Positions 1 through 64,000 of a stretch of 64,000 bases of DNA are shown one piece after another. The notes beneath the pieces are model-generated. The model did not search any database, had not been told where the DNA came from, and saw only the letters and a list, made by a program, of their open reading frames with translations. This DNA comes from Bacillota bacterium (GTDB lineage: Bacteria > Bacillota > Limnochordia > Limnochordales > ZCTH02-B6). The DNA lies in contig JACDOI010000006.1 of assembly GCA_017656145.1 (NCBI GenBank), positions 26,031 to 90,030 on the forward strand, read 5' to 3'. Made by a program: the position numbers and the translations under genes. Each line of letters opens with the position of its first letter. Position 1 is the first letter of the stretch.

Positions 1-390
1 CTGCTGTACAGGCTGGCCTTGGTAGCGGCCGCCGGCATCAAACGCCAGCCCGCTTCGGCGGCCGGCCCGCGCCCGCGCGCCCGCGCCTAAGGTGACGTGG
101 GCTGCAGCGGGCGAGGTGGCTGCGGCGGTGCGGGCGTTCATGAGGCCGATGACGCCTCCCTGGGCCGCGCGGCGCAAGTGGGTCCAGCGGGGATCGAGGA
201 ACTCGTTCACCGAAAGGCCGTCCACAAGCAGCACGACCGCCTTGCCCGCGGCGGCGCCAGAAATGGGAAATGCTGCCTGGGCCACAAGCACCAAGGCCCC
301 AAGCAGCATTCCCAGCGCACGAATCCGCCGGCCCGAAGCCGACGTCGCGTGTTCGTTAGCGGGCGTAGAACTCGACCACCAGGGTCTCAT
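1..390 (-). CDS. Partial secreted alkaline-phosphatase-superfamily protein (N-terminal part)
   Basis: This reading frame is not in the ORF track because it runs off the left edge. It is open for 130 codons from an ATG that lies 35 bases inside the 3' end of rpsD. A basic stretch (GRRIRALG) and a hydrophobic segment ending ISGAAAG look like a signal peptide. It is followed by KAVVLLVDGLS and a short LRRAAQGGVIGLMNAR stretch. The VLLVDG beta strand followed by a leader-to-threonine segment is typical of the N-terminus of alkaline phosphatase/sulfatase-like metalloenzymes, where the Asp binds metal. The start is uncertain: the N-region is long and no strong ribosome site is seen. The frame and signal peptide are seen directly; the family is inferred from a short stretch. 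Confidence 0.55.
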   Translation of the reverse strand, partial: MRPWWSSSTPANEHATSASGRRIRALGMLLGALVLVAQAAFPISGAAAGKAVVLLVDGLSVNEFLDPRWTHLRRAAQGGVIGLMNARTAAATSPAAAHVTLGAGARARAGRRSGLAFDAGGRYQGQPVQQ

Positions 391-961
391 TGACCTTGAT
401 AGGGATCTCCTCCCGGGACGGCAGACGCAAAAGCGTTCCGGAACGGCTTTCCGGATCCACCTCGACGTAGGGCACCCGGGACGGCGTCGATTCCAACGAG
501 CTGACGACAAGGCCCAGGTTGCGGGACTTCTCCGCCATGCCGACCCGCTGGCCCGGCTGTACCCGATACGAGGGGATGTCCACCTTGCGGCCGTCCACCG
601 TCACATGGCCGTGGGTCACCAGCTGCCGGGCGCTGGGCAGCGTGGGCGCCAGACCCATCCTGTAGACGATGTTGTCGAGCCGAGTTTCCAGCATTTGCAA
701 AAGCAGTTCGCCCGTGCGGCCCCGATGCCTGGCCGCGTTGCGGAACAGGTTGCGCAGCTGCGTTTCCGAAATGCCGTAGATTGCCTTCAGCTTCTGCTTC
801 TCAAGAAGCTGGCGCCCGTACTCGGACAGTTTCCGCCGGGGCCCCCGCCCGTGCTGGCCCGGGGGGTATGGGCGCTTCAACGCCGGGCATTTGGGCGATC
901 CGCAGATGGGCTCGCCGACCCGCCGGCAGATGCGGTGCTTCGGTCCCGTCCGTCTCGCCAT
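356..961 (-). CDS. rpsD: 30S ribosomal protein uS4
   Basis: Primary 16S rRNA-binding protein of the small subunit. Its 201 residues match the family length. The N-terminus (RRPYPPGQHG-like core, here KRPYPPGQHG), KLSEYGRQLLEKQKLKAIYGI and the S4 RNA-binding domain (LDNIVYRMGLAPTLPSARQL) are unmistakable. The start ATG has GGAGG upstream. S4 proteins of the zinc type carry CxxC...CX4C near the N-terminus; here the first Cys is replaced by His (H9, C12, C20, C25) and the loop between the pairs is shortened, so it may be a His-Cys3 zinc site. It is transcribed alone leftward, away from the rpsF operon, as is common in Bacillota. Confidence 0.97.
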   Translation of the reverse strand: MARRTGPKHRICRRVGEPICGSPKCPALKRPYPPGQHGRGPRRKLSEYGRQLLEKQKLKAIYGISETQLRNLFRNAARHRGRTGELLLQMLETRLDNIVYRMGLAPTLPSARQLVTHGHVTVDGRKVDIPSYRVQPGQRVGMAEKSRNLGLVVSSLESTPSRVPYVEVDPESRSGTLLRLPSREEIPIKVNETLVVEFYAR

Positions 962-1038
962 AATCCCTTCATCCTCCAGTGCACGCCTCTAATTGTTCGC
1001 CAGTCGCCGCGGTAACATGCAGAGGTTCCACTTTTGAT

Positions 1039-1067
1039 AAGGTATACCTTCCGGCCGCCTTCATCAA
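1039..1067 (-). promoter_or_regulatory. Possible rpsD promoter containing a 12-base palindrome
   Basis: On the minus strand TTGATG is followed after 15 bases by TATACC, which lies within the perfect palindrome AAGGTATACCTT (1039-1050). The spacing is short for a sigma-A promoter, so this is weak. The rest of the rpsD/DUF951 divergent gap (962-1231) shows no further gene. Confidence 0.3.
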
Positions 1068-1231
1068 GCCCCCGATTCGCACCGCCCGCTTTGCCGCCCG
1101 GGAAGGAGTGGGGGCCGGTTTCGAGAACATCGAAGGGGCGGAATGCCCAAGGCCCGGCCGGCACCGGCGGAAATCCCGCCCGGCCTGCACAGGCAGGCCG
1201 GGGGCAGAACAGTAAGGCGGGAAGTCGCGCT

Positions 1232-1441
1232 GTGATCCGCAAGTTCTACCTGGGTGATGTCGTCCAGATGCGCAAGCCCCACCCGTGCGGCAGCGACCAG
1301 TGGGAAGTTTTGCGCACCGGCATGGACTTTCGCATCCGCTGCCTCGGTTGCGGGCGGGTCGTCATGTTGCCCCGGCGTCGCTTCGAGCGGCAGGTGAAGG
1401 CGATCGTCAAGCGGCTCATCGAGGAGGAGCCGGGAGACTGA
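1232..1441 (+). CDS. DUF951 family protein
   Basis: A 69-residue protein of unknown function from the DUF951 family, commonly found beside rpsF in Bacillota. The GTG start at 1232 gives [21 protein letters not shown], matching the family start; the longer track ORF upstream is an artefact of high GC content. The invariant PHPCGS and [11 protein letters not shown] motifs are present and probably bind a metal through Cys. It ends 6 bases before the rpsF promoter -35 element. Confidence 0.85.
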
Positions 1442-1447
1442 CAGCGA

Positions 1448-1476
1448 TTGCTGCGCCCGGAAGCGGGTGCTATAAT
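1448..1476 (+). promoter_or_regulatory. Sigma-A promoter of the rpsF-ssb-rpsR operon
   Basis: TTGCTG is followed by a 17-base spacer and a perfect TATAAT. It lies just after the DUF951 stop codon and leaves a leader of about 65 bases before rpsF. Confidence 0.8.
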
Positions 1477-1494
1477 ACTCAAGCGGTATCCCTG

Positions 1495-1520
1495 CTCCAG
1501 ACCGAGAGTCTGGGGCCGAC
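1495..1520 (+). promoter_or_regulatory. rpsF leader hairpin, possible S6:S18 autoregulatory site
   Basis: CTCCAGAC and GTCTGGGG can pair around the loop CGAGA, and CCGAC follows directly on the 3' side. Known S6:S18-binding leaders upstream of rpsF contain a hairpin with a CCG element next to the stem, mimicking the 16S site. The hairpin is seen; its role is inferred from its position and the CCG. Confidence 0.45.
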
Positions 1521-1546
1521 GTCCAAAGGGAGGAGGTGAAGCCGCG

Positions 1547-1954
1547 GTGCGACCGTATGAAGCTATGGTCGTCCTCGACCCGGGACTCGGCGAGGAGGAG
1601 CTGGAAGCGACCCTCAACCGGTTGACCGGCGCAGTGAGCGGCCAGGGCGGAGAAGTGACCCACGTCGACCGGTGGGGCAAGCGCCGGTTGGCGTATGAAA
1701 TCGCCGGGCGCACAGAGGGCATCTACGTCCTGATCAAGTTCCGGGGCGAGCCGGGCGTCGCGGCGGAGCTGGAACGGGTGATGCGCATCACCGACTCGGT
1801 CATGCGCCACCTGGTGGTGCGGGAAATCCCGCCCCGGGCCAAAGCCCGCAAAGCGGCCGGCCCTGCGCCGGGCGCCGATTCGGCTGCCGCACCGGTTGGC
1901 GAGGCGAGCGGTGCGGCCGACGGTGAGGCCGCCGGTGCCCCGGCGGAAGGCTAG
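1547..1954 (+). CDS. rpsF: 30S ribosomal protein bS6
   Basis: Small-subunit protein that binds 16S rRNA as a dimer with S18. The GTG start at 1547 is chosen because GGGAGGAGGTGA lies 8 bases upstream and gives the family start VRPYEAMVVLDPGL; the track start upstream lies in the leader. The conserved core runs to about residue 95 (WGKRRLAYEIAGRTEGIY, VMRHLVVRE). An Ala/Gly-rich, acidic tail of about 40 residues follows that is absent from short S6 proteins. First gene of rpsF-ssb-rpsR. Confidence 0.97.
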   Translation: MRPYEAMVVLDPGLGEEELEATLNRLTGAVSGQGGEVTHVDRWGKRRLAYEIAGRTEGIYVLIKFRGEPGVAAELERVMRITDSVMRHLVVREIPPRAKARKAAGPAPGADSAAAPVGEASGAADGEAAGAPAEG

Positions 1955-1981
1955 GGCAACCGCCGGGAGGAGGGAGCCTCG

Positions 1982-2368
1982 TTGCTGAACCGGGTCATTT
2001 TGATCGGCAGGTTGGCGGCCGACCCCGAGCTGCGCTACACGCAAGCCGGTGTCGCGGTGACCAACTTTCGCCTGGCGGTCGACCGGCCGTTCACCAACCA
2101 GCAGGGGGAACGGGAGACGGACTTTTTTCCCGTGGTCACCTGGCGCAAGCTCGCAGAAACGTGTGCCCACAATCTCAACAAGGGGCGGTTGGTGGCCGTC
2201 GAAGGCCGCCTGCAGACCCGGTCGTTCCAGGGACAGGACGGCAGCACCCGCTGGGTCACCGAAGTGGTAGCCGACAACGTCCGGTTCCTGGACTGGCCCA
2301 AGGACGGCGGCGGGCCCGGGTTTGCCGGGACCGTCGACGAGATGGAAGAGGACGACGTCCCCTTTTGA
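1982..2368 (+). CDS. ssb: Single-stranded DNA-binding protein
   Basis: Coats single-stranded DNA during replication and repair. The protein has 128 residues with a TTG start preceded by GGGAGGAGGGAG. The OB fold is recognisable from MLNRVILIGRLAADPELRYT through FFPVVTWRKLAE and GRLVAVEGRLQTRS. It ends in the acidic tip EEDDVPF, the usual docking peptide for partner proteins. The linker is short compared with Bacillus SSB. It lies between rpsF and rpsR in the canonical order. Confidence 0.97.
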   Translation: MLNRVILIGRLAADPELRYTQAGVAVTNFRLAVDRPFTNQQGERETDFFPVVTWRKLAETCAHNLNKGRLVAVEGRLQTRSFQGQDGSTRWVTEVVADNVRFLDWPKDGGGPGFAGTVDEMEEDDVPF

Positions 2369-2401
2369 CGGGTAAGGGGGACTTCAACGGGAGGTAAGGC
2401 C

Positions 2402-2626
2402 ATGCGGCGCGATCGGCGGCGCAAGAAGAAGGTTTGCGCCTTCTGCGTGGACAAGATCGACCGGGTGGATTACAAGGAAACCGGCCGCCTGCGCCGGTAC
2501 TTGACGGAGCGGGCCAAGATCTTGCCCCGCCGCATCACGGGCAATTGCGCCCGGCATCAGCGGCAGCTGACGGTGGCCATCAAGCGGGCCCGGCAGCTGG
2601 CGCTCTTGCCCTACACCACCGACTGA
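2402..2626 (+). CDS. rpsR: 30S ribosomal protein bS18 (zinc-type)
   Basis: A 74-residue partner of S6 on the small subunit. [32 protein letters not shown] and [15 protein letters not shown] are family hallmarks. It keeps the CxxC and C..H residues of the zinc-binding version, as the S4 in this window appears to do. GGGAGG lies before the ATG. Last gene of the promoter-proximal operon; a hairpin follows. Confidence 0.97.
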
Positions 2627-2681
2627 AGGCGCGGCATCCGACCCCGTTGCGGCCGGTGTTCCGCGGGAGAGGTCGGGTATT

Positions 2682-2714
2682 AGAGGGTGGGCCGGTCCGG
2701 TCCACCCTCTGTCT
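2682..2714 (+). terminator. Hairpin after rpsR
   Basis: AGAGGGTGG pairs perfectly with CCACCCTCT around an 11-base loop and is followed by GTCTTT. The stem is strong but the T-tract weak, so it may only partly terminate before the next gene. Confidence 0.6.
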
Positions 2715-2805
2715 TTACTGTGCGCGGCCCGGCGGCGGGAGCCGAGCCGCTGAAGGAGAGGGCTCAAGCAGCGCCGAAGTTCGGCCGTGGACGGAGGTGG
2801 TGAGG

Positions 2806-3126
2806 GTGAGCCGCGCCGGGGGGGCGCGGGCTGACATCGCCCGCAACCTGCAGGCTATCGAACGGCTCAAAGCGGATCTGGCCGTCAGTTTCGCCGCCCT
2901 TTACCAGGCCATGTACCGCAACGAAGACCGGGAGATGGAGGCCGCTCTCGCCGACGTGGTCATCGGTGCGTTTTTGCTCAGCAAACGATTGGGAATCTCG
3001 TACGCGGGGCTGGATGCGGCTGTTCTGCGGCGCCTGAGGGCCATGCGGGGACAAGGGCATGAGGCCGAGGAGTGGTTCGGTGACTGCTCCGCACTGCTCG
3101 CGTACCTGCAGGACGGGGCGGGGTGA
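2806..3126 (+). CDS. MazG-like family protein
   Basis: A short (106-residue) all-alpha protein resembling the MazG-like family found near rpsR in Clostridia. NLQAIERLKADLAVSFAALYQAM, ALADVVIGAFLLSKRLGISY and EEWFGDCSALLAYL match the pattern of a reduced NTP-pyrophosphohydrolase fold, without a clear set of catalytic acidic residues. The GTG at 2806 is preferred because GGAGG sits 8 bases upstream; the track ORF extends far upstream without support. Its stop overlaps the yybS start by 4 bases. Confidence 0.65.
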   Translation: MSRAGGARADIARNLQAIERLKADLAVSFAALYQAMYRNEDREMEAALADVVIGAFLLSKRLGISYAGLDAAVLRRLRAMRGQGHEAEEWFGDCSALLAYLQDGAG

Positions 3127-4175
3127 GCGGCATGGACGGGAAGCGGCCGCCGCACGGGCCGGGCGGGTCCGTCGACGGCGCGGTCCTGGCCGCGGCTGCC
3201 GTTCTCATGGCCGTGTTGGGCGCCGTATCGCCCCTGCCGTTGTGGGGGCTATCTCCTGCACCGCTGGCGGCGCTGGTGTACCGCCACGGCTACCGGGCCG
3301 GCATTGTTTCCGCGGCGTTTGTGGTAATCGTTGCCGGTGCTCTGCAGGGGCCGCTTTTGGCAGAGCTGGAACCCATCCTCCCTTCTGGGACCGAGCGCCC
3401 GGCGCTTTTGTCCGCCATGGCTGTCCCCGTGACCGTGGGGCTTTTGGGGCTTGTCATCGGTGGGGCATGGCGGGAGGGCGTTGCGGCAGGACCCACCTTT
3501 TGGCTCGGCCTGGGCGCGGCGCTGTTTCCCGGCGCCGCCCTGTGGACTCTTGTCCGGGTGATCGAGCGGGTTGATCTGGTAGGCCTGGTGATCGATGTTT
3601 GGGTGGCTCTGCTTGAAACCGCGGCCGATCAGGCGGCGGGCGGACCCTTGGCTCCTGAGGCCGCTAGGAGCCTGCAAGAGGCCGCAGCCAGCTGGAAGCA
3701 AGCGTTTGCCGAGGCGCGGCCGCTTTTTCCCGGCATGATGGCGAGCTATGCGGTCCCGTGGGCATTCGTCAACATGGCCATTGCCCGCTGGCTGTTGCAG
3801 CGTCTTGGCGAGGCGCCGCCCTGGTTTCCGCCCTTTTCCCGATGGCGGTTCCCGTGGCCGGTGGCCCTCGGGTTCGTCGCCGGCCAGGGATTGTTGCTTG
3901 GCGCTGCGATTACCGGCAGCCGGTTGATGGAAATCGCCGGGGGCAACCTGAACGTCTTTTTTAGCGTACTGTTTACGGTGCAGGGGCTGGCGGTAGGCTG
4001 GCACTGGCTGAAGCGGCGAAGGGTGCCGCCGCTTCTGGGGGCCGTCATGTTGGGAATCGTTTGGTTCGCCCTTCCCAACGTGCCCCCGTGGGCTGGGGTG
4101 CTGGATACGTGGTTCAATTTTCGCCGGCTTCCGACTTCCGATGAGGCCGCCGACGGGGGGAGAATCGAGGGATGA
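3123..4175 (+). CDS. yybS: YybS family (DUF2232) membrane protein
   Basis: A 350-residue polytopic membrane protein with roughly eight hydrophobic segments, for example LAAAAVLMAVLGAVSPLPLWGL, LSAMAVPVTVGLLGLVIGG and FFSVLFTVQGLAVGWHWL. The position between rpsR and rplI and the length fit YybS/DUF2232, a possible substrate-binding (S) component-like membrane protein whose function is not established. GTG start overlaps the previous stop, and its own stop overlaps rplI (ATGA), so it is translationally coupled on both sides. Confidence 0.8.
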   Translation: MSGMDGKRPPHGPGGSVDGAVLAAAAVLMAVLGAVSPLPLWGLSPAPLAALVYRHGYRAGIVSAAFVVIVAGALQGPLLAELEPILPSGTERPALLSAMAVPVTVGLLGLVIGGAWREGVAAGPTFWLGLGAALFPGAALWTLVRVIERVDLVGLVIDVWVALLETAADQAAGGPLAPEAARSLQEAAASWKQAFAEARPLFPGMMASYAVPWAFVNMAIARWLLQRLGEAPPWFPPFSRWRFPWPVALGFVAGQGLLLGAAITGSRLMEIAGGNLNVFFSVLFTVQGLAVGWHWLKRRRVPPLLGAVMLGIVWFALPNVPPWAGVLDTWFNFRRLPTSDEAADGGRIEG

Positions 4176-4624
4176 AGGTCATCCTGTTGCAGGACGTCAA
4201 AGGCTTGGGCCGGAAAAACGACGTGGTCGACGTGGCCGAAGGGTACGGACGTAACTACCTGATCCCGCGAGGGCTCGCGCTGTTGGCCACCGACGCGAGC
4301 TTAAAGCAGCGGGAGCAGAAACAGCGAGCCGAGAAGCGCAAGCGGGAACGGGAGGAAGCCCAGGCCCGGGAGACCGCAACCAAGCTGGAAGCCCGGCCGC
4401 TGGTGCTCAAGGTCAAAGCGGGTGAGGGCGGCAAGCTGTTTGGCTCCGTCACGGCCGCCGACATCGCCCGGGAACTGTTGCAGCAGCACGGCGCCAACGT
4501 GGACAAGCGCCGCATCGAGCTGGATGAGCCCATCAAGTCAATCGGAACCTATGAAATTGCCGTCAGGCTTCATCCCGGGGTGCAGGCCCGCCTCAAGCTG
4601 GAAGTGCTGGAGGAGTCGTCATGA
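4172..4624 (+). CDS. rplI: 50S ribosomal protein bL9
   Basis: Large-subunit protein linking the L1 stalk region to 23S rRNA; 150 residues. MKVILLQDVKGLGRKNDVVDVAEGYGRNYLIPRGLA is the N-terminal domain, then a charged helix (KQREQKQRAEKRKREREE) and the C-terminal domain with KLFGSVTAADIA. It overlaps yybS upstream and lonC downstream by 4 bases each, tying ribosomal protein and protease synthesis. Confidence 0.97.
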   Translation: MKVILLQDVKGLGRKNDVVDVAEGYGRNYLIPRGLALLATDASLKQREQKQRAEKRKREREEAQARETATKLEARPLVLKVKAGEGGKLFGSVTAADIARELLQQHGANVDKRRIELDEPIKSIGTYEIAVRLHPGVQARLKLEVLEESS

Positions 4625-6561
4625 GTTTCTGGAAGCGGCCCCCGGCCGGCCAGGCGCCGGCCGGGCCGCGCCCGGCGATACGGGTCAGCGGAGACGCCCG
4701 GCGCCGGTTGGCCGTCTTATGGGAGGTCATGGCCAAGGTCCACGGCCCCGACGGGCTGGTGCTCAAGGCCGGCCAGCTGGACGTCTTGCAGGACATGCGG
4801 TCTGACGATCCCGTCCGGCAGGCGGTAGCTCTCCGCCGGCTGTTGCACGACGACCCGACCCTCGACGGTGCACCGTCCGAGCGATTCGACGAGATTCTAA
4901 ACGAGCTGGAGGAGACGGTCGCCGATCTGCTGGCCCGGCGCGCGGTCGAGGCGCAAATCGAGCGGCGGGTAGCCGAGCGGCTGCGGGCCCGTCATGAGGA
5001 GTACGTCAAAGATTTGCGCCTTCAGGTTATCAAGGAGGAGGGCGGACCCGATAACGCTCACACGCTGCGCAAGCTGGCGCAGCTGGAAAAGCTGGAGCGG
5101 CGCCGCCTGTCCCGCCCGCTGGCAGAGGAGCTGAGGCCCCGGACGCTTGAGGAAGTCGTCGGCCAGGAGCGAGCGGTGGAAGCCCTCATGGCCCGGCTCT
5201 GCTCGCCGTTCCCGTCCCATGTCATTCTCTACGGGCCGCCCGGGGTCGGCAAGACGACGGTGGCCCGGCTTGTGCTTGAGGCGGCCAAGAGGCTGCCGTA
5301 CACACCGTTTTCGGAAGATGCACCCTTTGTGGAGGTGAACGGCGCCACCCTCCGCTGGGACCCCCGGGAGGTGGTCAACCCTCTCTTGGGCTCGGTACAT
5401 GACCCGATCTACCAAGGAGCCCGCCGGGAGCTGGCGGAGACCGCGGTTCCCGAGCCGAAGCCCGGACTCGTGACCGACGCCCACGGCGGTGTACTGTTCA
5501 TCGACGAAATCGGCGAGATGGACCCGTTGCTCCAGGTCAAGCTTCTGAAAGTCTTGGAAGACAAGCGGGTGAATTTCGACTCGGCCTACTACGACCCCGA
5601 CGATCCGAAAGTTCCCCGCTACATCCGCAAGCTGTTTGAGGAAGGCGCGCCGGCGGACTTCGTCTTGATCGGCGCGACCACCAGGGAGCCCGGCGAAATT
5701 AATCCGGCCCTGCGCTCCCGGTGCGCGGAAGTATTTTTCGAACCTTTGACCGATCGCCAAATCCAGCTGATTGTCGCCCAGGCCGCCGGCCGCCTGGGAG
5801 TGGAGCTCGATCCCGAAGTGCCGGCCCGGATCAGCCGTCACACCGTGGAAGGCCGCATGGCCACCCGGATGCTCGCGGACGCCTACAGCCTGGCGCTGCA
5901 CCGGGCCGGGGGCCGCGAGCCGGTCCGCATCACCGCCGAGACGGTGTCGGAAGTGGTGCGCATCGGCCGCATTCCGCACCTGGCGCCGGCCCGGCCCCGG
6001 CGGCCGGCGGAAGTCGGCCGGGTTTTCGGCCTGGGCGTCAACCGGTACGTCGGCGCCGCGGTGGAGATCGAAGCCGTGGCCTTTCCCGCCCGGAAGCCGG
6101 GCAAGGGCACCGTCCGGTTCAACGAGACAGCCGGCACCATGTACCGGGACTCGGTGTTCAATGTGGCCTCCGTGCTGCGGAAAGTCGCGGGGCTGGATCT
6201 TTCCGACTGGGATGTGCACGTCAATGTTGTAGGCGGCGCCCGCATCGACGGGCCGTCAGCCGGGGCTGCTATCCTGGTCGCGGTGATGAGCGCCGTCCGA
6301 GGCTGGCCCGTCCGGCAGGACACGGCCGTCACCGGCGAGGTGTCCATTCAAGGGTTCATCCGCCCGGTGGGCGGCGTGTACGAAAAGCTCTACGGCGCCC
6401 GGCGGGCGGCGCTCCGCCGGGTTTTGCTCCCGCAGGACAACGCGGCTGACGTTCCCGGCCCAGTGGAGGGGCTTGAGGTGGTGTCCGTGGCGACAGTAGA
6501 GGAGGTCGTCGCGGAGATGTTCGGCGGGTTGGCCGAAGACGAGGCGAGCAATGGTGCGTGA
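4621..6561 (+). CDS. lonC: Lon-family ATP-dependent protease LonC
   Basis: AAA+ serine protease of the LonC (spore-type Lon) family, 646 residues. An N-terminal helical region precedes the ATPase with Walker A GPPGVGKTT (about 205) and Walker B GVLFIDEIGEM. The C-terminal protease domain has the catalytic Ser in DGPSAGAA (Ser546) and the Lys in GGVYEKL (Lys589). The large Lon substrate domain is absent, as is usual for LonB/LonC. It lies directly after rplI (ATGA overlap) where Bacillus has yycA/dnaC-type genes, and overlaps aroE by 11 bases. Found in spore formers, but its specific role is not known from this sequence. Confidence 0.9.
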   Translation: MSFWKRPPAGQAPAGPRPAIRVSGDARRRLAVLWEVMAKVHGPDGLVLKAGQLDVLQDMRSDDPVRQAVALRRLLHDDPTLDGAPSERFDEILNELEETVADLLARRAVEAQIERRVAERLRARHEEYVKDLRLQVIKEEGGPDNAHTLRKLAQLEKLERRRLSRPLAEELRPRTLEEVVGQERAVEALMARLCSPFPSHVILYGPPGVGKTTVARLVLEAAKRLPYTPFSEDAPFVEVNGATLRWDPREVVNPLLGSVHDPIYQGARRELAETAVPEPKPGLVTDAHGGVLFIDEIGEMDPLLQVKLLKVLEDKRVNFDSAYYDPDDPKVPRYIRKLFEEGAPADFVLIGATTREPGEINPALRSRCAEVFFEPLTDRQIQLIVAQAAGRLGVELDPEVPARISRHTVEGRMATRMLADAYSLALHRAGGREPVRITAETVSEVVRIGRIPHLAPARPRRPAEVGRVFGLGVNRYVGAAVEIEAVAFPARKPGKGTVRFNETAGTMYRDSVFNVASVLRKVAGLDLSDWDVHVNVVGGARIDGPSAGAAILVAVMSAVRGWPVRQDTAVTGEVSIQGFIRPVGGVYEKLYGARRAALRRVLLPQDNAADVPGPVEGLEVVSVATVEEVVAEMFGGLAEDEASNGA

Positions 6562-7438
6562 CTTTTCGGGAGAAACGGCGGTGGTAGGCCTCATCGGCTA
6601 CCCGGTGGCCCATTCGCTTTCGCCGGTGATGCACAATCGGGCCTTCGCCCAGCTCGAGATGAACTGGGTGTACGTGCCGTTCCCGGTCCGGCCTGAAGAT
6701 CTCGAAGCCGCGGTGAAGGGACTGCGAGCCCTGTCGTTGCGGGGCGTCAACGTCACCGTTCCCCACAAGACCGCGATCGTGCCGTTCCTTGACCGGCTGA
6801 CGCCAGCCGCGGCCGCCATCGGGGCGGTCAACACCGTGATCAACCAAGATGGCTATCTGGTCGGCGACAACACCGACGCCATTGGGTTCGTTCGGTCGTT
6901 GCGGGAGGAAGCGGATTTCGACCCGGCGGGAAGCCGGGCGGTCATCCTCGGCGCGGGCGGGGCCGCTCGGGCCATCGCTGTGGGACTGGCGGAAAGCCGT
7001 GCAGCCCGCATCGCCATCGCCAACCGGACGCGGGAACGGGCCCGGGAGCTGGCTGAACTTGCCGCCCGGCTGGGCCCTGAAACGACGGCGCTGGCGCTAG
7101 ACTCTCCGGAACTGGAAGAGGAGCTGGCCGCGGCCGACGTGCTCGTTCAGACGACGCCTTTGGGGATGGCCGGCGCCGGAGAAGCCCACCTGCCCGTGAA
7201 CGAAAACTGGTTGCATCCTCCCCTGCTGGTATGCGACATTGTATACACACCGCTTTACACACCCCTGTTGGCCGCGGCCGCCCGCCGCGGATGCCGGATC
7301 GTGCCGGGATGGGGGATGTTGCTGTATCAGGGCGTCGAGGCCTTTGAACGATGGACGGGGAGGCCCCCGCCGATCGCGGTCATGCGCCGGGCCCTTTTGG
7401 ACGCGCTGCAGATGAGCCAAGGAAGCGAGGAGGCGTAA
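6551..7438 (+). CDS. aroE: Shikimate dehydrogenase
   Basis: Reduces 3-dehydroshikimate to shikimate with NADPH in aromatic amino acid synthesis. The 295-residue chain has the substrate motif HSLSPVMHNRAF, the catalytic Lys in VNVTVPHKTA, the Asp in GDNTDAIGF, the Rossmann motif ILGAGGAARA and NRTRERA for NADP. The ATG overlaps the end of lonC. Apart from the overlap nothing links it functionally to the protease; no other shikimate gene is in the window. Confidence 0.95.
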   Translation: MVRDFSGETAVVGLIGYPVAHSLSPVMHNRAFAQLEMNWVYVPFPVRPEDLEAAVKGLRALSLRGVNVTVPHKTAIVPFLDRLTPAAAAIGAVNTVINQDGYLVGDNTDAIGFVRSLREEADFDPAGSRAVILGAGGAARAIAVGLAESRAARIAIANRTRERARELAELAARLGPETTALALDSPELEEELAAADVLVQTTPLGMAGAGEAHLPVNENWLHPPLLVCDIVYTPLYTPLLAAAARRGCRIVPGWGMLLYQGVEAFERWTGRPPPIAVMRRALLDALQMSQGSEEA

Positions 7439-7447
7439 ACGGTTCGG

Positions 7448-8635
7448 ATGACGGTCGAACGGTACGGCGAGCTCGGGTCCGCAGCGCGGATCTTGCTGGG
7501 CCCGGGCCCAAGCGAACCGGATCCCCGCGTCATGCAGGCCATGATCACTCCGGTGGTGGGCCATCTGGATCCGGCGTTTCTCAACGTCATGAACGACACC
7601 CGAGATCTGCTCCGGTCGGCGTTCGCCACGGCCAACCGGCTGACAGTGGCCATGTCGGGTACGGGCAGCGCCGGGATGGAGACGTGCATGGTCAACCTAT
7701 TGGAACCCGGCGATCGGGCCGTCATCTGCGTCAACGGCGCCTTCGGCGAGCGCATGGCCGAGATGGCGCGCCGCACGGGTGCGGAGACGGTCATCGTGCG
7801 GGCACCGTGGGGACAGCCCATAGACCCGGCGGATGTGGAAGAGGCGCTCAAGCAAGGCGGTGCCAAGATCGTAGCCTTCGTTCACGTTGAAACCTCCACC
7901 GGCGTCTGCCAGCCCGTCGAGGAGATCGCGTCCTGCGCCCGGGCCTACGGGGCCCTTTCGGTGCTGGACGCGGTATCGTCTTTGGGCGGCATGCCGGTTC
8001 GCATCGACGAGTGGGGGATCGACGCGGCGTACAGCGGTTCCCAGAAATGCCTGGGCGCTCCGCCGGGCCTGGCGCCGGTGACGCTCAACGACCGGGCCCG
8101 GGAGCGCATTGCCCGCCGAAAGGGGGCGGTACAAAGCTGGTATCTCGATCTGACGCTGATCGAGAACTACTGGGGCGAAGCCCGCGCCTACCACCATACC
8201 GCTCCTATTTCCATGGTGTACGCTTTGCGGGAGGCGCTGCGGGTCGCGGCGGCCGAAGGCTGGGAAGCCCGATTCGAGCGGCACCGCCGGCTGGGCCGGG
8301 CGCTGCAGGCGGGCCTGGCCGCGATGGGGCTTGAGCTTCTTGCGCCCAGGGAGTACCGGGCCCCGGTCGTGACCGCGGTCCGGGTGCCCGACGGGGTGGA
8401 CGAGGCCGCAGTCCGCCGCCGGCTCCTGGCGGAGTACGGGATCGAGATCGCCGGAGGTCTCGGAGAGCTCAAGGGGCAGGTATGGCGCATCGGCCTCATG
8501 GGTTATTCGTGCCGCTGGAGGAACGTGGTGCTGCTCCTTTCCGCTTTGGGCGCCGTCCTAAGGGATCTAGGAATCCAGGCGTCGGTGGACGAGGCGCTTT
8601 CCGCCTCGGCTGAGGCGCTGGCCGCGGGAGATTGA
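7448..8635 (+). CDS. Class V aminotransferase, alanine--glyoxylate type
   Basis: PLP-dependent transaminase of the AGXT/SPT subgroup, 395 residues. LGPGPSEPDPRVMQAM, the MSGTGSAGMET turn, HVETSTGVCQPVEEI, LDAVSSLGG and the PLP-lysine motif SGSQKCLGAPPGLAP are all present. It probably transfers an amino group from alanine or serine to glyoxylate; the exact donor cannot be read from the sequence. Ten bases separate it from aroE, so the two are likely co-transcribed. Glyoxylate could also arise from the distant C5-acid cluster, but that link is speculative. Confidence 0.85.
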   Translation: MTVERYGELGSAARILLGPGPSEPDPRVMQAMITPVVGHLDPAFLNVMNDTRDLLRSAFATANRLTVAMSGTGSAGMETCMVNLLEPGDRAVICVNGAFGERMAEMARRTGAETVIVRAPWGQPIDPADVEEALKQGGAKIVAFVHVETSTGVCQPVEEIASCARAYGALSVLDAVSSLGGMPVRIDEWGIDAAYSGSQKCLGAPPGLAPVTLNDRARERIARRKGAVQSWYLDLTLIENYWGEARAYHHTAPISMVYALREALRVAAAEGWEARFERHRRLGRALQAGLAAMGLELLAPREYRAPVVTAVRVPDGVDEAAVRRRLLAEYGIEIAGGLGELKGQVWRIGLMGYSCRWRNVVLLLSALGAVLRDLGIQASVDEALSASAEALAAGD

Positions 8636-8756
8636 CCGGCCGGCGAGGAGGCCGGAAGGCAGGGAGCCGGAAAGACCCGGGCGCGTCCGTTTGGGTTCCA
8701 AGCATATAAGTACGTCATAGACCGGTGCCCGGAAGCTCTCGGCTGGAGGGTGCAGC

Positions 8757-9869
8757 GTGCGCAAATTGCGGGTGGGGGTTATCTTCGGCGGCCGCTCCGG
8801 CGAGCACGAAGTGTCCCTCATGTCGGCTCAAAGCGTCATTCAGGCCATCGACCGGCAGAAATACGAAGTAGTTCCCATTGGGATCACGCGCGACGGCCGG
8901 TGGATCGCCTCCGGGGACCCGATGCGGGCCTTGCTCGAAGGCAGACCGGGCCTGTCAGCCCCCGCGGCGGTCTTGCCCCAGCCCGGCGCCGGGTTGCGCC
9001 TGACCGACGGCGGCAGTTCGGGCAGGGAGTCAGGGGATGCGGCCATCGACGTGTTCTTTCCCGTGCTCCACGGGCCCTACGGCGAGGACGGCACGATCCA
9101 AGGGCTCCTCGAGCTGGCCGGAGCGCCGTATGTGGGATCGGGCGTTGCCGCCTCGGCCGCAGGAATGGACAAGGCGATGATGAAAGCACTTTTCCAGCAG
9201 GCGGGCCTGCCGGTGGTGCCCTACGTCGTCGTCGTCGAGCCCGAGTGGCGGCGGGATGCGGCGGCAGTCCGGGCCCGGCTGGAAGCGGAGATCGGATACC
9301 CGTGTTTCGTCAAGCCGGCGAACATGGGCTCCAGCGTCGGCGTGAGCCGGGTGACATCAGGGGAGGGCTTGGGCCCTGCGCTGGAGCGGGCGCTGCGCTA
9401 CGACCGCAAGGTGCTCGTCGAACAGGAGGCCTCTTGCTGCCGGGAAGTGGAAGTGGGCGTGCTCGGCAACGACGATCCCGAGGCTTCGGTCCCCGGCGAG
9501 GTCGTGCCCGCCGGAGACTTTTACGATTACCGGGCAAAATATCTCGACGACCGCTCGGAGCTCATCATCCCCGCCCGCATCGGTCCCAAGGCCCGGGCCG
9601 CGGTGCGCGACATCGCTCTGCGGGCTTTCCGGGCCATCGACGGGGCGGGCCTTGCCCGGGTGGACTTCTTCGTTCACAAGGAGACCGAGCGAGTCTGGGT
9701 GAATGAGATCAATACGATGCCGGGATTCACCCGGATGAGCATGTTCCCCAAACTCTGGGAAGCATCCGGCCTGCCCTACGACCAGCTCATCGACCGCTTG
9801 ATCCAACTGGCCCTGGAACGCCATGGCCAGCGGGCCCGGCTGGAAACCCGGCCCGAACCCGCCGGCTGA
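8757..9869 (+). CDS. ddl: D-alanine--D-alanine ligase
   Basis: ATP-grasp enzyme that makes the D-Ala-D-Ala dipeptide for peptidoglycan. 370 residues: VIFGGRSGEHEVSLMSAQ at the N-terminus, FPVLHGPYGEDGTIQG, the FVKPANMGSSVGVSRV ATP lid and VNEINTMPGFTRMSMFP for metal binding. Length fits the longer DdlA/Van-like group with an inserted region. The GTG start has GGAGGG 6 bases before it. A gap of 121 bases from the aminotransferase contains TATAAG near 8705 but no convincing -35, so the promoter is unresolved. Confidence 0.96.
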   Translation: MRKLRVGVIFGGRSGEHEVSLMSAQSVIQAIDRQKYEVVPIGITRDGRWIASGDPMRALLEGRPGLSAPAAVLPQPGAGLRLTDGGSSGRESGDAAIDVFFPVLHGPYGEDGTIQGLLELAGAPYVGSGVAASAAGMDKAMMKALFQQAGLPVVPYVVVVEPEWRRDAAAVRARLEAEIGYPCFVKPANMGSSVGVSRVTSGEGLGPALERALRYDRKVLVEQEASCCREVEVGVLGNDDPEASVPGEVVPAGDFYDYRAKYLDDRSELIIPARIGPKARAAVRDIALRAFRAIDGAGLARVDFFVHKETERVWVNEINTMPGFTRMSMFPKLWEASGLPYDQLIDRLIQLALERHGQRARLETRPEPAG

Positions 9870-9893
9870 TTCCTGATTCGGGGAGGGAGCCCG

Positions 9894-10196
9894 GTGCCTG
9901 CGTCGTTGCGCCTCGTTCTGGCTAGCGCCGCTATGGCCGGCTGGGCGTGGTGGTTTTGGAACGTTGTCGTTCACGCGGCGATGCCCGCCTATGGACCGCC
10001 GGCCCATCATCTCGCGGCTTTGCGGGCTGCGGAGACGCACGGCGTTTTGGCCGGAGCGGTTGTTCTCGCCCTCTGGGGGCGGGAACTGGCGCTGTGGTTC
10101 CGGAGGCGAACTTCCGGGATCGCCCGGGGGAGCCGCCGTTCGGGAGGAATCCGCGGGCGGGCGGCCGAATCCCGCGCGCACGTGTCCTGGAGGTGA
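9894..10196 (+). CDS. Small predicted membrane protein, unknown function
   Basis: A 100-residue ORF between ddl and the DnaD-type gene. GGGGAGGGAG lies just before its GTG start and it ends 8 bases before the next start. Two hydrophobic stretches (around MAGWAWWFWNVVVHAAM and GVLAGAVVLALWG) are followed by a strongly basic, Ser/Arg-rich tail. I do not recognise a family. The ribosome site and tight spacing argue that it is translated; the tail could equally be a GC-rich chance extension. Confidence 0.5.
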   Translation: MPASLRLVLASAAMAGWAWWFWNVVVHAAMPAYGPPAHHLAALRAAETHGVLAGAVVLALWGRELALWFRRRTSGIARGSRRSGGIRGRAAESRAHVSWR

Positions 10197-10204
10197 CTGG
10201 TCCG

Positions 10205-11041
10205 GTGGCCACGGAGGGTATCCGCCTGGATGACGGCGGAGCAAGGAAGGACTGGCCACTTTTGGTGCCGCGCGCCATTCTGTCCGCGTACCAGCCCGTC
10301 GTCGGCACCACCGCCACCCTTCTTTGGCTCAACCTGTACGCCATGGCCAGTGGGGATCCGGCCGGGGATGCCGGACCGCCCGCGATGCCCGTGGAACCTG
10401 CGAGCTTTCCGAGCAGCGGCCCTCGAAGCGAGACGGCGCAAGGATTTGACGGTGCAAGGCTTGTGGACAGGCTCTCCCGGTTAATGAGCGTATCCGCCGC
10501 GGAAGTCGAACGGGCCGCCCAGAAGCTGGAGAGCGCGGGGTTGCTGGTGCGCTCGCCCGCGGGGTGGCTTTTACGCTGGCCGGAAGGGGCGCCTCCCGCG
10601 CCAGCAACCAGCGCCGCGCCCGGGGGCGCTGCGGAGGGGCCGGAGCCTTTGGCCCGGCGCTCGGCGGACGTAGAGGATGCGCTCAAAGCGGTGGTCGCCT
10701 TTTACCATCAGCGAATCGGGCTGATGGGCCCTTCGCAGTTTCAGCGGCTCCGGTTTTGGATCGAGGAACAAGGCATGTCCGCCGACGTGGTGGCCTTGGC
10801 CATCGAAGAAACGGTCCGTTCGGCCCGCACGCCCCGGCTCAACTACCTGGAAGGGGTGCTGCGCAACTGGTACAACGAAGGGATCCGCACCCTGGAAGAT
10901 CTGCAGCGGAGCCAGCGGGCCCGGGCGCTGAAGTCTACGGCCAACGCAGAAGGATCGCCCAACGCGGCTGCGTACAATCCGGTCGACCCTGACGCGGTCC
11001 GCCGCTGGAAGGAGATGTTCGCCGATGAGTATGACGGCTGA
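10205..11041 (+). CDS. DnaD domain protein (helicase loading/primosome)
   Basis: Replication-initiation protein of the DnaD/DnaB_2 superfamily, 278 residues. An N-terminal winged-helix part (DWPLLVPRAILSAYQPVVGTTATLLWLNLYA) is followed by a low-complexity Ala/Pro linker and a C-terminal DnaB_2 domain (VVAFYHQRIGLMGPSQFQRLRFWIEE ... RLNYLEGVLRNWYNEGI) containing the YxxxIxxxW-like motif. In Bacillus such proteins help load the helicase at oriC. GTG 10205 is preferred (GGAGGTG about 10 bases upstream); 10193 is an alternative. It overlaps the helicase gene by 17 bases, supporting a direct partnership. Confidence 0.85.
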   Translation: MATEGIRLDDGGARKDWPLLVPRAILSAYQPVVGTTATLLWLNLYAMASGDPAGDAGPPAMPVEPASFPSSGPRSETAQGFDGARLVDRLSRLMSVSAAEVERAAQKLESAGLLVRSPAGWLLRWPEGAPPAPATSAAPGGAAEGPEPLARRSADVEDALKAVVAFYHQRIGLMGPSQFQRLRFWIEEQGMSADVVALAIEETVRSARTPRLNYLEGVLRNWYNEGIRTLEDLQRSQRARALKSTANAEGSPNAAAYNPVDPDAVRRWKEMFADEYDG

Positions 11042-12404
11042 AGCCCGCCGTCTGCCGCATCTGGCCGACCTCGACGCCGAGCGGCGGATCATTGGAATCT
11101 TCTTGAAACACCCCGAGACGGTGGACATGGCTGTGGACCGTCTCACCCCGGAACATTTCCAGGATCCGGCCCACCGCCAGATCTATGAGGTTATCCTCGA
11201 CTTGTATCATAACGGCGGTCGGGTTTCGTACACCCAGGTGTACAATCGCCTCCGCAAAAACGCCGGAGTGCCGTGGAACGACATCCTCATCGCCATCACC
11301 GAGTCGTTCGTCAGCCAGGCGGAGCTTATTCCGAGCCTCGATTCCCTCAGCGAACGGCTGGCCCGCCGCCGCATTTTGGCCGCGGCCGAAGAAATTCAGC
11401 GGCTGGTGCTGTTTGACCAAGATCAGCCCGTCGACCGGCTGCAGGCCCGGGCCCAGGAGCTGATCTTTCAGGCCACCGCCCAGAGCGCGGGCGGCGACGA
11501 CGTGAAAGACCTCATCGATGTGCTGCGCAAATGTTACGTAGAGTTACTGGAGCGGCGCGAGGGGAAACGGCCGTCGGGCCTGCTGGTGAAGTATCCGTCC
11601 ATCGACATGGTGACGACCGGTTTCAAAAGCGGCGACCTGATCATTCTGGCTGCCCGTCCCTCGATGGGCAAAACGTCGCTGGCCCTCAACTGGGCCGTCA
11701 ACGTGGCCAAGTCCCGGCAGCGGACGCCGGTGCTCATCTTCAGCCTGGAAATGGACGACGTGCAGATCGGCGATCGGCTCGTCATCAGCGAACTGCTCCG
11801 GTACAAGGAGCAAGGGCCGGCGGCGGAGGTGACCGCCCGGGACTACGCGACCCGCATGGACGACGCCAAGTTCGCCCGCACCCAGTCCATCTTCAACGAG
11901 CTGTACCACCTGCCGATCAAGATCGTGGATCGACGGGGACTCACCGTCACCGATATTCGGGCGAAGGCCCGCAAGGTGAAAGCCGAAGAGCCGAACCTGG
12001 GCCTCATCATCATCGACTACCTGCAGCTCATCAAGCCGCCGCCGGCCAGCAACAAAAACTGGGCGCTGGTCGTCGGCGACATCGTGCGGGAAGTGCGGGA
12101 TCTGGCCGGCGAACTCGACGTGCCCATTATCCTGCTGTCCCAGCTGAACCGGGGCGTGGAATCCCGGGACAACAAGCGGCCGGTCATGTCGGACCTGCGG
12201 GACAGCGGCAACATCGAGGAGTTCGCCGACGTCGTCATCTTCCTTTACCGGGAGGACTACTACTACCCCGATAAGGCCCGGGAAAACGGGACCGAGGGAA
12301 TGGTGGAAGTCATCTTCGCCAAGCAGCGCAAGGGCGAAACCCGCACGGTCCAGTTGCGGTTCGTCAAAGAGTACACCCGGTTCATCGACCCGGCCGATGA
12401 GTGA
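11025..12404 (+). CDS. dnaB: Replicative DNA helicase DnaB (Bacillus DnaC)
   Basis: Hexameric 5'-3' helicase that unwinds the replication fork. The 459 residues comprise the N-terminal domain (PHLADLDAERRIIGIFLKHPE), linker helix and RecA-like motor with Walker A ARPSMGKTSLALN (Lys216), Walker B-like LGLIIIDYLQLI, LSQLNRGVESR and VIFLYREDYYYP. The first ATG has AAGGAG ahead of it; ATG two codons later is possible. In Bacillus the helicase gene also follows rplI, so the order is conserved with lonC-ddl inserted. Confidence 0.97.
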   Translation: MSMTAEARRLPHLADLDAERRIIGIFLKHPETVDMAVDRLTPEHFQDPAHRQIYEVILDLYHNGGRVSYTQVYNRLRKNAGVPWNDILIAITESFVSQAELIPSLDSLSERLARRRILAAAEEIQRLVLFDQDQPVDRLQARAQELIFQATAQSAGGDDVKDLIDVLRKCYVELLERREGKRPSGLLVKYPSIDMVTTGFKSGDLIILAARPSMGKTSLALNWAVNVAKSRQRTPVLIFSLEMDDVQIGDRLVISELLRYKEQGPAAEVTARDYATRMDDAKFARTQSIFNELYHLPIKIVDRRGLTVTDIRAKARKVKAEEPNLGLIIIDYLQLIKPPPASNKNWALVVGDIVREVRDLAGELDVPIILLSQLNRGVESRDNKRPVMSDLRDSGNIEEFADVVIFLYREDYYYPDKARENGTEGMVEVIFAKQRKGETRTVQLRFVKEYTRFIDPADE

Positions 12405-12432
12405 TGGGCGGTCGATGAAGGAGGGCAGGCCG

Positions 12433-12636
12433 TTGGACTTGTTTGAGGACATGGAACGGCTGAAGCTCAAGTTTTTGGCCGCGTTTGAAGAGCTGGCCCG
12501 GCGCGGCATCATCGGCGAAGCGCAGCTCGCGGAGATCATCGATCTGGTGGACAAGCTCGACGAGCTTTCGGAGGAGGAAATCCGGGCCCGGCTTGGCCGC
12601 TACGTTCCGGGGGATGTCGATGCGGGCGTTGGCTGA
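12433..12636 (+). CDS. Small acidic helical protein, unknown function
   Basis: A 67-residue product from TTG 12433, chosen because AAGGAGGG lies 7 bases upstream; the track start at 12397 overlaps dnaB. The sequence (LFEDMERLKLKFLAAFEELARRG, EIIDLVDKLDELSEEEIRARLG) predicts two or three amphipathic helices. No family recognised. It sits between dnaB and the YabE-like gene and overlaps the latter by 23 bases. Confidence 0.5.
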   Translation: MDLFEDMERLKLKFLAAFEELARRGIIGEAQLAEIIDLVDKLDELSEEEIRARLGRYVPGDVDAGVG

Positions 12637-13618
12637 CGACCGGATCAAAGCATTGGTCTTTCTCGCGGTTCTCTACGGGTTGGTGATGGCTTCTCCGTCG
12701 TGGGCGATCCTCGGGGTGACGGTGGTGGACGAAGACCGGATCGTTCACGCCGAGGCGTTCCGGGGTACTGTGGAGAAAGCTCTGGACCAGTTGCAGGTAC
12801 CCATCGACGCGGGCGACCGGATCCGCCCCGGCCCGGACGCGCCCCTTGCGCCCGGGATGACGGTGGCCATCGAGCGGGCTGTGCCCGCCGTCATCGCTGT
12901 CGACGGCCATCAGCGGGTGCACCGGGCGCCGGCCCGGACCGTGGCCGAATTTCTGGCCGATGCGGGCGTGGAGCTCGGTCCCGACGACCGGGTCATCCCC
13001 TCGCCGGCAACGCCGGTGAAGCCCGACATGGTCATCCGGGTGATCCGCGTCCGGCACGAGGAGGCGGTACGGCAGGTGCCCATCCCGTACGAAACGCGGC
13101 GGTGGGCCGAACCCCGCTGGGAAAAGGGGCGGGTCGGAGTGCTCCGGCCCGGCCGGCCGGGAGTCGAACAGCAGAAGATCCGCTTAACGTACGAAGACGG
13201 CCTGCTGGTGCGCCAGGCGATAGTGGAGCGCACCGTCGTCGAGGAGCCCCGGGCGGAGATCATCGGCATCGGCACCCGCATCGTCGTCCGCACCCTCGAA
13301 ACGCCCTCGGGCCCCATTCGGTACACCGACGTCCTGGAGATGGACGCCACCGCCTACTACCCTGGTCCTGAGAGCACCGGCCGGTTCGCCGACGGGCGGA
13401 CCGCGACGGGCCTTTTGGCCGGCCACGGCGTAGTGGCGGTGGATCCCTCGGTCATCCGCCTCGGCACCCGCGTCTACATCCCCGGATACGGCATTGCCAT
13501 CGCGGGCGACACCGGATCGGCCATCCGGGGACGGAGAATCGACCTGGGGTTTGACACGTACCGGGAAGCGGTCCACTACGGCCGGCGGCGGGTGTTGGTG
13601 TACATCCTGGCGGACTGA
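12614..13618 (+). CDS. yabE: YabE-like protein with DUF348, G5 and 3D domains
   Basis: Cell-wall-associated protein of the resuscitation-promoting-factor-like (Sps/YabE) group. After an N-terminal hydrophobic segment (ALVFLAVLYGLVMASPSWA) come two DUF348 repeats, a G5 domain and a C-terminal 3D domain (DATAYYPGPESTGRFADGRTATG ... VAVDPSVIRLGTRVYIPGYG ... AGDTGSAIRGRRIDLGF) with the three conserved Asp. The 3D domain resembles MltA-type lytic transglycosylases. Start ATG 12614 or 12620 gives the signal segment; the track start is too far upstream. In Bacillus yabE-rnmV-rsmA is the order; rnmV is missing here. Confidence 0.88.
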   Translation: MSMRALADDRIKALVFLAVLYGLVMASPSWAILGVTVVDEDRIVHAEAFRGTVEKALDQLQVPIDAGDRIRPGPDAPLAPGMTVAIERAVPAVIAVDGHQRVHRAPARTVAEFLADAGVELGPDDRVIPSPATPVKPDMVIRVIRVRHEEAVRQVPIPYETRRWAEPRWEKGRVGVLRPGRPGVEQQKIRLTYEDGLLVRQAIVERTVVEEPRAEIIGIGTRIVVRTLETPSGPIRYTDVLEMDATAYYPGPESTGRFADGRTATGLLAGHGVVAVDPSVIRLGTRVYIPGYGIAIAGDTGSAIRGRRIDLGFDTYREAVHYGRRRVLVYILAD

Positions 13619-13647
13619 CTCATCCTACCTTGCGGAGGGACTACCCG

Positions 13648-14598
13648 ATGGATGCAGGACGGCTGGCCACCCCTTCCGGGGTGGCCGCCATTTTGGCCGC
13701 CTACGGCTTATCGCCCCGGAAGGGGTTGGGCCAGCATTTCCTCGTCGACCGGCATATCGTCGAGAAGATCCTCGCCGCGGCCCAGCTCGGCCCCGAGGAC
13801 ACCGTTCTTGAGATCGGACCCGGACTGGGCGTACTCACCCAGGAAATGGCCGCCCGGGCAGGACGGGTCATCGCGGTCGAGGTGGATGCCGGCCTCGTCC
13901 GCTGGCTAAACGACCTGTTCACGGGTTGTGATCGCGTCCGGATCGTCCACGGGGACGCCCGGACCGTCGATCTCAAGGAGCTCTTGTCCCAACATCCACC
14001 CGGGCCCGGCGGCTCGGCCAAGGCGGTGGCCAACCTTCCCTACTACGTGACGACCCCGCTGCTGTTGCGCCTGCTGGAAGAGCCGCTGTCCCTGTCGATC
14101 ATCGTCGTCATGGTGCAAAAAGAAGTGGCCCGGCGCCTGGCTGCCGCGCCCGGCGGAAAGGACTACGGGGCTTTGTCGGTTGCCGCCCAGCTCCGAGCCG
14201 AAATCGAACTGGTCTGCACCGTGCCAGCGAGGGTCTTTTTCCCGGCTCCGGACGTGGAGTCGGCAGTCGTGCGGCTGACGGTCCGGTCCACTCCCCAGCT
14301 AGGGAAAGATCCGCAGGTGCTATTCGCCCTCGTGCGGGCCGCCTTCGGCCAGCGGCGCAAAACGTTGCGCAACGCGTTGCGAAGGCCGGGTATGCCTTGG
14401 CCTGCCGCGGCCGTGCCCGCGGCCCTCGATGCGGCGGGCATCGATGGCGGCCGGCGGGGAGAAACGCTGAGCGCCGGCGAGTTCGTCCGGCTGGCCGACA
14501 GCCTGATCGCGGCCGACGACGCTTTGGCAAGGGACAACCGGGAATCCGCGGAACCCGGGAACCTGGCCAGCGGGCCGGTCCCGGGCGAGCGCCCCTAG
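13648..14598 (+). CDS. rsmA: 16S rRNA dimethyladenosine transferase RsmA (KsgA)
   Basis: Dimethylates two adjacent adenines near the 3' end of 16S rRNA using S-adenosylmethionine. Start ATG 13648 follows GCGGAGGGAC; the track start is 18 bases upstream. LGQHFLVD, LEIGPGLGVLTQ (SAM motif I), VANLPYYVTTP (motif IV, NLPY) and RVFFPAPDVESAVV are diagnostic. 316 residues; the C-terminal tail beyond about residue 295 is extra low-complexity sequence. Downstream of yabE as in Bacillus. Confidence 0.96.
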   Translation: MDAGRLATPSGVAAILAAYGLSPRKGLGQHFLVDRHIVEKILAAAQLGPEDTVLEIGPGLGVLTQEMAARAGRVIAVEVDAGLVRWLNDLFTGCDRVRIVHGDARTVDLKELLSQHPPGPGGSAKAVANLPYYVTTPLLLRLLEEPLSLSIIVVMVQKEVARRLAAAPGGKDYGALSVAAQLRAEIELVCTVPARVFFPAPDVESAVVRLTVRSTPQLGKDPQVLFALVRAAFGQRRKTLRNALRRPGMPWPAAAVPAALDAAGIDGGRRGETLSAGEFVRLADSLIAADDALARDNRESAEPGNLASGPVPGERP

Positions 14599-14611
14599 CT
14601 GGGCTGCGTCG

Positions 14612-14640
14612 TTGTTCGCTCCTTTCGCAAATGATATAAT
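14612..14640 (+). promoter_or_regulatory. Sigma-A promoter for the YkuK-family gene
   Basis: TTGTTC, a 17-base spacer and a perfect TATAAT lie 25 bases before the ATG of the next gene. Confidence 0.7.
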
Positions 14641-14664
14641 GTCTCGCGAAAGGTGGCGGCGGCG

Positions 14665-15135
14665 ATGGAATTTATCAGCCCGTCGAAGGGCCGGCTGTCC
14701 TTCGACGAGGTGTTTGAGGACATGATGGCCTATGTCGATGAGGAGCCCGACGCCAAGTACAAGGTGATCATCGGCTCGGACTCCCAGTTTGGCCCGGAAA
14801 CGTGCTTCGTCACCGCGATCATCATCCACCGGGAAGGCAAGGGCGCCCGCTACTACTACACCCGAGAGCGGGAGCGGGTCGACCGATCGTTGCGCCAGCG
14901 CATCTATTACGAGACCGCCCGCAGCCTGGGCTTGGCCAGCCGCATCGCCGAGCGGATGGCCGAAAACGGCCATGCCGACATGAACGTCGAGATTCACCTG
15001 GATGTCGGCGAAAACGGCCGGACCCGGGAGCTCATCCGGGAAGTCGTGGGAATGGTGGTCGGCTCCGGGTTCGACGCCCGAATCAAGCCGAATTCGTACG
15101 GTGCCATGACGGTGGCCGACAAGTTCACCAAATGA
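14665..15135 (+). CDS. YkuK family (DUF458) ribonuclease-H-like protein
   Basis: A 156-residue protein of the YkuK/DUF458 family, predicted to have an RNase H-like fold. The family-typical beginning FISPSKGRLSFDEVFEDMMAYV, the IIGSDSQ strand with an acidic residue, and VEIHLDVGENGRTRELIREVVGMVVG followed by the IKPNSYGAMTVADK end are visible. Function is not established. ATG 14665 is preferred over GTG 14653 because AAAGGTG lies ahead. It has its own promoter. Confidence 0.82.
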   Translation: MEFISPSKGRLSFDEVFEDMMAYVDEEPDAKYKVIIGSDSQFGPETCFVTAIIIHREGKGARYYYTRERERVDRSLRQRIYYETARSLGLASRIAERMAENGHADMNVEIHLDVGENGRTRELIREVVGMVVGSGFDARIKPNSYGAMTVADKFTK

Positions 15136-15266
15136 TCGGGTGAGCTTGTCGCACCTCGTCCGCCCCCGGGCGCGCCTTGGGCGCACCGGTGCACGCCCGC
15201 GCCATAGTATGGGGTAGAGCCCGGGCCGGCAGGCCGGGGCTGCCTCGTTGTGAGGGGGCGGCATCT

Positions 15267-16127
15267 GTGCAAGCGACGATCCGGGTGTTTGTCAACGGCC
15301 GGGAGATGGAAAATCCGGAGGCGCCACCCGTACAGTGCAACGGGCGCCTTTATGTGCCGGCCCGCCAGTTGCTCCAGCGGCTCGGGGCCCGGGTGCGGGT
15401 GGAAACGGCCAGGGCTTGCGTCGCGGTGGACCCGCAAACGTCCAAAACGACCATCGTCGCGGGCCGCCGGGAGGGCCGCCATGGACCGCTGCTCGCTGCC
15501 GCCGAGCGGGTCGTCGAAGCCGCCGGCGGCCGCATGGATTGGGATGCGGAGCTTGGGGTGTTCATCGCCCAGCGGCGGGAAACGTGGGTTGCCAAACGGT
15601 CGCTGGCCATCGACGCAGGCCACGGGGGCCGGGACACCGGGTCCACTACGGCCGCCGGATTGGCTGAGAAAGACCTCAACCTGGCCATCGCTCATCGCCT
15701 TCAGAAACTCGTCCAAATGGCCGGCGGCCGGGCGGTGCTGACCCGCAGCCGCGACCACCATCGGGTCATGGCCGAACGCCTCCGGCGGGTTCGCTCCCGC
15801 GGAGTCGACGCGCTCATCAGCATCCACCACAATTCCCATGCGGACACAAGCCTGAGCGGATGCGAAGCCTACTTTTTCGAGAGCGATGCCGGCCGCCGCC
15901 TGGCCTTTTGCCTGCAGGACGAGGTTGCCCAGGAACTGGGACTCCCGGACCGGGGAGTGCGGGAAGCCGGGTTTGACGAACTGCGCCACGGCGCAATCGG
16001 GGCCGTGTGCAAGCTGGCGTTCCTGTCGAATCCGAAGGACGCGGCGGTGGTGGCCTCCCCTTACTACCCGCTGCAGGCGGCGTTGGCGCTGTTTCGAGGA
16101 TGGCGCCGGTTTTGCGAAGGGCTGTAG
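15267..16127 (+). CDS. Amidase_3 family N-acetylmuramoyl-L-alanine amidase-like protein, catalytic Glu replaced
   Basis: A copper-amine-oxidase N-terminal-like domain (IRVFVNGREME ... GRLYVPARQLLQRLGA) precedes an Amidase_3 domain. Zinc ligands are present: His119 in DAGHGGRD, Glu134 in LAEKDLN and His187 in SIHHNS. The usual catalytic Glu in VLVELGFLSN is a Lys here (VCKLAFLSN, Lys249). It may be inactive, serve as a binding protein, or use another base. GTG 15267 has GAGGGGGCGG ahead; the track start adds an unsupported N-terminus. No signal peptide is evident, which is odd for a wall hydrolase unless it acts inside the mother cell or spore. It lies where Bacillus has yabG. Confidence 0.82.
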   Translation: MQATIRVFVNGREMENPEAPPVQCNGRLYVPARQLLQRLGARVRVETARACVAVDPQTSKTTIVAGRREGRHGPLLAAAERVVEAAGGRMDWDAELGVFIAQRRETWVAKRSLAIDAGHGGRDTGSTTAAGLAEKDLNLAIAHRLQKLVQMAGGRAVLTRSRDHHRVMAERLRRVRSRGVDALISIHHNSHADTSLSGCEAYFFESDAGRRLAFCLQDEVAQELGLPDRGVREAGFDELRHGAIGAVCKLAFLSNPKDAAVVASPYYPLQAALALFRGWRRFCEGL

Positions 16128-16167
16128 GCCCCCAACCGGGAGCGCGAAAGAAGGTCCCAACGGTATC

Positions 16168-16196
16168 TTGACAACGTCTCTCTGCCTTGCTATAAT
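16168..16196 (+). promoter_or_regulatory. Consensus sigma-A promoter veg P1
   Basis: TTGACA, a 17-base spacer and TATAAT match consensus at all twelve positions. It lies about 78 bases upstream of veg. Confidence 0.9.
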
Positions 16197-16209
16197 CATC
16201 TAATTTCCG

Positions 16210-16238
16210 TTGACACTATCCGGGAACCGTGGTAACAT
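16210..16238 (+). promoter_or_regulatory. Second veg promoter P2
   Basis: TTGACA, 17 bases and TAACAT (4 of 6) start 42 bases after P1. A tandem pair would make veg highly expressed, as is known for the veg promoter in Bacillus. Confidence 0.6.
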
Positions 16239-16273
16239 GAAATAGGTACACGGCGCGAGAGGGGTGATGACCG

Positions 16274-16543
16274 TTGGCCGCAAACCGCAAGAGCCTCGAC
16301 GAGATCAAGCGCGATCTCGATATGTACGTGGGCAGGCGGGTCAAGTTGCGGGCCAACCGCGGCCGCCGGAAGTTCATCGAGGCGGAAGGCATTTTGGAGC
16401 AGACGTACCCGAAGGTTTTCGTCGTCCGCCTCAACAAGCGCGGCGGGGTAACCAACCGGATGTCCTACTCGTACGCCGATGTGCTGACGTCCACCGTTGA
16501 AGTGACTGTGGACGACAAGCAGATCGGAGCGGCAAACATGTAA
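16274..16543 (+). CDS. veg: Veg family protein
   Basis: An 89-residue cytoplasmic protein; the Bacillus homologue influences biofilm formation and is one of the most strongly transcribed genes. TTG start with AGAGGGGTGATG ahead. SLDEIKRDLDMYVGRRVKLRANRGRRK, GILEQTYPKVFVV and MSYSYADVLTSTVEV are characteristic of the family. Flanked by tandem promoters and a strong terminator, so it forms its own transcription unit between rsmA and ispE, as in Bacillus. Confidence 0.95.
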   Translation: MAANRKSLDEIKRDLDMYVGRRVKLRANRGRRKFIEAEGILEQTYPKVFVVRLNKRGGVTNRMSYSYADVLTSTVEVTVDDKQIGAANM

Positions 16544-16561
16544 CGGTTCTCGGCAAACGAT

Positions 16562-16628
16562 CCTTTGGGCCCCGCGGCCCAAAGGGCGCGGTGCAGGACA
16601 TGCCCAGGGATTTCCCTGGGCTTTTTTT
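16562..16628 (+). terminator. Double terminator after veg
   Basis: The first hairpin is CCTTTGGGCC/GGCCCAAAGG. The second, GCCCAGGG/CCCTGGGC with loop ATTT, is followed by seven T and is a classic intrinsic terminator. Confidence 0.92.
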
Positions 16629-16724
16629 CTCTGCCCGCCGGACGGAGCAGGCTGAGCGGTCGCGCATAGGCTGAATCAAGCCGTCGCTGGCGGCCGGGAC
16701 GGCGGGCAAGGGGGGAGACTCGTC

Positions 16725-17750
16725 ATGCCTTCGGAAAAAGCGGGTTGGGTGAACCGGCTGCGCGATCGGGTGCTCCCGTTGCCGAACGTGGTAGGGTGCG
16801 GGTGGGGAGAAAAGCGAACCCGGGGCCGGCCCACGGGCAAGCACGGGATGATCGTGTTTGTGAAACGCAAGGTTCCCGCCCAAAAGCTCAAAAAGGGCGA
16901 GCGGGTGCCCGCCGTTTTGGGGGCGTTGCCCACCGACGTGGTGGAAGTCGGCGAACTGCGGCTGTTGGCCGTGGAAACGCCCGTGCTGCGCACGATGAGG
17001 CTGCGGCCCGCACCGCCGGGGGTGAGCGTCGGACACCTTTTGGTGTCTGCGGGCACCCTGGGAGCGGTGGTGAAGGATGCCGCCACCGGCAGGACCCTCA
17101 TCTTATCGAACAATCACGTCCTGGCCAACCAGACCGACGGCCAGGACGGGCGGGCTCAGGCCGGCGATGCGGTCCTGCAGCCGGGGTCGTACGACGGCGG
17201 CCGGGTGCCGCAGGACATCATCGGACGACTGGCGCGGTTTGTTCCCATCCGCCGCTGTGCCACCGAGCCCCGCTGCTCGGTTGCCCGTGCCGCGGAGCGG
17301 GTGCTGAACGCCGGAATGCGCTGGCTCGTTCCCAAGTACCGGATACGGTTTGCGCGCTTGGAAGAAGCGGACAACCTGGTGGACGCGGCGGTGGCCGAAC
17401 CCGCGGCACCGGGAATCGTCAAGCCGTCAATTTTGGATTTAGGCCCGGTGCGGGGCGTAGCCGAAGCGGAAGTCGGAATGCGGGTAGAAAAAAGCGGCCG
17501 CACCAGCGGCGTCACCCGGGGAGAAGTCATTGCCCTCGGCGCCACGTTTACCGTGTCGTTGGGCGACTCGGTCGCAGCCCGGTTCAGCGACCAGATTGTC
17601 ACGACCCCCATGGCCCAGCCCGGAGACAGCGGATCGCTGATCGTGGACGAGCGTCGCCGGGCGGTAGGGCTCCTGTTTGCCGGTTCGGAGCAAGCCACGC
17701 TGTGCAACCGGATTCAAAACGTTCTCGAACAGCTGGACATCCACTTCTGA
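16725..17750 (+). CDS. S1-type (chymotrypsin-like) serine protease without signal peptide
   Basis: Trypsin-fold protease of 341 residues. The catalytic triad can be assigned as His131 in LSNNHVLAN, Asp220 in LVDAAVAEP and Ser302 in QPGDSGSLIVD. The N-terminal 100 residues (NVVGCGWGEKRT, MIVFVKRKVP) form a separate domain typical of a group of Bacillota and plant NAL1-like proteases, often annotated trypsin-like peptidase. No signal peptide or membrane segment is present, so a cytoplasmic or spore-internal role is likely. Transcribed after the veg terminator; no clear promoter is seen. Substrate unknown. Confidence 0.8.
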   Translation: MPSEKAGWVNRLRDRVLPLPNVVGCGWGEKRTRGRPTGKHGMIVFVKRKVPAQKLKKGERVPAVLGALPTDVVEVGELRLLAVETPVLRTMRLRPAPPGVSVGHLLVSAGTLGAVVKDAATGRTLILSNNHVLANQTDGQDGRAQAGDAVLQPGSYDGGRVPQDIIGRLARFVPIRRCATEPRCSVARAAERVLNAGMRWLVPKYRIRFARLEEADNLVDAAVAEPAAPGIVKPSILDLGPVRGVAEAEVGMRVEKSGRTSGVTRGEVIALGATFTVSLGDSVAARFSDQIVTTPMAQPGDSGSLIVDERRRAVGLLFAGSEQATLCNRIQNVLEQLDIHF

Positions 17751-17848
17751 AGCCAAGACCGCATCCGAAGTCCGCGCCCCGGTGTTTTGCGGCCCGAAGG
17801 TGACATAGACATCCGCGGAGATCCTCCACGGGAAAGGAGGGACGCGGC

Positions 17849-19231
17849 GTGGGCTGGCCGCGCCGGGGCCTCCTTTTGGGCAAGGCGCTTCGCCTGGGAA
17901 GCCGGGGAGAGGCCGTGGCCTGCCTGCAGGAGCGCCTGCGGGAGCTAGGCTACGATCCCGGGCCGGTCGACGGCATTTACGGGTATCAGACCTTCGAGGC
18001 GGTGCAGGAGCTGCAGCGCGACTGCCGGCTGCGGATGGACGGGGTGGCAGGAAAGCAAGTGATGGCGGTGCTCCAGGACCCCCGCCTGCCGCTGGTGCGG
18101 CGCGCCTACACGCTGGCGCCGGGCGAATCGCTCAGCGACGCGGCCCGGGCTTTGGGCGTTCCGGTTCACCGGTTGCGGCGGGCACTGTCCCTCCCCCGGC
18201 GAGCGGCGGTCCGGGGAGGGCAACGGGTCGTCGTTTGGGAGCGGCTGGTGGTGGCCGAGATCAAACCCGGGCAAGCCCGGGACCCGGGCTTGCGGGCCGC
18301 AGCCCGGCGGCTGCCGCTGCTCAGCGCGCTGGCCGAACTGGCCAGCGCGGAAGCACGCGTTGGAGAAACGCCCGGCGGCCCGGATTTTCCCGAGCCGCCG
18401 GCCGAGCGCTCCGGCAGCTTGGAGGGCTTGCCGGTCTGGACGACGCTTCACACCCGAGATGGGAGCCTTGTGCCTGGCCTGTACGCGCCGGGAGCGGTCC
18501 AGCGCTTGCTCCACGTCCGTTCGGCCCGCCGAGCGTTTCTCGGAAGCATCCGGAAATGGGCTGCGCAACCGGGCCCGGGGCCGTTGCACCTCGACCTTGG
18601 GGGCCTGCGGTGGGGCGACGGCGCGCGGTGGCTGGCCCTCGTGCGCGAGGCTGCGGCAGTGGTCCGGCGGGCCGGCGGGGATCTCGCGGTCTCGGTGCCG
18701 CTTGGGGCCGCGGCGGGGCCACTCCAGCGGCTGGCCAACGACATCGACATCCGGGCCGCGGCCGCCGCGGCCGCGTGGTTGATACTGGTCCCGCCCGCGA
18801 TCGTCCCCGGGCCCGAATCGCCCCGGCCGCTTTCGTACGAGGAGCTGGCCAGCCGGATCCGGGCCGTCGTCCGGCAGGTGCCGCCGTGGAAGTGCCTTTT
18901 GGCCGTTCCCGTCTGCGCCCTGGTCGTGCCCGTGGGCGGCCGGGAACAGCCCACCGCTTTGTCGTACCAGCGGGCTGTCGGCCTGGCTTGCGCCGGCCGC
19001 ATTCGGCCCGCGTGGAACGAGCAGGTCGGGCGGCCTTCTTTCCGGTACGTCAAGGACGACCGGGAATGGGCCGTCTGGCTCGAGAACCGGGCCAGCCTCG
19101 GGCGCAAGTTGGACCTGGTAGACGCGATGCACCTGGGCGGTGTGGTCGTCTCCGCTTTGGGCGAGGAAGATGGTCGGGTGTGGACGGCGGTCGCGGAGCG
19201 CTGGAAAGTGCACAAACCGGGGGCGGAATGA
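17849..19231 (+). CDS. Spore-type YaaH/SleL-like protein: PG-binding, LysM and degenerate GH18 domains
   Basis: A peptidoglycan-binding_1 domain (LGSRGEAVACLQERLRELGY to about 75) is followed by a LysM-like repeat (TLAPGESLSDAARALGVPV) and a C-terminal GH18-type barrel. In SleL/YaaH enzymes, which act on spore cortex, the catalytic motif is DxxDxDxE; the corresponding strand here reads LHLDLGGLRWGDG and lacks an obvious catalytic Glu, so activity is doubtful. GTG start has AAAGGAGGG ahead. No signal peptide, as usual for spore-coat proteins made in the mother cell. Neighbour of sipL, supporting a spore role. Confidence 0.7.
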   Translation: MGWPRRGLLLGKALRLGSRGEAVACLQERLRELGYDPGPVDGIYGYQTFEAVQELQRDCRLRMDGVAGKQVMAVLQDPRLPLVRRAYTLAPGESLSDAARALGVPVHRLRRALSLPRRAAVRGGQRVVVWERLVVAEIKPGQARDPGLRAAARRLPLLSALAELASAEARVGETPGGPDFPEPPAERSGSLEGLPVWTTLHTRDGSLVPGLYAPGAVQRLLHVRSARRAFLGSIRKWAAQPGPGPLHLDLGGLRWGDGARWLALVREAAAVVRRAGGDLAVSVPLGAAAGPLQRLANDIDIRAAAAAAAWLILVPPAIVPGPESPRPLSYEELASRIRAVVRQVPPWKCLLAVPVCALVVPVGGREQPTALSYQRAVGLACAGRIRPAWNEQVGRPSFRYVKDDREWAVWLENRASLGRKLDLVDAMHLGGVVVSALGEEDGRVWTAVAERWKVHKPGAE

Positions 19232-19232
19232 G

Positions 19233-19262
19233 GGCATGTTTCATTCCCGCCCGCAATATAGT
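19233..19262 (+). promoter_or_regulatory. Sigma-E-like promoter of sipL
   Basis: GGCATGTT and AATATAGT resemble sigma-E -35 (GKCATATT) and -10 (CATACAHT) elements with 16 bases between the -35 ATG core and the -10. SipL is a sigma-E-controlled protein in Clostridioides, which supports the call. The same spacing occurs before yabP. Confidence 0.55.
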
Positions 19263-19297
19263 GTCCCCAGGATGGTGCCTGCGAAGGGGGAGTTTCC

Positions 19298-20974
19298 GTG
19301 AACTTCAGGCTGGACCACAAGATGGTGCGGACCGAGCGGCCCATCGGCACCGCCTCCCAGCAGACGATCTTCGAAGGCTCCTTCGAGCTTCCGCCGAGCC
19401 TGCCCGACGTTGCGCGAATCGTCCGGGTAGAGGCCAGGCCCGCCGTTACCGACTGGGACGTGATGGAAAACCAGCTGGCCGTCCAGGGCACAGTGGATCT
19501 GGTGCTCCTGTACGCCCACGACGAAGAAGTGCCGGCAGCTTCCAGGGACATCGAGGCCGAGTCGGGGCTGGCCGAAGACGACGACGCGGATCTGGCGCCG
19601 CCTCCGGCCGAGGTGCGGGAGGCCCTCTACCGGCACTGCTGGAGCCGCGCGGGCACGTTTGAGACGGTACTGGATCTTGAGGGCCTTGAGCCGGCAGCGG
19701 CGGTCGACGTGTCGGCCCATCCGGAGCGGGTTGACGTCGAACTCCACCAGAGCGGGCGCCGGATTGAAGTGGAAGCGGTCGTGGATGTGACGGCCCGAGC
19801 CACCCTGCAACGGACCGCCGTCGCGCCCGTGAAAGCAGGGCCCCTGCCGGCCGAGGCGGCCGAGGAGGAAGCGCCGGTACCGGTAAAGCACGTGGCCGGG
19901 CGGGGCAGCGTCCGGCTGGCGGTGGAGGGCGTCCTGGCCCCGGCGGAGGACGCTGCCGTCGCCCGGATCGCGGATGTCGCCGCGGTTGCCCGCATCACCC
20001 GGGCAGAGGCGTCCGCGGGCCAAGTCACGGTCCAGGGCACCATCGATTACCGGGTGCTGTATTTGACAGCGAGCGGGGAGCTTGTGACAGCGGCGTTCGA
20101 CGCCCAAACGCCGTATTCGTACACATTCGATATCCCGGAAGCCCGCGAAGGCATGACCGTTGAGGTCGAGGCGCGGGCTAGAAGCGTGGACGGCGCCCCG
20201 GCCGGGGACGGCCGGGAGATCCAGGCGTATGTGGACTTAAGCATCGCCGTCGAGGTTTCCAAAGTCGAGACGCTGGCCCTTCTCACCGCCATTCGGGGTT
20301 CCGAAGGCCTGGAGGTGGATTACCGCACCGCACCGGTCGAGCTGGACCAGTGGATCGGCTCGGCCAGACGGCACGTTTCCGCCGCAGGCACCCTGGAGCT
20401 GCCCGAAGGCCATCCGCCCATCGAGCGGGCGCTGAGCGCCTTTGGCCGGGCCCGGGTCGACGATGTCCTGGTGCTGGACGACAAGGTCGTCGTGGAAGGC
20501 CACGTGGACGTGGAAGCGCTCTACGCGGCCCGCACCGAGGGGCATCCGGTCCACGCGGCCACATGGAGTCAGGCGGTGCCCTTTGAGGCCGAGGTGGCCC
20601 TTCCGGGCGCGGAGCCGGGCGTGGACGCGGTGGCCGACGTGAACGTCGAGGGGGTGGAGCTGGATCTGCTGAACCGGGAAACGGTGGAAGCCGCGGTGCA
20701 CCTCGCCGTCACCGTCTGGGCGGTGCGCCCCGCCGCCTGGGAGGCGGTCGTCGAGGCGGTGGCGGTCCCGCCGCCGGATCCCGACCCGCCCACGTGGACG
20801 TTCGTCGTGATCCAGGAAGGCGACACCGTCTGGAAGTTGAGCCGCCGTTACCACGCGGATCCGGAGCAGATCGTCGGGGCGAACCCGTGGATCGCTGACA
20901 GCGAGGCGCCGCTTGTGGTGGGCCGCAAGCTGTGCATCCCGCGGCGCCGGCCCGCTGAGGCCATCAGCCCCTGA
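19298..20974 (+). CDS. sipL: SipL-like spore coat morphogenetic protein (DUF3794 repeats + LysM)
   Basis: A 558-residue protein with three DUF3794 (SipL SPOCS) regions, seen as repeated beta-rich units with patterns such as VTVQGTIDYRVLYL and VVVEGHVDVEALY, and a C-terminal LysM (VVIQEGDTVWKLSRRYHADPEQIVGANPW). In Clostridioides SipL binds SpoIVA at the forespore surface and is required for coat attachment; it is the functional counterpart of Bacillus SpoVID. An acidic insert (EDDDADLAPPP) is specific here. The stop overlaps the convergent aldolase gene by 11 bases. Coat localisation is inferred from the family. Confidence 0.85.
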   Translation: MNFRLDHKMVRTERPIGTASQQTIFEGSFELPPSLPDVARIVRVEARPAVTDWDVMENQLAVQGTVDLVLLYAHDEEVPAASRDIEAESGLAEDDDADLAPPPAEVREALYRHCWSRAGTFETVLDLEGLEPAAAVDVSAHPERVDVELHQSGRRIEVEAVVDVTARATLQRTAVAPVKAGPLPAEAAEEEAPVPVKHVAGRGSVRLAVEGVLAPAEDAAVARIADVAAVARITRAEASAGQVTVQGTIDYRVLYLTASGELVTAAFDAQTPYSYTFDIPEAREGMTVEVEARARSVDGAPAGDGREIQAYVDLSIAVEVSKVETLALLTAIRGSEGLEVDYRTAPVELDQWIGSARRHVSAAGTLELPEGHPPIERALSAFGRARVDDVLVLDDKVVVEGHVDVEALYAARTEGHPVHAATWSQAVPFEAEVALPGAEPGVDAVADVNVEGVELDLLNRETVEAAVHLAVTVWAVRPAAWEAVVEAVAVPPPDPDPPTWTFVVIQEGDTVWKLSRRYHADPEQIVGANPWIADSEAPLVVGRKLCIPRRRPAEAISP

Positions 20975-21968
20975 ACCCGGGATACGAGGCGTACCAGCCT
21001 TCCGGGGCGTCCGCCGCCGAGATTTGATGGGAAGGCCGCTCCCACCACGGACGGCCGTACCGGGAGGCCACATCGACCAGCTCCCGGAGGCGCCGGGGCA
21101 TCTCGCCGGTGAGAAAAGCCTGGCGGGCCGGTTCGTCGGTCATCTCGACCGCTTCGCGCCAGATGGCCCTTCCCGCGACGAAGCCGGAGGCGCCTGCCCG
21201 GCAGGCGGCTTCCAGCTGCCGGCGGTAGGTGGCAAAGTCGACGCCGGCGGAAAGCAGCGCCCACGGCACCCGGCAGGCTTCATCAAGCCTTAGGCACGCG
21301 TCGCGCCAAAGGCCCGGGTCGTCGCCCGCAGTCGGGTGCAGGGGAAATTCCATCTTGAGCAAATCGACGGCGAACTCGCTCATGTGGCGGGCGGTTTCAA
21401 CCACAAGGTCCGCCTTTTCCCGCCGGAAGCCGTCCTCGTCCCCGTCCCGCGACGGGTAGACCACCGGTTCCACCATGAGGGGGATATCGTACTCGTGGCA
21501 CTCCCGGGCTACTTGCTCCACCACCTGTCGCTGGTGGGCGGCCGCGGCCTCCCGGCGGGGATTGTAGTAGATCAACAGCTTGACTGCGGAAGCGCCCATG
21601 GCCTTGATCTTGGACACGCTCCAATCGGTCAAAAGGCGGGTCAGGCGGTCGCCGTTCCGCTCTTCATAGCCGGTTTCCTCAAGAGCCACCACAAGGCCGA
21701 CCCGGCCGGGCAGCACCCGCCGGGCCAAAAGCTGTGCCGCGCTGTATTCGGGATCCAAGAGAACGCCGCTCGAGTAGGGCGCGAGGGGGCCGACAATCTC
21801 CTCCTTCATCCGGACGACGGCTTCGAAATCCGCCGGAACCCGCCCGGCTTTCTCCATCATCCGCCTGAGGGCGCCCCGCTGGTCGCAAGCGAGAATCGCA
21901 AATATGCCGCCGTCAGTCGACACCTGCGCAAGGCCCCGCAGCTTGCCCATGGAAACCGTCATGGCCAT
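20964..21968 (-). CDS. LacD/Fba-like class I aldolase (tagatose-1,6-bisphosphate aldolase family)
   Basis: A TIM-barrel aldolase of 334 residues related to LacD and sulfofructosephosphate aldolases. FAILACDQRGALRRMM is the conserved opening. ASAVKLLIYYNP carries the candidate Schiff-base Lys, and VEPVVYP, LLKMEFPLHP and LLSAGVDFATY follow. Which sugar phosphate it cleaves cannot be read off. A GGGAGGG ribosome site precedes ATG 21968 (21962 also possible). Convergent with sipL; shares strand with the L,D-transpeptidase upstream. Confidence 0.8.
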   Translation of the reverse strand: MAMTVSMGKLRGLAQVSTDGGIFAILACDQRGALRRMMEKAGRVPADFEAVVRMKEEIVGPLAPYSSGVLLDPEYSAAQLLARRVLPGRVGLVVALEETGYEERNGDRLTRLLTDWSVSKIKAMGASAVKLLIYYNPRREAAAAHQRQVVEQVARECHEYDIPLMVEPVVYPSRDGDEDGFRREKADLVVETARHMSEFAVDLLKMEFPLHPTAGDDPGLWRDACLRLDEACRVPWALLSAGVDFATYRRQLEAACRAGASGFVAGRAIWREAVEMTDEPARQAFLTGEMPRRLRELVDVASRYGRPWWERPSHQISAADAPEGWYASYPGFRG

Positions 21969-22146
21969 CGCCCTCCCTGGAATCGGCGCCGGATTGCCTT
22001 TATCGGCGAGCGCCTCCCGGGTTCTCCGCTGCCGGCCGGCGCTCCTGCCGTTTCAGTTTTGCCCTTAAACAGCCGTCTCCTGCCGGGCGACGGCGCTGTC
22101 CACCAACCGGCAGCGCCTTGGTCTGGCGGCAGCGGGGGCTCCTCGA

Positions 22147-22815
22147 TCAGGGGCCGATGAACAGCCGCGTGCCCGGGACGACCCGGTGAAACACGAACTC
22201 GACGTCTTTGTTGTACATGCGCAGGCAGCCGGGCGTGGACGCCCGCCGGACGGACCACGGTTCCCACGTCCCGTGGAGGCTGCACCCGTCAGGCTTCAAG
22301 CGAATCCAACGGGTGCCGAAGGGACCGCCGGGGAAGGCTATGAGCTCCGCGACGGCGAACGATCCCGCAGGGGTCGGAGATTCGGGGCGGCCCACCGCAA
22401 CCGGAAACACCGCCGTCTTGCCGCCCCGGGTGTGGAGTATCAGCACCCGGCGCTCCAGGGAAACCTGGAGCGAAACGGCCTGGTCGCGCTCGTCCCCGGG
22501 AGACCACGGGGAAACGCCTGTGCCGCCGGCGAGCAGGGCGGGCGCCGGGGTGGCGCCTTGTTCGGCCGGTGCGGGATGCTGCTTGCCGCTGGGATCCGAC
22601 AGCGCGTAGAGGCGTTGCCAGGTGGCGGGCCCGGCGATGCCGTCGGGCTTAAGTCCCCAGGCGGCCTGGAACGCGGCCACCGCCTCTTCCAATTCCCGGT
22701 CCCATGTGGCGCTCCCGCAGGAAACGGGGTAGCCCAGGCGGGCCAGGCGCCACCGCAAGTCGGCCACGGCCGGGCCCCGGCTGCCCGGGCGCGCGGTGAG
22801 GCGATAATGCCACAC
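22147..22815 (-). CDS. L,D-transpeptidase (YkuD) with N-terminal peptidoglycan-binding domain
   Basis: A 222-residue protein: PG_binding_1 (RPGSRGPAVADLRWRLARLGY ... LKPDGIAGPATWQRLY), a Pro/Ala linker, then a YkuD domain. The catalytic region CSLHGTWEPWSVRRASTPGCLRM has the His and Cys of the HGT..S..GC(I/L)RM motif. Such enzymes form 3-3 cross-links or attach proteins to peptidoglycan. No signal peptide is present, so a spore cortex or coat function is likely, like Bacillus YkuD. GTG start with weak GGGTG; 178 bases separate it from the aldolase. Confidence 0.88.
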   Translation of the reverse strand: MWHYRLTARPGSRGPAVADLRWRLARLGYPVSCGSATWDRELEEAVAAFQAAWGLKPDGIAGPATWQRLYALSDPSGKQHPAPAEQGATPAPALLAGGTGVSPWSPGDERDQAVSLQVSLERRVLILHTRGGKTAVFPVAVGRPESPTPAGSFAVAELIAFPGGPFGTRWIRLKPDGCSLHGTWEPWSVRRASTPGCLRMYNKDVEFVFHRVVPGTRLFIGP

Positions 22816-22987
22816 TGTATTTCACCCACTTTGCCGGTGCATCAGGCTTTCCCGCGACGGAGCGGGGGTCGGCTGCGACCGGCGACAGACCCGCGGATCG
22901 ACAGCATTGCCCATTATCCCAGGGCAGGATATTACCGGGAACCGGGGAAATTGCTATAGGATCTAACCCGTTGCGGAGGCTAAAAAC

Positions 22988-24169
22988 GTGAGCATGCGGA
23001 ACTTGGTTTCCGTCGCATTGCTGGTCATTCTGGTGTTGGGGTTGGCTGGCCCGGCGGCCCGGGCGCAGCTGCGGTTTGACATACCGGCCGAGGCAGGTCT
23101 TTTGATGGAGGCCAGCACGGGCCGGATCTTGTGGTCGAAGAACCCCGACATGCCGACGGAACCGGCCAGCCTCGCGAAAATCGTCGTCATCCTCCTGACG
23201 TACCGGGCCGTGGACGAGGGCATCGCCTCGTGGGACGATCGGGTCGTCACAAGCCCTTACGCGGCCAGCATCGGGGGTTCCACCGCGCTGCTCGCGCCGG
23301 GCGAAAGCTTCACGTTGGCGGACATGATACGGGCCGTTGCCATCAACTCGGCCAACGACGCTACGGTGGCGGTGGCCGAGCATCTCGCGGGCAGCGAGGC
23401 GGCCTTCGTTGAAGCGATGAACAGTCTGGCCCGGGAGCTGGGCATGGAAAACACGCGGTTTGTCAACAGCAACGGCCTGCCGGTGCCGCCGGGAGAGGAG
23501 CCGAACCAGATTACGGCCCGGGACATCGCTATCGCCGCCCGGGAACTGATCACCCGCTATCCGGAGGTGCTGGAGCTCACCTCCACCTGGCAGTACACCT
23601 TTCGGGAACCCACGGCTACCCGGCCGGCCTTCGTGCTGACCAACACCAACCGGCTCATCCAGCGCTACCCGGGCGCGGACGGGCTCAAGACCGGTTGGAC
23701 CGACGCAGCTGGCTACAACTTGGTGGCCACCGCGGAGCGCAACGGGGTGCGGCTTATCTCGGTCGTACTTCGGACCGAGAGCGACGAAGCCCGGCTGGCG
23801 CAGACAGCCCGGCTTTTGGACTACGGGTTTCAAAACTTCAGCTGGCACACGGTGTTGCCTCAAGGCCAGGCCGTCGGATCGGTGCCGTTGCCCGACGGGG
23901 CCCAGGAGCATTTGCCGGTGCGGGCCGGCGCCGACCTGCGGGTGTTTGTGCACCGGACGGACGCGGGCCGGGTGACGCTGCGAGTGGAACCCCTGCCGGA
24001 GCTTGCCGCGCCCGTGGCCGTTGACGAGCGGGTGGGCGATGTCGTCGCGTACCTCGACGATGAGGAGCTGGGCCGGGTTCCCGCCATCGCGGCGACCGAT
24101 GTGGATCGGGCCAACGTTCTGGTGCGGGGATTCCGCTGGCTGCGAAATATGATCACCGGCCAAGAGTGA
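22988..24169 (+). CDS. D-alanyl-D-alanine carboxypeptidase (DacB/DacF family)
   Basis: Penicillin-binding protein of the S11 family that trims the terminal D-Ala of stem peptides. An N-terminal signal (RNLVSVALLVILVLGLAGPAARA) is followed by SLAK (Ser61-Lys64), SAN at 121 and KTG at 234. The C-terminal beta domain follows and ends in a hydrophobic helix (WLRNMITG) that may anchor it to the membrane. DacF and DacB homologues in Bacillus modify spore peptidoglycan, but a vegetative role is equally possible. Stop is 6 bases before ispE. GCGGAGG lies before the GTG start. Confidence 0.93.
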   Translation: MSMRNLVSVALLVILVLGLAGPAARAQLRFDIPAEAGLLMEASTGRILWSKNPDMPTEPASLAKIVVILLTYRAVDEGIASWDDRVVTSPYAASIGGSTALLAPGESFTLADMIRAVAINSANDATVAVAEHLAGSEAAFVEAMNSLARELGMENTRFVNSNGLPVPPGEEPNQITARDIAIAARELITRYPEVLELTSTWQYTFREPTATRPAFVLTNTNRLIQRYPGADGLKTGWTDAAGYNLVATAERNGVRLISVVLRTESDEARLAQTARLLDYGFQNFSWHTVLPQGQAVGSVPLPDGAQEHLPVRAGADLRVFVHRTDAGRVTLRVEPLPELAAPVAVDERVGDVVAYLDDEELGRVPAIAATDVDRANVLVRGFRWLRNMITGQE

Positions 24170-24175
24170 GCGGCC

Positions 24176-25114
24176 GTGGTTGCGGTCGAAGCTCCAGCTA
24201 AGGTGAATCTCACGCTGACCGTCACGGGCCGCCGGGCCGATGGTTATCATTGGATCGAAAGCCTCATGCAAACCGTGGACCTGGTGGACCGAGTCGTTCT
24301 TGTGCGGACCCCGAGCGAGGCCGGTGTCCGCTGCGTCGGAAACGGCGTGCCTGTCGGCGACGGCAATCTCGCCTGCCGGGCCGTCCGGGCGCTGCAAGAG
24401 GCCGTTCCTCCCCCAGCCGGCGAGTGGGAGGGCGTCACGATCCGCATCCGCAAGCGCATCCCGGTGGCTGGGGGCTTGGCCGGCGGCAGCGCGAATGCGG
24501 CCGCGGCGTTAATCGGAGCGAACGCCTTGTGGGGGCTGGGCATCGGTCGCAAGGAGCTGGCCAGGATAGGCGCCCAGGTCGGCGCGGACGTCCCGTTTTG
24601 CCTGTACGGGGGAACCGCGGTGGCCCAAGGAATCGGCGACGTGCTGGAGCCGGTGCCGCCCGCGCCGCCCTTGGCCGGGGTCATCCTCAACCCGGGATTT
24701 CCGGTGTCCACCGCCCGGGTATATCAGTTGTACGACGAATGGCGCCTTCCCCTGGGCGAGGAAGGTCGGGCCCGGGCGATGGCCGAGGCCGTCGCGGCGC
24801 ACGATGTCCGGGCCGTGGCGCAATTGCTCCAAAACGACTTGGAAGCGGTGACCGTGCGCCTGCATCCGGAGGTGGCCGCGCTGCGGGAGCTGGTTCTTTC
24901 CGCCGGCGCCCTGGGAGCGGTGATGTGCGGCAGCGGGCCGAGCGTGTTCGGGCTGGCCGAGAACCCCGAGCATGGCGAACATTTGGCCCGGCGGCTTGCG
25001 GGCCGGGTTCCGTTCGCGGTCGCCTGCCGGTTTGTGAGCCACGGCGCCCGGATCACCGGTTTCGCCCAAGGCCCAGGCGGTGAAGGAGGTACGATAGTAT
25101 GCGCCGACCGTTGA
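24176..25114 (+). CDS. ispE: 4-diphosphocytidyl-2-C-methyl-D-erythritol kinase
   Basis: GHMP-family kinase of the MEP isoprenoid pathway; 312 residues. APAKVNLTLTVTGRRADGYHWIESLMQTV opens the protein, PVAGGLAGGSANAAAAL is the ATP-binding loop and SAGALGAVMCGSGPSVFGL the third GHMP motif. GTG start. The gene order ispE to purR is conserved in Bacillota. Its 3' end overlaps the GntR gene by 16 bases. Confidence 0.96.
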   Translation: MVAVEAPAKVNLTLTVTGRRADGYHWIESLMQTVDLVDRVVLVRTPSEAGVRCVGNGVPVGDGNLACRAVRALQEAVPPPAGEWEGVTIRIRKRIPVAGGLAGGSANAAAALIGANALWGLGIGRKELARIGAQVGADVPFCLYGGTAVAQGIGDVLEPVPPAPPLAGVILNPGFPVSTARVYQLYDEWRLPLGEEGRARAMAEAVAAHDVRAVAQLLQNDLEAVTVRLHPEVAALRELVLSAGALGAVMCGSGPSVFGLAENPEHGEHLARRLAGRVPFAVACRFVSHGARITGFAQGPGGEGGTIVCADR

Positions 25115-25800
25115 TGCCCATCAAGCTGGACAACTACAAGCCTTTGCGGGAACTGGTCTTTGAGACGATCCGGGAGGCCATCATCAACGGCACGCTCAAA
25201 CCGGGCGAGCGGCTCATGGAAATTCAGCTTGCCGAGGAGCTGGGCGTCAGTCGCACGCCGGTGCGGGAAGCCATCCGCAAGCTGGAGCTGGAAGGATTCG
25301 TGGTCATGGTGCCCCGAAAGGGGGCGTACGTGACCGACATTTCGCTCAAAGACATCGCGGACGTGTTTGAGATCCGGGGAGCCCTGGAGGGGCTGGCGGC
25401 TGAGCTCGCCGCGGAACGGGCCACCGAGGAGCAACTGGAGAAACTGGAACGGCTTCTGGTGGAGATCGGCGAGTGCATCGAACGGCAGGACGTGGAGGGG
25501 ATGATCGCCAAGGACACCGAGTTCCATGACGTCCTGTTTTCGGCCAGCCACAACGAACGTCTCGTTCAGATGTTGAGCCTGTTGCGGGAGCAGATTCAGC
25601 TGGCCCGCTCCCGCACCTTGGCCAAAGTGGAGCGGATGCGGGTGGCCTTGGAGGAGCACCGGGCCATTGTGGAAGCGGTGGGGCGGCGCGATTCGGAGCT
25701 GGCCCGAGCGCTTGCTGAAGCGCACATCGAAAGCGCCCAAAACAGCTTAATGGCGCTGTACACCAACGAGCTGTCTCCCAACGGTCGGGACGAATCATGA
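25099..25800 (+). CDS. GntR/FadR-family transcriptional regulator
   Basis: A 233-residue one-component regulator with an N-terminal winged helix (IREAIINGTLKPGERLMEIQLAEELGVSRTPVREAIRKLELEGFV, about 20-75) and a C-terminal all-helical FCD ligand domain (ADVFEIRGALEGLAAELAAE ... FHDVLFSASHN ... EEHRAIVEAVGRRD). GAAGGAGGT lies 9 bases before the ATG. FCD regulators usually sense carboxylic acids, and the D...H..H pattern for metal or ligand binding is visible. Position between ispE and the MobA-like gene recurs in several Clostridia, so it is probably not part of the nearby catabolic island. Target unknown. Confidence 0.88.
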   Translation: MRRPLMPIKLDNYKPLRELVFETIREAIINGTLKPGERLMEIQLAEELGVSRTPVREAIRKLELEGFVVMVPRKGAYVTDISLKDIADVFEIRGALEGLAAELAAERATEEQLEKLERLLVEIGECIERQDVEGMIAKDTEFHDVLFSASHNERLVQMLSLLREQIQLARSRTLAKVERMRVALEEHRAIVEAVGRRDSELARALAEAHIESAQNSLMALYTNELSPNGRDES

Positions 25801-26585
25801 GCCGGGCGGTAGCCGCACTGGTGCTGGCCGGAGCGCCCAACGAAGGACCGCTCCGGGCGGTGAGCGACTGCGCCTACGAGGCGCTCATCGAAGTGGCTGG
25901 CCGGCCGATGGTGGAGTATGTGCTGGACGCGCTGCGGGCCGCTCCGTCGGTGGGCCCTATCGGCATCGTGGGCCCTGTCGCCGACCTCAAGGCTGCCGTG
26001 CGCCTCGAGGGAGAAGAGCTCATCGAGCCCGCAGGGGGGCTGTTGGACAACGTCGCGCGCGGGGCCGAGCGGCTGACGGAAAGCGGGGACCGGCTGCTAG
26101 TAGTCACCGGCGACATCCCGCTGCTTACGCCCGGGGCCGTGGAAGACTTCCTCGCGCGCTGCCGGCGCCGGCCCGCGGGGCTTGACGCCTGCTACCCGAT
26201 GGTCAGCCGGGAAGTAGCCGAAGCCCAGTTTCCCGGCCAGACCCGGACGTACGTGCGGTTGCGGGAAGGCCTATTTACGGGCGGCAACTGCGTCCTGCTG
26301 TCGCCTGAGGTGCTCTTGCGGCAACGGTCGCTGTTCGAGCAGGCCGTAGCGCTCCGCAAAAATCCTGTGGGCATGGCCCGGCTCCTGGGCGCGGGGTTCA
26401 TTGTGAGCTTTTTGCTTAAGCGCCTGTCCGCCGCGGATATCGAACGGGTGATCCGGGACAGGCTGGGCATCAACGGGGCCATTATCGCGGTGCCCCACGC
26501 GGAGATCGGTTTCGACGTCGATAAGCCGGCCGATCTGGAGCTGGCCCGGCGCATGCTGGAGGACGGACGGCCCGGGACCGGCTAG
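25797..26585 (+). CDS. MobA-like nucleotidyltransferase family protein
   Basis: A 262-residue GT-A-type NTP transferase. LVLAGAPNEGPL replaces the usual LAGGxSxRMG nucleotide loop, and the domain continues with EVAGRPMVEYVLDAL, LVVTGDIPLLTP and the C-terminal GFDVDKPADLELARRML. The nucleotide loop lacks the canonical Arg-Met-Gly, so substrate and activity are uncertain. ATGA overlap with the GntR gene. Genes of this type are common between ispE and purR. Confidence 0.75.
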   Translation: MSRAVAALVLAGAPNEGPLRAVSDCAYEALIEVAGRPMVEYVLDALRAAPSVGPIGIVGPVADLKAAVRLEGEELIEPAGGLLDNVARGAERLTESGDRLLVVTGDIPLLTPGAVEDFLARCRRRPAGLDACYPMVSREVAEAQFPGQTRTYVRLREGLFTGGNCVLLSPEVLLRQRSLFEQAVALRKNPVGMARLLGAGFIVSFLLKRLSAADIERVIRDRLGINGAIIAVPHAEIGFDVDKPADLELARRMLEDGRPGTG

Positions 26586-26627
26586 GGCCGAATCCGGAAA
26601 CCCACAGCGCCGGGGGAGGGAAGAGGA

Positions 26628-27500
26628 TTGCGGCGAAGCGAGCGTATCAGCGCGGTGACCAAGTGGCTGGTCGACCGCCCTCGCCAGATCATCACCTTGG
26701 CCGAGCTGGGCCAATTGCTCGGAGCGGCCAAGTCCACCTTGAGCGAAGACATCGCCATCATCCGGGAGACGTGCGAGCGAATGGGCCTCGGACGGGTGGA
26801 AACGATTCCCGGGGCCGCGGGCGGAGTGCGCTACGTTCCCCAGCTGTCTCCGGCGGCCATGCGGGACGTTGTCCGGCGGCTGGTGGAAAGCCTGGCCGAT
26901 CCCGACCGGATCTTGCCGGGCGGGTTCTTGTACATGAGCGACATCGTCGCCTCGCCTCCCCTGCTTGCCCGCATCGGGGAGCTGTTCGCCACCCGGTTTT
27001 CCGATCGGGATCCCCAGGCGGTGGTGACGGTGGAAACCCGCGGGATTCCGATCGCCCTCATGACGGCCCGGATGCTGAACGTTCCCCTGGCCATCGTCCG
27101 CCGGTCGAGCCGGCCCAGCGACGGCACCGTCGTCACCATGAACTACATCTCCGGCTCGGCCCGCCGCATTGAAACGATGTCCCTTTCCCGTCGAGCCATT
27201 GCCCCAGGCACCCGCGTGCTCATCATCGACGACTTCATGAAGGCCGGCGGGACAGCCCGGGGCTTGGTCGACCTCATGGGTGAGTTCCAGGCGCCGGTCG
27301 TCGGCGTCGGGGTGCTCATCGAAACGCTGGAACCCCGCCAGAAGCTGGTGCGGGACTACGTTTCCCTCGTCGTGCTGGAATCGGTCGAGGAGGAGGAGCG
27401 GAGGGTGCGGGTGCGGGCCAGCCGGTGGTTCGATGAACCGAACCTCGACGAGCCGGGCCCCGGCGAGCGGGCCCCGGCGCGACCGAACGCCGGCCGGTGA
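26628..27500 (+). CDS. purR: Pur operon repressor
   Basis: PRPP-responsive repressor of purine synthesis genes. 290 residues: an N-terminal winged helix (RRSERISAVTKWLVDRPRQIITLAELGQLLGAAKSTLSEDI) and a phosphoribosyltransferase-like domain with the PRPP motif VLIIDDFMKAGGTARG. TTG start with GGGAGGGAAGAGG upstream. In Bacillus it is followed by yabJ-spoVG-glmU; here the conserved order stops and about 19 kb of catabolic genes intervene. The extra C-terminal tail (GPGERAPARPNAGR) is low complexity. Confidence 0.96.
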   Translation: MRRSERISAVTKWLVDRPRQIITLAELGQLLGAAKSTLSEDIAIIRETCERMGLGRVETIPGAAGGVRYVPQLSPAAMRDVVRRLVESLADPDRILPGGFLYMSDIVASPPLLARIGELFATRFSDRDPQAVVTVETRGIPIALMTARMLNVPLAIVRRSSRPSDGTVVTMNYISGSARRIETMSLSRRAIAPGTRVLIIDDFMKAGGTARGLVDLMGEFQAPVVGVGVLIETLEPRQKLVRDYVSLVVLESVEEEERRVRVRASRWFDEPNLDEPGPGERAPARPNAGR

Positions 27501-27520
27501 ACCGGAACCCCTCGGGCTTG

Positions 27521-27547
27521 CCGGGGACGACCTGCTCCCGTCCCCGG
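27521..27547 (+). terminator. Hairpin downstream of purR
   Basis: CCGGGGACG and CGTCCCCGG form a perfect 9-base-pair stem with a 9-base loop. No T-run follows, so termination is likely only partial. It marks the left edge of the catabolic region. Confidence 0.5.
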
Positions 27548-27605
27548 ATCGAGGACGCTTTGGCTGGAGGAATTACGAGCAAGATAGTGGAATCGTATTG
27601 AAACC

Positions 27606-27621
27606 AACTTGGTATACCTGA
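27606..27621. promoter_or_regulatory. GGTATACC palindrome, possible GntR-family operator
   Basis: AACTTGGTATACCTGA resembles the consensus of E. coli UxuR/ExuR (core TTGGTATACCAA), which are FCD-type GntR proteins. It lies 142 bases before the DASS-carrier ATG. The left half matches well, the right half less. A related GCGGTATACCGA is found upstream of the CaiB gene. Binding is an inference. Confidence 0.4.
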
Positions 27622-27762
27622 GCGACGAACCCGCTGAACAGGTCGATGCCGGCCTCGCCGACGGGGGCCGCGAGCGTTGACGAGCGCTCCGGATGCGCTC
27701 GCGGGAGAGGGGATGAGCGCCGTGGGGCCGCGTTTTCCGGCCGCAGTCCCGGGCTTGGCCGT

Positions 27763-29229
27763 ATGAAACACGACGCCGAAAAGACCCTGGCCCGATCCCG
27801 CCGGGCGAGCAGGCTGGCTGCTTGGACCGTAGGCCGGGCGGCCGCCGTCCTGTCCGCCGTCGTGTGGGCTCCGCTCTTGTTTCGGCTTTTGGGCGCGGCT
27901 CCGCCGGTCGCCCGTTCTATGGGCCTTCTTGTCTTCGGTCTTGCCGGATGGGGCACCGGCGCCCTTCACCAGTCGCTTGTCTCCGTGCTCATTCTCATCT
28001 TCATTCCCGCACTGGGACTGGGCGATTTCGACGACGCTGTCGCGGGCTTCGGCGAGCCCTTCGTGTGGCTGCTTGTATCCGTGTTCATTCTTGGCAAGGG
28101 AATGGAGACCAGCGGGCTGGATCGGCGCATCGCCTTGGCCTTGCTGCACCTGGCCCGCGGCCGCACCCGGGCTACGTTGCGGGCGGTGTACGCGTCGGTC
28201 GTCGTGCTCGGGTTCCTGGTGCCCACCGGGGCGGGGAGGACCGCGATGCTCACCCCGATTTGCACGGGTCTGCTCAACGTCATCCAAGAGCGGTTGCCTG
28301 CGGGAACCCGGGATTTTGCGAACTTGGGAAAGTCGGTCTTCATCGGCTTTTCCTACGTCACCCTAATGATGTCGTGGGCGCTGGTGACCGGGTCGGTCTC
28401 ATCGGTGTACGCCGTGCCCGCCATCCGGGAGCTCACCGGGTTCGAGTGGAATTACCTGACGTGGATGGCCGCTTGCGCGCCGGCGGCGGTGATATTCACC
28501 TTTCTTTTGGACCAGGTGATGGCCCGGGTATTCCCGGTGCGCATGACCGTCATTCCCGGCGGGCTTGAGTACATCGCCGAACAGCGGCAACAGCTGGGAG
28601 CCGTAGGCCCGGCGGAAAGGCGGGTGATGGTCATCATGGCCCTCATCGTGCTGGGGTGGATGACCGAGGGTTTTCACGGCCTGCCGGTGCCGATGATCTC
28701 GCTGGCCGGTGCGGCATTGATGTGCCTGCCGCCCGTTGGCGTGCAGCGATGGGAAGATGCGGCGACGAGCATCAAATGGGACGTCATCATCTTGTTCGGC
28801 ACCGGTTTCTCGCTGGCCCAGGCGCTTCAGAAATCGGGGGCGGCAGCGTGGATGGCGCAAACGTTGGCGGGCGCCTTTCCCGCCCTGCCGCCAGGGGCTG
28901 CTGGCCTGTTCGTGCTCGTGGTGATGCTTTTGGCCAGGCTCGGTTTTGCGAACATGCTGGCCATCCTGGCCACCTCTTTGCCTGTGGCGGTCGGCTTGGG
29001 CAACCGGTGGGGGATCAATCCGGTGTGGCTGGCGCAGCTTGCGGTCATCGCGAGCTCCTTCGGGTTCTTCATGCCGTATCAGGCGCCAAGCCTGACGATC
29101 TCATACAGCGCGGGCTTTTACCATCAGCGGGATCTCTTGCGGGCAGGTATCGGAGCGGCGGCGTTGATGGTAGGGGTGACGATGGTCGTATCCTTGGTCT
29201 GGTGGCCGATGTTGGGCATCAAACCTTGA
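27763..29229 (+). CDS. DASS/SLC13-type anion permease with atypical signature motifs
   Basis: A polytopic membrane carrier of 488 residues (start ATG 27763 is the best in-frame ATG, though no strong ribosome site is seen; the track start at 27646 is unlikely). About 11-12 hydrophobic segments and the repeat-like architecture (LVPTGAGRTAMLTPICTGLL ... SSFGFFMPYQAPSLTISYSAG) resemble DASS carriers of di- and tricarboxylates. The usual SNT signature is replaced (GRT in the first half), and the second half lacks TPPN. So substrate and coupling ion are uncertain. Linked to a GntR regulator. Confidence 0.75.
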   Translation: MKHDAEKTLARSRRASRLAAWTVGRAAAVLSAVVWAPLLFRLLGAAPPVARSMGLLVFGLAGWGTGALHQSLVSVLILIFIPALGLGDFDDAVAGFGEPFVWLLVSVFILGKGMETSGLDRRIALALLHLARGRTRATLRAVYASVVVLGFLVPTGAGRTAMLTPICTGLLNVIQERLPAGTRDFANLGKSVFIGFSYVTLMMSWALVTGSVSSVYAVPAIRELTGFEWNYLTWMAACAPAAVIFTFLLDQVMARVFPVRMTVIPGGLEYIAEQRQQLGAVGPAERRVMVIMALIVLGWMTEGFHGLPVPMISLAGAALMCLPPVGVQRWEDAATSIKWDVIILFGTGFSLAQALQKSGAAAWMAQTLAGAFPALPPGAAGLFVLVVMLLARLGFANMLAILATSLPVAVGLGNRWGINPVWLAQLAVIASSFGFFMPYQAPSLTISYSAGFYHQRDLLRAGIGAAALMVGVTMVVSLVWWPMLGIKP

Positions 29230-29261
29230 CCGGTTGCCGGGCCGGGAGAGGCGGGGTGGGG

Positions 29262-29945
29262 GTGGAACGGGTGGATACAACGAACCAACAAACGCAAGCG
29301 GCAGGCACGAAAGGTCCGGACACCTACAGCCGGCTGCGGGCGATGATCCTCTCCGGTGTGTTTCGTTCCGGCCAGCGGCTGAGCGAGCGGGAGCTGGCGG
29401 CCCAGCTGTCCGTCAGCCGCACACCGGTGCGGGAGGCTTTGAGGCAGTTGGTCCAGGAAGGCACTGTCGTCTACCAACCCCGCCGCGGGTACCGGATTGC
29501 CAGCATATCCCAAGAGCAAGCCCGGCACTTGTTTATCGTTCGGGAAGCTTTGGAGGGGCTCGCCGCCCGCCTTGCCTGCCAACAGGGCGATCCCGGCTGC
29601 CTTGCGGGCATGCAGGCCAGCATCGAGCGGGGGCGGGCGGCAGCCCGGGAGGGCCACCTGGCCGGGCTCATCGCGGCCAATCAGCAGTTTCATACCTGCC
29701 TTGCCGAATCCAGCGCCAATCCGTACCTGATAAGCGCCTTCGCAAGATTGCAAGTGCACATCGCCCTCATGATGAGCCGCTCGCTGGCGACTCCCCGGCG
29801 TCCTGAAGAAACCCTCCGTGAGCACCAGGCCATCGTCGACGCCGTCAGGGCGCGGGACGCCGGATCGGCCGAGCAGCTCATCCGGGAACATATCCGCAAA
29901 GCTCTTCAAGGATACTTGCGCCATCTGGGCGACGAAACCGGCTAG
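29262..29945 (+). CDS. GntR/FadR-family transcriptional regulator of the catabolic region
   Basis: A 227-residue FCD-type regulator: winged helix (YSRLRAMILSGVFRSGQRLSERELAAQLSVSRTPVREALRQLVQEGTVV) and ligand domain (ARHLFIVREALEGLAARLACQ ... ANQQFHTCLAESSANPYL ... REHQAIVDAVRARDAG). Placed 32 bases after the DASS gene and facing the PrpD operon. Candidate starts are GTG 29256, 29262 and 29271; 29262 best fits GGGAGAGG. It most likely senses an intermediate or substrate of the surrounding carboxylate genes and may bind the GGTATACC palindromes. Confidence 0.87.
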   Translation: MERVDTTNQQTQAAGTKGPDTYSRLRAMILSGVFRSGQRLSERELAAQLSVSRTPVREALRQLVQEGTVVYQPRRGYRIASISQEQARHLFIVREALEGLAARLACQQGDPGCLAGMQASIERGRAAAREGHLAGLIAANQQFHTCLAESSANPYLISAFARLQVHIALMMSRSLATPRRPEETLREHQAIVDAVRARDAGSAEQLIREHIRKALQGYLRHLGDETG

Positions 29946-29992
29946 CGGCAAGCTGGCCCCGGTCACCGCTCAAGGCGCGGGATATCCGGGAT

Positions 29993-30025
29993 CAGAAACG
30001 CCCGGCGCGGGGCCGGGCGTTTCTG
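29993..30025. terminator. Bidirectional terminator between convergent GntR and MmgE/PrpD genes
   Basis: CAGAAACGCCCGGC and GCCGGGCGTTTCTG form a perfect 14-base-pair hairpin with a 5-base loop. TTTCT at the 3' end on the plus strand is matched by the same on the minus strand, so it can serve both convergent operons. Confidence 0.85.
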
Positions 30026-30048
30026 GTGCTGGAGCCCTTGCCGGCAGG

Positions 30049-31461
30049 TCAGCCGGCAACGGGTTCCGCGGGCGGGCGGACAAGCCGCGACAGCAGCGAC
30101 CGGGCGGACGGCAGTTCTTCCAAGCGCTGAACGGCCTGCCAGACGTCCTCGGCAGCAGAGGGATCAAGCACTCCCTGCGCGCCTTCGGTGAACTTCTCCA
30201 TCTGCTCTTCCGGCGACAGCGGCCGTTCGGGGTAACCCCGGGCGATCTGAGCGTCCCGGGTCAGGACGGTGCCGTCGGTCAGGCGAATGCGGACGACGGT
30301 GTGCATCCGGTCGTATCCCCGGGCATCGATATCCGGCGTGTTGTACACCCTTACCCGTTCCTTCATGAACCGCCGCACATTGGGGTCGCGGACCGTTTCG
30401 TCCGTGTATTCCCGGATTCCCGCCCGGCCGAACAAGGCGATGAGGGTGACGCCGTACTGCAGGCTGAACTTGGCCTCCAGCTCATTTTCGGGTTCGGTGT
30501 AGCGCAGCGCGGCGACGATGTTGGAAGCCGCTTCCACGTCGATGCGCTCGATTTGCTCCGGCTTCACCTGATGCTCCCGCAGGAGATCCCGCACCGCGTC
30601 CATGGTCGGATGGCCCAGCGACCCGCACGGGTACGGCTTGATGGAGATGCCGGGAGACTGAATCTGCCACGGGCTGGCGAGCCGGGACTCAAGGTATCCC
30701 GCATCGAAACCGCCGCCCATGATTTGGAAGAAACCCCACTGGCTGTCGAAAACGTCCGGCGAGGAGGTGAAACCGCGCTCGGCTAAAAGCGCCGCGACGA
30801 CGCCGTTTTCGGCCGCCCGGCCCGCGTGGAGGGGCTTGGTCATCGTACCGAAGTTCACCCGCAGGCCGGCGCTCATGCTGGCCGCGATGCCCAGGGCGCG
30901 GATGACCTTATCCAAAGAGAGATCGAGGAGCTTGCTGGCAGCCGCCACCGCGCCCAGCGCTCCGAGGGTGCCGGTGGAATGAAACCCCCGCCGGTAATGC
31001 TCCGGATTGATGGCTTCGGCCAGCTTGCATTCGACCTCGACCCCGATGTTGTAGGCCGCAAGCAGATCCCGGCCCGACCGGTCCCGGGCCTCGGCCACGG
31101 CCAAGGCTGCTGCCAAGACCGGCGTCGTGGGGTGGACGAGGAGGCCCGTCACCCGGTCGGGAAGCGAGGCGATCTGGGTGTCGTCGTAGTCGTCGGCATG
31201 GCCGGCCACACCGTTGGCCAGTGCCGCCAGCTGAGCCGGGGCCCGCAGCCCGGTCCCCAGGACGGACGCCTCCGGCCGTCCTCCGCAAGCGGCCACGAAG
31301 TCCCGCACCATGCGGGAGCAATCTTGTTTGGCGCCGCATAAGGCCACCCCCAGACCGTCGTAGAAAAACGCCCGGGAGCCTTCGATGACGTCCCTGGGGA
31401 TATGCTCGAAGTTTGTGTCGACGATAAACTCGGCAACCTTCTTGGTGATGGGATTGTCCAT
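30049..31461 (-). CDS. MmgE/PrpD family protein
   Basis: A 470-residue member of the 2-methylcitrate dehydratase / cis-aconitate decarboxylase superfamily. Conserved stretches are FFYDGLGVALCGAK, NGVAGHADDYDDTQ, GFHSTGTLGALGAVAAASKLL, MTKPLHAGRAAENGVVAALLA and KPYPCGSLGHPTMDAVRDL. Members handle branched tricarboxylates or related acids, including the enzyme that makes itaconate. Last gene of the leftward operon; its stop is just before a bidirectional terminator. The substrate cannot be read from sequence. Confidence 0.87.
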   Translation of the reverse strand: MDNPITKKVAEFIVDTNFEHIPRDVIEGSRAFFYDGLGVALCGAKQDCSRMVRDFVAACGGRPEASVLGTGLRAPAQLAALANGVAGHADDYDDTQIASLPDRVTGLLVHPTTPVLAAALAVAEARDRSGRDLLAAYNIGVEVECKLAEAINPEHYRRGFHSTGTLGALGAVAAASKLLDLSLDKVIRALGIAASMSAGLRVNFGTMTKPLHAGRAAENGVVAALLAERGFTSSPDVFDSQWGFFQIMGGGFDAGYLESRLASPWQIQSPGISIKPYPCGSLGHPTMDAVRDLLREHQVKPEQIERIDVEAASNIVAALRYTEPENELEAKFSLQYGVTLIALFGRAGIREYTDETVRDPNVRRFMKERVRVYNTPDIDARGYDRMHTVVRIRLTDGTVLTRDAQIARGYPERPLSPEEQMEKFTEGAQGVLDPSAAEDVWQAVQRLEELPSARSLLSRLVRPPAEPVAG

Positions 31462-31550
31462 CGCTTCATGTCTCCTCTCGGCGATGCTTTTTGCGGTCTT
31501 TCGCTCCCGACAGGACGCCCGCCGGGATGCCGGCGGCTAGCCCGCATCCG

Positions 31551-32342
31551 CTAAACGATCGCGCGCACCAGGCCGCCGTCGACGGTGATGGACTGGCCCG
31601 TGATGTAGCTGGCGTGGCGGGAGCATAGAAATACTGCCATGGCGGCGACCTCCTCGGGCCGCCCGAAACGGCCCAGCGGAATGGCCTGGGCGAATTCGCG
31701 GATGACGTCCTCGGGCTCTACCCCCCGGGCGGCCGCCATCTGGCGGGCCCGCTCCTCCCAAAGCCTCGTCAGGGTTCGCCCGGGCAGGACGGAGTTGACC
31801 AGAATGCCGTGCGCGGCGTACTCGTTGGCCAGGCTGCGGGTGAGGGCCAGCAATCCGGCCTTGTGGACGTTGGAGACGATCTGGTGCTCATGGGGCTGCT
31901 TGGCCGACGCGGCTCCCACGATGACGACCCGGGCGCCCTCGGCCTTCTTTAGCTGGGGCAGAAACGTGCGGACGGTCCTCACTGCCGACAACACGTTGAA
32001 CTCATAATTGTCCAGCCAGTCTTGATCCGTCAGATCTTCGAAGGGAACCCGGCGGCTGCCGCCGACGGAAAAGATGAGGCAGTTCAAGGCTGGAACTCGT
32101 TGGCGGACCCACGCCGCGAGGCGTTCCACATCATCGGCCTTGGTGACATCGGCCGCGCAGTAGGGCACTTGCCTCCCGGACTCGGCCTCCAGCCGGGCGG
32201 ACACCTCTGCCAGCCTGTCGTTGTTGCGGGAGCACAACAACACGTTGGCCCCCTCGTTCAGCAACATGGCGGCGGCGGAAAGGCCGATGCCCGAGCTTCC
32301 GCCGACGACCAGGGCGTACTTGCCGTCTAAACCCAGCTCCAT
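31551..32342 (-). CDS. Atypical short-chain dehydrogenase/reductase lacking the catalytic Tyr
   Basis: A 263-residue Rossmann protein with the cofactor loop VVGGSSGIGLSAAAML and the C-terminal motif VNSVLPGRTLT and ITGQSITVDGG. The catalytic Ser region is VGAAS but the YxxxK motif reads SNVHK, so Tyr is replaced by Ser157 while Lys161 stays. This pattern belongs to a 3-oxoacyl-ACP-reductase-like SDR subgroup with an imperfect catalytic tetrad, so its activity is uncertain. Second to last gene of the leftward operon (51 bases after the amidohydrolase, 89 before MmgE/PrpD). Confidence 0.85.
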   Translation of the reverse strand: MELGLDGKYALVVGGSSGIGLSAAAMLLNEGANVLLCSRNNDRLAEVSARLEAESGRQVPYCAADVTKADDVERLAAWVRQRVPALNCLIFSVGGSRRVPFEDLTDQDWLDNYEFNVLSAVRTVRTFLPQLKKAEGARVVIVGAASAKQPHEHQIVSNVHKAGLLALTRSLANEYAAHGILVNSVLPGRTLTRLWEERARQMAAARGVEPEDVIREFAQAIPLGRFGRPEEVAAMAVFLCSRHASYITGQSITVDGGLVRAIV

Positions 32343-32393
32343 CGCGTCGCACCCTCCTTGTGGGGGTTTGGGGCGCCCAACCCGGCGGTTGCG

Positions 32394-33233
32394 TCAGGCG
32401 AGCCGGGTAACGAGGCCGTAAACCTCGGGACGCCGGTCCCGAAAGATGAAGCGCCGGCGCCGGGCGGCTTCGATGGCTCCCAAGTCGACCTCGGCCAACA
32501 GGATGCCCTCATCGAATTCCAGGGAGGCGATGATCTCGCCCCCAGGAGCCACCGCGACGCTGTTGCCGGCAAACTCATGGTGCTCCTCGTCGGTGCGGCC
32601 GGTGAGACCGACGCCTACGACGAACAAGCCGTTTTCATACGCCCGGACCCGGCAGATGGCCCGCCACAGGCTGGCCAAATTCCGCGGGCAACCGGTCGGC
32701 AGGGCGATGAGTTCGGCGCCCTGCAGCGCGAGGCTGCGGCTCCCTTCGGGGAAATCCCGATCGTAGCAAATCTGAATCGCGATCCGTCCAAGCGGCGTGG
32801 AAAAGACCGGGAATTCATATCCCGGACGAAAGTAAAACTTTTCCCACCCGGTCAAGGACCACGGGATGTGCACTTTTCGGTAGCAGCCGAGGACCTGGCC
32901 GCTGGAGCCGATGAGGGCCGCGCTGTTGTAGTACACGCCGCGGTCGCCCTTTTCGACGAAGGGAGCGATGATGAACACGTTCAGTTGCCGGGCCAGCGTC
33001 CCCAAGCGCTCCAAGGTCGGACTGGCGCCGACGGGCTCCGCCAAGTCCCAAAAGCCCGGGTCGACATGGCCGGTGTGGGAGAAGTACCCGGTGTTGAACA
33101 TTTCGGGCAAGACCATCAGCCGGGCGCCTTGCGAGGCCGCCTCCTCGATCATGGCGCACGCTTTGTCCACATTCGCTTGTTTGTCCCCGATCCGGCATGA
33201 CATCTGAATGCCGGCCACGATGAACCCGCTCAC
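32394..33233 (-). CDS. Nitrilase-superfamily carbon-nitrogen hydrolase
   Basis: Amidohydrolase of 279 residues from GTG 33233; this start overlaps the upstream isochorismatase gene by 4 bases and has GAGGAG ahead, whereas the track start adds 44 unsupported residues. The triad is Glu44 (VLPEMFN), Lys120 (CYRKVHIP) and Cys156 (QICYDRDFPE). The family includes N-carbamoyl amino acid, N-carbamoylputrescine and omega-amidases; which applies is not determinable. Coupled translation with another C-N hydrolase suggests consecutive release of ammonia from one compound. Confidence 0.88.
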   Translation of the reverse strand: MSGFIVAGIQMSCRIGDKQANVDKACAMIEEAASQGARLMVLPEMFNTGYFSHTGHVDPGFWDLAEPVGASPTLERLGTLARQLNVFIIAPFVEKGDRGVYYNSAALIGSSGQVLGCYRKVHIPWSLTGWEKFYFRPGYEFPVFSTPLGRIAIQICYDRDFPEGSRSLALQGAELIALPTGCPRNLASLWRAICRVRAYENGLFVVGVGLTGRTDEEHHEFAGNSVAVAPGGEIIASLEFDEGILLAEVDLGAIEAARRRRFIFRDRRPEVYGLVTRLA

Positions 33234-33910
33234 CTGACTGTCCACTCCTCTTCCAGTTGCTCTGGCCCGTTGCTCCAGGCGCGGATGATGTCGGCGGAAT
33301 CGCATACGTGCCCGAAGCGGCGCCGGACGTTCTCGAGAGTCGCCTGGCGCAACGTTTCGCTCCATGAAGCCGTGCAGTCTTGCGGCAAAACCACGTAGTA
33401 CTCCAGCTCGAAGGCATGCCGCAGCGTCGTTTCGACGCAGACGTTGGTAGACACGCCGGTGATGACGGTAGTCTTGATGCCGTTGCTGCGGAGGATGAGG
33501 TCAAGATTGGTTCCGGTGAAACCACTGTAGCGGTGCTTGTAAACGACGACTTCGCCCTCCGCGGGAGCCAGGTCGTCGACAAACTGGATGCCCTCCGTAC
33601 CTTCCATGGCCACCCGTTCGGACGAGTATGTCGATCGGCGCCTTTGAGCAAGCCACGGCCCAGAGTCGCTGAGATGACCGCGCAGCGTGAGAAAACCGAC
33701 GTGAATGACGAGGACGCCGTGCCGGCGCGCGGCTTCCAGCAGCCGCTTGAGGCACGGGATGATGGACTGGGCCGGTCCCAGGTCCCGCCCGGCTTCCCAG
33801 CATTGAAACCCTTCCATGCAGAAGTCCTTCTGCATGTCTACGAGTATCAAAGCCGTATGCTCAGGACGGACCACGTCTTCCAGGTTCAGCAACATCTGAG
33901 GTTCGCGCAC
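33230..33910 (-). CDS. Isochorismatase-family cysteine hydrolase
   Basis: A 226-residue hydrolase with the Asp25-Lys125-Cys158 triad in LVDMQKDF, VYKHRYSGF and STNVCVETT. Most non-ribosomal members are amidases such as nicotinamidase, N-carbamoylsarcosine amidase, ureidoacrylate or maleamate amidohydrolase. GTG start follows GGGGG-rich sequence. It sits after tctA (27 bases) and overlaps the nitrilase-type gene, forming a two-hydrolase module between a carboxylate transporter and the SDR/PrpD genes. A maleamate- or carbamoyl-type substrate is possible but unproven. Confidence 0.87.
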   Translation of the reverse strand: MREPQMLLNLEDVVRPEHTALILVDMQKDFCMEGFQCWEAGRDLGPAQSIIPCLKRLLEAARRHGVLVIHVGFLTLRGHLSDSGPWLAQRRRSTYSSERVAMEGTEGIQFVDDLAPAEGEVVVYKHRYSGFTGTNLDLILRSNGIKTTVITGVSTNVCVETTLRHAFELEYYVVLPQDCTASWSETLRQATLENVRRRFGHVCDSADIIRAWSNGPEQLEEEWTVR

Positions 33911-33937
33911 GCGTATCCCCCCTTACGTGCCGCAAGC

Positions 33938-35458
33938 TCATTGGCCGGCGCCGGTTTTCAAGGTTCGGCTGTTCCGGTAGCGCAAAACCGGCGGTCCCAC
34001 AAGGGACAGGGCGGTGAGCAGCATCAAAATGATGGATAGCTCGCTCTGAAAGAACGTCCCATATCCTCCGATGCGGATGGCCCGCAGGAAATTGCTTTCA
34101 ATCATGGGGCCGAGAATGATGGCCAGCAACAGCGCGGGAACGGGGTAGTTGTACACCTTGCAGAGAGCTCCAAAGAGGCCGAAGACGATCATCAAGATGA
34201 TGTCGAACGCGAAATACCGCCACGCATACGCGCCGAGGAACAGAAGCACCGCCACGATAGGCACGAGAAAGCGGGTCGGCACAAAGGCGACGGCTTGAAA
34301 ATGGCGGGCCAAGGGAAGCCCGAACAGCATAATGAGCAAGCTGGCCAAAACGAGGGAGAACAAAATGGTGTACGCTTCCGTCTGGAAGTTGATGAAAAAC
34401 CGCGGTCCGGGCCGCACGCCGTGGAGGAAGAGCGCCGCCAGCATGAGCGTTGTGGAAGAGCTGCCCGGCAGGCCTAGCGTCAACGTAGGAACGAGGGCTC
34501 CGCACGCCACGGCATTGTTGGCCGAATCGGTAGCCACCAGACCGTCCGGATGGCCCTTGCCGAACTTCTCGGGCGTCTTCGACCACTGTTTCGCTTGGGA
34601 GTAGGCTACAAAAGATCCGATGGCGGCGCCGGCGCCCGGGACAATTCCGATCATGGTGCCGATAACACTCGAGCGTAACAGGGTCGTCTTGTAGCGCAAG
34701 GCTTGTTTCATTCCGTCGACGACCTCGCGAAAGGAGCGGGCGCCGGGCGCCGCGGTTTGCGCGATTCGCGTTCGCTTCATCAAAAACAAAATCTCGGAGA
34801 AACCGAAGAGCCCGATCAATACCGGTATCATCGGAAGCCCGTCATACAGCTCCAAGATGCCAAACGTGCCCCGCGGAAATCCCTGCATGCTGTCCATGCC
34901 GACAAGCGAGATGAGCAGGCCAAAACAGGTGATCAGCAACCCCTTGAGCGTATCGTCGCCCGTCAACGAGCTGACGACGCTCAGCCCGAACACGCCGAGC
35001 ATGAACATCTCCGCTGGCCCAAACTGCAAGGCGAAGGTGCCCAGGACCGGGGCAATGGCGATGGAGGTGAAGGCCCCAAATAGGGCGCCTACGGTAGACG
35101 CGGCGAACGACACCCCCAGTGCGAACGCGGCCCGGCCCTGCCTGGCCAGCGGGTACCCTTCAAGGCAAGTGGCCGACGTGCCCGGTGTGCCCGGAATGTT
35201 GATCAGAATGGCGGGTATGGAGCCGGCCGCCTGAGCCGAACAGTACAGGGCGGTCATGGCCACGATGGCGTCGGTCGGGTCCAGGAGCAACGTGAACGGG
35301 AGCAGGATAGCCATCAGGTTGGCGTCGTTGAACCCTGGGATGGCGCCGACGACGAATCCCATGCCGAATCCCGCGAGGAGCCAGAACAACGTGCCCAGAT
35401 CGAACAGGTTGTGAAGACCGCCCAATATCGCTTGTGCGTCGTACAACTCACCATGCAC
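33938..35458 (-). CDS. tctA: Tripartite tricarboxylate transporter large permease TctA
   Basis: Twelve-segment permease of the TTT family, 506 residues. The family signatures GAIPGFNDANLMAILLPFT, ILINIPGTPGTSATCLEGYPLARQG and VPGAGAAIGSFVAYSQAK are clear; NNAVACGALVPTLTLGLPGSSSTTLML follows. It moves carboxylates bound by TctC using an ion gradient. Order tctC-tctB-tctA in the direction of transcription is the classical one. Confidence 0.93.
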   Translation of the reverse strand: MHGELYDAQAILGGLHNLFDLGTLFWLLAGFGMGFVVGAIPGFNDANLMAILLPFTLLLDPTDAIVAMTALYCSAQAAGSIPAILINIPGTPGTSATCLEGYPLARQGRAAFALGVSFAASTVGALFGAFTSIAIAPVLGTFALQFGPAEMFMLGVFGLSVVSSLTGDDTLKGLLITCFGLLISLVGMDSMQGFPRGTFGILELYDGLPMIPVLIGLFGFSEILFLMKRTRIAQTAAPGARSFREVVDGMKQALRYKTTLLRSSVIGTMIGIVPGAGAAIGSFVAYSQAKQWSKTPEKFGKGHPDGLVATDSANNAVACGALVPTLTLGLPGSSSTTLMLAALFLHGVRPGPRFFINFQTEAYTILFSLVLASLLIMLFGLPLARHFQAVAFVPTRFLVPIVAVLLFLGAYAWRYFAFDIILMIVFGLFGALCKVYNYPVPALLLAIILGPMIESNFLRAIRIGGYGTFFQSELSIILMLLTALSLVGPPVLRYRNSRTLKTGAGQ

Positions 35459-35520
35459 CCCCTTGCAGACCCAAGCTCCTCGCTGAGGATCGTTGGTCCT
35501 GCATCAGCTGACGGCTGCGA

Positions 35521-36015
35521 TTACAGCCACGGAACGGTCGGGACGTTCAACTGCACCAACTCGGTGACTGCGTACAAGGCGACCGCGGTGAGGGTCCCAT
35601 AGACGATCGCCTGGGTCCAACGTAACCCGGAGTTGGGGAACGCCAGCCACAGAAACAGGAGATTGGCTATGTGAAAACCGAGGCGCTGGAACGCCGCGTA
35701 ATAGCCGAGGCAAAGCGCGACCAGACCGATTTCTCGCCGGTGCCGCTTCACCCACGCCGCGGCTTGTTCGGGCAACGAGCCCGAACGGGCGCCCGGAGCA
35801 GCTTGCGGCGTACGTCGATCGGCGGCGCGATCCGGCGCTTTCCTGCTTTCCCGCCAAACGACTGCCAGGCAGAGCGCTGCCAACAAGACGATCACGCCCA
35901 GCGGCACCAGCACGACGGTGCGGGCTTGCCCGCGCACTTGAAGCCAATACGCCATCGCCACGCCGAGGGTGAGGGCGGGTACGATCAACTCGTGCCAGCG
36001 ACGACCCATGACCAC
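35521..36015 (-). CDS. tctB: Tripartite tricarboxylate transporter small subunit TctB
   Basis: A 164-residue membrane protein with four hydrophobic segments (for example LIVPALTLGVAMAYWLQ, LVPLGVIVLLAALCLAVVW, IGLVALCLGYYAAFQRLGFHIANLLFLWLAF). Poorly conserved by sequence as is normal for TctB, but position between tctC and tctA decides it. A charged loop (RESRKAPDRAADRR) separates the two halves. GTG or ATG two codons on are both possible starts. Confidence 0.85.
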   Translation of the reverse strand: MVMGRRWHELIVPALTLGVAMAYWLQVRGQARTVVLVPLGVIVLLAALCLAVVWRESRKAPDRAADRRTPQAAPGARSGSLPEQAAAWVKRHRREIGLVALCLGYYAAFQRLGFHIANLLFLWLAFPNSGLRWTQAIVYGTLTAVALYAVTELVQLNVPTVPWL

Positions 36016-36108
36016 CGACCTCCAACCTCGAAACTCCGCTCAAGCCGGCAACGGGCCGTGGGGGGCCCCGCCCGGCCCGGTCGCCGCCCCTGCCGTCCAT
36101 GCCACGGA

Positions 36109-37143
36109 TCACATCATTTCGGCCAGGTCCCGCTCCATCGCGGGCCGGAACGCGGCGAGCAGCCTCAAGTAGTCCCTCACGAACTGCTCGCAGCTTTCTG
36201 GGCTGCGGTATTTGACGAACGGGGTCAGGTCTTGCTGATCGGCCAAGCGGCGGAACTCAGGCGTTTCCATGGCGTCGCGAAGCGTGTTCACCAGTTTTTC
36301 GTACCGGTCGGGATAGCGGTCCCTCACGGCGCCGTGCACTTGAACCGCGTACGGTTCGACCAACGAGGGAAGATTCACGCCCAAAAGCTCATTGGCCGGT
36401 TCGGGTTGCCACAGGTGGGGGGCAGGGTTGCTATCTGTGAAAATGCCGATGGCCTTCGTCAGTTCGAATACGTGCAAGGCCGACCAGTAAGGCGCCATGC
36501 AGGCGTCCACGTGACCGCCGGCCACCGCGTTGCGGGCCTCGGAGCCGCCCTGGAACGGCACGACCTTCAAATTGGCGCCGGTGAGCTCCCGGAGGACGAC
36601 CGTGGCGGCGTGCGCGGCAGACATGGGGCTTGACACGCTTACGGTCAGCGGCCGGTCGGAACTCATGCTATCGTCGATGAACTGGTCGATGCGATCCCAC
36701 TTCGCGTCCTTGTGTACCAGCAACACGTTGGGATCGTCGAAGTACGCGCCCACCCAGGCGATAGAGTCCAGGGAAAAGCCGGGATTTTGAAGCGCAAAGA
36801 TCCAGGCGGTGTGGGGAATCGGCGTGAAGTGCACCGCGTGGCCGTCGGGGCGGGGATCGCTCATCATCCGCCGCAGCGCGACCAACGTCCCCGCTCCGGG
36901 AGCGTAGACGTAATTGAACGGGCGCGGTGCTCCCAAGGTCATCTCCCAGGCGGGTGTCACCACCCGGGCCGACCGGTCGGTCCCGCCTCCGGGGGAAAAG
37001 CCGATGATCACGTCCATCTGCCGGCTTGGAAACGGTTGACTCTGGGCGAACACCTTCGAAACAAAGCCGGGAACCAAAAGAGCACCGGCCGAAGCGCCGC
37101 CCAATCTCAAAAACTCCCGCCGATCAAACCTTCTCCTCTCCAC
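36109..37143 (-). CDS. tctC: Tripartite tricarboxylate transporter substrate-binding protein TctC (Tat signal)
   Basis: Extracytoplasmic binding protein of 344 residues. The N-terminus DRREFLRLGGASAGALLVPGFVSKVFAQ has a twin-arginine motif RRxFLRLGG, pointing to Tat export, although most Gram-positive TctC proteins are Sec lipoproteins. The family body follows: MDVIIGFSPGGGTDRSARVV, PGAGTLVALRRMMSDPRPDGHAVHFT and AGGHVDACMAPYWS. First gene of the leftward operon, with GGAGGGACC before the ATG. Probably binds a di- or tricarboxylate. Confidence 0.9.
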   Translation of the reverse strand: MERRRFDRREFLRLGGASAGALLVPGFVSKVFAQSQPFPSRQMDVIIGFSPGGGTDRSARVVTPAWEMTLGAPRPFNYVYAPGAGTLVALRRMMSDPRPDGHAVHFTPIPHTAWIFALQNPGFSLDSIAWVGAYFDDPNVLLVHKDAKWDRIDQFIDDSMSSDRPLTVSVSSPMSAAHAATVVLRELTGANLKVVPFQGGSEARNAVAGGHVDACMAPYWSALHVFELTKAIGIFTDSNPAPHLWQPEPANELLGVNLPSLVEPYAVQVHGAVRDRYPDRYEKLVNTLRDAMETPEFRRLADQQDLTPFVKYRSPESCEQFVRDYLRLLAAFRPAMERDLAEMM

Positions 37144-37542
37144 TGCGGTCCCTCCTTGAAGCTCTATGTTTTAGGCAGCTCCATGCGATGAAGCCCCCAG
37201 CCGCACACGTGAAGCAGATGCCGGCCGACCCCCGTTCCCGAACGGTCGAAGGCGTTCCCCACTACCCGCGGTCCAGCCACGGACAAGTTTTGCGCCGATG
37301 GTGTGCCGACGCGGTATACCGAAATCATTAGACGCTGTGAGGATGTCTCCTTCGCCGAAGTCAAAAAAATTCCAAGCCGGGAACTGGCTGGACTTCAGAT
37401 GGATGCAGCGGCATTGCGCGTCGGGGCGAACTTGATCCCGAAAAAGAGGAACCGTCGATTGGAAAGAGAAAATTGTGGATCCTCGCATCCGCAGCGCCCC
37501 TTGATGGGAAACGAGGGGCGCCCGCGCAATAGGGGGATCGGG
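37144..37542. promoter_or_regulatory. Divergent control region between tctC and the CaiB gene
   Basis: This 399-base gap is less GC-rich than its surroundings and holds no convincing gene; the track ORF 37303 starts here but its N-terminus is not CaiB-like. It contains the palindrome CGGTATACCG (37313-37322) within GCGGTATACCGAAATC. TTGCGC lies 19 bases before TATACC, too far for a good promoter. Both operons must be controlled from here, so a bound regulator could coordinate them. Function is inferred from location. Confidence 0.5.
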
Positions 37543-38793
37543 TTGGCGGCGCCGCTTGAAGGTATAAGGGTCGTGGACGTGACGACCAACATCGCGGGCC
37601 CTACTCTGACCTGGATCTTGGCGGAGCTTGGGGCGGATGTCATCAAGATCGAGCGGCCCGGCGGTGATGAGGCGCGCGCCATGGGACCGCTGTGGAACGG
37701 CCACGGGGCATACTTTCTCGCCATCAACACCGGCAAGCGCTCGGCGGCTCTCGATCTCAAGGACGAACGGGTCCGGGGCTGGGTGCGGCGGCTTGTGGCC
37801 GGGGCTGACGTCTTCGTCGAGAACTTCCGCCGCGGCAAAGCCGAATCGCTCGGCCTCGGCTACGAGCAGCTGCGGCAGGTGCGGCCGGACTTGGTCTACT
37901 GCTCGGTATCCGCCTTCGGCGAGGAAGGACCCGACGCGGCCAAACCCGGGTACGATTCGATCTTGCAAGCCCGCACCGGGATCATGAGCGTCACCGGCAC
38001 CCCGGACGGCCCGCCGGTGCGAGCTGGGGTATCCATTCTTGACGGGGGAACCGCCATGTGGGGCGCTCTGGCCGTTGTGTCGGCGTTGTTCCGCCGTTCC
38101 CGAACCGGCCGGGGTCAGCGGGTGGGCGCCTCGCTGTTTGAGACGGGCGTCGGATGGATGAACTACCATCTCATGGCATTTCAAGGCACAGGGCAGGTGC
38201 CGCCCCGCCAGGGCAGCGGCCACAACGCGTTCGCCCCGTACGGTGCGTTCCCGTGCCGCAACGGCGCCATCGTCGTAGGAATCTCAAACGATCGGCTGTT
38301 TCAACGGCTGTGCGCGGCCTTGCAAATGCCTGAGCTGGCGGCCGATCCCCGGTTCCGGGACAATCCGGGCCGGGTGGCCAACCGGGAGGAGCTGGACCGG
38401 CTGTTGACCGACCGGTTCCGGCAGGACGACGCCGGAACGTGGCTCGCGCGGCTTGAGGCGGCGGGCGTGCCGTGCGGGCCGCTTCGCACGGTGCCCGAGC
38501 TTCTAGAGGATCCGCAGTTTCACGCCGCGGCCATGCTGGTGGCCGCGCGGCACCCCGACATTCCCGGTCTCAAGGTACCCCGGATTCCTATCCGTTTTGC
38601 GGAAGCGGCCGAAGCGGCTGAGCACCGGGAGATCGTGAACGGAGCGCCGCTTCTCGGACAGCACACCTGGGAAGTGCTGCGGGAGGCGGGCTGCGGGGAA
38701 CGGGAAATGGAAGCGCTATGGAGGGACGGGGTCGCCTGGGGGCTGGGGCCGCCGGCCCCGAACTCCGGACCTGAAGGTGCGGCGGGCGGCTGA
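37543..38793 (+). CDS. CaiB/BaiF-type CoA-transferase (class III)
   Basis: Transfers CoA between carboxylic acids; 416 residues from TTG 37543, chosen for AGGGGG 6 bases upstream and the typical start APLEGIRVVDVT. ATG 37504 is an alternative without a ribosome site. The catalytic Asp138 lies in KPGYDSILQARTG; ELGADVIKIERPGGDEAR, FLAINTGKRSAALDLK and RTVPELLEDPQF are further hallmarks. First gene of the rightward operon. By position and company it likely activates a dicarboxylate such as itaconate, methylsuccinate or mesaconate; this is inference. Confidence 0.92.
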   Translation: MAAPLEGIRVVDVTTNIAGPTLTWILAELGADVIKIERPGGDEARAMGPLWNGHGAYFLAINTGKRSAALDLKDERVRGWVRRLVAGADVFVENFRRGKAESLGLGYEQLRQVRPDLVYCSVSAFGEEGPDAAKPGYDSILQARTGIMSVTGTPDGPPVRAGVSILDGGTAMWGALAVVSALFRRSRTGRGQRVGASLFETGVGWMNYHLMAFQGTGQVPPRQGSGHNAFAPYGAFPCRNGAIVVGISNDRLFQRLCAALQMPELAADPRFRDNPGRVANREELDRLLTDRFRQDDAGTWLARLEAAGVPCGPLRTVPELLEDPQFHAAAMLVAARHPDIPGLKVPRIPIRFAEAAEAAEHREIVNGAPLLGQHTWEVLREAGCGEREMEALWRDGVAWGLGPPAPNSGPEGAAGG

Positions 38794-38805
38794 GGAGGGT
38801 TGGCA

Positions 38806-39987
38806 TTGTTCGAGCTTTCGGCAGAGGATCTCAATCTTTCGGCCGAGCAAAAGGAAGTTCTCGCTATGATACGGGAGTTCGCCCGGCGGGAGGTGCGCCC
38901 CGCGGTTAAAGAATACGAGCCCGGCGATCGCTACCCGCACCCCCTTGTGGACCGCATGAAAGAGCTGGGCTTGTTCGGCCTCACCATCCCGGAAGAGTAC
39001 GGCGGCGCGGGGCTCGATCATGTGACGTACGCCCTCGTGTTTGAGGAACTGTCGGCGGCGTGGATGAGCATCGCAGGCGTCCTGGGGACCCATTCCATTA
39101 TGGCCTACGTCATCGCTCGGTATGGCACCGAGGAGCAGAAGCAGCGCTTTTTGCCGCGCATGGCCGCGGGCGAATTGCGGGGCGGGCTTGCGCTGACCGA
39201 GCCGGAAGCCGGCTCCGACGTCGCGAGCATCCGGACCCGGGCCCGCCGAGAGGGCGATGCGTACGTGCTCAATGGCGTGAAGACGTTCATCACCAACTCC
39301 CGGCACGGCACGGGGCTTCTGGTGCTGGCCAAAACCGATCCCGGCGCGCCCAAGCCTTCCCGCGGGATGTCGGCGTTCGTGTTCGAGCATTCCGGTGAGG
39401 TGCCGGGCTTCACCGTTCGACGGGACATCCCCAAGCTCGGGTACAAAGGCCTTGACACGTGCGAGATCGCGTTCGAGGACGTACGGGTGCCCGCGGAAAA
39501 CCTGGTGGGCGGGGTCGAAGGAGAAGGGTTCAAGCAGGTGATGAGCGGCCTGGAGGTCGGCCGCATCAATGTGGCGGCCCGCGCGGTGGGCGTGGCCCGC
39601 GCGGCGCTGGACGACGCCCTGCGCTATTCCCAGCAGCGGGTAGCGTTCGGCAAGCCCATCGGTCGCCACCAGGCCATTCAGCAGCTGCTTGCAGACGCCT
39701 ACGCCCAGATCGAAGCCGCCCGCCAGCTGGTACTGTTCGCGGCCCGAAAGAAAGACCGGGGCGAGCGGGCGGACTTGGAAGCCGGGGCCGCGAAGCTCTT
39801 CGCCAGCGAAATGTGCGGCAGGGTGACCTTGGACATGATGCGGGTGCTCGGCGGTTACGGCTACACCACCGACTTTGATCTGGAGCGATACTACCGGGAC
39901 GCGCCGCTGATGATCATCGGCGAGGGGACCAACGAAATCCAGCGGATGGTCATCGCCAACCGCCTGCTGGAAAAGTACGCCCTGTAG
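38806..39987 (+). CDS. Acyl-CoA dehydrogenase
   Basis: FAD-dependent alpha,beta-desaturase of an acyl-CoA. TTG 38806 fits the GAGGAGGG ribosome site better than TTG 38800. The 393 residues show the FAD/substrate region LALTEPEAGSDVASI, a flavin motif KTFITNSRHGTGLLVLAK, and the C-terminal catalytic Glu373 in IGEGTNEIQRM. In C5-acid pathways methylsuccinyl-CoA dehydrogenase makes mesaconyl-CoA; whether this enzyme does so is not visible. Placed directly after the CoA-transferase. Confidence 0.93.
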   Translation: MFELSAEDLNLSAEQKEVLAMIREFARREVRPAVKEYEPGDRYPHPLVDRMKELGLFGLTIPEEYGGAGLDHVTYALVFEELSAAWMSIAGVLGTHSIMAYVIARYGTEEQKQRFLPRMAAGELRGGLALTEPEAGSDVASIRTRARREGDAYVLNGVKTFITNSRHGTGLLVLAKTDPGAPKPSRGMSAFVFEHSGEVPGFTVRRDIPKLGYKGLDTCEIAFEDVRVPAENLVGGVEGEGFKQVMSGLEVGRINVAARAVGVARAALDDALRYSQQRVAFGKPIGRHQAIQQLLADAYAQIEAARQLVLFAARKKDRGERADLEAGAAKLFASEMCGRVTLDMMRVLGGYGYTTDFDLERYYRDAPLMIIGEGTNEIQRMVIANRLLEKYAL

Positions 39988-40003
39988 CCAGGAGGGAACA
40001 GCC

Positions 40004-40909
40004 GTGGGAGACGCCCAGCCGCTCAAGCCAAAAGAACCGTCCGGCCGCGCGAGCGCCCCGCTGTCGCCCCGCTTGGTCTGGGTGGACGACATCCGCCGGA
40101 CGGTGGCCAGGCTTTTGGTGGAGGCCAATGTGGCCATCGGGGAAGACGTCTTGAACGCCTTGCGGCAGGCCGCCGAGGAGGAAGAGTCGGAGCTTGGTCG
40201 CGATATCCTTCGGCAGCTTGTGGCCAACTACGATTTGGCCCGCCGCGAACGGGTGCCTGCCTGCCAGGACACCGGCTTGACCATTGTGTTTCTGGAAATC
40301 GGCCAGGACGTCCACCTGGTCGGCGGGGACTTGCGGGCGGCGGTGGACGCGGGAATTCGGGACGGGACCCGGGACGGCTTTTTGCGCAACTCCGTTGTGG
40401 GCGATCCCCTCGGGCGGGAGAACACCGGGTACAACGGGCCCGGGGTGCTCCACGTCGACATCGTGCCGGGCGACCGGGTGCATGTGACGGTGGCGTGCAA
40501 AGGGTTCGGCAGCGAAAACAAGAGCCGTCTCAAGATGCTGACGCCCGCCGACGGCGTAGCCGGGATCCGGGACTTTGTGGTGGAAACGGTGGACCGGGCC
40601 GGCGCCCAGGCGTGCCCTCCCCTCATCGTGGGAGTCGGCATCGGCGGCAGCTTCGAGTTGTGCGCCCGGCTGGCCAAGCAGGCGGTCATTCGCCCTCTCA
40701 ACCGGCGCCACCCCCGGGAGGACATCCGGCGGCTGGAGGATGAGCTGCTTGAGGAGATCAACCGGCTGGGCATCGGGCCCCAGGGAATGGGCGGCATCAG
40801 GACGGCTCTTGCCGTCAACATCGAGGTGTACCCGACCCACATCGCCGGTTTGCCCGTGGCGGTGAACATCGGTTGTCATTCCAACCGCCACATGGACGCG
40901 TGGATCTAG
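40004..40909 (+). CDS. Class I fumarase-type hydratase, alpha subunit
   Basis: Iron-sulfur hydro-lyase subunit (TtdA/FumA N-terminal type), 301 residues. Three Cys suitable for the [4Fe-4S] cluster are Cys87 (PACQDTG), Cys165 (VACKGFGSENKS) and Cys291 (NIGCHSNRH). Related enzymes interconvert fumarate/malate, tartrate/oxaloacetate or mesaconate/citramalate. GTG start with CAGGAGGG ahead. The first about 25 residues are a low-complexity extension. With the beta gene 71 bases downstream it forms a two-subunit hydratase. Confidence 0.9.
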   Translation: MGDAQPLKPKEPSGRASAPLSPRLVWVDDIRRTVARLLVEANVAIGEDVLNALRQAAEEEESELGRDILRQLVANYDLARRERVPACQDTGLTIVFLEIGQDVHLVGGDLRAAVDAGIRDGTRDGFLRNSVVGDPLGRENTGYNGPGVLHVDIVPGDRVHVTVACKGFGSENKSRLKMLTPADGVAGIRDFVVETVDRAGAQACPPLIVGVGIGGSFELCARLAKQAVIRPLNRRHPREDIRRLEDELLEEINRLGIGPQGMGGIRTALAVNIEVYPTHIAGLPVAVNIGCHSNRHMDAWI

Positions 40910-40980
40910 GCGGAAGGGCAACAGCAACAACCGAACCGCTTGGCGGACCGGGCGGACCCGAAAGGATTGGGTGACCGGCG

Positions 40981-41541
40981 GTGGCGGTGTTCTTAACGAT
41001 CGATCCGGTGTTGCCCGACGACGCAGCCGAAATGCTCAAGGCCGGTGACCAAGTGATGATCACCGGTGAACTGTTGACGGCCCGGGACGCGGCCTGCGGC
41101 CGCCTGGCGGCGGCCCTCAAGGCCGGCGACCCGTTGCCCGTAGATTTGGCGGGTCGGGTCATCTACGCGGTCGGGCCGACGCCGGCCAAGCCCGGGCAAG
41201 TGATCGGATCGGCGGGTCCGACGACGGCCGCAAGGCTCCTGCCGTACCTGGAGCCGCTGCTAAAGGCGGGGGTCAAGGCCCTGATTGGAAAAGGCGACTG
41301 GCCTCCGGACGCAGCAACGCTTTTCGCCCGGTATGGCGCCGTGTACCTCGCGGCCGTGGGCGGAGCGGGGGCCCTGATCGCCCGAACCGTGCGCGCAGCG
41401 GAGGTGATCGCTTACCCGGACCTGGGACCCGAGGCGGTCCACCGCCTCTCGGTGGAGAGGTTTCCGGCCTTTGTGGCCGTGGACGCTCGCGGGGCGGACT
41501 TGTACCGGCAAGCCCGGGACCGGTGGCGGCGGGGCCGGTGA
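40981..41541 (+). CDS. Class I fumarase-type hydratase, beta subunit
   Basis: A 186-residue protein of the FumA C-terminal / TtdB type. GDQVMITGELLTARDAACGRL, GRVIYAVGPTPAKPGQVIGSAGPTTAARL and ALIGKGDWPPDA match the family's substrate-binding half. GTG start. The second half, with YLAAVGGAGALIA, completes the active site with the alpha subunit. In this cluster a mesaconase-type reaction (mesaconate to citramalate) is a reasonable guess. Confidence 0.9.
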   Translation: MAVFLTIDPVLPDDAAEMLKAGDQVMITGELLTARDAACGRLAAALKAGDPLPVDLAGRVIYAVGPTPAKPGQVIGSAGPTTAARLLPYLEPLLKAGVKALIGKGDWPPDAATLFARYGAVYLAAVGGAGALIARTVRAAEVIAYPDLGPEAVHRLSVERFPAFVAVDARGADLYRQARDRWRRGR

Positions 41542-41560
41542 CGGGAAAGGAGGTCGGTGT

Positions 41561-42478
41561 GTGTACCGGAGCTACCTGTTCAGCCCGGCCAGCGACATGC
41601 GCAAAATGGAAAAGAGCCTCTGGAGCGGGGCTGACGCGGTCATCCTCGACCTGGAAGATGCCGTCGCGCCGGATCAGAAGGACGCAGCCCGGGACAACCT
41701 GGCCCGGTTTCTGGACCGCCTCCCGCAGGGCGACGGCCGGCCAGCCGTATTCGTGCGGGTCAACGGCGCCGGCACCCCGTGGTTCGAGCGGGACCTCAAA
41801 GCCGTCTACCGGCCCCAGCTGGCCGGGTACATGATTCCCAAGGTCGAGTCCCGCGAAGATCTCGAATTGGCCGACGCCGCGTTGACCCAGTCGGCCGGCC
41901 GGACGGCGGAGTTTGAAATCGTGCCGTTCGTCGAGAGCGCCCAGGCGCTCTTACGGCTGCCGGACATCGTGCAAGGGCAGCAGCGGGTGCGCCGCGCCGT
42001 GTTGGGCGGGGAAGATCTGGCGACGGATGCGGGCTTGCAGCTTTCGCCCGGGGGACTCGCACTGGTGGTGCCACGGGCGCTTATGGCCATCTTCAGCCGG
42101 GCGGCGGGCCTTGAGCCGCCTGTCGATACGGTGTATGCGGCGTTTCGGGACGAAGACGGGCTGCGGGCGGAGCTTGGCCGGGCCAAAGAACTCGGTTGCT
42201 TTGGAAAGCTCGCCATCCACCCGGCCCAGGTGCCGGTCATCAATGAAGCGTTCACCCCGGCGGCGCAGGAGGTGGCCTGGGCCCGCCGGGTGCTGGACGC
42301 GTTCGGGGAAAGCCTGGCTTTAGGGCGAGGCGTGGGCAGCGCCCATGGGGCCATGGTGGAACGGCCTATCGCCGAGCGGGCGCGGCGGCTTTTGGCGCTG
42401 GCCCAGGCGGTGGAGGAGCGGCAGAGAGAAACGCCTGCGGCCGGGGAGCCGGATCGGCCGGCAAAGGAGGGCGGATGA
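41561..42478 (+). CDS. HpcH/HpaI-CitE family CoA lyase (citramalyl-/malyl-CoA lyase like)
   Basis: A TIM-barrel C-C lyase of 305 residues. The GTG at 41561 follows AAAGGAGGT; the track start is 30 codons upstream. RSYLFSPASDMRKMEKS, GADAVILDLEDAVAPDQK (metal-binding Glu/Asp), VFVRVN, MIPKVES and LGGEDLATDAG are typical of CitE-like lyases. Such enzymes split 3-hydroxyacyl-CoA thioesters, for example citramalyl-CoA to acetyl-CoA and pyruvate. ATGA overlap with the next gene. Confidence 0.9.
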   Translation: MYRSYLFSPASDMRKMEKSLWSGADAVILDLEDAVAPDQKDAARDNLARFLDRLPQGDGRPAVFVRVNGAGTPWFERDLKAVYRPQLAGYMIPKVESREDLELADAALTQSAGRTAEFEIVPFVESAQALLRLPDIVQGQQRVRRAVLGGEDLATDAGLQLSPGGLALVVPRALMAIFSRAAGLEPPVDTVYAAFRDEDGLRAELGRAKELGCFGKLAIHPAQVPVINEAFTPAAQEVAWARRVLDAFGESLALGRGVGSAHGAMVERPIAERARRLLALAQAVEERQRETPAAGEPDRPAKEGG

Positions 42479-42969
42479 TGACCCAAGGGAGCGGACCGGA
42501 CGAGCGCGGGACGGCCGAGAGCTTGGTGCCCGAGGAAGCGTGGGAACTGGTGGGACAGCAGATCGGGCCCGGCCGGCCTGTGACCGTTCACGCCAACGAA
42601 GTGGAGCGGTTTTGCCGGGTAGTCGGCGAGGACAACCCGGTGTTCTTCGACGAGGAAGCTGGGCGACGAAGCGTCTACGGCGGGCGGCCCATGCCCCCGG
42701 CCTTCGCCCTGACCCGGTTCGACTCGGGCGATGAGCGCAGCTTCACGGTGCGGCTTCCGGCTGCCCGCCGGCTACGGGGCGAGGACGAGCTGGTCATCCT
42801 TCGCCCTATCCGGGTGGGGGAGCGGATCCGGGCCCGGACGCGGCTTGCCGGCATCGATGAGAAGGCCGGCCGGTCGGGTCCGATGGTGTTGCTCCGATTC
42901 GAAACTGAGTACTTGCTGCCCGGCGACGAGGTGGCGATGATCGTGCGGACGACCATCGTCCGCCGGTGA
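42475..42969 (+). CDS. MaoC-type hotdog protein, N-terminal-domain-like (FAS1-type dehydratase)
   Basis: A 164-residue hotdog-fold protein resembling the N-terminal half of two-domain hydratase-2 enzymes. The region VVGEDNPVFFDEEAGRRS corresponds to the hydratase motif but lacks the catalytic His (Phe in its place), as in non-catalytic N-terminal domains. It is immediately followed by a complete catalytic partner. Together they could be the split form of a mesaconyl- or itaconyl-CoA hydratase. ATG overlaps the lyase stop. Confidence 0.82.
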   Translation: MMTQGSGPDERGTAESLVPEEAWELVGQQIGPGRPVTVHANEVERFCRVVGEDNPVFFDEEAGRRSVYGGRPMPPAFALTRFDSGDERSFTVRLPAARRLRGEDELVILRPIRVGERIRARTRLAGIDEKAGRSGPMVLLRFETEYLLPGDEVAMIVRTTIVRR

Positions 42970-43011
42970 TCGGGCTTTTGGGCAGCGCCGGCCGGCGAGG
43001 GAGGGAGCGCC

Positions 43012-43440
43012 TTGGACTGGCGGCCAGGGTCGGAATTGCCGCCGCTTACGGTCGGGCCTATTACGACCGAGATGCTCGTGCGCTGGGCCGCTGCGGCGGA
43101 GGACTACAACCCTATCCATTATGATCAAGCCTACGCCCGAAAGCAGGGACTGCCTGATGTTGTCATGCACGGCCCGTTCAAGCTGGCCCTGTTTTGCCGA
43201 CTGCTTCACAGCCAGCTGGGTCCCAGGGGCTACATCCGGCGCATCAAGGTGCGCTACACCGGCTTGGACGTTCCGGGCGACGTGCTGGAGTTCCGAGGGA
43301 CGGTGGAGCGGGTGGAAGAGGGGGAAGGGGAGCGTCTGGCCGCGGTTCGCCTTGTGGCCCAAAACGCACGGGGCGTCGTCACCGTCCAGGGGGAAGCGGA
43401 GGTGGCAGTACGGGAACAGCCGGCGGATCAAGCGTCGTAG
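43012..43440 (+). CDS. MaoC-type hydratase, catalytic hotdog domain
   Basis: A 142-residue enoyl-CoA hydratase 2-like protein. Its motif AEDYNPIHYDQAYARKQGLPDVVMHG keeps the catalytic Asp31 and His36. TTG start with GAGGGAGGGAG about 10 bases upstream. Pairs with the preceding catalytically degenerate hotdog gene, so the two likely form a heterodimer hydrating an unsaturated dicarboxylyl-CoA before lyase cleavage. The substrate is inferred from context only. Confidence 0.88.
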   Translation: MDWRPGSELPPLTVGPITTEMLVRWAAAAEDYNPIHYDQAYARKQGLPDVVMHGPFKLALFCRLLHSQLGPRGYIRRIKVRYTGLDVPGDVLEFRGTVERVEEGEGERLAAVRLVAQNARGVVTVQGEAEVAVREQPADQAS

Positions 43441-43603
43441 GCGGCACAGCCGGCGCCCGGCGGCCCAGCGATTCCGGAGATAGTTTTCAGAGAGCGGGTG
43501 TGATCAGCGTCTTGGCAGGATTTGTGTTTTTGAGAGAGTAATTCATCAAGTATTCCGTTTACTTTTTTTCACACCAAATCTTTGGCAAGAGGAGGGTGTT
43601 GTC

Positions 43604-44638
43604 GTGTTTCGGCTGAATCGATGGGTGGCCGTGGTGGCGGCCGCCGTGCTTGTGACGGCATGGGTATGGGCCGCGCCTGGTGTGGCGCTGGCGCAGCGGA
43701 TTCCGTTGCGCTGGGCGACGGCCAACGTCGGTTCGTACGGTTATTCTGTAGCCAGCATCATGGTCGAGATCCTGAACCGGGAACTGCCGTCCCAGTACGT
43801 TGTGACCGTTCACCCGTACCCGTCCACCACGGCTGCGATGCGGGCGGCTATGAACGGCGAAGTCGAGATTTCCTATACCGCCGACGTCGGCATGACGCAG
43901 CTGTACGACCGCATCGGGCCGTATGAAGGTTTCAGGCCTACTGTGGGAGAGCTCGTCCACACATTGTACGTCTACCCGATGGAATCGTTCATGACCGTAC
44001 CCGCGGACCGGGCGGATCAATACCATTCTTGGGGGGACTTCAGCGGCCAGCCGGTGTTCTTTACCCCCGCTGGATTTATGAACTGGCTCAATTTCCAGCG
44101 GATCTTCGCCGCGCTAGGCTATGAGTTCAATCACGTAGAAATCGACTCGGCGCTGTTGGCCGACGCGCTGCGAGCCGGGTCAATCGTGGGCTCCGGAGCG
44201 TACACGACGGCGGGCGCGTCCTTGCCCACCTTCTGGAAAGAAGCGGAGTTGCGGATCGATGTCCAGGTCATCAACCCCAGCCCGGAGGAAATGGAAAAGC
44301 TTCGGGCCGCCAGCTTGAACCCGCGGCGGGTCGACCCCAGCCGGGCGTTTACCCAGGATGTGGGTGTAACGGAGATCTGGGGTGTGCCTATCCTGTTCGG
44401 CTACAACATGCGGGCGGACGCGGATCCCGACCTGGTCTACAGAATCCTCACGGCGTTTGAGAGCCACGTCGCGGAGCTTCCCGACCTCGATCCGGGTTTT
44501 GCGCCGCTGGCTGAGGACTTCGTCGGTCTGCAGGTGGCTGGCATCAGTGCCAATCCCCATATCCCGGTCCACCCCGGGCTGGCGAGGTTCTTGAGGGAGC
44601 GCGGAGCTTGGGACGACAGCTGGACGGTTGCGGAGTAA
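43604..44638 (+). CDS. TAXI-family TRAP transporter substrate-binding protein
   Basis: An extracytoplasmic receptor of 344 residues with a signal peptide (WVAVVAAAVLVTAWVWAAPGVALAQ). The family body is visible: PLRWATANVGSYGYSVASIMVEILNREL, VHPYPSTTAAMRAAMNGEVEISYTADVGMTQLY, and WGVPILFGYNMRADADPDLVYRIL. TAXI receptors bind C4/C5 dicarboxylates or glutamate-like ligands. GTG start with AGAGGAGGGTG. The 163-base gap before it is unusually A/T-rich for this region (includes CTTTTTTTCAC) and could hold a promoter; I see no clear consensus pair. Confidence 0.88.
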   Translation: MFRLNRWVAVVAAAVLVTAWVWAAPGVALAQRIPLRWATANVGSYGYSVASIMVEILNRELPSQYVVTVHPYPSTTAAMRAAMNGEVEISYTADVGMTQLYDRIGPYEGFRPTVGELVHTLYVYPMESFMTVPADRADQYHSWGDFSGQPVFFTPAGFMNWLNFQRIFAALGYEFNHVEIDSALLADALRAGSIVGSGAYTTAGASLPTFWKEAELRIDVQVINPSPEEMEKLRAASLNPRRVDPSRAFTQDVGVTEIWGVPILFGYNMRADADPDLVYRILTAFESHVAELPDLDPGFAPLAEDFVGLQVAGISANPHIPVHPGLARFLRERGAWDDSWTVAE

Positions 44639-44668
44639 TGTAGGGGACGGGGAGGCGGGTGAAAACAA

Positions 44669-44707
44669 GGGCCGGAGCCGCTGCGGTGAGCGGCGCCGCT
44701 CCGGCCC
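44669..44707 (+). terminator. Intergenic hairpin between TRAP receptor and permease
   Basis: GGGCCGGAGC pairs with GCTCCGGCCC around a GC-rich loop of 19 bases. No T-run follows. Placed between binding-protein and permease genes, it may stabilise the upstream mRNA and lower permease expression rather than terminate fully. Confidence 0.5.
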
Positions 44708-44791
44708 CTAGCCCGGCCGTCGGCCGTCAACGGGCAAGATAGTCCGGCCGCCGCCCGGCGGATCCGGACGAGTGAGGAGATAGGACCGCGG

Positions 44792-46744
44792 ATGGAACAG
44801 CTGAAACGGGTAGTGAACGCCGGCAATCTCCTTCTGGGATTTTCGCTGTACTTTCTTGTGCAATTGCTCAACTACTTCTTCACCGGCGCCGGCGGACCGC
44901 AGCGGCTGGCGACGCGGCTTGTGCCTGTCGCGCTCATCTTGTACGTTCTCAAAGCGTACCGGGAAAACGCTTTGTATCCCCGGTTGGGACCGGCGTGGAA
45001 CCGGTTCATCGCCGCGGTGTACGTCGCGGCCGCGATGATTCCCTTGTTGTACCTGGAAGTCGAATACGAACAACTGTTCATCTACCGCTCAGGGGCGTAC
45101 AACACGACCGACCTTTTGGTCGGCGCGGTGCTGTTGCTGCTTGTGATGGAAATTTCCCGCAAGGCCCACCCGGTGTTGTTCGGCGTCAACATCGTGATGA
45201 TGTTGTACACGCTGTACGGCAACTATAGTCCCATCGATTTCTTCTGGCATCCGGGCGCGTCGCTGACCCGGGTCGTCACGGCCGCCACGGTGGAGCTCTC
45301 CACGGGAATATACGGGAAATACGCCCAACTGGGCTTGACCCTGGTGGCCGCGTTCCTCCTCATGGCCGCCATCGCCGGCGGGTTCGACGCGCAAGGTTCC
45401 CTGTTGCGGGTGGTCCGGGCGCTGGCGGGGCGGCGGACGCACCAGGTTCCCCAGACGGCGGTCATCAGCTCGATGGCGGTGGGCATGGTGAGCGGCAGCG
45501 GGGCGGCCAACACCGCTGTCACCGGCAGCGTCACCATCCCCCTCATGAAACAGTACGGTATCCCGGCGGCATTTGCCGGGGCTGTCGAAACCGCTGCCTC
45601 CATGGGCGGGCTGATCATGCCGCCGCTGATGGCCGCGGCCGCGTTCATCATGGCGGACTTCCTCGGGGTGACCTACTGGGACGTCGTAGTGCGGGGCTTT
45701 GCCGTCGGCTTGGTGTATTACTTGGTGGTAGCCTTTGCCGTCTATCTGATCTCCATGCGCACCATCGAACCGGGAAAGGTGAACCCGCCGCCGGTTCCGA
45801 ATTACGACAAGCTCAAGACCGCCGTGTTCCTCGGATGCATCGTTCTTTTGGTCGTCTTCCTGGGCGTGCTCAACTACAGCCCGATGCGGGCGGCCTTGTA
45901 CTCCGCGTCGCTTTTGCTCGGCGTCCTCATCGGCATTCATTTGTACTACAGATCTGTGGGAAACCCGGATTTCGCCCAGGAGCGGATTGGACTCCGCTTG
46001 GCAAAAGCGCTGGAGACGTACGCGGACCTGACCTCCTATATCGTCATCCTCATGTCGGTGCTGGGCATCATGATCGGGCTGTTCACCATTACCGGATTCA
46101 TCCTCCGGATGGGCCAGCTCATGCTCCATCTGGGCGAGTGGCACGTCGCCGCCATCGTGTTCATGGCGTGGATCTTCGGCTGGCTGGCGGGCACCGGGCT
46201 GCCGCCGACGGCCACCTACATCATCGTGGCCGTCATCGTCGTGCCGCCTATGAGCCAGTACGGCATCAACCCGTGGATTGCCCACTTCTTCGCCTTCCTC
46301 GTATCCGTATGGGGCGAGTTGACGCCGCCCACATCGCTGACGGCCGCGGTGGCCGCCAGCATCTCCGGCGCGTCGTTCCTGAGAACGACGTATGAGGCGC
46401 TCCGGATCTGCGCGCCGCTGTTTGTCATGACGTTTTCCATCTTTGTGCGCCGGGACATGGTTGTGTCTCCGGGTATCGGCCAGTTTCTGGACACGCTGAT
46501 CGTGGCTGTGTCGAGCCTGGCCATTACCTTCGCGACGTTTGGCCGCTTTTCCCGGGAACGGCTCGCGGACGTGGCCGGGCGCGGGCTGCTTTTGGCCTTG
46601 GCCTTTGCCGGAAGCTTCATCCCCGAACGGGGGTACGCGGCCGCCGCGGCGGTGCTGGCCTCCGTCCTCCTCCTTAAAGGCGTGGTGGGATTTCGTACCA
46701 TCGGTCCGCCCTGGGGGTCCCAGCCCATCCGGCCGGCGGTATAA
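44792..46744 (+). CDS. TRAP transporter permease, fused 4TM/12TM (TAXI type)
   Basis: A 650-residue membrane protein in which the small (DctQ-like) and large (DctM-like) subunits are fused. The N-terminal 120 residues hold about four segments; the large domain shows GSGAANTAVTGSVTIPLMKQYG, ETAASMGGLIMPPLMAAAAFIMA and AGTGLPPTATYIIVAVIVVPP, typical of the TRAP fused permease family. It follows the TAXI receptor and ends the rightward operon at a terminator. Together they take up an organic anion. Confidence 0.92.
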   Translation: MEQLKRVVNAGNLLLGFSLYFLVQLLNYFFTGAGGPQRLATRLVPVALILYVLKAYRENALYPRLGPAWNRFIAAVYVAAAMIPLLYLEVEYEQLFIYRSGAYNTTDLLVGAVLLLLVMEISRKAHPVLFGVNIVMMLYTLYGNYSPIDFFWHPGASLTRVVTAATVELSTGIYGKYAQLGLTLVAAFLLMAAIAGGFDAQGSLLRVVRALAGRRTHQVPQTAVISSMAVGMVSGSGAANTAVTGSVTIPLMKQYGIPAAFAGAVETAASMGGLIMPPLMAAAAFIMADFLGVTYWDVVVRGFAVGLVYYLVVAFAVYLISMRTIEPGKVNPPPVPNYDKLKTAVFLGCIVLLVVFLGVLNYSPMRAALYSASLLLGVLIGIHLYYRSVGNPDFAQERIGLRLAKALETYADLTSYIVILMSVLGIMIGLFTITGFILRMGQLMLHLGEWHVAAIVFMAWIFGWLAGTGLPPTATYIIVAVIVVPPMSQYGINPWIAHFFAFLVSVWGELTPPTSLTAAVAASISGASFLRTTYEALRICAPLFVMTFSIFVRRDMVVSPGIGQFLDTLIVAVSSLAITFATFGRFSRERLADVAGRGLLLALAFAGSFIPERGYAAAAAVLASVLLLKGVVGFRTIGPPWGSQPIRPAV

Positions 46745-46749
46745 CGCAA

Positions 46750-46774
46750 GGAGCCCCCGCATCGCGGGGGCTCC
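46750..46774. terminator. Terminator between TRAP permease and tRNA-Gln
   Basis: GGAGCCCCCGC and GCGGGGGCTCC form an 11-base-pair stem with a 3-base loop just after the TRAP stop codon. No T-run; it also faces the leftward tRNA gene, so it may serve both strands. Confidence 0.7.
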
Positions 46775-46788
46775 CCAATTCGGGAAAG

Positions 46789-46862
46789 TGGCTGGGGCGC
46801 CAGGATTCGAACCTGGACCACGGGTTCCAAAGACCCGGGCGCTACCGTTACGCCACGCCCCA
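46789..46862 (-). tRNA. tRNA-Gln (anticodon TTG)
   Basis: On the minus strand TGGGGCG and CGCCCCA form the acceptor stem. The anticodon stem CGGGT/ACCCG encloses CTTTGGA (anticodon TTG), and the T-arm is CCAGGTTCGAATCCTGG. The 3' CCA is encoded. It reads CAA (and CAG by wobble). It lies at the right edge of the catabolic region with its 3' end facing it. Confidence 0.93.
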
Positions 46863-47251
46863 CCAAGCCTCGGGCGATAGCCAGCACCGCCGGCGCGCCC
46901 TGCTCTTTGATTGTAGCCTGCGCCGGCCGCACTGTCAAACACCGCCCCGAATCCCGCCAGCACGCCCCAGGCGATCCGATGGATACCCGGGAGGGCATAT
47001 TGTGGTACAGTAGTGAACGGGAGTGCTTTCCCGGTGGCGATTGCCGCAAGACGCCCGGCGTCCAATTGGGTCATGATCGGCGCAAAAAGGATTCTGTCTC
47101 TCGAGTGTCATAATACTTATGGTCATCTTGTTGCGCCCGCGGCGCCGGAGGAGCGCCAGGCAGTTGGTCCGCCCGGGCCCCGTGCGCCGGCGCGGCTTGC
47201 GGCCAGTGCGCCGGTTGCAATCCATTCAGGGGCCAGTGAGGAGAGTCAGCC
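46863..47251. other. Intergenic region upstream of glmU
   Basis: A gap of 389 bases with no supported gene, although overlapping track ORFs exist. On the plus strand two extended -10 candidates are TGGTACAGT (47003-47011) and TGTCATAAT (47106-47114), neither with a convincing -35. One of these probably drives glmU-prs. In Bacillus spoVG would be here; I find no SpoVG-like frame. Confidence 0.4.
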
Positions 47252-48649
47252 ATGTCCGAACCCGTCGCCGTCATCCTGGCCGCCGGGCAAGGGACGCGGA
47301 TGCGGTCGAAGCGCGCCAAGGTGCTTCATCCGCTGTGCGGTCAGCCCATGTTGCGGCTGGTCCTGGACGCAGTGCGCCGGGCTGGGGCGGCGCGGGTCAT
47401 CGTCGTCGTCGGCCACCAGGCAGACCAGGTGCGGCAGGCCGTCGCCCGCGACGATGTGGAATTCGCCGTCCAGGAGCAGCAACTGGGCACCGGCCACGCG
47501 GTGGCCCAGGCCAAAGCCGTCCTCGACGGATATGAGGGGCCGCTGCTTGTCGCGTGCGGCGATACGCCTCTACTGAAGCCTGAAACGCTAGCAGAGCTCA
47601 TCGCTCGGCACCGCCGGGCCCAGGCGGCGGCCACGGTGCTGAGCGCCTCTGTGGCCGATCCGACCGGTTACGGCCGCATCGTGCGGGAGCGCGGGACCGG
47701 CAGGCTTTTGCGCATCGTCGAACACAAGGACGCCACCCCCGAGGAAGCGACCATCCGGGAAATCAACACCGGCACGTACTGCTTCGATGCCGCCAGCCTC
47801 TTCGCAGCCTTGGAGAAAATCCGGCCCGACAACGCCCAGGGTGAGTACTACTTGCCCGATGCGGTCGGTGTTCTCGTCCGGGAGGGGGCGACGGTGGAGG
47901 TGGTGCAGGCCGCCGACCCGGTGGAGGTGATGGGGATCAACGACCGGTTGGAGCTGGCCCGGGCCGAGGCGGTCGTGCGCCGCCGCATCGTGGACGGCTG
48001 GATGCGGGCAGGCGTCACGGTGATGGATCCGGATACGGTCTACATCGATCCGCAAGCCCAAATCGGGCCGGATACGATCATCTGGCCGTTTACGTTCATC
48101 TTAGGGACAAGTGCCGTCGGAGAAGACTGCCGCATCGGTCCCCATTCCCAGGTGGAGAGCAGCGTCATCGGCCCAGGATCGGTGGTAGAGCGTTCGGTGG
48201 TTCGGCAAAGCCGGCTGGGCCCGGCGTGCACCGTGGGTCCCTTCGCGTACTTGCGCCCAGGCACCGTCCTGGAAGAAGGGGCCAAGGCAGGAAGCTTTGT
48301 CGAGATCAAGCAGTCGATCATCGGCCCGGGGAGCAAAGTGCCGCATCTCGCCTACGTGGGCGACGCCGAGCTAGGGCGGGATGTGAACGTGGGAGCCGGC
48401 GCGATCACGTGTAATTACGACGGGGTGAACAAGTATCGGACCGTCATCGAGGACGGGGCGTTCATCGGCAGCAACGCGAACTTGGTGGCCCCGGTCCGCA
48501 TCGGCGCTCGAGCTTATATCGGCGCCGGCTCCACCGTTTCGCGGGACGTGTCGCCGGATGCTCTGGCTTTGGAGAGGGCTGAGCAGCACGAGATCCCCGG
48601 CTGGGCGAACCGGCGCCGGAGAAAGAGCAGTCCACAGGAGGCCCGTTAG
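47252..48649 (+). CDS. glmU: Bifunctional UDP-GlcNAc pyrophosphorylase / glucosamine-1-phosphate acetyltransferase
   Basis: Makes UDP-N-acetylglucosamine for peptidoglycan in two steps; 465 residues. The N-terminal uridylyltransferase shows ILAAGQGTRMRSKRAKVLHPL and VACGDTPLLKPETL. The C-terminal left-handed beta-helix carries YLRPGTVLEEGAKAGSFVEIKQS and ITCNYDGVNKYRTVIEDGAFIGSNANLVAPV, with the catalytic His/Asn region. ATG follows GAGGAG. First of the glmU-prs-ctc-pth-mfd series. Confidence 0.96.
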   Translation: MSEPVAVILAAGQGTRMRSKRAKVLHPLCGQPMLRLVLDAVRRAGAARVIVVVGHQADQVRQAVARDDVEFAVQEQQLGTGHAVAQAKAVLDGYEGPLLVACGDTPLLKPETLAELIARHRRAQAAATVLSASVADPTGYGRIVRERGTGRLLRIVEHKDATPEEATIREINTGTYCFDAASLFAALEKIRPDNAQGEYYLPDAVGVLVREGATVEVVQAADPVEVMGINDRLELARAEAVVRRRIVDGWMRAGVTVMDPDTVYIDPQAQIGPDTIIWPFTFILGTSAVGEDCRIGPHSQVESSVIGPGSVVERSVVRQSRLGPACTVGPFAYLRPGTVLEEGAKAGSFVEIKQSIIGPGSKVPHLAYVGDAELGRDVNVGAGAITCNYDGVNKYRTVIEDGAFIGSNANLVAPVRIGARAYIGAGSTVSRDVSPDALALERAEQHEIPGWANRRRRKSSPQEAR

Positions 48650-48652
48650 ACG

Positions 48653-49612
48653 GTGCGTGTCAGCTCGGTTTCCCACAAGAAGATCAAAGTGTTTACCGGA
48701 ACCGCCCATCCGGAGCTGGCCAGGGAGATCTGCGAATGTCTTGAGCTCCCGCTGGGCGATGCAGTAGTCGGCCGGTTCCGGGACGGCGAGATCAACTTGC
48801 GGATCGGCGAGACGGTCCGGGGCGCGGAGGTATTCGTCATCCAGCCTACTTGCGCACCGGCCGACAGCAACTTGATGGAGCTGTTGATCATGATCGACGC
48901 CCTCAACCGGGCGTCGGCCAGCTCCATCGCCGCGGTCATCCCGTACTACGGCTATGCTCGTCAGGACCGCAAGACGCAGCCCCGGGACCCGATTGTGGCA
49001 AAGCTTGTGGCCAACCTGCTGACCGCCGCCGGGGCAGACCGGGTGCTGACGATGGACTTGCACGCTGGCCAGATCCAGGGGTTTTTTGACATCCCGGTGG
49101 ACAACCTCAAAGCGATGCCAATCCTGGCCGACTACTTCGCCCAAAAGGGGCTTGGGGACGTGGTGGTGGTGTCGCCGGACGTGGGCGGCGTCGGCCGGGC
49201 CCGGGAGTTTTCGCAGCGCTTGGGTGCACCCCTGGCGATCATTGACAAGCGCCGGCCCCAGCCCAACGTGGCCGAGGTGATGCACGTCATCGGCGACGTC
49301 AAGGGCCGGACGGCTATCCTGATCGATGACATCGTGGACACCGGCGGCACGTTGGTCAAAGCGGCCGAGGCGTTGCTCCGGGAAGGTGCCCGAGAGGTGT
49401 ACGCCTGCGCGACCCATCCGGTGCTGTCGGATCCGGGGCCCGAGCGCCTGCAGGCCTCGCCGATCATGGAGCTTGTGGTGACCAACACGATTCCGCTGCC
49501 GGTCCACAAGCGGGTTCCGAAGATCAAGACGTTGTCCATCGCGCCGATGTTCGCCGAGGCCATCCGGCGCATCTTTGAGGAGATTTCGGTAAGCAAGTTG
49601 TTTGAAGTGTAA
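48653..49612 (+). CDS. prs: Ribose-phosphate pyrophosphokinase
   Basis: Makes PRPP from ribose 5-phosphate and ATP for nucleotide, His and Trp synthesis. 319 residues with the N-terminal IKVFTGTAHPELAREIC, DLHAGQIQGFFDIPVDNL, SPDVGGVGRAREFSQRL and the PRPP loop TAILIDDIVDTGGTLVKA. GTG start 3 bases after glmU. PRPP is the ligand of the PurR found 21 kb upstream. The 218 bases after it hold no recognisable gene. Confidence 0.96.
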   Translation: MRVSSVSHKKIKVFTGTAHPELAREICECLELPLGDAVVGRFRDGEINLRIGETVRGAEVFVIQPTCAPADSNLMELLIMIDALNRASASSIAAVIPYYGYARQDRKTQPRDPIVAKLVANLLTAAGADRVLTMDLHAGQIQGFFDIPVDNLKAMPILADYFAQKGLGDVVVVSPDVGGVGRAREFSQRLGAPLAIIDKRRPQPNVAEVMHVIGDVKGRTAILIDDIVDTGGTLVKAAEALLREGAREVYACATHPVLSDPGPERLQASPIMELVVTNTIPLPVHKRVPKIKTLSIAPMFAEAIRRIFEEISVSKLFEV

Positions 49613-49830
49613 AAGGCGAACGGTGCTGCCGTCAGCGCTTTCCCTTCTTGGACGTGGGAGGGGACCGCCGGGCAGGGAACTCGATCCGGGCAAGGCGTGG
49701 GCAGAAACGGCACGGGACGGTACGGTCGGAAAGGCGATGCCAGCAAAACCAATGCCGGGAAAGGCATTGCAGGCTGCGCGTTGCTGGGAAGGTTAGTGCC
49801 GGGAAGAGCACGATAAGGAGGGGGTCCGTC

Positions 49831-50502
49831 GTGCGCACAACCGAGCTGTCTGCCCAAGTACGCAACGATTCCGGCAAGGGTGCGGCCCGCCGGCTGCGGC
49901 GGGCCGGGCGGGTGCCGGCCGTTTTGTATCGGTCGGGCCAGCCGCCGGCCGAGCTGTCGGTGAACGCCCGGGAGCTTGCGCGCACCGTACAGCAAGCCGG
50001 AAGTCACGCCCTCGTCAGGCTCACTGTGAGCGGCGATGCCGGTGAAACCCGGCATGCGGCCCTCATTAAGGACTTGCAGCGGGATCCGGTCAGCGGCGAT
50101 GTGCTGCATGTGGATTTCCAGGCCGTCGCCCTCAATGAGGAAGTGGAGACCAGCGTCCCTATCGAGGTGACCGGCGAGGAAGGGCTGGCGGGCCAAGGCG
50201 TCGTCAATGTCGTCCTGCGGGAGGTCGCTGTAGCCTCTCTTCCGGAGCGAATTCCGGACCGATTGTCAGTGGACGTGTCAGGCATGGCGCCGGGTGACGC
50301 GGTGGCCGTCCGCGACTTGGCGGTGCCCGACGGCGTTCGGGTGCTGAACGACCCAGACGAGCCCGTCTTGTCCGTTGCCTGGGCCCGGGCTGCCGAGCCC
50401 GCGGAGACGTCCGCAGGCGAAGGAGCGGCCGGTGAGGTGGCCGGGCCCGAAGGGACAGGCGCCCGCGGCGCACCGGAGGAACGTGGCGGAGAGGAAGGTT
50501 AG
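49831..50502 (+). CDS. ctc: 50S ribosomal protein bL25/Ctc
   Basis: General stress-type L25 protein binding 5S rRNA; 223 residues from GTG 49831 with AAGGAGGGGGT just upstream. The track start adds 61 residues that do not belong. The L25 domain (LSAQVRNDSGKGAARRLRRAGRVPAVLYRSGQPP ... LQRDPVSGDVLHVDFQAV) is followed by a TL5 C-terminal beta domain (VPIEVTGEEGLAGQGVVNVVLREVAV) and an acidic Gly-rich tail. Between prs and pth as in Bacillus. Confidence 0.94.
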   Translation: MRTTELSAQVRNDSGKGAARRLRRAGRVPAVLYRSGQPPAELSVNARELARTVQQAGSHALVRLTVSGDAGETRHAALIKDLQRDPVSGDVLHVDFQAVALNEEVETSVPIEVTGEEGLAGQGVVNVVLREVAVASLPERIPDRLSVDVSGMAPGDAVAVRDLAVPDGVRVLNDPDEPVLSVAWARAAEPAETSAGEGAAGEVAGPEGTGARGAPEERGGEEG

Positions 50503-50504
50503 AA

Positions 50505-51071
50505 CTGAAGCTCATCGTCGGCTTGGGCAATCCCGGGCCGAGGTACGAATCTACCCGGCACAATCTCGGATTTTGGGTCGTCGACCGCTTGGCCCGGGAA
50601 TTCGGGATCCGCTGGCGCCGCTTTGCCAACAGCCTGGTGGCCGGCGGTTCCCTGGACGGCCGGCCGGTGCTTTTGGCCAAGCCGCAGACGTACATGAACT
50701 TGAGCGGAGAGGCGGTGGAGCCCTTGGTGCGCTACCACCGCGTTGCGCTGGCCGACCTGCTCGTCGTCTACGACGATTTGGACTTGCCCGAGGGCGCGCT
50801 CCGGATCCGGGCCGGAGGCAGCGCGGGAGGGCACAAGGGGATGCTGTCCATCATCACCCACTTGGGGCGCCAAGATTTCCCGCGCATGCGGATCGGGATC
50901 GGGCGGCCGCCCGAGCGAGTCACGGCAGCGGAGTATGTGCTCGCGCCCTTGCGGGATGAGGAGCTTCCGCTGTATGAGGCCGCTGTCCAGCGCGCGGCCG
51001 AGGCGGCGCGGGCATGGGTGTCGGAAGGCACGGCGGCGGCAATGAATAAGTACAATAGGGCGACGCCATAA
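50505..51071 (+). CDS. pth: Peptidyl-tRNA hydrolase
   Basis: Recycles peptidyl-tRNA that drops off the ribosome. The track ORF starts at a TTG inside the conserved N-terminus. Extending upstream in frame gives KLIVGLGNPGPRYESTRHN, which includes the essential Asn and His19, from CTG 50505 with GAGGAAGG about 10 bases ahead. No ATG, GTG or TTG is available between the ctc stop and this point, so a CTG start is the best reading. 188 residues; DLDLPEGALRIRAGGSAGGHKGM is diagnostic. Confidence 0.9.
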   Translation: MKLIVGLGNPGPRYESTRHNLGFWVVDRLAREFGIRWRRFANSLVAGGSLDGRPVLLAKPQTYMNLSGEAVEPLVRYHRVALADLLVVYDDLDLPEGALRIRAGGSAGGHKGMLSIITHLGRQDFPRMRIGIGRPPERVTAAEYVLAPLRDEELPLYEAAVQRAAEAARAWVSEGTAAAMNKYNRATP

Positions 51072-51099
51072 TACGAGCCGTGGCTGCCTGTTGGCTGAG

Positions 51100-51129
51100 T
51101 TGATCTCGGCGCAAGCCCGTGCCTATAAT
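51100..51129 (+). promoter_or_regulatory. Sigma-A promoter ahead of mfd
   Basis: TTGATC, an 18-base spacer and a perfect TATAAT. A leader of about 180 bases follows with hairpins (CCGGCGGG/CCCGCCGG around 51173; CCGCCC/GGGCGG around 51210), possibly attenuating. The gap holds no gene; Bacillus fin is absent here. Confidence 0.7.
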
Positions 51130-51310
51130 GAAATTGCTATCGAGCGGCGGTCGGTGAAGGATGTTGCATGCCGGCGGGGCCTTCGGACCCGCCGGTCGAT
51201 CGTTCGGCGCGTCCGCCCGGAGGGCGGGCGCGCACTTCCCTTGACGAGCGACCGGATGCCCGGCCGATAGGGATAGGTATGCCCGCGCGGCAAACGGGGG
51301 GAACAGCGGT

Positions 51311-54300
51311 TTGGAAAGCACGGCGTTGCTCAGTCTTCTCGCCGGTTCCCGGGAGTGGCGGTGGATTTACAACGGCCACAAGATGTCCGGGGAGCGGTCG
51401 GGCTGCTGGCTGCACGGTTTTACTGCCGCCCACAAGGCCATCTTTCTCGCAGGGTTGTACCGGCAAGGCTGGCCCCAGCCGGGCAAGCAACGGCCGATGG
51501 TCGTCATCGCCGCCGGCCCCCACCAGGCGGAGAGGTTGCGGGAAGACTTGGCGGCCCTGTTGCCTGAGGACGAGGTGCTGTTGTTCCCTTCCCGGGAGAT
51601 CTGGCCCCATGAGGAAGTGCCGGTTCCCCACGAGGTGACGGCCGCGCGCCTGGCGGTGCTTTTGCGGCTGGTCCAGGACCGACCGGCCGTCATCGTTGCA
51701 CCGGTACAGGCCGCGGTCGAGAAGCTGCCGCCTCGGGAGCGGCTGTCCGGGGCCGTCGTATCCCTCTCGCCGGGCCAGCGGATGCCCATCGAAAGCCTCA
51801 CCGCCCGGCTCGTCGCAAACGGGTATGAACGGGTGGACATGGTAGAGGGGCCAGGCCAGTTCAGCGTGCGAGGCAGTCTCGTCGACATCGTCCCCGGAGC
51901 GGCCGGCCACCGGGCGGTGCGCATCGACTTTTTCGACGACGAAATCGACTCGATCCGGTGGCTGGATGTCGAAACTCAGCGCTCGTCGGGTTCCTCGCCC
52001 CGGGTAGCCATTGGGCCTGCATGGGAATGCCCCGCCGCGGGTGACGAAGCGGTAACGGAAGCGATCGCCAGAGCGGCTGAGCGGCAGGCTGAGCGGTTGC
52101 GCCGGGTCGGGCGGAACGAGGCCGCGGAGGAGCTCATCCGGCGGGTCGCGGAGCATCTGGAATCGTTGCGCACCGGTCGGAGGTTTGCGGGGATCGAGCA
52201 GTACGCGCCGTTTTTCTTCGACCGGCTTGACACGTTGCTCGACTACGCGGCCGGCGGGGCGGCGGTGCTCGATGAGCCGGCCCGCACCCGGGAACAGCTG
52301 CACTTGTTCAGCGAGGACTTTGCCCACAGCCACACGGCGCAGCTTGAGCGGGGACGGGTGCTGCCCGAAGAAGCCGCGCTCTTTGCCGACTGGGACGAAT
52401 TGCTGGCGGCTGTGCGCCGCCGGCCGGCGCTGTTTGTCGCCGGTCTTGAGCAGCACGTCCCGGGATTGGACGATGTGCCCAAGCTGGAAGTGTCATCCCG
52501 CTTGCCGGAGATGTTCCACGGGAAGCTGGAGCCCTTTGTGCGGGAAGTGCGGGAACGGCGGCGCTCAGGCTGGCGAGTCGTCATCGCTGCGGCCACATCC
52601 GAGCGGGCCGAACGCATCGAAAACGTGCTGAAGGACGAGGAGATTCCCGTCAAGCGTCTCGATGGGGAGATGGGGCCGCTTTCGCCGGGTACCGTGACCA
52701 TCGCGGTGATGCCGCTCAGCGCGGGTTGCGAGCTCCCGGCGGCGCGGACTTTGGTCTTGACCGAACTGGAAATCTTCGGCCAGCGGAAGCATCGCCGCGC
52801 CTCCCGGCCCGGAGGCGGGCCCGCGGCGCGGCTGGACGACTTGCGCGTGGGCGATCTGGTAGTGCACGTCAATCACGGCATCGGGCGGTACATGGGCGTC
52901 GAGACGCTTGAGATTGCGGGCGCGCACAAAGACTACCTGGTCGTTCAGTACGCGGGCGACGACAAGCTGTATGTGCCCACCGACCAGGTGCAGTTGCTGC
53001 AAAAGTACATCGGCGTCGAGGGCCAGGTTCCTCGGCTCAACCGGCTGGGCGGCAACGAGTGGGCCCGGGTGAAAAGCCGGGTCAAGGAGTCGGTCCGGGA
53101 GCTGGCTCAAGGGCTCTTGAAGCTCTATGCCGAGCGGGAGGCCTTGCCCGGCTACGCGTTCTCCAAGGACACCGTCTGGCAGCAGCAGTTCGAGGAAGCG
53201 TTTCCGTACGAGGAGACGCCGGACCAGTTGCGGGCCATTCAGGAAGTCAAAGCCGACATGGAGCGGCCCCGTCCCATGGACCGGCTGCTCTGCGGAGACG
53301 TGGGCTTTGGTAAGACCGAGGTGGCGATGCGGGCCGCATTCAAGGCTGTCATGGACGCGAAGCAGGTGGCGGTGCTGGTGCCCACCACCATCCTGGCCCA
53401 GCAGCATTTGCGCACGTTCCGGGAACGGTTCCAGGCGTACCCGGTGCGGATTGAGGCCCTTAGCCGCTTCCAGTCGCCGGCGGAGCAAGCCCGCGTCCTG
53501 AAAGGGCTTGAGAACGGCAGCGTCGACATCGTCATCGGAACTCACCGGCTGTTCTCCAAGGATGTGCGCTTCAAGGACCTGGGCTGCGTCATCGTCGACG
53601 AGGAACAACGGTTCGGCGTGGCCCAAAAAGAGCGCCTGAAAGAGCTGCGCCGGTCGGTGGACGTGCTCACCTTGAGCGCGACGCCCATCCCCCGGACGCT
53701 GCACATGGCGCTGGTGGGCTTGCGGGACATGAGCCTCATCGAAACGCCGCCCGAGGACCGGTTTCCGGTTCGCACCTACGTCACCGAGTACAATGAGGAC
53801 CTGGTTCGGGAAGCCATCATGCGGGAGCTGGGCCGGGGCGGCCAAGTGTACTTCGTCCACAACCGGGTGCAGGACATCGAGCGGTTCGCAGCGCGCCTAA
53901 GCGAGCTTGTGCCCGAAGCCCGCATCGCCATCGCCCACGGCCAAATGGACGAGGACGTCCTCGAGCGGGTGATGCTCGAGTTCCTCAACGGCGAAATCGA
54001 TGTGCTGCTCTGCAGCACCATCATCGAGACGGGTATGGACATCGCCAACGTCAACACGCTGATCGTCGACGAGGCGGACCGGATGGGCCTGGCCCAGTTG
54101 TACCAGCTCCGGGGCCGGGTCGGCCGCAGCAACCGGGTGGCCTATGCGTATTTCACATACCGCAGGGACAAAATACTCACCGAGGATGCGGAGAAGCGCT
54201 TGCAGGCCATCCGGGAGTTCACCGAACTGGGCTCGGGTTTCAAGATTGCCATGCGCGACCTAGAAATCCGGGGCGCCGGCAATCTGCTCGGCCCGGAGCA

Positions 54301-54910
54301 GCACGGATTCATCGCCTCGGTGGGCTTCGAACTGTACTGCAAGCTGCTGGAGGAGGCTGTGCGGGAGGTCAAGGGGGACGTCGTCCAGGAACCGCCGGAT
54401 CCCGTGATCGACCTGAATGTGGACGCGTACGTCTCGGACGATTACGTTCCGGACCCGCAACGGAAGGTGGAGGTCTACAAGAAGGTCGTCGCTATCCGGC
54501 GGCCGGCGGATGTGGCCGACCTCGAAGAGGAGCTGGAGGACCGGTTCGGCCCGGCGCCGTTGCCGGTGCGGAACCTCTTGGCCGTTGCCCGCGTCAAGGT
54601 GCTGGCCAAGGAGCTAGGGGTCGCGTCCGTGAGCGGGGATAACGGCGAGGTCGCCATCCGGTTGCTTCCAGGACTCGTCCTCCCCCGGGAGAGCGCCCTG
54701 CACCTGACCCGGAAGTTCCGGGGCCGGGTGCTCCTGTCGCCCGCCCGGACGGCCGTCGTCAAGCTGCGCTGCCGCGGGCTGGGAGAGCGGGACCTCCTGA
54801 TGCTTCTGGAGGAGGTTTTACGGGAGATGAAGGCGGCATGGCCGACCAGCGAAAAACCCGATCCGGCAGACCAAGCCCGGGTGCGCGCGGTCCAAGGGGC
54901 GAGACCCTGA
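51311..54910 (+). CDS. mfd: Transcription-repair coupling factor Mfd
   Basis: A large (1199-residue) DNA translocase that removes stalled RNA polymerase and recruits UvrA. Domains: UvrB-like N-terminal part, RNA-polymerase-interacting CarD-like domain ([21 protein letters not shown], about 515-580), superfamily 2 helicase with Walker [14 protein letters not shown] (about 663), DEEQ box (VDEEQRFGV), motif VI region [11 protein letters not shown], and C-terminal TRCF domain ([22 protein letters not shown]). TTG start. Next gene spoVT is 47 bases away, as in Bacillus (mfd-spoVT). Confidence 0.97.
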
Positions 54911-54957
54911 CGGGCGCGAACAGGCAACCGCACGGCAAACGAGGGGGGATGTATCAA

Positions 54958-55512
54958 GTGAAGGCAACCGGGATCGTGCGTCGCATCGACGACTTGGGCC
55001 GCGTCGTCATCCCGAAGGAGATCCGCCGGACGCTGCGGATCCGGGAAGGTGATCCGCTGGAGATCTTCGTCGACCGCGAAGGCGAAGTCATTCTCAAGAA
55101 ATACTCGCCCATCGGCGAGCTTGGGGACTTCGCCCAGGAATACGCGGATTCTCTCCATGAGACGACGAACCACATCGCGCTGATCTCCGACCGGGACGCG
55201 GTGGTGGCCGTCGCGGGCGCACCGAAGAAGCAATGGCTGGATAAGCCGGTCCCCTCGCTGGTGGAGAGGGCCATGGAAGGCCGCCGTTCCATCCTATTGC
55301 CCAAGCCCGGAGAAACCGGACCGGGGCTGGACGAAGACGACGATCAGATCTGGGCCTTCCCCTCCCAGGTCATCGCCCCGATCATCGCCGAGGGGGACCC
55401 GATTGGGGCCGTCATTCTCGGGACGAGGGAACCGGACAAGAAGATGGGCGAGCTTGAGCTCAAGCTGGCGGAAACCGCCGCAGGCTTTCTCGCCAAGCAG
55501 ATGGAACAGTGA
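54958..55512 (+). CDS. spoVT: Stage V sporulation protein T (AbrB-type regulator)
   Basis: Forespore transcription regulator controlled by sigma-G in Bacillus. From GTG 54958 the protein begins KATGIVRRIDDLGRVVIPKEIRRTLRIREGDPLEI, nearly identical to Bacillus SpoVT; GAGGGGGG lies 9 bases upstream. An AbrB swapped-hairpin domain is followed by a GAF-like domain ending LAETAAGFLAKQMEQ. 184 residues. ATG three codons upstream is the alternative start. Confidence 0.96.
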   Translation: MKATGIVRRIDDLGRVVIPKEIRRTLRIREGDPLEIFVDREGEVILKKYSPIGELGDFAQEYADSLHETTNHIALISDRDAVVAVAGAPKKQWLDKPVPSLVERAMEGRRSILLPKPGETGPGLDEDDDQIWAFPSQVIAPIIAEGDPIGAVILGTREPDKKMGELELKLAETAAGFLAKQMEQ

Positions 55513-55573
55513 CGTGAACGGAACGGCCGGTGAACACGGCCAAAACTAAATCCGACGTTCGAAACCGACGGGG

Positions 55574-55596
55574 AGGCGCCGGCTGTGCCGGCGCCT
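55574..55596. terminator. Bidirectional terminator between spoVT and mazG
   Basis: AGGCGCCGGC and GCCGGCGCCT form a perfect 10-base-pair stem with loop TGT. It overlaps the mazG stop region and serves both convergent genes; the T content downstream is modest. Confidence 0.75.
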
Positions 55597-56392
55597 ATCG
55601 TTTCGCCTCTTCCCACAGGGCGTCCATTTCCGCCAGCGTCATGTCCTCAAGCCGTTTTCCCAGCTCCCGGGCCCGGGTTTCGATGTGCCGGAACCGGCGA
55701 CGAAACTTGCCGGACGCCCGCCTGAGCGCTTGCTCGGGATCAATGCCTGCGTAGCGGGCCACGTTGACCAGCGCGAACAAAAGGTCGCCCCATTCCTCTT
55801 CGAACCGGTCCGGCGATCCGCCGGCACCGGCGGCTCGGACTTCCGCCAGCTCCTCGGCGACCTTTTCCCACGCCCCCTCGACATTGTCCCACTGAAAGCC
55901 GACTTCGGCGGCCCGGGCCTGGACCCGCTCGGCCTCCATAAGGGCGGGCAGATGGCGGGAAACCGAGTCCAAGATGGACCCGGTGCCGGCCGGAATCGAG
56001 CCCTGCTCCGCTTTTTCCCGGCGTTTGATTTCCTCCCACTGGCGCGCGACCGCGGCGGCGTCGTTGGCGCTCGCGTCCCCGAACACGTGAGGATGGCGAC
56101 GGATGAGCTTATGCACAAGCCCCCGGACGACGTCGTCCATGCTGAAGCGGCCCTCTTCGAACGCGATCTGGGCGTGAAATACGACCTGGAGCAAGACGTC
56201 GCCCAGCTCTTCCACAAGCGCCCGGTCGTCGCCGGCGTCGATCGCGTCCAGCAGCTCATAGGTTTCCTCCAGCAAGTACCGCTTCAAGCTGGCATGGGTC
56301 TGCTGCCGGTCCCAGGGACAGCCCTCCGGGGAGCGCAGCCGGGCCATCACGTCCAAAAGCGGCTGCAGTTCGGCCCGGGGAGTGTTGTACAT
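55595..56392 (-). CDS. mazG: Nucleoside triphosphate pyrophosphohydrolase MazG
   Basis: House-cleaning enzyme that hydrolyses NTPs to NMP and pyrophosphate. 265 residues with two MazG domains: GCPWDRQQTHASLKRYLLEETYELLDAIDAGD with EELGDVLLQVVFHAQIA, and the second domain EKVAEELAEVRAAGAG with FEEEWGDLLFALVNVARYAG. The EExxE...ExxD metal motifs are visible in both. ATG 5 bases after the hup stop, so hup-mazG is one leftward operon. Confidence 0.94.
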   Translation of the reverse strand: MYNTPRAELQPLLDVMARLRSPEGCPWDRQQTHASLKRYLLEETYELLDAIDAGDDRALVEELGDVLLQVVFHAQIAFEEGRFSMDDVVRGLVHKLIRRHPHVFGDASANDAAAVARQWEEIKRREKAEQGSIPAGTGSILDSVSRHLPALMEAERVQARAAEVGFQWDNVEGAWEKVAEELAEVRAAGAGGSPDRFEEEWGDLLFALVNVARYAGIDPEQALRRASGKFRRRFRHIETRARELGKRLEDMTLAEMDALWEEAKR

Positions 56393-56396
56393 TCGG

Positions 56397-56675
56397 TTAC
56401 CGCCCGGCCACCTGTTGCTTAAGGGACTTGCCCGCTTTGAACGCCGGGACCTTGCCCGCCGGGATCTGGATCGACTGCCCTGTGGCCGGGTTCACGCCGC
56501 GGCGGGACGCCCGGTTGCGCACCTCAAAGGTGCCGAAGCCCACGAGGGTCACCTTTTCCCCGTTGGACAAAGCTTCCGAAATCGATTCCAGGACCGCTTC
56601 CACCGCTTGGCCCGCGGTGCGCTTGGTCAGGTTGCTTTTCTCGGCGACCCGTGCGATGAGTTCGCTTTTGTTCAC
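56397..56675 (-). CDS. hup: HU-family DNA-binding protein
   Basis: Small (92-residue) histone-like DNA-bending protein. The track start (GTG 56684) overlaps the ribosome site AAGGAGGTG; GTG 56675 gives the usual start NKSELIARVAEKSNLTKRTAGQAVEAVLESI. The family core GFGTFEVRNRASRRGVNPATGQSIQIPAGKVPAFKAGKSLK includes the DNA-intercalating Pro arm. Commonly next to mazG in Bacillota. Confidence 0.96.
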   Translation of the reverse strand: MNKSELIARVAEKSNLTKRTAGQAVEAVLESISEALSNGEKVTLVGFGTFEVRNRASRRGVNPATGQSIQIPAGKVPAFKAGKSLKQQVAGR

Positions 56676-56817
56676 AGAAGGCACCTCCTTGGGAAAGTTT
56701 TTCAGGCTGTCTATTCGGGGGGCCGGATCGAATTCCTCCTTGTGGCATAGGCTTGGACGGCCGGTCGCAGACTATACCGGCGGGCAGGATGCCGATAGAG
56801 GCCGGAGGTGGAGGATA

Positions 56818-57783
56818 GTGGGCGGGGCGCACCTGAGACGCATAGCCCTCCTGGCGGGCGTGCTGCTTTTGGCCTTTGGGGCCGTGTTTTACGCGACCGG
56901 CAGCCGGGGCCGACAGGACGGACGGCAAGGCAGCGAACCGATGGTGACTTTGGTGAGCGACGATGGGCGGCGGGATGAGCTGCCCATGGAGCAATACGTG
57001 AAAGGCGTCGTGGCCGGCGAGATGGGCCGCTTGCCGCCTCGCGGGCAAGAGGAAGAGCAAGACTGGCCGGTGGAGGCCTACGCAGCCCAGGCGATTCTCG
57101 CCCGCAGCTTCGCGGTGCGGTACCTGGAGGAGACGGGCGGGAATGAAATCCCGGCTGAGCACGAGTCCGCCCAGGCGTATAACCCCGCCAACATCACGCC
57201 GGTCATCGAACGGGGAGTGGACATGACCCGGGGTGAGGTTATGGTCTACAACGACGAGTACGTTCGGGCATGGTTTCACTCCTACAGCGGCGGACAGACG
57301 GCCACGGCCAAGGAAGGGCTGGACCAAGAAGAGGACCCGCCCTACATCAAAAGCGTCGAAACGGGCGACAACGAGTTCGTCCCCGAAGACATATTGAGAT
57401 GGGAGGTGAGCTTGTCCCTGGACGAGATCGGGGCTGCCCTGGCCGAGGAAGGAATCGACGTCGGAACCGTTCGGGACATACGGGCCGCGGATACCGGGCC
57501 GTCGGGGCGGGTGACCCGGTTCGAGATCGTCGGAAGCGACGGCACCCGGTCTGTGGGCGGCAACGCCTTTCGCCTGGCGGTGGGCCCCGGGCGGCTCAAG
57601 TCGACATTGATCGAAGAAATGGACATCGAAGGAGGCATTGTGACGTTCCGGGGCCGGGGTTTCGGCCACGGAGTCGGCCTAAGTCAGTGGGACGCGTACA
57701 AAATGGCCCGGGAAGGCAAGTCGCCCGAGGAGATCGTCCGATTCTTCTTTGACGGTATCGAGATCCGGCAGATCTGGCAGTGA
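56818..57783 (+). CDS. spoIID: SpoIID/LytB domain protein
   Basis: Membrane-anchored lytic transglycosylase-like protein used in forespore engulfment or amidase regulation; 321 residues from GTG 56818 (GGAGGTGGAGGA upstream). A hydrophobic anchor (LRRIALLAGVLLLAFGAVFYATG) precedes the SpoIID domain: MEQYVKGVVAGEMGRLPP with the catalytic Glu, AQAILARSFAVRYLEETG, HSYSGGQT and GRGFGHGVGLSQWDAYKMA. In Bacillus spoIID sits elsewhere in the genome, and additional SpoIID paralogues exist, so assignment to true SpoIID is tentative. A CATAGGCT element at 56746 with a poor -35 could be a sigma-E promoter. Confidence 0.85.
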   Translation: MGGAHLRRIALLAGVLLLAFGAVFYATGSRGRQDGRQGSEPMVTLVSDDGRRDELPMEQYVKGVVAGEMGRLPPRGQEEEQDWPVEAYAAQAILARSFAVRYLEETGGNEIPAEHESAQAYNPANITPVIERGVDMTRGEVMVYNDEYVRAWFHSYSGGQTATAKEGLDQEEDPPYIKSVETGDNEFVPEDILRWEVSLSLDEIGAALAEEGIDVGTVRDIRAADTGPSGRVTRFEIVGSDGTRSVGGNAFRLAVGPGRLKSTLIEEMDIEGGIVTFRGRGFGHGVGLSQWDAYKMAREGKSPEEIVRFFFDGIEIRQIWQ

Positions 57784-57853
57784 TCTCTATGCTGGCCGCG
57801 GGCGATGACCTTGGCAACCGCTGCCCGCTTGACAGTTCCCGAACCCTAAGCCG

Positions 57854-57883
57854 GTCATGTCCGGCGCCGAGGAGGCATACGTA
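57854..57883 (+). promoter_or_regulatory. Sigma-E-like promoter of yabP
   Basis: GTCATGTC and CATACGTA are close to sigma-E -35 (GKCATATT) and -10 (CATACAHT) elements, with 16 bases between the ATG core and the -10. It lies 54 bases before yabP, a sigma-E regulon member in Bacillus. Confidence 0.7.
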
Positions 57884-57937
57884 TCTAGCGTTACATGACG
57901 CGGGACAGGCGCGGGCGGGGGAAGGGGGGCACCCAAG

Positions 57938-58231
57938 GTGGCGGACGAGAAGCAGGCGGCCACGCGGCGGAAACACCAGTTGTCGCTGAAAAACGACCGG
58001 CAAGCGCTCACCATGGAGGGCGTTGTCAACGTCGAGAGCTTCGACGATCAGGAGGTGGTGGTGGAGACCGACGCCGGAATGCTGTTTGTGCGGGGCGAGA
58101 ACCTCCACATCAAAGAGCTGAACCTGGAAACCGGCGCCCTCCAGGTGACCGGCACTGTACACGGTCTTGAGTACGCCGGGGACACCATCGCCAAGAAAGG
58201 CAAGGGGCTTTTGGGCAGGCTGTTCCGGTGA
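57938..58231 (+). CDS. yabP: Sporulation protein YabP
   Basis: A 97-residue mother-cell protein of unknown biochemical role needed for normal spore cortex or coat assembly. It is GTG-initiated, with GGGGAAGGGGGGC upstream. The family signature is seen in HQLSLKNDRQALTMEGVVNVESFDDQEVVVETDAGMLFVRGENLHIKELNLETGALQVTGTVHGLEY, ending GKGLLGRLFR. Followed by yabQ and divIC, the conserved order. Confidence 0.95.
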   Translation: MADEKQAATRRKHQLSLKNDRQALTMEGVVNVESFDDQEVVVETDAGMLFVRGENLHIKELNLETGALQVTGTVHGLEYAGDTIAKKGKGLLGRLFR

Positions 58232-58330
58232 GCTCGGCCCGGCCGTCGGTCGTTTCACCGTTCGGAGAACAGGCGCATACGATGCTCAGGTCCGCCGATC
58301 AGCGAGCGCCTATTTCCGAGGTGAAAACCG

Positions 58331-58819
58331 ATGGCATCCCTCATCGAGCAGTTGCAAGCGTTCGCCGTCACCGTCTTGGGCGGCCTCCTCATGGGATTGT
58401 TGTTTGACCTGTTGCGCGCTGCGCGCAGCGGGCTCCGGCGGGGCTCCCCGCTCGGAATGGCCCTGGACCTGGTGTACTGGATTGTCCTCACCCCTATCAT
58501 GGCGGCTCTACTGCTGGAAGCGAACTGGGGTCAGTTGCGGCTCTACGTCCTTGTGGGGATCGGCACCGGTCTTGCGCTATACTTCGCTTTTTTGAGCTGG
58601 TTTGTGCTGGAGACCGTCATCGCTTTTGTCCACGCCGCTGTCGCCCTCACCGGGTGGGTGGTCCATGCGGTCGTCGCCATCGCCGCCTTGCCGGCAGCGT
58701 TTGCCCGCAGCGTCACCTTGGGGCGGGGAGGCGGCTCGAGAGGGCGCCGGCAAGCTTCCCCAGGGCGACCGGCGGGCGGGTTTTTCTGGCGGCCGGGTCT
58801 TGCGTGGCGCCGGCGCTGA
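58331..58819 (+). CDS. yabQ: Spore cortex biosynthesis membrane protein YabQ
   Basis: A 162-residue integral membrane protein; in Bacillus it localises to the forespore membranes and is needed for cortex formation. Hydrophobic segments include LQAFAVTVLGGLLMGLLFDLLRA, ALDLVYWIVLTPIMAALLLEANW and LYVLVGIGTGLALYFAFLSWFVL. The C-terminal tail is basic and Gly-rich. ATG start 99 bases after yabP, with GAGGTG ahead. Confidence 0.9.
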   Translation: MASLIEQLQAFAVTVLGGLLMGLLFDLLRAARSGLRRGSPLGMALDLVYWIVLTPIMAALLLEANWGQLRLYVLVGIGTGLALYFAFLSWFVLETVIAFVHAAVALTGWVVHAVVAIAALPAAFARSVTLGRGGGSRGRRQASPGRPAGGFFWRPGLAWRRR

Positions 58820-58896
58820 CCGGTACACCCCTGCAGGATTCGGCGGCGCGGGCGTCGAATCGCCACCGGTATATCTGACCCGCATGGGGTGATGCC

Positions 58897-59199
58897 ATGC
58901 TGCGGGGCCGCCGCGCCCGCTTCCGCATCCGACCCCGGTTTTTCCTCGCCATGGGGGTCCTATTTTTGGCCGGATACGTGGTCTACAGCTACGTGGAGGG
59001 CTTTTTACAGCTTCGGGTCCTCAGGGCGGAGGTTCGGCAAGTTCGGGAGCAGATCGAGGCGTTGGAGGCCGAAAACGCCCGGTTGCGAGCTGAGCTGGAA
59101 CGGTACAACAGCGACCCGTTCATCGAACGGGTGGCCCGGGAGGAGCTAGGGCTGGTCCGGCCCGGAGAAACCCCCGTTCTGGTGGTGGATCCTCCCTGA
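58897..59199 (+). CDS. divIC: Septum formation initiator DivIC (FtsB-like)
   Basis: Bitopic division protein of 100 residues: a basic cytoplasmic N-terminus (RGRRARFRIRPR), one membrane segment (FFLAMGVLFLAGYVVYSYVEG) and an external coiled coil (VLRAEVRQVREQIEALEAENARLRAELERYNSD) ending FIERVAREELGLVRPGE, the classic DivIC/FtsB tail. It works with FtsL and DivIB at the septum. GGGGTGATG lies before the ATG. Order yabQ-divIC as in Bacillus. Confidence 0.95.
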   Translation: MLRGRRARFRIRPRFFLAMGVLFLAGYVVYSYVEGFLQLRVLRAEVRQVREQIEALEAENARLRAELERYNSDPFIERVAREELGLVRPGETPVLVVDPP

Positions 59200-59242
59200 G
59201 GCGGCCGCCCGGCCTCCGGGACCGGTTGTCCCTAACTGTTGA

Positions 59243-59271
59243 TTGACACAAAAATTCTCAACACGTATAAT
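59243..59271 (+). promoter_or_regulatory. Consensus sigma-A promoter of the S1-domain gene
   Basis: TTGACA, a 17-base spacer and TATAAT match consensus fully. It lies 56 bases before the ATG. Confidence 0.9.
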
Positions 59272-59326
59272 AGTGGTGTCCGGGGCGCGTCCCCGCGAAC
59301 ATATCAGGGGAGGAATAGTTTTCCGC

Positions 59327-59722
59327 ATGTCCATCGAGGTTGGCAGCATTCTCGAGGGGAGGGTCACCGGCATCACCCATTTCGGCGCGTTCGTCGAATT
59401 GGGGGAGGGAAAGACTGGTCTGGTGCACATCTCGGAGGTCGCTGACACGTATGTTCACGACATCAAGGACTATCTCAAAGAGAACGACATCGTCAAAGTC
59501 AAGGTGATTAACGTCCGAGACGGCAAGATCGGTCTTTCCATCCGCCAGGTGAACAACCCATCCCCCGCTGCCCGCAGGCCCGGGCGGGGTCGCGGCCGGG
59601 GTCCCAAGTCGTTTGAAGACAAGCTGTCCCGGTTCATGCGGGAAAGCGACGAGCGCCTGGCTCATCTGCGCAGGAGCATGGACGCGAAGCGAGGGGGCCG
59701 GGGTACCCGCCGCGGATTTTGA
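59327..59722 (+). CDS. yabR: S1 RNA-binding domain protein (YabR family)
   Basis: A 131-residue cytoplasmic protein with one S1 domain (VGSILEGRVTGITHFGAFVELGEGKTGLVHISEVADTYVHDIKDYLKENDIVKVKVINV) at residues 5-75 and a basic Gly/Arg-rich tail (RRPGRGRGRGP, KRGGRGTRRGF). Probably binds RNA or ribosomes; downstream of divIC as in Bacillus. ATG 59327 with GGGGAGGAATAG; the track start is inside the promoter. Own strong promoter and terminator. Confidence 0.93.
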   Translation: MSIEVGSILEGRVTGITHFGAFVELGEGKTGLVHISEVADTYVHDIKDYLKENDIVKVKVINVRDGKIGLSIRQVNNPSPAARRPGRGRGRGPKSFEDKLSRFMRESDERLAHLRRSMDAKRGGRGTRRGF

Positions 59723-59754
59723 CGGGTTGCTGCCGCCGTTGCTTCGAGTTTTGC

Positions 59755-59780
59755 GGCATCCCATCGCGGGATGCCTTTTT
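59755..59780 (+). terminator. Intrinsic terminator after the S1-domain gene
   Basis: GGCATCCC/GGGATGCC with loop ATCGC is directly followed by TTTTT. Confidence 0.93.
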
Positions 59781-59850
59781 CCGCGAGCAGGGCGAGGAGT
59801 CGGGCTTTGGCCCGGCTTCGTCGTTGCAATGACGAAAGGAGATGGCTGGG

Positions 59851-60429
59851 ATGCCCAGCCGCCGGGATGAACAGGTTATCGCCCGCCAGCTGGGGCGCAG
59901 GCCCCGGCGGGTGAAAAACGTCTGTCGCCGCTGCCGTCACGGGTATCCGCAAGTCATCGAAACCGTGCCCGCCGGCAAGGAGGACGGGCGGTGGGACGTC
60001 ATCCCCACCGTCCATTGGCTCACGTGTCCTCTGCTCGTGCGGGCCATCGGGCAGCTTGAAGCTGCCGGATGGGTTCGCCGCTTTGAAGAGCGATTGGCCG
60101 ACGACCCGGAATTGTCCGAAGCGATGGCCCGGGCCCACCGAGCCGCGGCCGAGCGACGCATAAGCCTTCTCTCGCCGGGCGATCGCGCCCGCCTGGCGGA
60201 GGAGAGCCCGCGCCAGTGGGAGGCGCTGGCCGGTACCGGCGTGGCGGGCATTCGGTTTCCGGGCGGCGTCAAGTGCCTGCACGCGCATTACGCGGACTTC
60301 GTGGCCGGCGGGCCCAACCCCATCGGCCGAGACGTTCATGGGCTCCTTGTGGAGCGCGGGGTGCCGCCTGAAGGCACCGGCGACTGCTGGCGGTTTTGTG
60401 CGGTGGACGAGACCGGAAAGGGGAGCTGA
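59851..60429 (+). CDS. DUF501 family protein
   Basis: A 192-residue protein of unknown function; ATG 59851 is preferred because AAAGGAGAT lies 7 bases upstream, while ATG 59842 overlaps it. Cys-containing motifs (VCRRCRHGYPQVIETVP, WLTCPLLVRAIGQLE, GVKCLHAHYADFVAGGPNPIGR) are the family's conserved parts and might bind a metal. It precedes ppx by 3 bases, and DUF501-ppx adjacency is widespread in Bacillota and Actinobacteria. Confidence 0.85.
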   Translation: MPSRRDEQVIARQLGRRPRRVKNVCRRCRHGYPQVIETVPAGKEDGRWDVIPTVHWLTCPLLVRAIGQLEAAGWVRRFEERLADDPELSEAMARAHRAAAERRISLLSPGDRARLAEESPRQWEALAGTGVAGIRFPGGVKCLHAHYADFVAGGPNPIGRDVHGLLVERGVPPEGTGDCWRFCAVDETGKGS

Positions 60430-60432
60430 GCC

Positions 60433-61425
60433 GTGGACCCGCAACGGCGGGCGGCCATCGACATCGGCACCAATTCCGTTCGCTTGCTGGTGGCTGATCT
60501 TGCGCCCGGTGCCGGGGGCGCGCGCCTTGTGCCCGTCTTGCGGGATCGGCGGGTCACCCGGCTTGGGCAAGGCCTTGGCCGGACCGGGCGGCTGCTTCCG
60601 GCGGCCGCCGACCGCACCGCGGCCGCCATCGGCGAGCTCGCCGCCCGGGCCCGGGCCGGGGGTGCGGGCGGCGTCGTCGCCGCAGGTACCAGCGCCTTGC
60701 GGGACGCGGCCGACCGGGACGAGTTTTGCCGGCGGATCCGCCGGGAGCACGGTCTCACCGTGCGGGTGCTCACTGGCCGCGAGGAAGCGGAGCTGACGTT
60801 TCTGGGTGCGGCCTTTGACGTTGCGTCTTTTGGGGGCGGCTCCGCGGTGGTCGTCGACATCGGCGGCGGCAGCACGGAGCTCATTCGCGGCTCGGTTCAA
60901 GGCGGTGTGTCGGCCCTGGCCAGCGTAGACATCGGGGCGGTGCGGCTGACGGAAAGTTGTTTTCGCACCGATCCGCCAGGGCCAGCGGACTGGGAGCGGC
61001 TCGAGCAGGCCGCCGGCGCGGGTCTCGCTCCGGCGTTGGCCCAGCTTGGGCCGCTGGCTGAAGGCGGGGGTGTGCTGGTGGCCACCGGTGGAACCGCGGC
61101 CACCCTGGCCGCCATGGACCAGGGGCTGACTGCCTATGATCCGGACCGGATCCACGGCTACCGCGTGTCCCGGGAGGCTCTGGCCCGGTGGGTGCAGCGA
61201 CTCCGGCGGGCGCCGTTGGAGGAGCGCCGGCGATGGCCTGGTCTTGAACCGGACCGGGCCGACATCATCCTTGCTGGGGCGTTCATCCTGCTGAAGATAG
61301 CGGACGGGCTCGGGGCGCCGGGCATCGTGGTGAGCGATAAGGGGCTTTTGGAGGGCCTTTTGCTCTCGACCGCGCCGGAGCCATCCCGCGACCTGGGGGA
61401 CAGGGCCTCGGCCAGCCTGCGTTGA
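60433..61425 (+). CDS. ppx: Exopolyphosphatase / pppGpp phosphohydrolase family protein
   Basis: ASKHA-fold phosphatase, 330 residues, GTG start. AAIDIGTNSVRLLVADL is the first phosphate motif, GTSALRDAADRDEF the second, VVVDIGGGSTELIRG the third with the catalytic Glu-containing segment TGREEAELTFLGA. It degrades polyphosphate and possibly pppGpp. Length corresponds to the short (about 300-residue) type without the C-terminal HD domain. Confidence 0.93.
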   Translation: MDPQRRAAIDIGTNSVRLLVADLAPGAGGARLVPVLRDRRVTRLGQGLGRTGRLLPAAADRTAAAIGELAARARAGGAGGVVAAGTSALRDAADRDEFCRRIRREHGLTVRVLTGREEAELTFLGAAFDVASFGGGSAVVVDIGGGSTELIRGSVQGGVSALASVDIGAVRLTESCFRTDPPGPADWERLEQAAGAGLAPALAQLGPLAEGGGVLVATGGTAATLAAMDQGLTAYDPDRIHGYRVSREALARWVQRLRRAPLEERRRWPGLEPDRADIILAGAFILLKIADGLGAPGIVVSDKGLLEGLLLSTAPEPSRDLGDRASASLR

Positions 61426-61451
61426 CCCCCTGCCGGGGCCGGGGCTATAAT
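61422..61451 (+). promoter_or_regulatory. Promoter of tRNA-Leu
   Basis: TTGACC, 18 bases and TATAAT end 10 bases before the tRNA. The -35 overlaps the ppx stop codon. Confidence 0.8.
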
Positions 61452-61461
61452 GAAACCGCGC

Positions 61462-61546
61462 GCCGGAGTGGCGGAATGGCAGACGCGGGCGACTTAAAAT
61501 CGCCTGGGCAACCCCCGTGCGGGTTCGAGTCCCGCCTCCGGCACCA
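61462..61546 (+). tRNA. tRNA-Leu (anticodon TAA)
   Basis: GCCGGAG/CTCCGGC acceptor stem, anticodon loop CTTAAAA (anticodon TAA), long variable arm (TGGGCAACCCCCG region) typical of class II tRNAs, T-arm GCGGGTTCGAGTCCCGC and encoded CCA end. Confidence 0.95.
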
Positions 61547-61610
61547 AGCTTCAACGCGCAACAAGAGGCAGCAACGAATGGGATACTCGTAGATCAGCTC
61601 GCACAGGAAG

Positions 61611-62111
61611 ATGCCGGTGGAACCCAAGTCCTGGCGGGAGTCGTACACGGAGCACAAGGAGATCGTCGTTCCACCCCATTGCAATCACCACGGAACCGTC
61701 TTTGGCGGGCACATTCTTTCCCTCATCGACCAGGTGGCCGGCGTGGCGGCCATGGAACACTGCGGTTCGCCGTCGGTCGTCACCTTGAGCATGGACCGGG
61801 TTCACTTTTTCCGGCCGGTCAAGGAAGGCCAGATGCTCCACTTGCAGGCCCGGGTGACGTTCACGGGCCAAAGTTCCCTTGAGGTACACGTGAAAGTGTA
61901 TGGGAAGGACTTGGCCGATCCGGAGCGGGCCCCGTGGCTGACCTGTGAAGCGTTCACCACCTTCGTACTCGTCGATGAGACCGGGCGTCCGGTAAAGAAG
62001 GTGCCGCCGTTGCTCCTGGAAACCGAGGAAGACCGGGCCTTGTTCGAGGCCGCCCGGATGCGCCGAGAGGCGCGGCTTGCCGAAGCCCGCCGCCGGCGGC
62101 TATCCGGATAG
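61611..62111 (+). CDS. Acyl-CoA thioesterase (hotdog fold)
   Basis: A 166-residue thioesterase of the YciA/acyl-CoA hydrolase type. The conserved part is NHHGTVFGGHILSLIDQVAGVAAMEHC, with the catalytic Asp, followed by VVTLSMDRVHFFRPVKEGQML and LTCEAFTTFVLVDETGRP. It releases free acids from CoA thioesters; the chain-length preference cannot be told. ATG start with CACAGGAAG close upstream. A charged, Arg-rich tail ends the protein. Confidence 0.87.
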   Translation: MPVEPKSWRESYTEHKEIVVPPHCNHHGTVFGGHILSLIDQVAGVAAMEHCGSPSVVTLSMDRVHFFRPVKEGQMLHLQARVTFTGQSSLEVHVKVYGKDLADPERAPWLTCEAFTTFVLVDETGRPVKKVPPLLLETEEDRALFEAARMRREARLAEARRRRLSG

Positions 62112-62137
62112 GCGCCGCAAGGGGGCGGCCTGTCCGC

Positions 62138-62166
62138 TTGCCGGTGCCCGGCGGGACCGGTAAAAT
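62138..62166 (+). promoter_or_regulatory. Possible promoter of the secreted protein gene
   Basis: TTGCCG, a 17-base spacer and TAAAAT (5 of 6), 32 bases before the GTG start. Confidence 0.5.
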
Positions 62167-62197
62167 GAGGAGTGGACAGGAAAGGAGCTGGTTTCCC

Positions 62198-62761
62198 GTG
62201 CGCCGACGCGCGCCCGGCCTCGGATTGACGGTATTGCTCATCGGGTTGTTGTTCGCGCCGGCCGCCTTTGCTCAGTACCGGGGAGAGTTTTACCGCCACG
62301 ACGACCAGCGTTTCTGGTGGTACCAGGGCGACGACCGGCTCTACGAGTTGCTCGTTCCGTCCCAAGGTCAGCAGTACGTGGAGAGGGATATCTTCGGCGA
62401 GAAGTCGCTCGAGATCGCTCTCGGGGACGAAGGACCGTTCATCCGGGTGGCCAGCTTCCCGGGCGGCAGCGCCGAGCTGGACAGGGCGCGGGAGGCCATG
62501 TCCGGCCGGTGGCAGCACGTCTTCTCCAACGCTCAGACGACGGAAAACCGGACCATTACCACCAGCAACGGTCTGCAAGCCCGGTTCGTGGTCATCCAAG
62601 GGCGCACCCCATCGGGCCAGATGGGGATGATGCGGGCGGTGTTCTTCACCCAGGGAAGCTATAACGCGTACCTCGTTTGGCTGGGCCGCGCGAGCGACTA
62701 CACCGGGCTGAACCAGGAATACTGGCTGCAGGCGGTCAATACCTTCGCCTGGCTGCGCTGA
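62198..62761 (+). CDS. Secreted protein of unknown function
   Basis: A 187-residue protein from GTG 62198 (AAAGGAG 10 bases upstream). A clear signal peptide (RRRAPGLGLTVLLIGLLFAPAAFAQ) precedes a mature domain rich in aromatic residues (RGEFYRHDDQRFWWYQGDDRLYELLVP ... GQMGMMRAVFFTQGSYNAYLVWLGRASDYTGLNQEYWLQAVNTFAWLR). The pattern SFPGGSAELDRAREAMSGRW with an Ala-Tyr-Leu strand resembles small domains of unknown function in secreted bacterial proteins; no family assigned. No cysteines, so not disulphide-bonded. Confidence 0.65.
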   Translation: MRRRAPGLGLTVLLIGLLFAPAAFAQYRGEFYRHDDQRFWWYQGDDRLYELLVPSQGQQYVERDIFGEKSLEIALGDEGPFIRVASFPGGSAELDRAREAMSGRWQHVFSNAQTTENRTITTSNGLQARFVVIQGRTPSGQMGMMRAVFFTQGSYNAYLVWLGRASDYTGLNQEYWLQAVNTFAWLR

Positions 62762-62791
62762 CGCAGCGCCGCAGGGGCAGGAGAATCGGCC

Positions 62792-63127
62792 GTGATCACC
62801 GTGGCCCCTCAGGCGGCCGTCAAGATGAAAGAATACATGCGGGCCCGCGGCAAGGAAGGCAAGTGCTTGCGCATCTGGCTCAAAGGCTTGGGCTGCCGGA
62901 CGGCCTACGGCATGGCATTCGACGAGTTCCGTCCTGGCGATGTGCGGGTCGAATCGGAGGGTCTGGCCATCGTCTTGGACCCGCTGAGCGCGGAATTCCT
63001 CCGAGGCTCGCATCTAGTGTGGGTGGAAGGCAGCGGGGGCCCGGGCGGATTCGCCCTGACGCTGCCCGGGCCGGATTCGGGCGGAACCGCGCCGGAAGGC
63101 ACCGAAAAGCTGCCTACCGGATCTTGA
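62792..63127 (+). CDS. HesB/IscA-like protein with a single Cys
   Basis: A 111-residue protein with the A-type iron-sulfur-carrier fold pattern (ITVAPQAAVKMKEYMRARGKEGKCLRIWLKGLGCRTAYGMAFDEF ... GLAIVLDPLSAEFLRGSHLVWVEG). IscA proteins use three Cys; here only one of them (GLGC) is retained and the C-terminal CxC is missing, so it probably does not carry clusters in the usual way. GTG start. Its end overlaps the convergent DUF47 gene by 14 bases. Confidence 0.75.
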   Translation: MITVAPQAAVKMKEYMRARGKEGKCLRIWLKGLGCRTAYGMAFDEFRPGDVRVESEGLAIVLDPLSAEFLRGSHLVWVEGSGGPGGFALTLPGPDSGGTAPEGTEKLPTGS

Positions 63128-63773
63128 CTGCCAGCACCCGCACCAGGTCGGCCGAATCCTCCGTCCGGTCCGCGGTGTTTTCCATGGACTCGATAAGATC
63201 GTGGAGAAGGAGCAAAGGTCCCGGGGCCAGGTCCATGGCGAACAGCCGCCGGTACAGGCTTGCCTTGAGGGCGTCGGCCTCCTCCTCGGCCCGCTCCACG
63301 GCGGTGCACAGCCGCAGCGCCTCGCGCCCATCGCCCTGGTTGAGCTTGTCGAGCGCTTCGGCGAGCCTCTTGACCCCTTCGATCAGCAAGTCCCCGTAGC
63401 GGAGCAGGTCGTCGCCCAGTTCCTCCGGGGGAGACGACTGGAAGAGAACCAACAGACGCGCGGCGGAGTTGGCGTAGTCGGCGATGTCGTCGACCCGTTC
63501 CACCAGATGAACCAGGTCCTCCCGGTCGGCCGGTAGGAACAGGCCTTCCGACAGCTGGTCCAAGAGCTCTCGCCGCAACTCGTCGGCTTCCCGCTCGGCC
63601 GCGAGCACCCGTTCCTGCTCCTTTTGCACCTGGGCCATTTCTCCTGCGACGAAGGCTTGCAGCGCGTCACGCAGCAGATGGACCACCCGGCCCGCCTGTT
63701 CCATGTGCTGCCGGGCCGCCTCCATGGCCCGCTGCTGGCCTCGCATGCCCATCCAGCCGAAGACGTTTGGCAT
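63114..63773 (-). CDS. DUF47 (PhoU-like) family protein
   Basis: All-helical phosphate-transport accessory protein, 219 residues. VVHLLRDALQAFVAGEM, EREADELRRELLDQLSEGLFLPADREDLVHLVERVDDIADYANSAARLLVLF and VERAEEEADALKASLYRR with LLHDLIESMENTADRTEDSADLVRVLAVKIR match the family, including the paired ExxxD metal motifs. Adjacent to a PiT transporter, the usual partner. GGAGAGGGGGACAGG precedes the ATG. Confidence 0.9.
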   Translation of the reverse strand: MPNVFGWMGMRGQQRAMEAARQHMEQAGRVVHLLRDALQAFVAGEMAQVQKEQERVLAAEREADELRRELLDQLSEGLFLPADREDLVHLVERVDDIADYANSAARLLVLFQSSPPEELGDDLLRYGDLLIEGVKRLAEALDKLNQGDGREALRLCTAVERAEEEADALKASLYRRLFAMDLAPGPLLLLHDLIESMENTADRTEDSADLVRVLAVKIR

Positions 63774-63864
63774 CCCCTGTCCCCCTCTCCCCTGGAAAAA
63801 GACCCGCGAGCGAGTCCCTTGAGAGCCAGTTCTCGTTTAGGAAGCCCCTCGAGCCAGCCCGCCC

Positions 63865-64000
63865 TCACAAGACTTGGCGGAGCAGCACATACAGGACCGC
63901 GGACACGGATCCCGCTGCGACCGGAGTTGCGGCCCACGCTAGCACGATGTCGCCGGCGAGGGCAGCGATCACGGGCAGCCAGCCCGCGGGCGGCGCCGCG
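63865..64000 (-). CDS. Inorganic phosphate transporter PiT family (C-terminal fragment)
   Basis: A frame open to the right edge, missing from the track. Its end AALAGDIVLAWAATPVAAGSVSAVLYVLLRQVL then stop resembles the last membrane helix of PiT permeases (IVLAW..T.P.A). It lies 92 bases upstream of the DUF47 gene on the same strand, the classic pit-DUF47 operon. Assignment rests on the short tail and the neighbour. Confidence 0.6.
   Translation of the reverse strand, partial: AAPPAGWLPVIAALAGDIVLAWAATPVAAGSVSAVLYVLLRQVL

Follow-up and report, generated by a model that had tools for sequence, protein, structure and literature searches.

Organization of the locus

A 64,000-nucleotide stretch of DNA (the window) from a thermophilic compost bacterium carries two divergent groups of genes. 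The first-pass annotation found them together consistent with a branched C5-dicarboxylate pathway and similar to the itaconate clusters of Pseudomonas and Yersinia. Every gene that it named is present with Pfam support (Table 1), except that its MaoC hydratase gene is split into two, MaoN and MaoC. The earlier gene list is further refined by the last two genes of the plus-strand operon, which encode a TAXI binding protein and, after it, a TRAP permease of the fused type.

Table 1. Features of the plus-strand operon and the divergent module (window coordinates)
Feature	Position	Strand	Evidence or remark
Nine-gene operon	37504-46744	+	CaiB, AcdH, FumA, FumB, CitE, MaoN, MaoC, TAXI, TRAP permease
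CaiB/class III CoA-transferase	37504-38793	+	PF02515 419 bits; start ATG 37504 or TTG 37543
Acyl-CoA dehydrogenase (AcdH), FadE3-like clade	38800-39987	+	PF00441/02770/02771
Class I Fe-S fumarase alpha subunit (FumA)	40004-40909	+	PF05681 360 bits; NF004885 385 bits, cut-off 276
Class I fumarase beta subunit (FumB)	40981-41541	+	PF05683 162 bits; TIGR00723 150.7, cut-off 145.15
CitE-type CoA-ester C-C lyase	41561-42478	+	PF03328 139 bits; GTG start after GGAAAGGAGG
MaoN, FAS1_DH/hotdog subunit	42475-42969	+	PF13452 67 bits; His dyad absent
MaoC, catalytic R-specific hydratase subunit (D31..NPIH)	43012-43440	+	PF01575 58.5 bits
TAXI-family TRAP solute-binding protein	43604-44638	+	PF16868 36.6 bits, cut-off 27
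Fused TRAP permease (DctQM)	44792-46744	+	TIGR02123 369 bits, cut-off 320.65
MmgE/PrpD protein	30049-31461	-	PF03972 230 bits, PF19305; separate module, outside pathway
SDR oxidoreductase, divergent module	31551-32342	-	PF13561 174 bits
Carbon-nitrogen hydrolase (nitrilase), divergent module	32394-33365	-	PF00795 196 bits
TctA permease, divergent module	33938-35458	-	PF01970 452 bits
Putative TctB-like small membrane protein	35521-36015	-	composition and position between tctC and tctA
TctC solute-binding protein, divergent module	36109-37143	-	PF03401 43.6 bits

The same nine-gene order is found in three genomes of the family (the window and two others), and its recurrence in the two further genomes argues that the gene set is not a chance assembly; the purR-glmU site is demonstrable in one relative. 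The operon proteins are 70–87% identical to homologs in related Bacillota MAGs, and CaiB is 73% identical to those of G072 and G071. A CitE profile search of 399 Bacillota genomes gave no additional operon copy among the 14 loci inspected, and of the 19 loci returned by a scan of genome contigs, just the two known relatives carried the operon; non-Bacillota genomes were covered mainly through plasmid records. Searches of CaiB, AcdH, and CitE against NCBIfam gave no matches above cut-off. Overall, we consider it reasonably likely that the genes at 37504-46744 form a self-contained operon for the catabolism of a dicarboxylic acid with a C4 backbone.

The divergent MmgE/PrpD module

The first-pass annotation had counted MmgE/PrpD in its gene set, and in the full version of that reading it would be a methylsuccinate isomerase (Msi) acting with the plus-strand operon in one itaconate/methylsuccinate locus. 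The gene does lie in an adjacent, divergent operon, and its product retains the MmgE-family catalytic His, Tyr, and Lys positions. However, the whole MmgE-SDR-nitrilase-TctABC operon is missing from the relatives that retain the plus-strand operon, and the protein is only 29% identical to P. aeruginosa Msi, compared with 43–44% to MmgEs adjoining AbrB/tartrate dehydrogenase/TctABC genes. It has Asp at the position where Msi has Glu, and a joint clade with Msi is rejected by the AU test (p-AU 4e-44). The MmgE operon is a module separate from the plus-strand operon, and the sequence of MmgE does not identify it as a methylsuccinate isomerase but speaks against that role; for these reasons we dropped it from the pathway, and we regard the single-locus version as very improbable. 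Within the module, the TctB-like gene is reframed from 35504-36112 to the interval in Table 1, and residues of the set AILMFVWGC make up 61% of its product.

CoA-transferase, dehydrogenase, hydratase, and lyase

CaiB carries the PGYDxxxQ motif, including the expected Asp, which we take to be the catalytic residue, and is predicted to be a succinyl-CoA:dicarboxylate CoA-transferase. It is 38% identical to P. aeruginosa Ict, and the Ict clade (support 100/100) leaves it out; a sister position is not rejected (p-AU 0.16). AcdH, predicted to be a dehydrogenase of methylsuccinyl-CoA or an analogue, is 33% identical to P. aeruginosa Mcd and likewise lies outside a Mcd clade with support 100/100, a joint clade being not rejected (p-AU 0.06). 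Its motif is GEGTNEIQR with the canonical Glu, where Mcd has LYQVAPxSTN, and it groups with FadE3 (PDB 4iv6) and with AcdHs encoded next to Ict-Ich-Ccl. Members of its clade also adjoin uncharacterized MmgE-CaiB-MaoC-CitE clusters, a point against a C5 role. ETF is present in the source genome.

The hydratase is not a double-hotdog protein of the Ich type, since it is made from two genes and has another active-site motif. MaoC has EDYNPIH, whereas MaoN has GEDNPVFF without the His and is predicted to be the non-catalytic partner. The D-x-N-P-x-H motif is not found in P. aeruginosa Ich, to which the split hydratase is 34% identical over 85 aa (MaoC) and 27% over 67 aa; MaoC is 37% identical to a Streptomyces MaoC. 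The placement check that the first-pass annotation suggested for CaiB, CitE, and MaoC, applied here to AcdH as well, put CaiB, AcdH, and MaoC outside the Ict, Mcd, and Ich groups.

CitE is predicted to be a citramalyl-CoA-type lyase. It is 40% identical to P. aeruginosa Ccl and is placed outside the Ccl group, a joint grouping being not rejected (p-AU 0.28). Its closest solved structures are 8khl and human CLYBL, its C-terminal motif has Glu where Asp is usual, and its GGED motif is more like that of CLYBL than that of Ccl.

This last feature would suit a route through C1 esters, in which methylsuccinyl-C1-CoA is converted to mesaconyl-C1-CoA and then beta-methylmalyl-CoA, whose cleavage gives propionyl-CoA plus glyoxylate; the ethylmalonyl-CoA pathway and the methylaspartate cycle are examples. 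The canonical AcdH Glu, unlike the C4-specific Mcd, fits it as well, as do two methylmalonyl-CoA-mutase-family genes in the genome and the 262.6 bits that CaiB reaches with the model for haloarchaeal mesaconate CoA-transferase (186–212 for Ict-clade proteins, all far below the cut-off of 700). We nevertheless find this route rather improbable. With the RipC/Ccl model CitE reaches 175.6 bits (cut-off 375), against 40 with the model for haloarchaeal malyl-CoA lyase, a search of the genome for the malate synthase that would take up glyoxylate found none, and the Ict and Ccl neighbors in related clusters (below) indicate C4 esters.

The fumarase pair

FumA and FumB form a class I two-subunit fumarase/mesaconase, having PF05681, PF05683, and the Fe-S cysteines (CQDTG, CKGFGSENKS, and GCHSNRH in the alpha subunit), and the pair is predicted to act as a mesaconase/fumarase. 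Class I fumarases of E. coli and B. xenovorans have been reported to hydrate mesaconate (PMC4682846), and the first-pass idea that the extra hydratase could admit mesaconate is consistent, by analogy, with those enzymes. The heterodimeric fumarase/mesaconase of that study is likewise a two-subunit Fe-S hydratase with cysteine motifs, but it lies among glutamate mutase and methylaspartate ammonia-lyase genes, whereas the window pair lies among CoA-ester genes. Our search for methylaspartate ammonia-lyase had no match, but its control search matched nothing either, so the result does not speak for absence of the gene.

The pair could in principle belong to ordinary C4 metabolism, with the fumarase as a TCA enzyme and CaiB and CitE acting on malate and malyl-CoA, and the alpha subunit does exceed the NCBIfam fumarate hydratase cut-off. 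This is highly unlikely, as a second fumarase-like gene in the genome is of class II (best model fumC_II), the operon would be redundant with TCA enzymes, and the fumarase genes are flanked by AcdH and CitE in three genomes and lie next to Ict/Mcd in Thermus. The C5 reading is also favored by Aminobacter, where fumarase genes have CaiB/CitE as neighbors, and by Palleronia, where the neighbors are CaiB/Mcd.

The transporter and related clusters in Thermus and actinobacteria

The last two genes constitute a TAXI-TRAP transporter, with a TAXI binding protein (53.7 bits on TIGR02122, below its cut-off of 84.35) and a fused permease. At E<=1e-40, the TAXI protein found itself and one genome at 33% among the 399 Bacillota genomes, and its sole match in 72,556 plasmid records (E<=1e-15) was a 61% identical protein in a Thermus Ict/Mcd/Fum cluster. 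That cluster, on plasmid pAA2-2c of Thermus thermophilus AA2-2 and of predicted function, has FumA, FumB, AcdH, CaiB, MaoC, CitE, TAXI, fused TRAP, and GntR genes, and its FumA, FumB, and permease are 53%, 49%, and 45% identical to those of the window. It differs in gene order and in having a single MaoC of another lineage. Its AcdH and CaiB, 63% and 56% identical to P. aeruginosa Mcd and Ict, are by sequence true Mcd and Ict orthologs, whereas those of the window lie outside both clades.

FadE3-like AcdHs lie beside Ict, Ich, and Ccl in Streptomyces NBC_00564 (60%, 48%, and 46% identical to the Comamonadaceae cluster) and in Mycolicibacterium (52%, 43%, and 43%), the AcdHs themselves being 52–56% identical; the Streptomyces operon likewise has split MaoN/MaoC. 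The fumarase pair and TAXI protein shared with a Thermus Ict/Mcd cluster, and the adjacency of the AcdH lineage to true Ict-Ich-Ccl in the two actinobacteria, favor a C5 role. The C5-dicarboxylate reading is supported for the plus-strand operon, by gene content and more strongly by these associations, but not for MmgE.

The same reaction order could instead serve another 2-substituted succinate or dicarboxylate, for example ethylsuccinate or dimethylsuccinate. CaiB, AcdH, and MaoC do fall in uncharacterized clades, larger 2-substituted succinates would require the same chemistry, and a thiolase and an AMP-binding protein accompany split MaoN/MaoC hydratases in other clusters. We think this unlikely, given that the cluster holding the 61% TAXI match has true Ict and Mcd orthologs and that class I fumarases act on small dicarboxylates.

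Proposed pathway

From the gene content, conserved order, catalytic motifs, and associations described above we infer the substrates, the products, and the MaoN/MaoC pairing. The operon very probably forms acetyl-CoA and a keto acid from a small branched dicarboxylic acid of the methylsuccinate or mesaconate type, the most likely substrates being the methyl-branched C5 set of methylsuccinate, mesaconate, (S)-citramalate, and possibly itaconate. The TAXI-TRAP importer would take up the acid, FumAB could convert the free acids mesaconate and (S)-citramalate into each other, and CaiB would transfer CoA onto the acid from succinyl-CoA. FadE3-like AcdH would then oxidize methylsuccinyl-CoA to mesaconyl-CoA with electrons passing to ETF, a MaoN/MaoC heterodimer would hydrate mesaconyl-CoA to citramalyl-CoA, and CitE would cleave this to acetyl-CoA and pyruvate.

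Comparison with known C5-dicarboxylate clusters

The C5-dicarboxylate pathway has been described in two convergent forms, a five-gene itaconate-methylsuccinate cluster, ich-mcd-mmgE-ict-ccl, in P. aeruginosa and C. necator, and a three-gene Yersinia itaconate cluster whose enzymes are non-homologous or only distantly homologous (PMC12290011). P. putida is reported to be without the five-gene cluster (PMC12290011). The first-pass annotation likened the locus to both forms. With the former it shares the order of CoA-ester steps, a class III CoA-transferase, an acyl-CoA dehydrogenase, a hotdog hydratase, a CitE lyase, and a TRAP transporter, but the Pseudomonas cluster is without the class I fumarase, its importer is DctP-type rather than TAXI, and its Msi has no counterpart in the conserved unit of the window. 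Because CaiB, AcdH, and MaoC/MaoN lie outside the Ict, Mcd, and Ich groups, the operon is not an ortholog of that cluster at these steps, and it is probably an independently assembled methylsuccinate/mesaconate/citramalate pathway. The likeness to RipABC of Yersinia pestis extends to the CitE-type lyase step; the window has nine genes rather than three, a class III CoA-transferase, and a lyase that is not a RipC equivalog, falling well short of that model's cut-off.

We tentatively suggest that thermophilic Bacillota may possess a third, separately assembled C5-dicarboxylate pathway besides the Pseudomonas and Yersinia types, with a non-Ict CoA-transferase, a non-Ccl lyase, a FadE3-like methylsuccinyl-CoA dehydrogenase, a heterodimeric MaoN/MaoC hydratase, a mesaconase, and a dedicated TAXI importer. 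If so, surveys by Ict/Mcd/Ich/Ccl/Msi orthology would undercount C5-dicarboxylate metabolism; 96% of methylsuccinate isomerases were found in Pseudomonadota (PMC12290011). It would also suggest a methylsuccinyl-CoA dehydrogenase role for the FadE3-like AcdHs of Ict-Ich-Ccl clusters in actinobacteria, and would make the operon a source of probably heat-stable enzymes and of a candidate C5-dicarboxylate binding protein.

Organization and conservation of the operon

Every gene named in the first-pass annotation was found in the window, with the TctB reading frame corrected to one that differs from the first listing. The host assembly (116 contigs, 2.57 Mb, GC ~66%) has a completeness of 98.95%. 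Through MaoC the genes of the nine-gene operon have small gaps or one 4-base overlap between them, and gaps of ~150 bp precede both the TAXI and the permease gene; the CitE start codon is GTG, preceded by GGAAAGGAGG. The window also carries a purR of the B. subtilis type (TIGR01743, 339 bits versus a cut-off of 258.7); this gene and the tabulated GlmU-like, ribose-phosphate pyrophosphokinase and L25 genes indicate a Bacillota host.

Coordinates of features in the window and in compared loci (L handles)
Feature	Position	Strand	Remark
CaiB-AcdH-FumA-FumB-CitE-MaoN-MaoC-TAXI-fused TRAP permease	37504-46744	+	operon
CitE	41561-42478	+	MVE
MaoN	42475-42969	+	hotdog subunit
MaoC	43012-43440	+
TctB	35521-36015	-	corrected frame
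GlmU-like, ribose-phosphate pyrophosphokinase, L25	47252-50502
CitE, ZC4RG06	L007:5233-6144		MVE
CitE, ZCTH02-B6 relative	L008:5327-6238		MVE
Actinobacterial plasmid operons, FadE3-like AcdH	L071:4930-10087; L089:5100-9158
Mcd-type dehydrogenases	L068:7596-8765; L077:8375-9538; L034:7953-9095		LYQVAPxSTN
Second CaiB-CitE pair, window genome	L011:9305-11358 (G000:C3)

The operon's closest other carriers belong to the same family: the MAGs Bacillota ZC4RG06 and Firmicutes ZCTH02-B6, which from their names we take to be of zoo compost origin; by analogy with them, the host may be thermophilic. ZC4RG06 has the order purR, a GntR gene, CaiB-AcdH-FumA-FumB-CitE-MaoN-MaoC-TAXI-DctQM and glmU, ZCTH02-B6 has GntR and the same nine genes up to the contig end, and identity to the window is 70-87%. 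None of MmgE, SDR, carbon-nitrogen hydrolase, TctABC or DASS symporter is among the genes of these two operon loci. Since the MmgE module is missing there, the pathway unit is the plus-strand operon, importer included; the divergent genes form a separate module, inserted or retained only in the window genome among the three compared. MmgE/PrpD, originally placed in the pathway, is not part of the conserved unit, and its grouping with Msi was rejected by the AU test (29% identity to the P. aeruginosa protein). Its nearest relatives (43-44%) are on alphaproteobacterial plasmids beside AbrB-family, isopropylmalate/tartrate-dehydrogenase-like and TctABC genes, and a second MmgE/PrpD of the window genome (L095, G000:C68) adjoins TctA, TctC and GntR, suggesting that MmgE-Tct is a module of its own. 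Beyond Bacillota the searches covered chiefly plasmids, and the operon may therefore be more frequent in other genomes.

Associations with C5-dicarboxylate genes

Thermus thermophilus plasmid pAA2-2c has TAXI-TRAP-TAXI-CitE-GntR facing FumA-FumB-AcdH-CaiB-MaoC. In this cluster AcdH is a true ortholog of P. aeruginosa Mcd (63%) and CaiB of Ict (56%), and it matches the window in TAXI (61%), FumA (53%), FumB (49%) and permease (45%). Among plasmid records, pAA2-2c was the sole match of the window TAXI protein at E<=1e-15, and in 399 sampled Bacillota genomes the protein had, besides itself, a single match at E<=1e-40 (33%); this rare protein common to the window and Thermus is the best single hint at a common substrate. 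In Streptomyces NBC_00564, where MaoN/MaoC is also split, and in Mycolicibacterium madagascariense, window-lineage AcdHs share an operon with orthologs of Ict, Ich and Ccl, and Mcd was not seen in either operon; in S. nigrescens such an AcdH adjoins Ict. The actinobacterial plasmid operons tabulated have orthologs of Ict, Ich and Ccl and no Mcd, and their FadE3-like AcdH is a candidate methylsuccinyl-CoA dehydrogenase replacement. Fumarase genes neighbor CaiB/CitE in Aminobacter and CaiB/Mcd in Palleronia, and mesaconate is a known substrate of class I fumarases (PMC4682846). Apart from the FumA-FumB pair, the window genome encodes a class II fumarase-like protein (fumC_II model, 611 bits, below the cut-off of 664.75). 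These associations point to a C5 substrate; the assignment derives from the Ict/Mcd orthology of the Thermus cluster, whose own substrate is predicted, and from the transporter and fumarase that it has in common with the window.

We infer every substrate in the operon as follows. TAXI-TRAP would take up the acid, FumAB would convert mesaconate to (S)-citramalate, CaiB would transfer CoA, AcdH with ETF (encoded in the window genome) would oxidize methylsuccinyl-CoA to mesaconyl-CoA, MaoN/MaoC would perform the hydration step, and CitE would cleave the product to acetyl-CoA and pyruvate. A route through C1 esters that would yield glyoxylate and propionyl-CoA competes with this reading; two mutase-family genes in the window genome slightly favor it, but the failure to find a malate synthase match in that genome speaks slightly against it.

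Comparison with Pseudomonas-type enzymes

A P. aeruginosa plasmid record contains the characterized cluster (MaoC, AcdH, VOC, MmgE, CaiB, CitE, TRAP), with content as published (PMC12290011). A Comamonadaceae cluster resembles it (Mcd 78%, Ict 70%, Msi 67%), and its hydratase hits the itaconyl-CoA hydratase structure 8khg (E 2e-67). The window CaiB, AcdH and CitE are 38%, 33% and 40% identical to the P. aeruginosa proteins. The expected placement with Pseudomonas-type enzymes failed for CaiB and AcdH, which lie outside the Ict (nine rows) and Mcd (six rows) clades, each supported at 100/100. Joint clades nevertheless survive the AU test (p-AU 0.16 for CaiB, 0.06 for AcdH), so a sister relation is possible. 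Window AcdH clusters with FadE3 (4iv6) and relatives (98/96 and 85/96 in two trees) and has the usual GEGTNEIQ, whereas three Mcd-clade members read have LYQVAPxSTN. The Mcd-type dehydrogenases tabulated lack the usual EGTxxIQ glutamate, and their catalytic base may lie elsewhere in the protein.

Window CitE falls outside the Ccl group, although a joint grouping is not rejected (p-AU 0.28). In its C-terminal motif, Glu stands in place of the Asp carried by P. aeruginosa Ccl, CLYBL and the majority of compared lyases (MVD/MID in most relatives); a small number of other CitE-like proteins also have this Glu. In CLYBL the Asp is catalytic. The second CaiB-CitE pair (also L009, L010; kept in genomes G071 and G067) forms a clade distinct from Ict and from the operon pair.

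Nor does MaoC resemble Ich closely (34% over 85 aa): it carries the D-x-N-P-x-H dyad known from (R)-specific hydratases, which was not found in P. aeruginosa Ich. MaoN lacks the dyad His, and weak PDB matches include HadAB and ChsH1/H2; the dyad in one and missing His in the other suggest that MaoN and MaoC pair as a heterodimer like these.

Other clusters were also observed. Bacillota locus L051 (G404) has CitE, AcdH and an MmgE 42% identical to Comamonadaceae Msi with the Glu signature ILELDD, possibly a methylsuccinate cluster of the isomerase type. Salipiger pPABY7 (L082) and Agrobacterium pTiAF3.44 (L083) share a conserved cluster with fused MaoC, two CaiB, an Ich-like hydratase, a Ccl-like lyase, and SDR and ABC transporter genes, plus TAXI-TRAP in Salipiger. 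A record of a conjugative plasmid from P. aeruginosa (L096, 847 kb) carries a copy of the region from phhA-phhR to the itaconate cluster.
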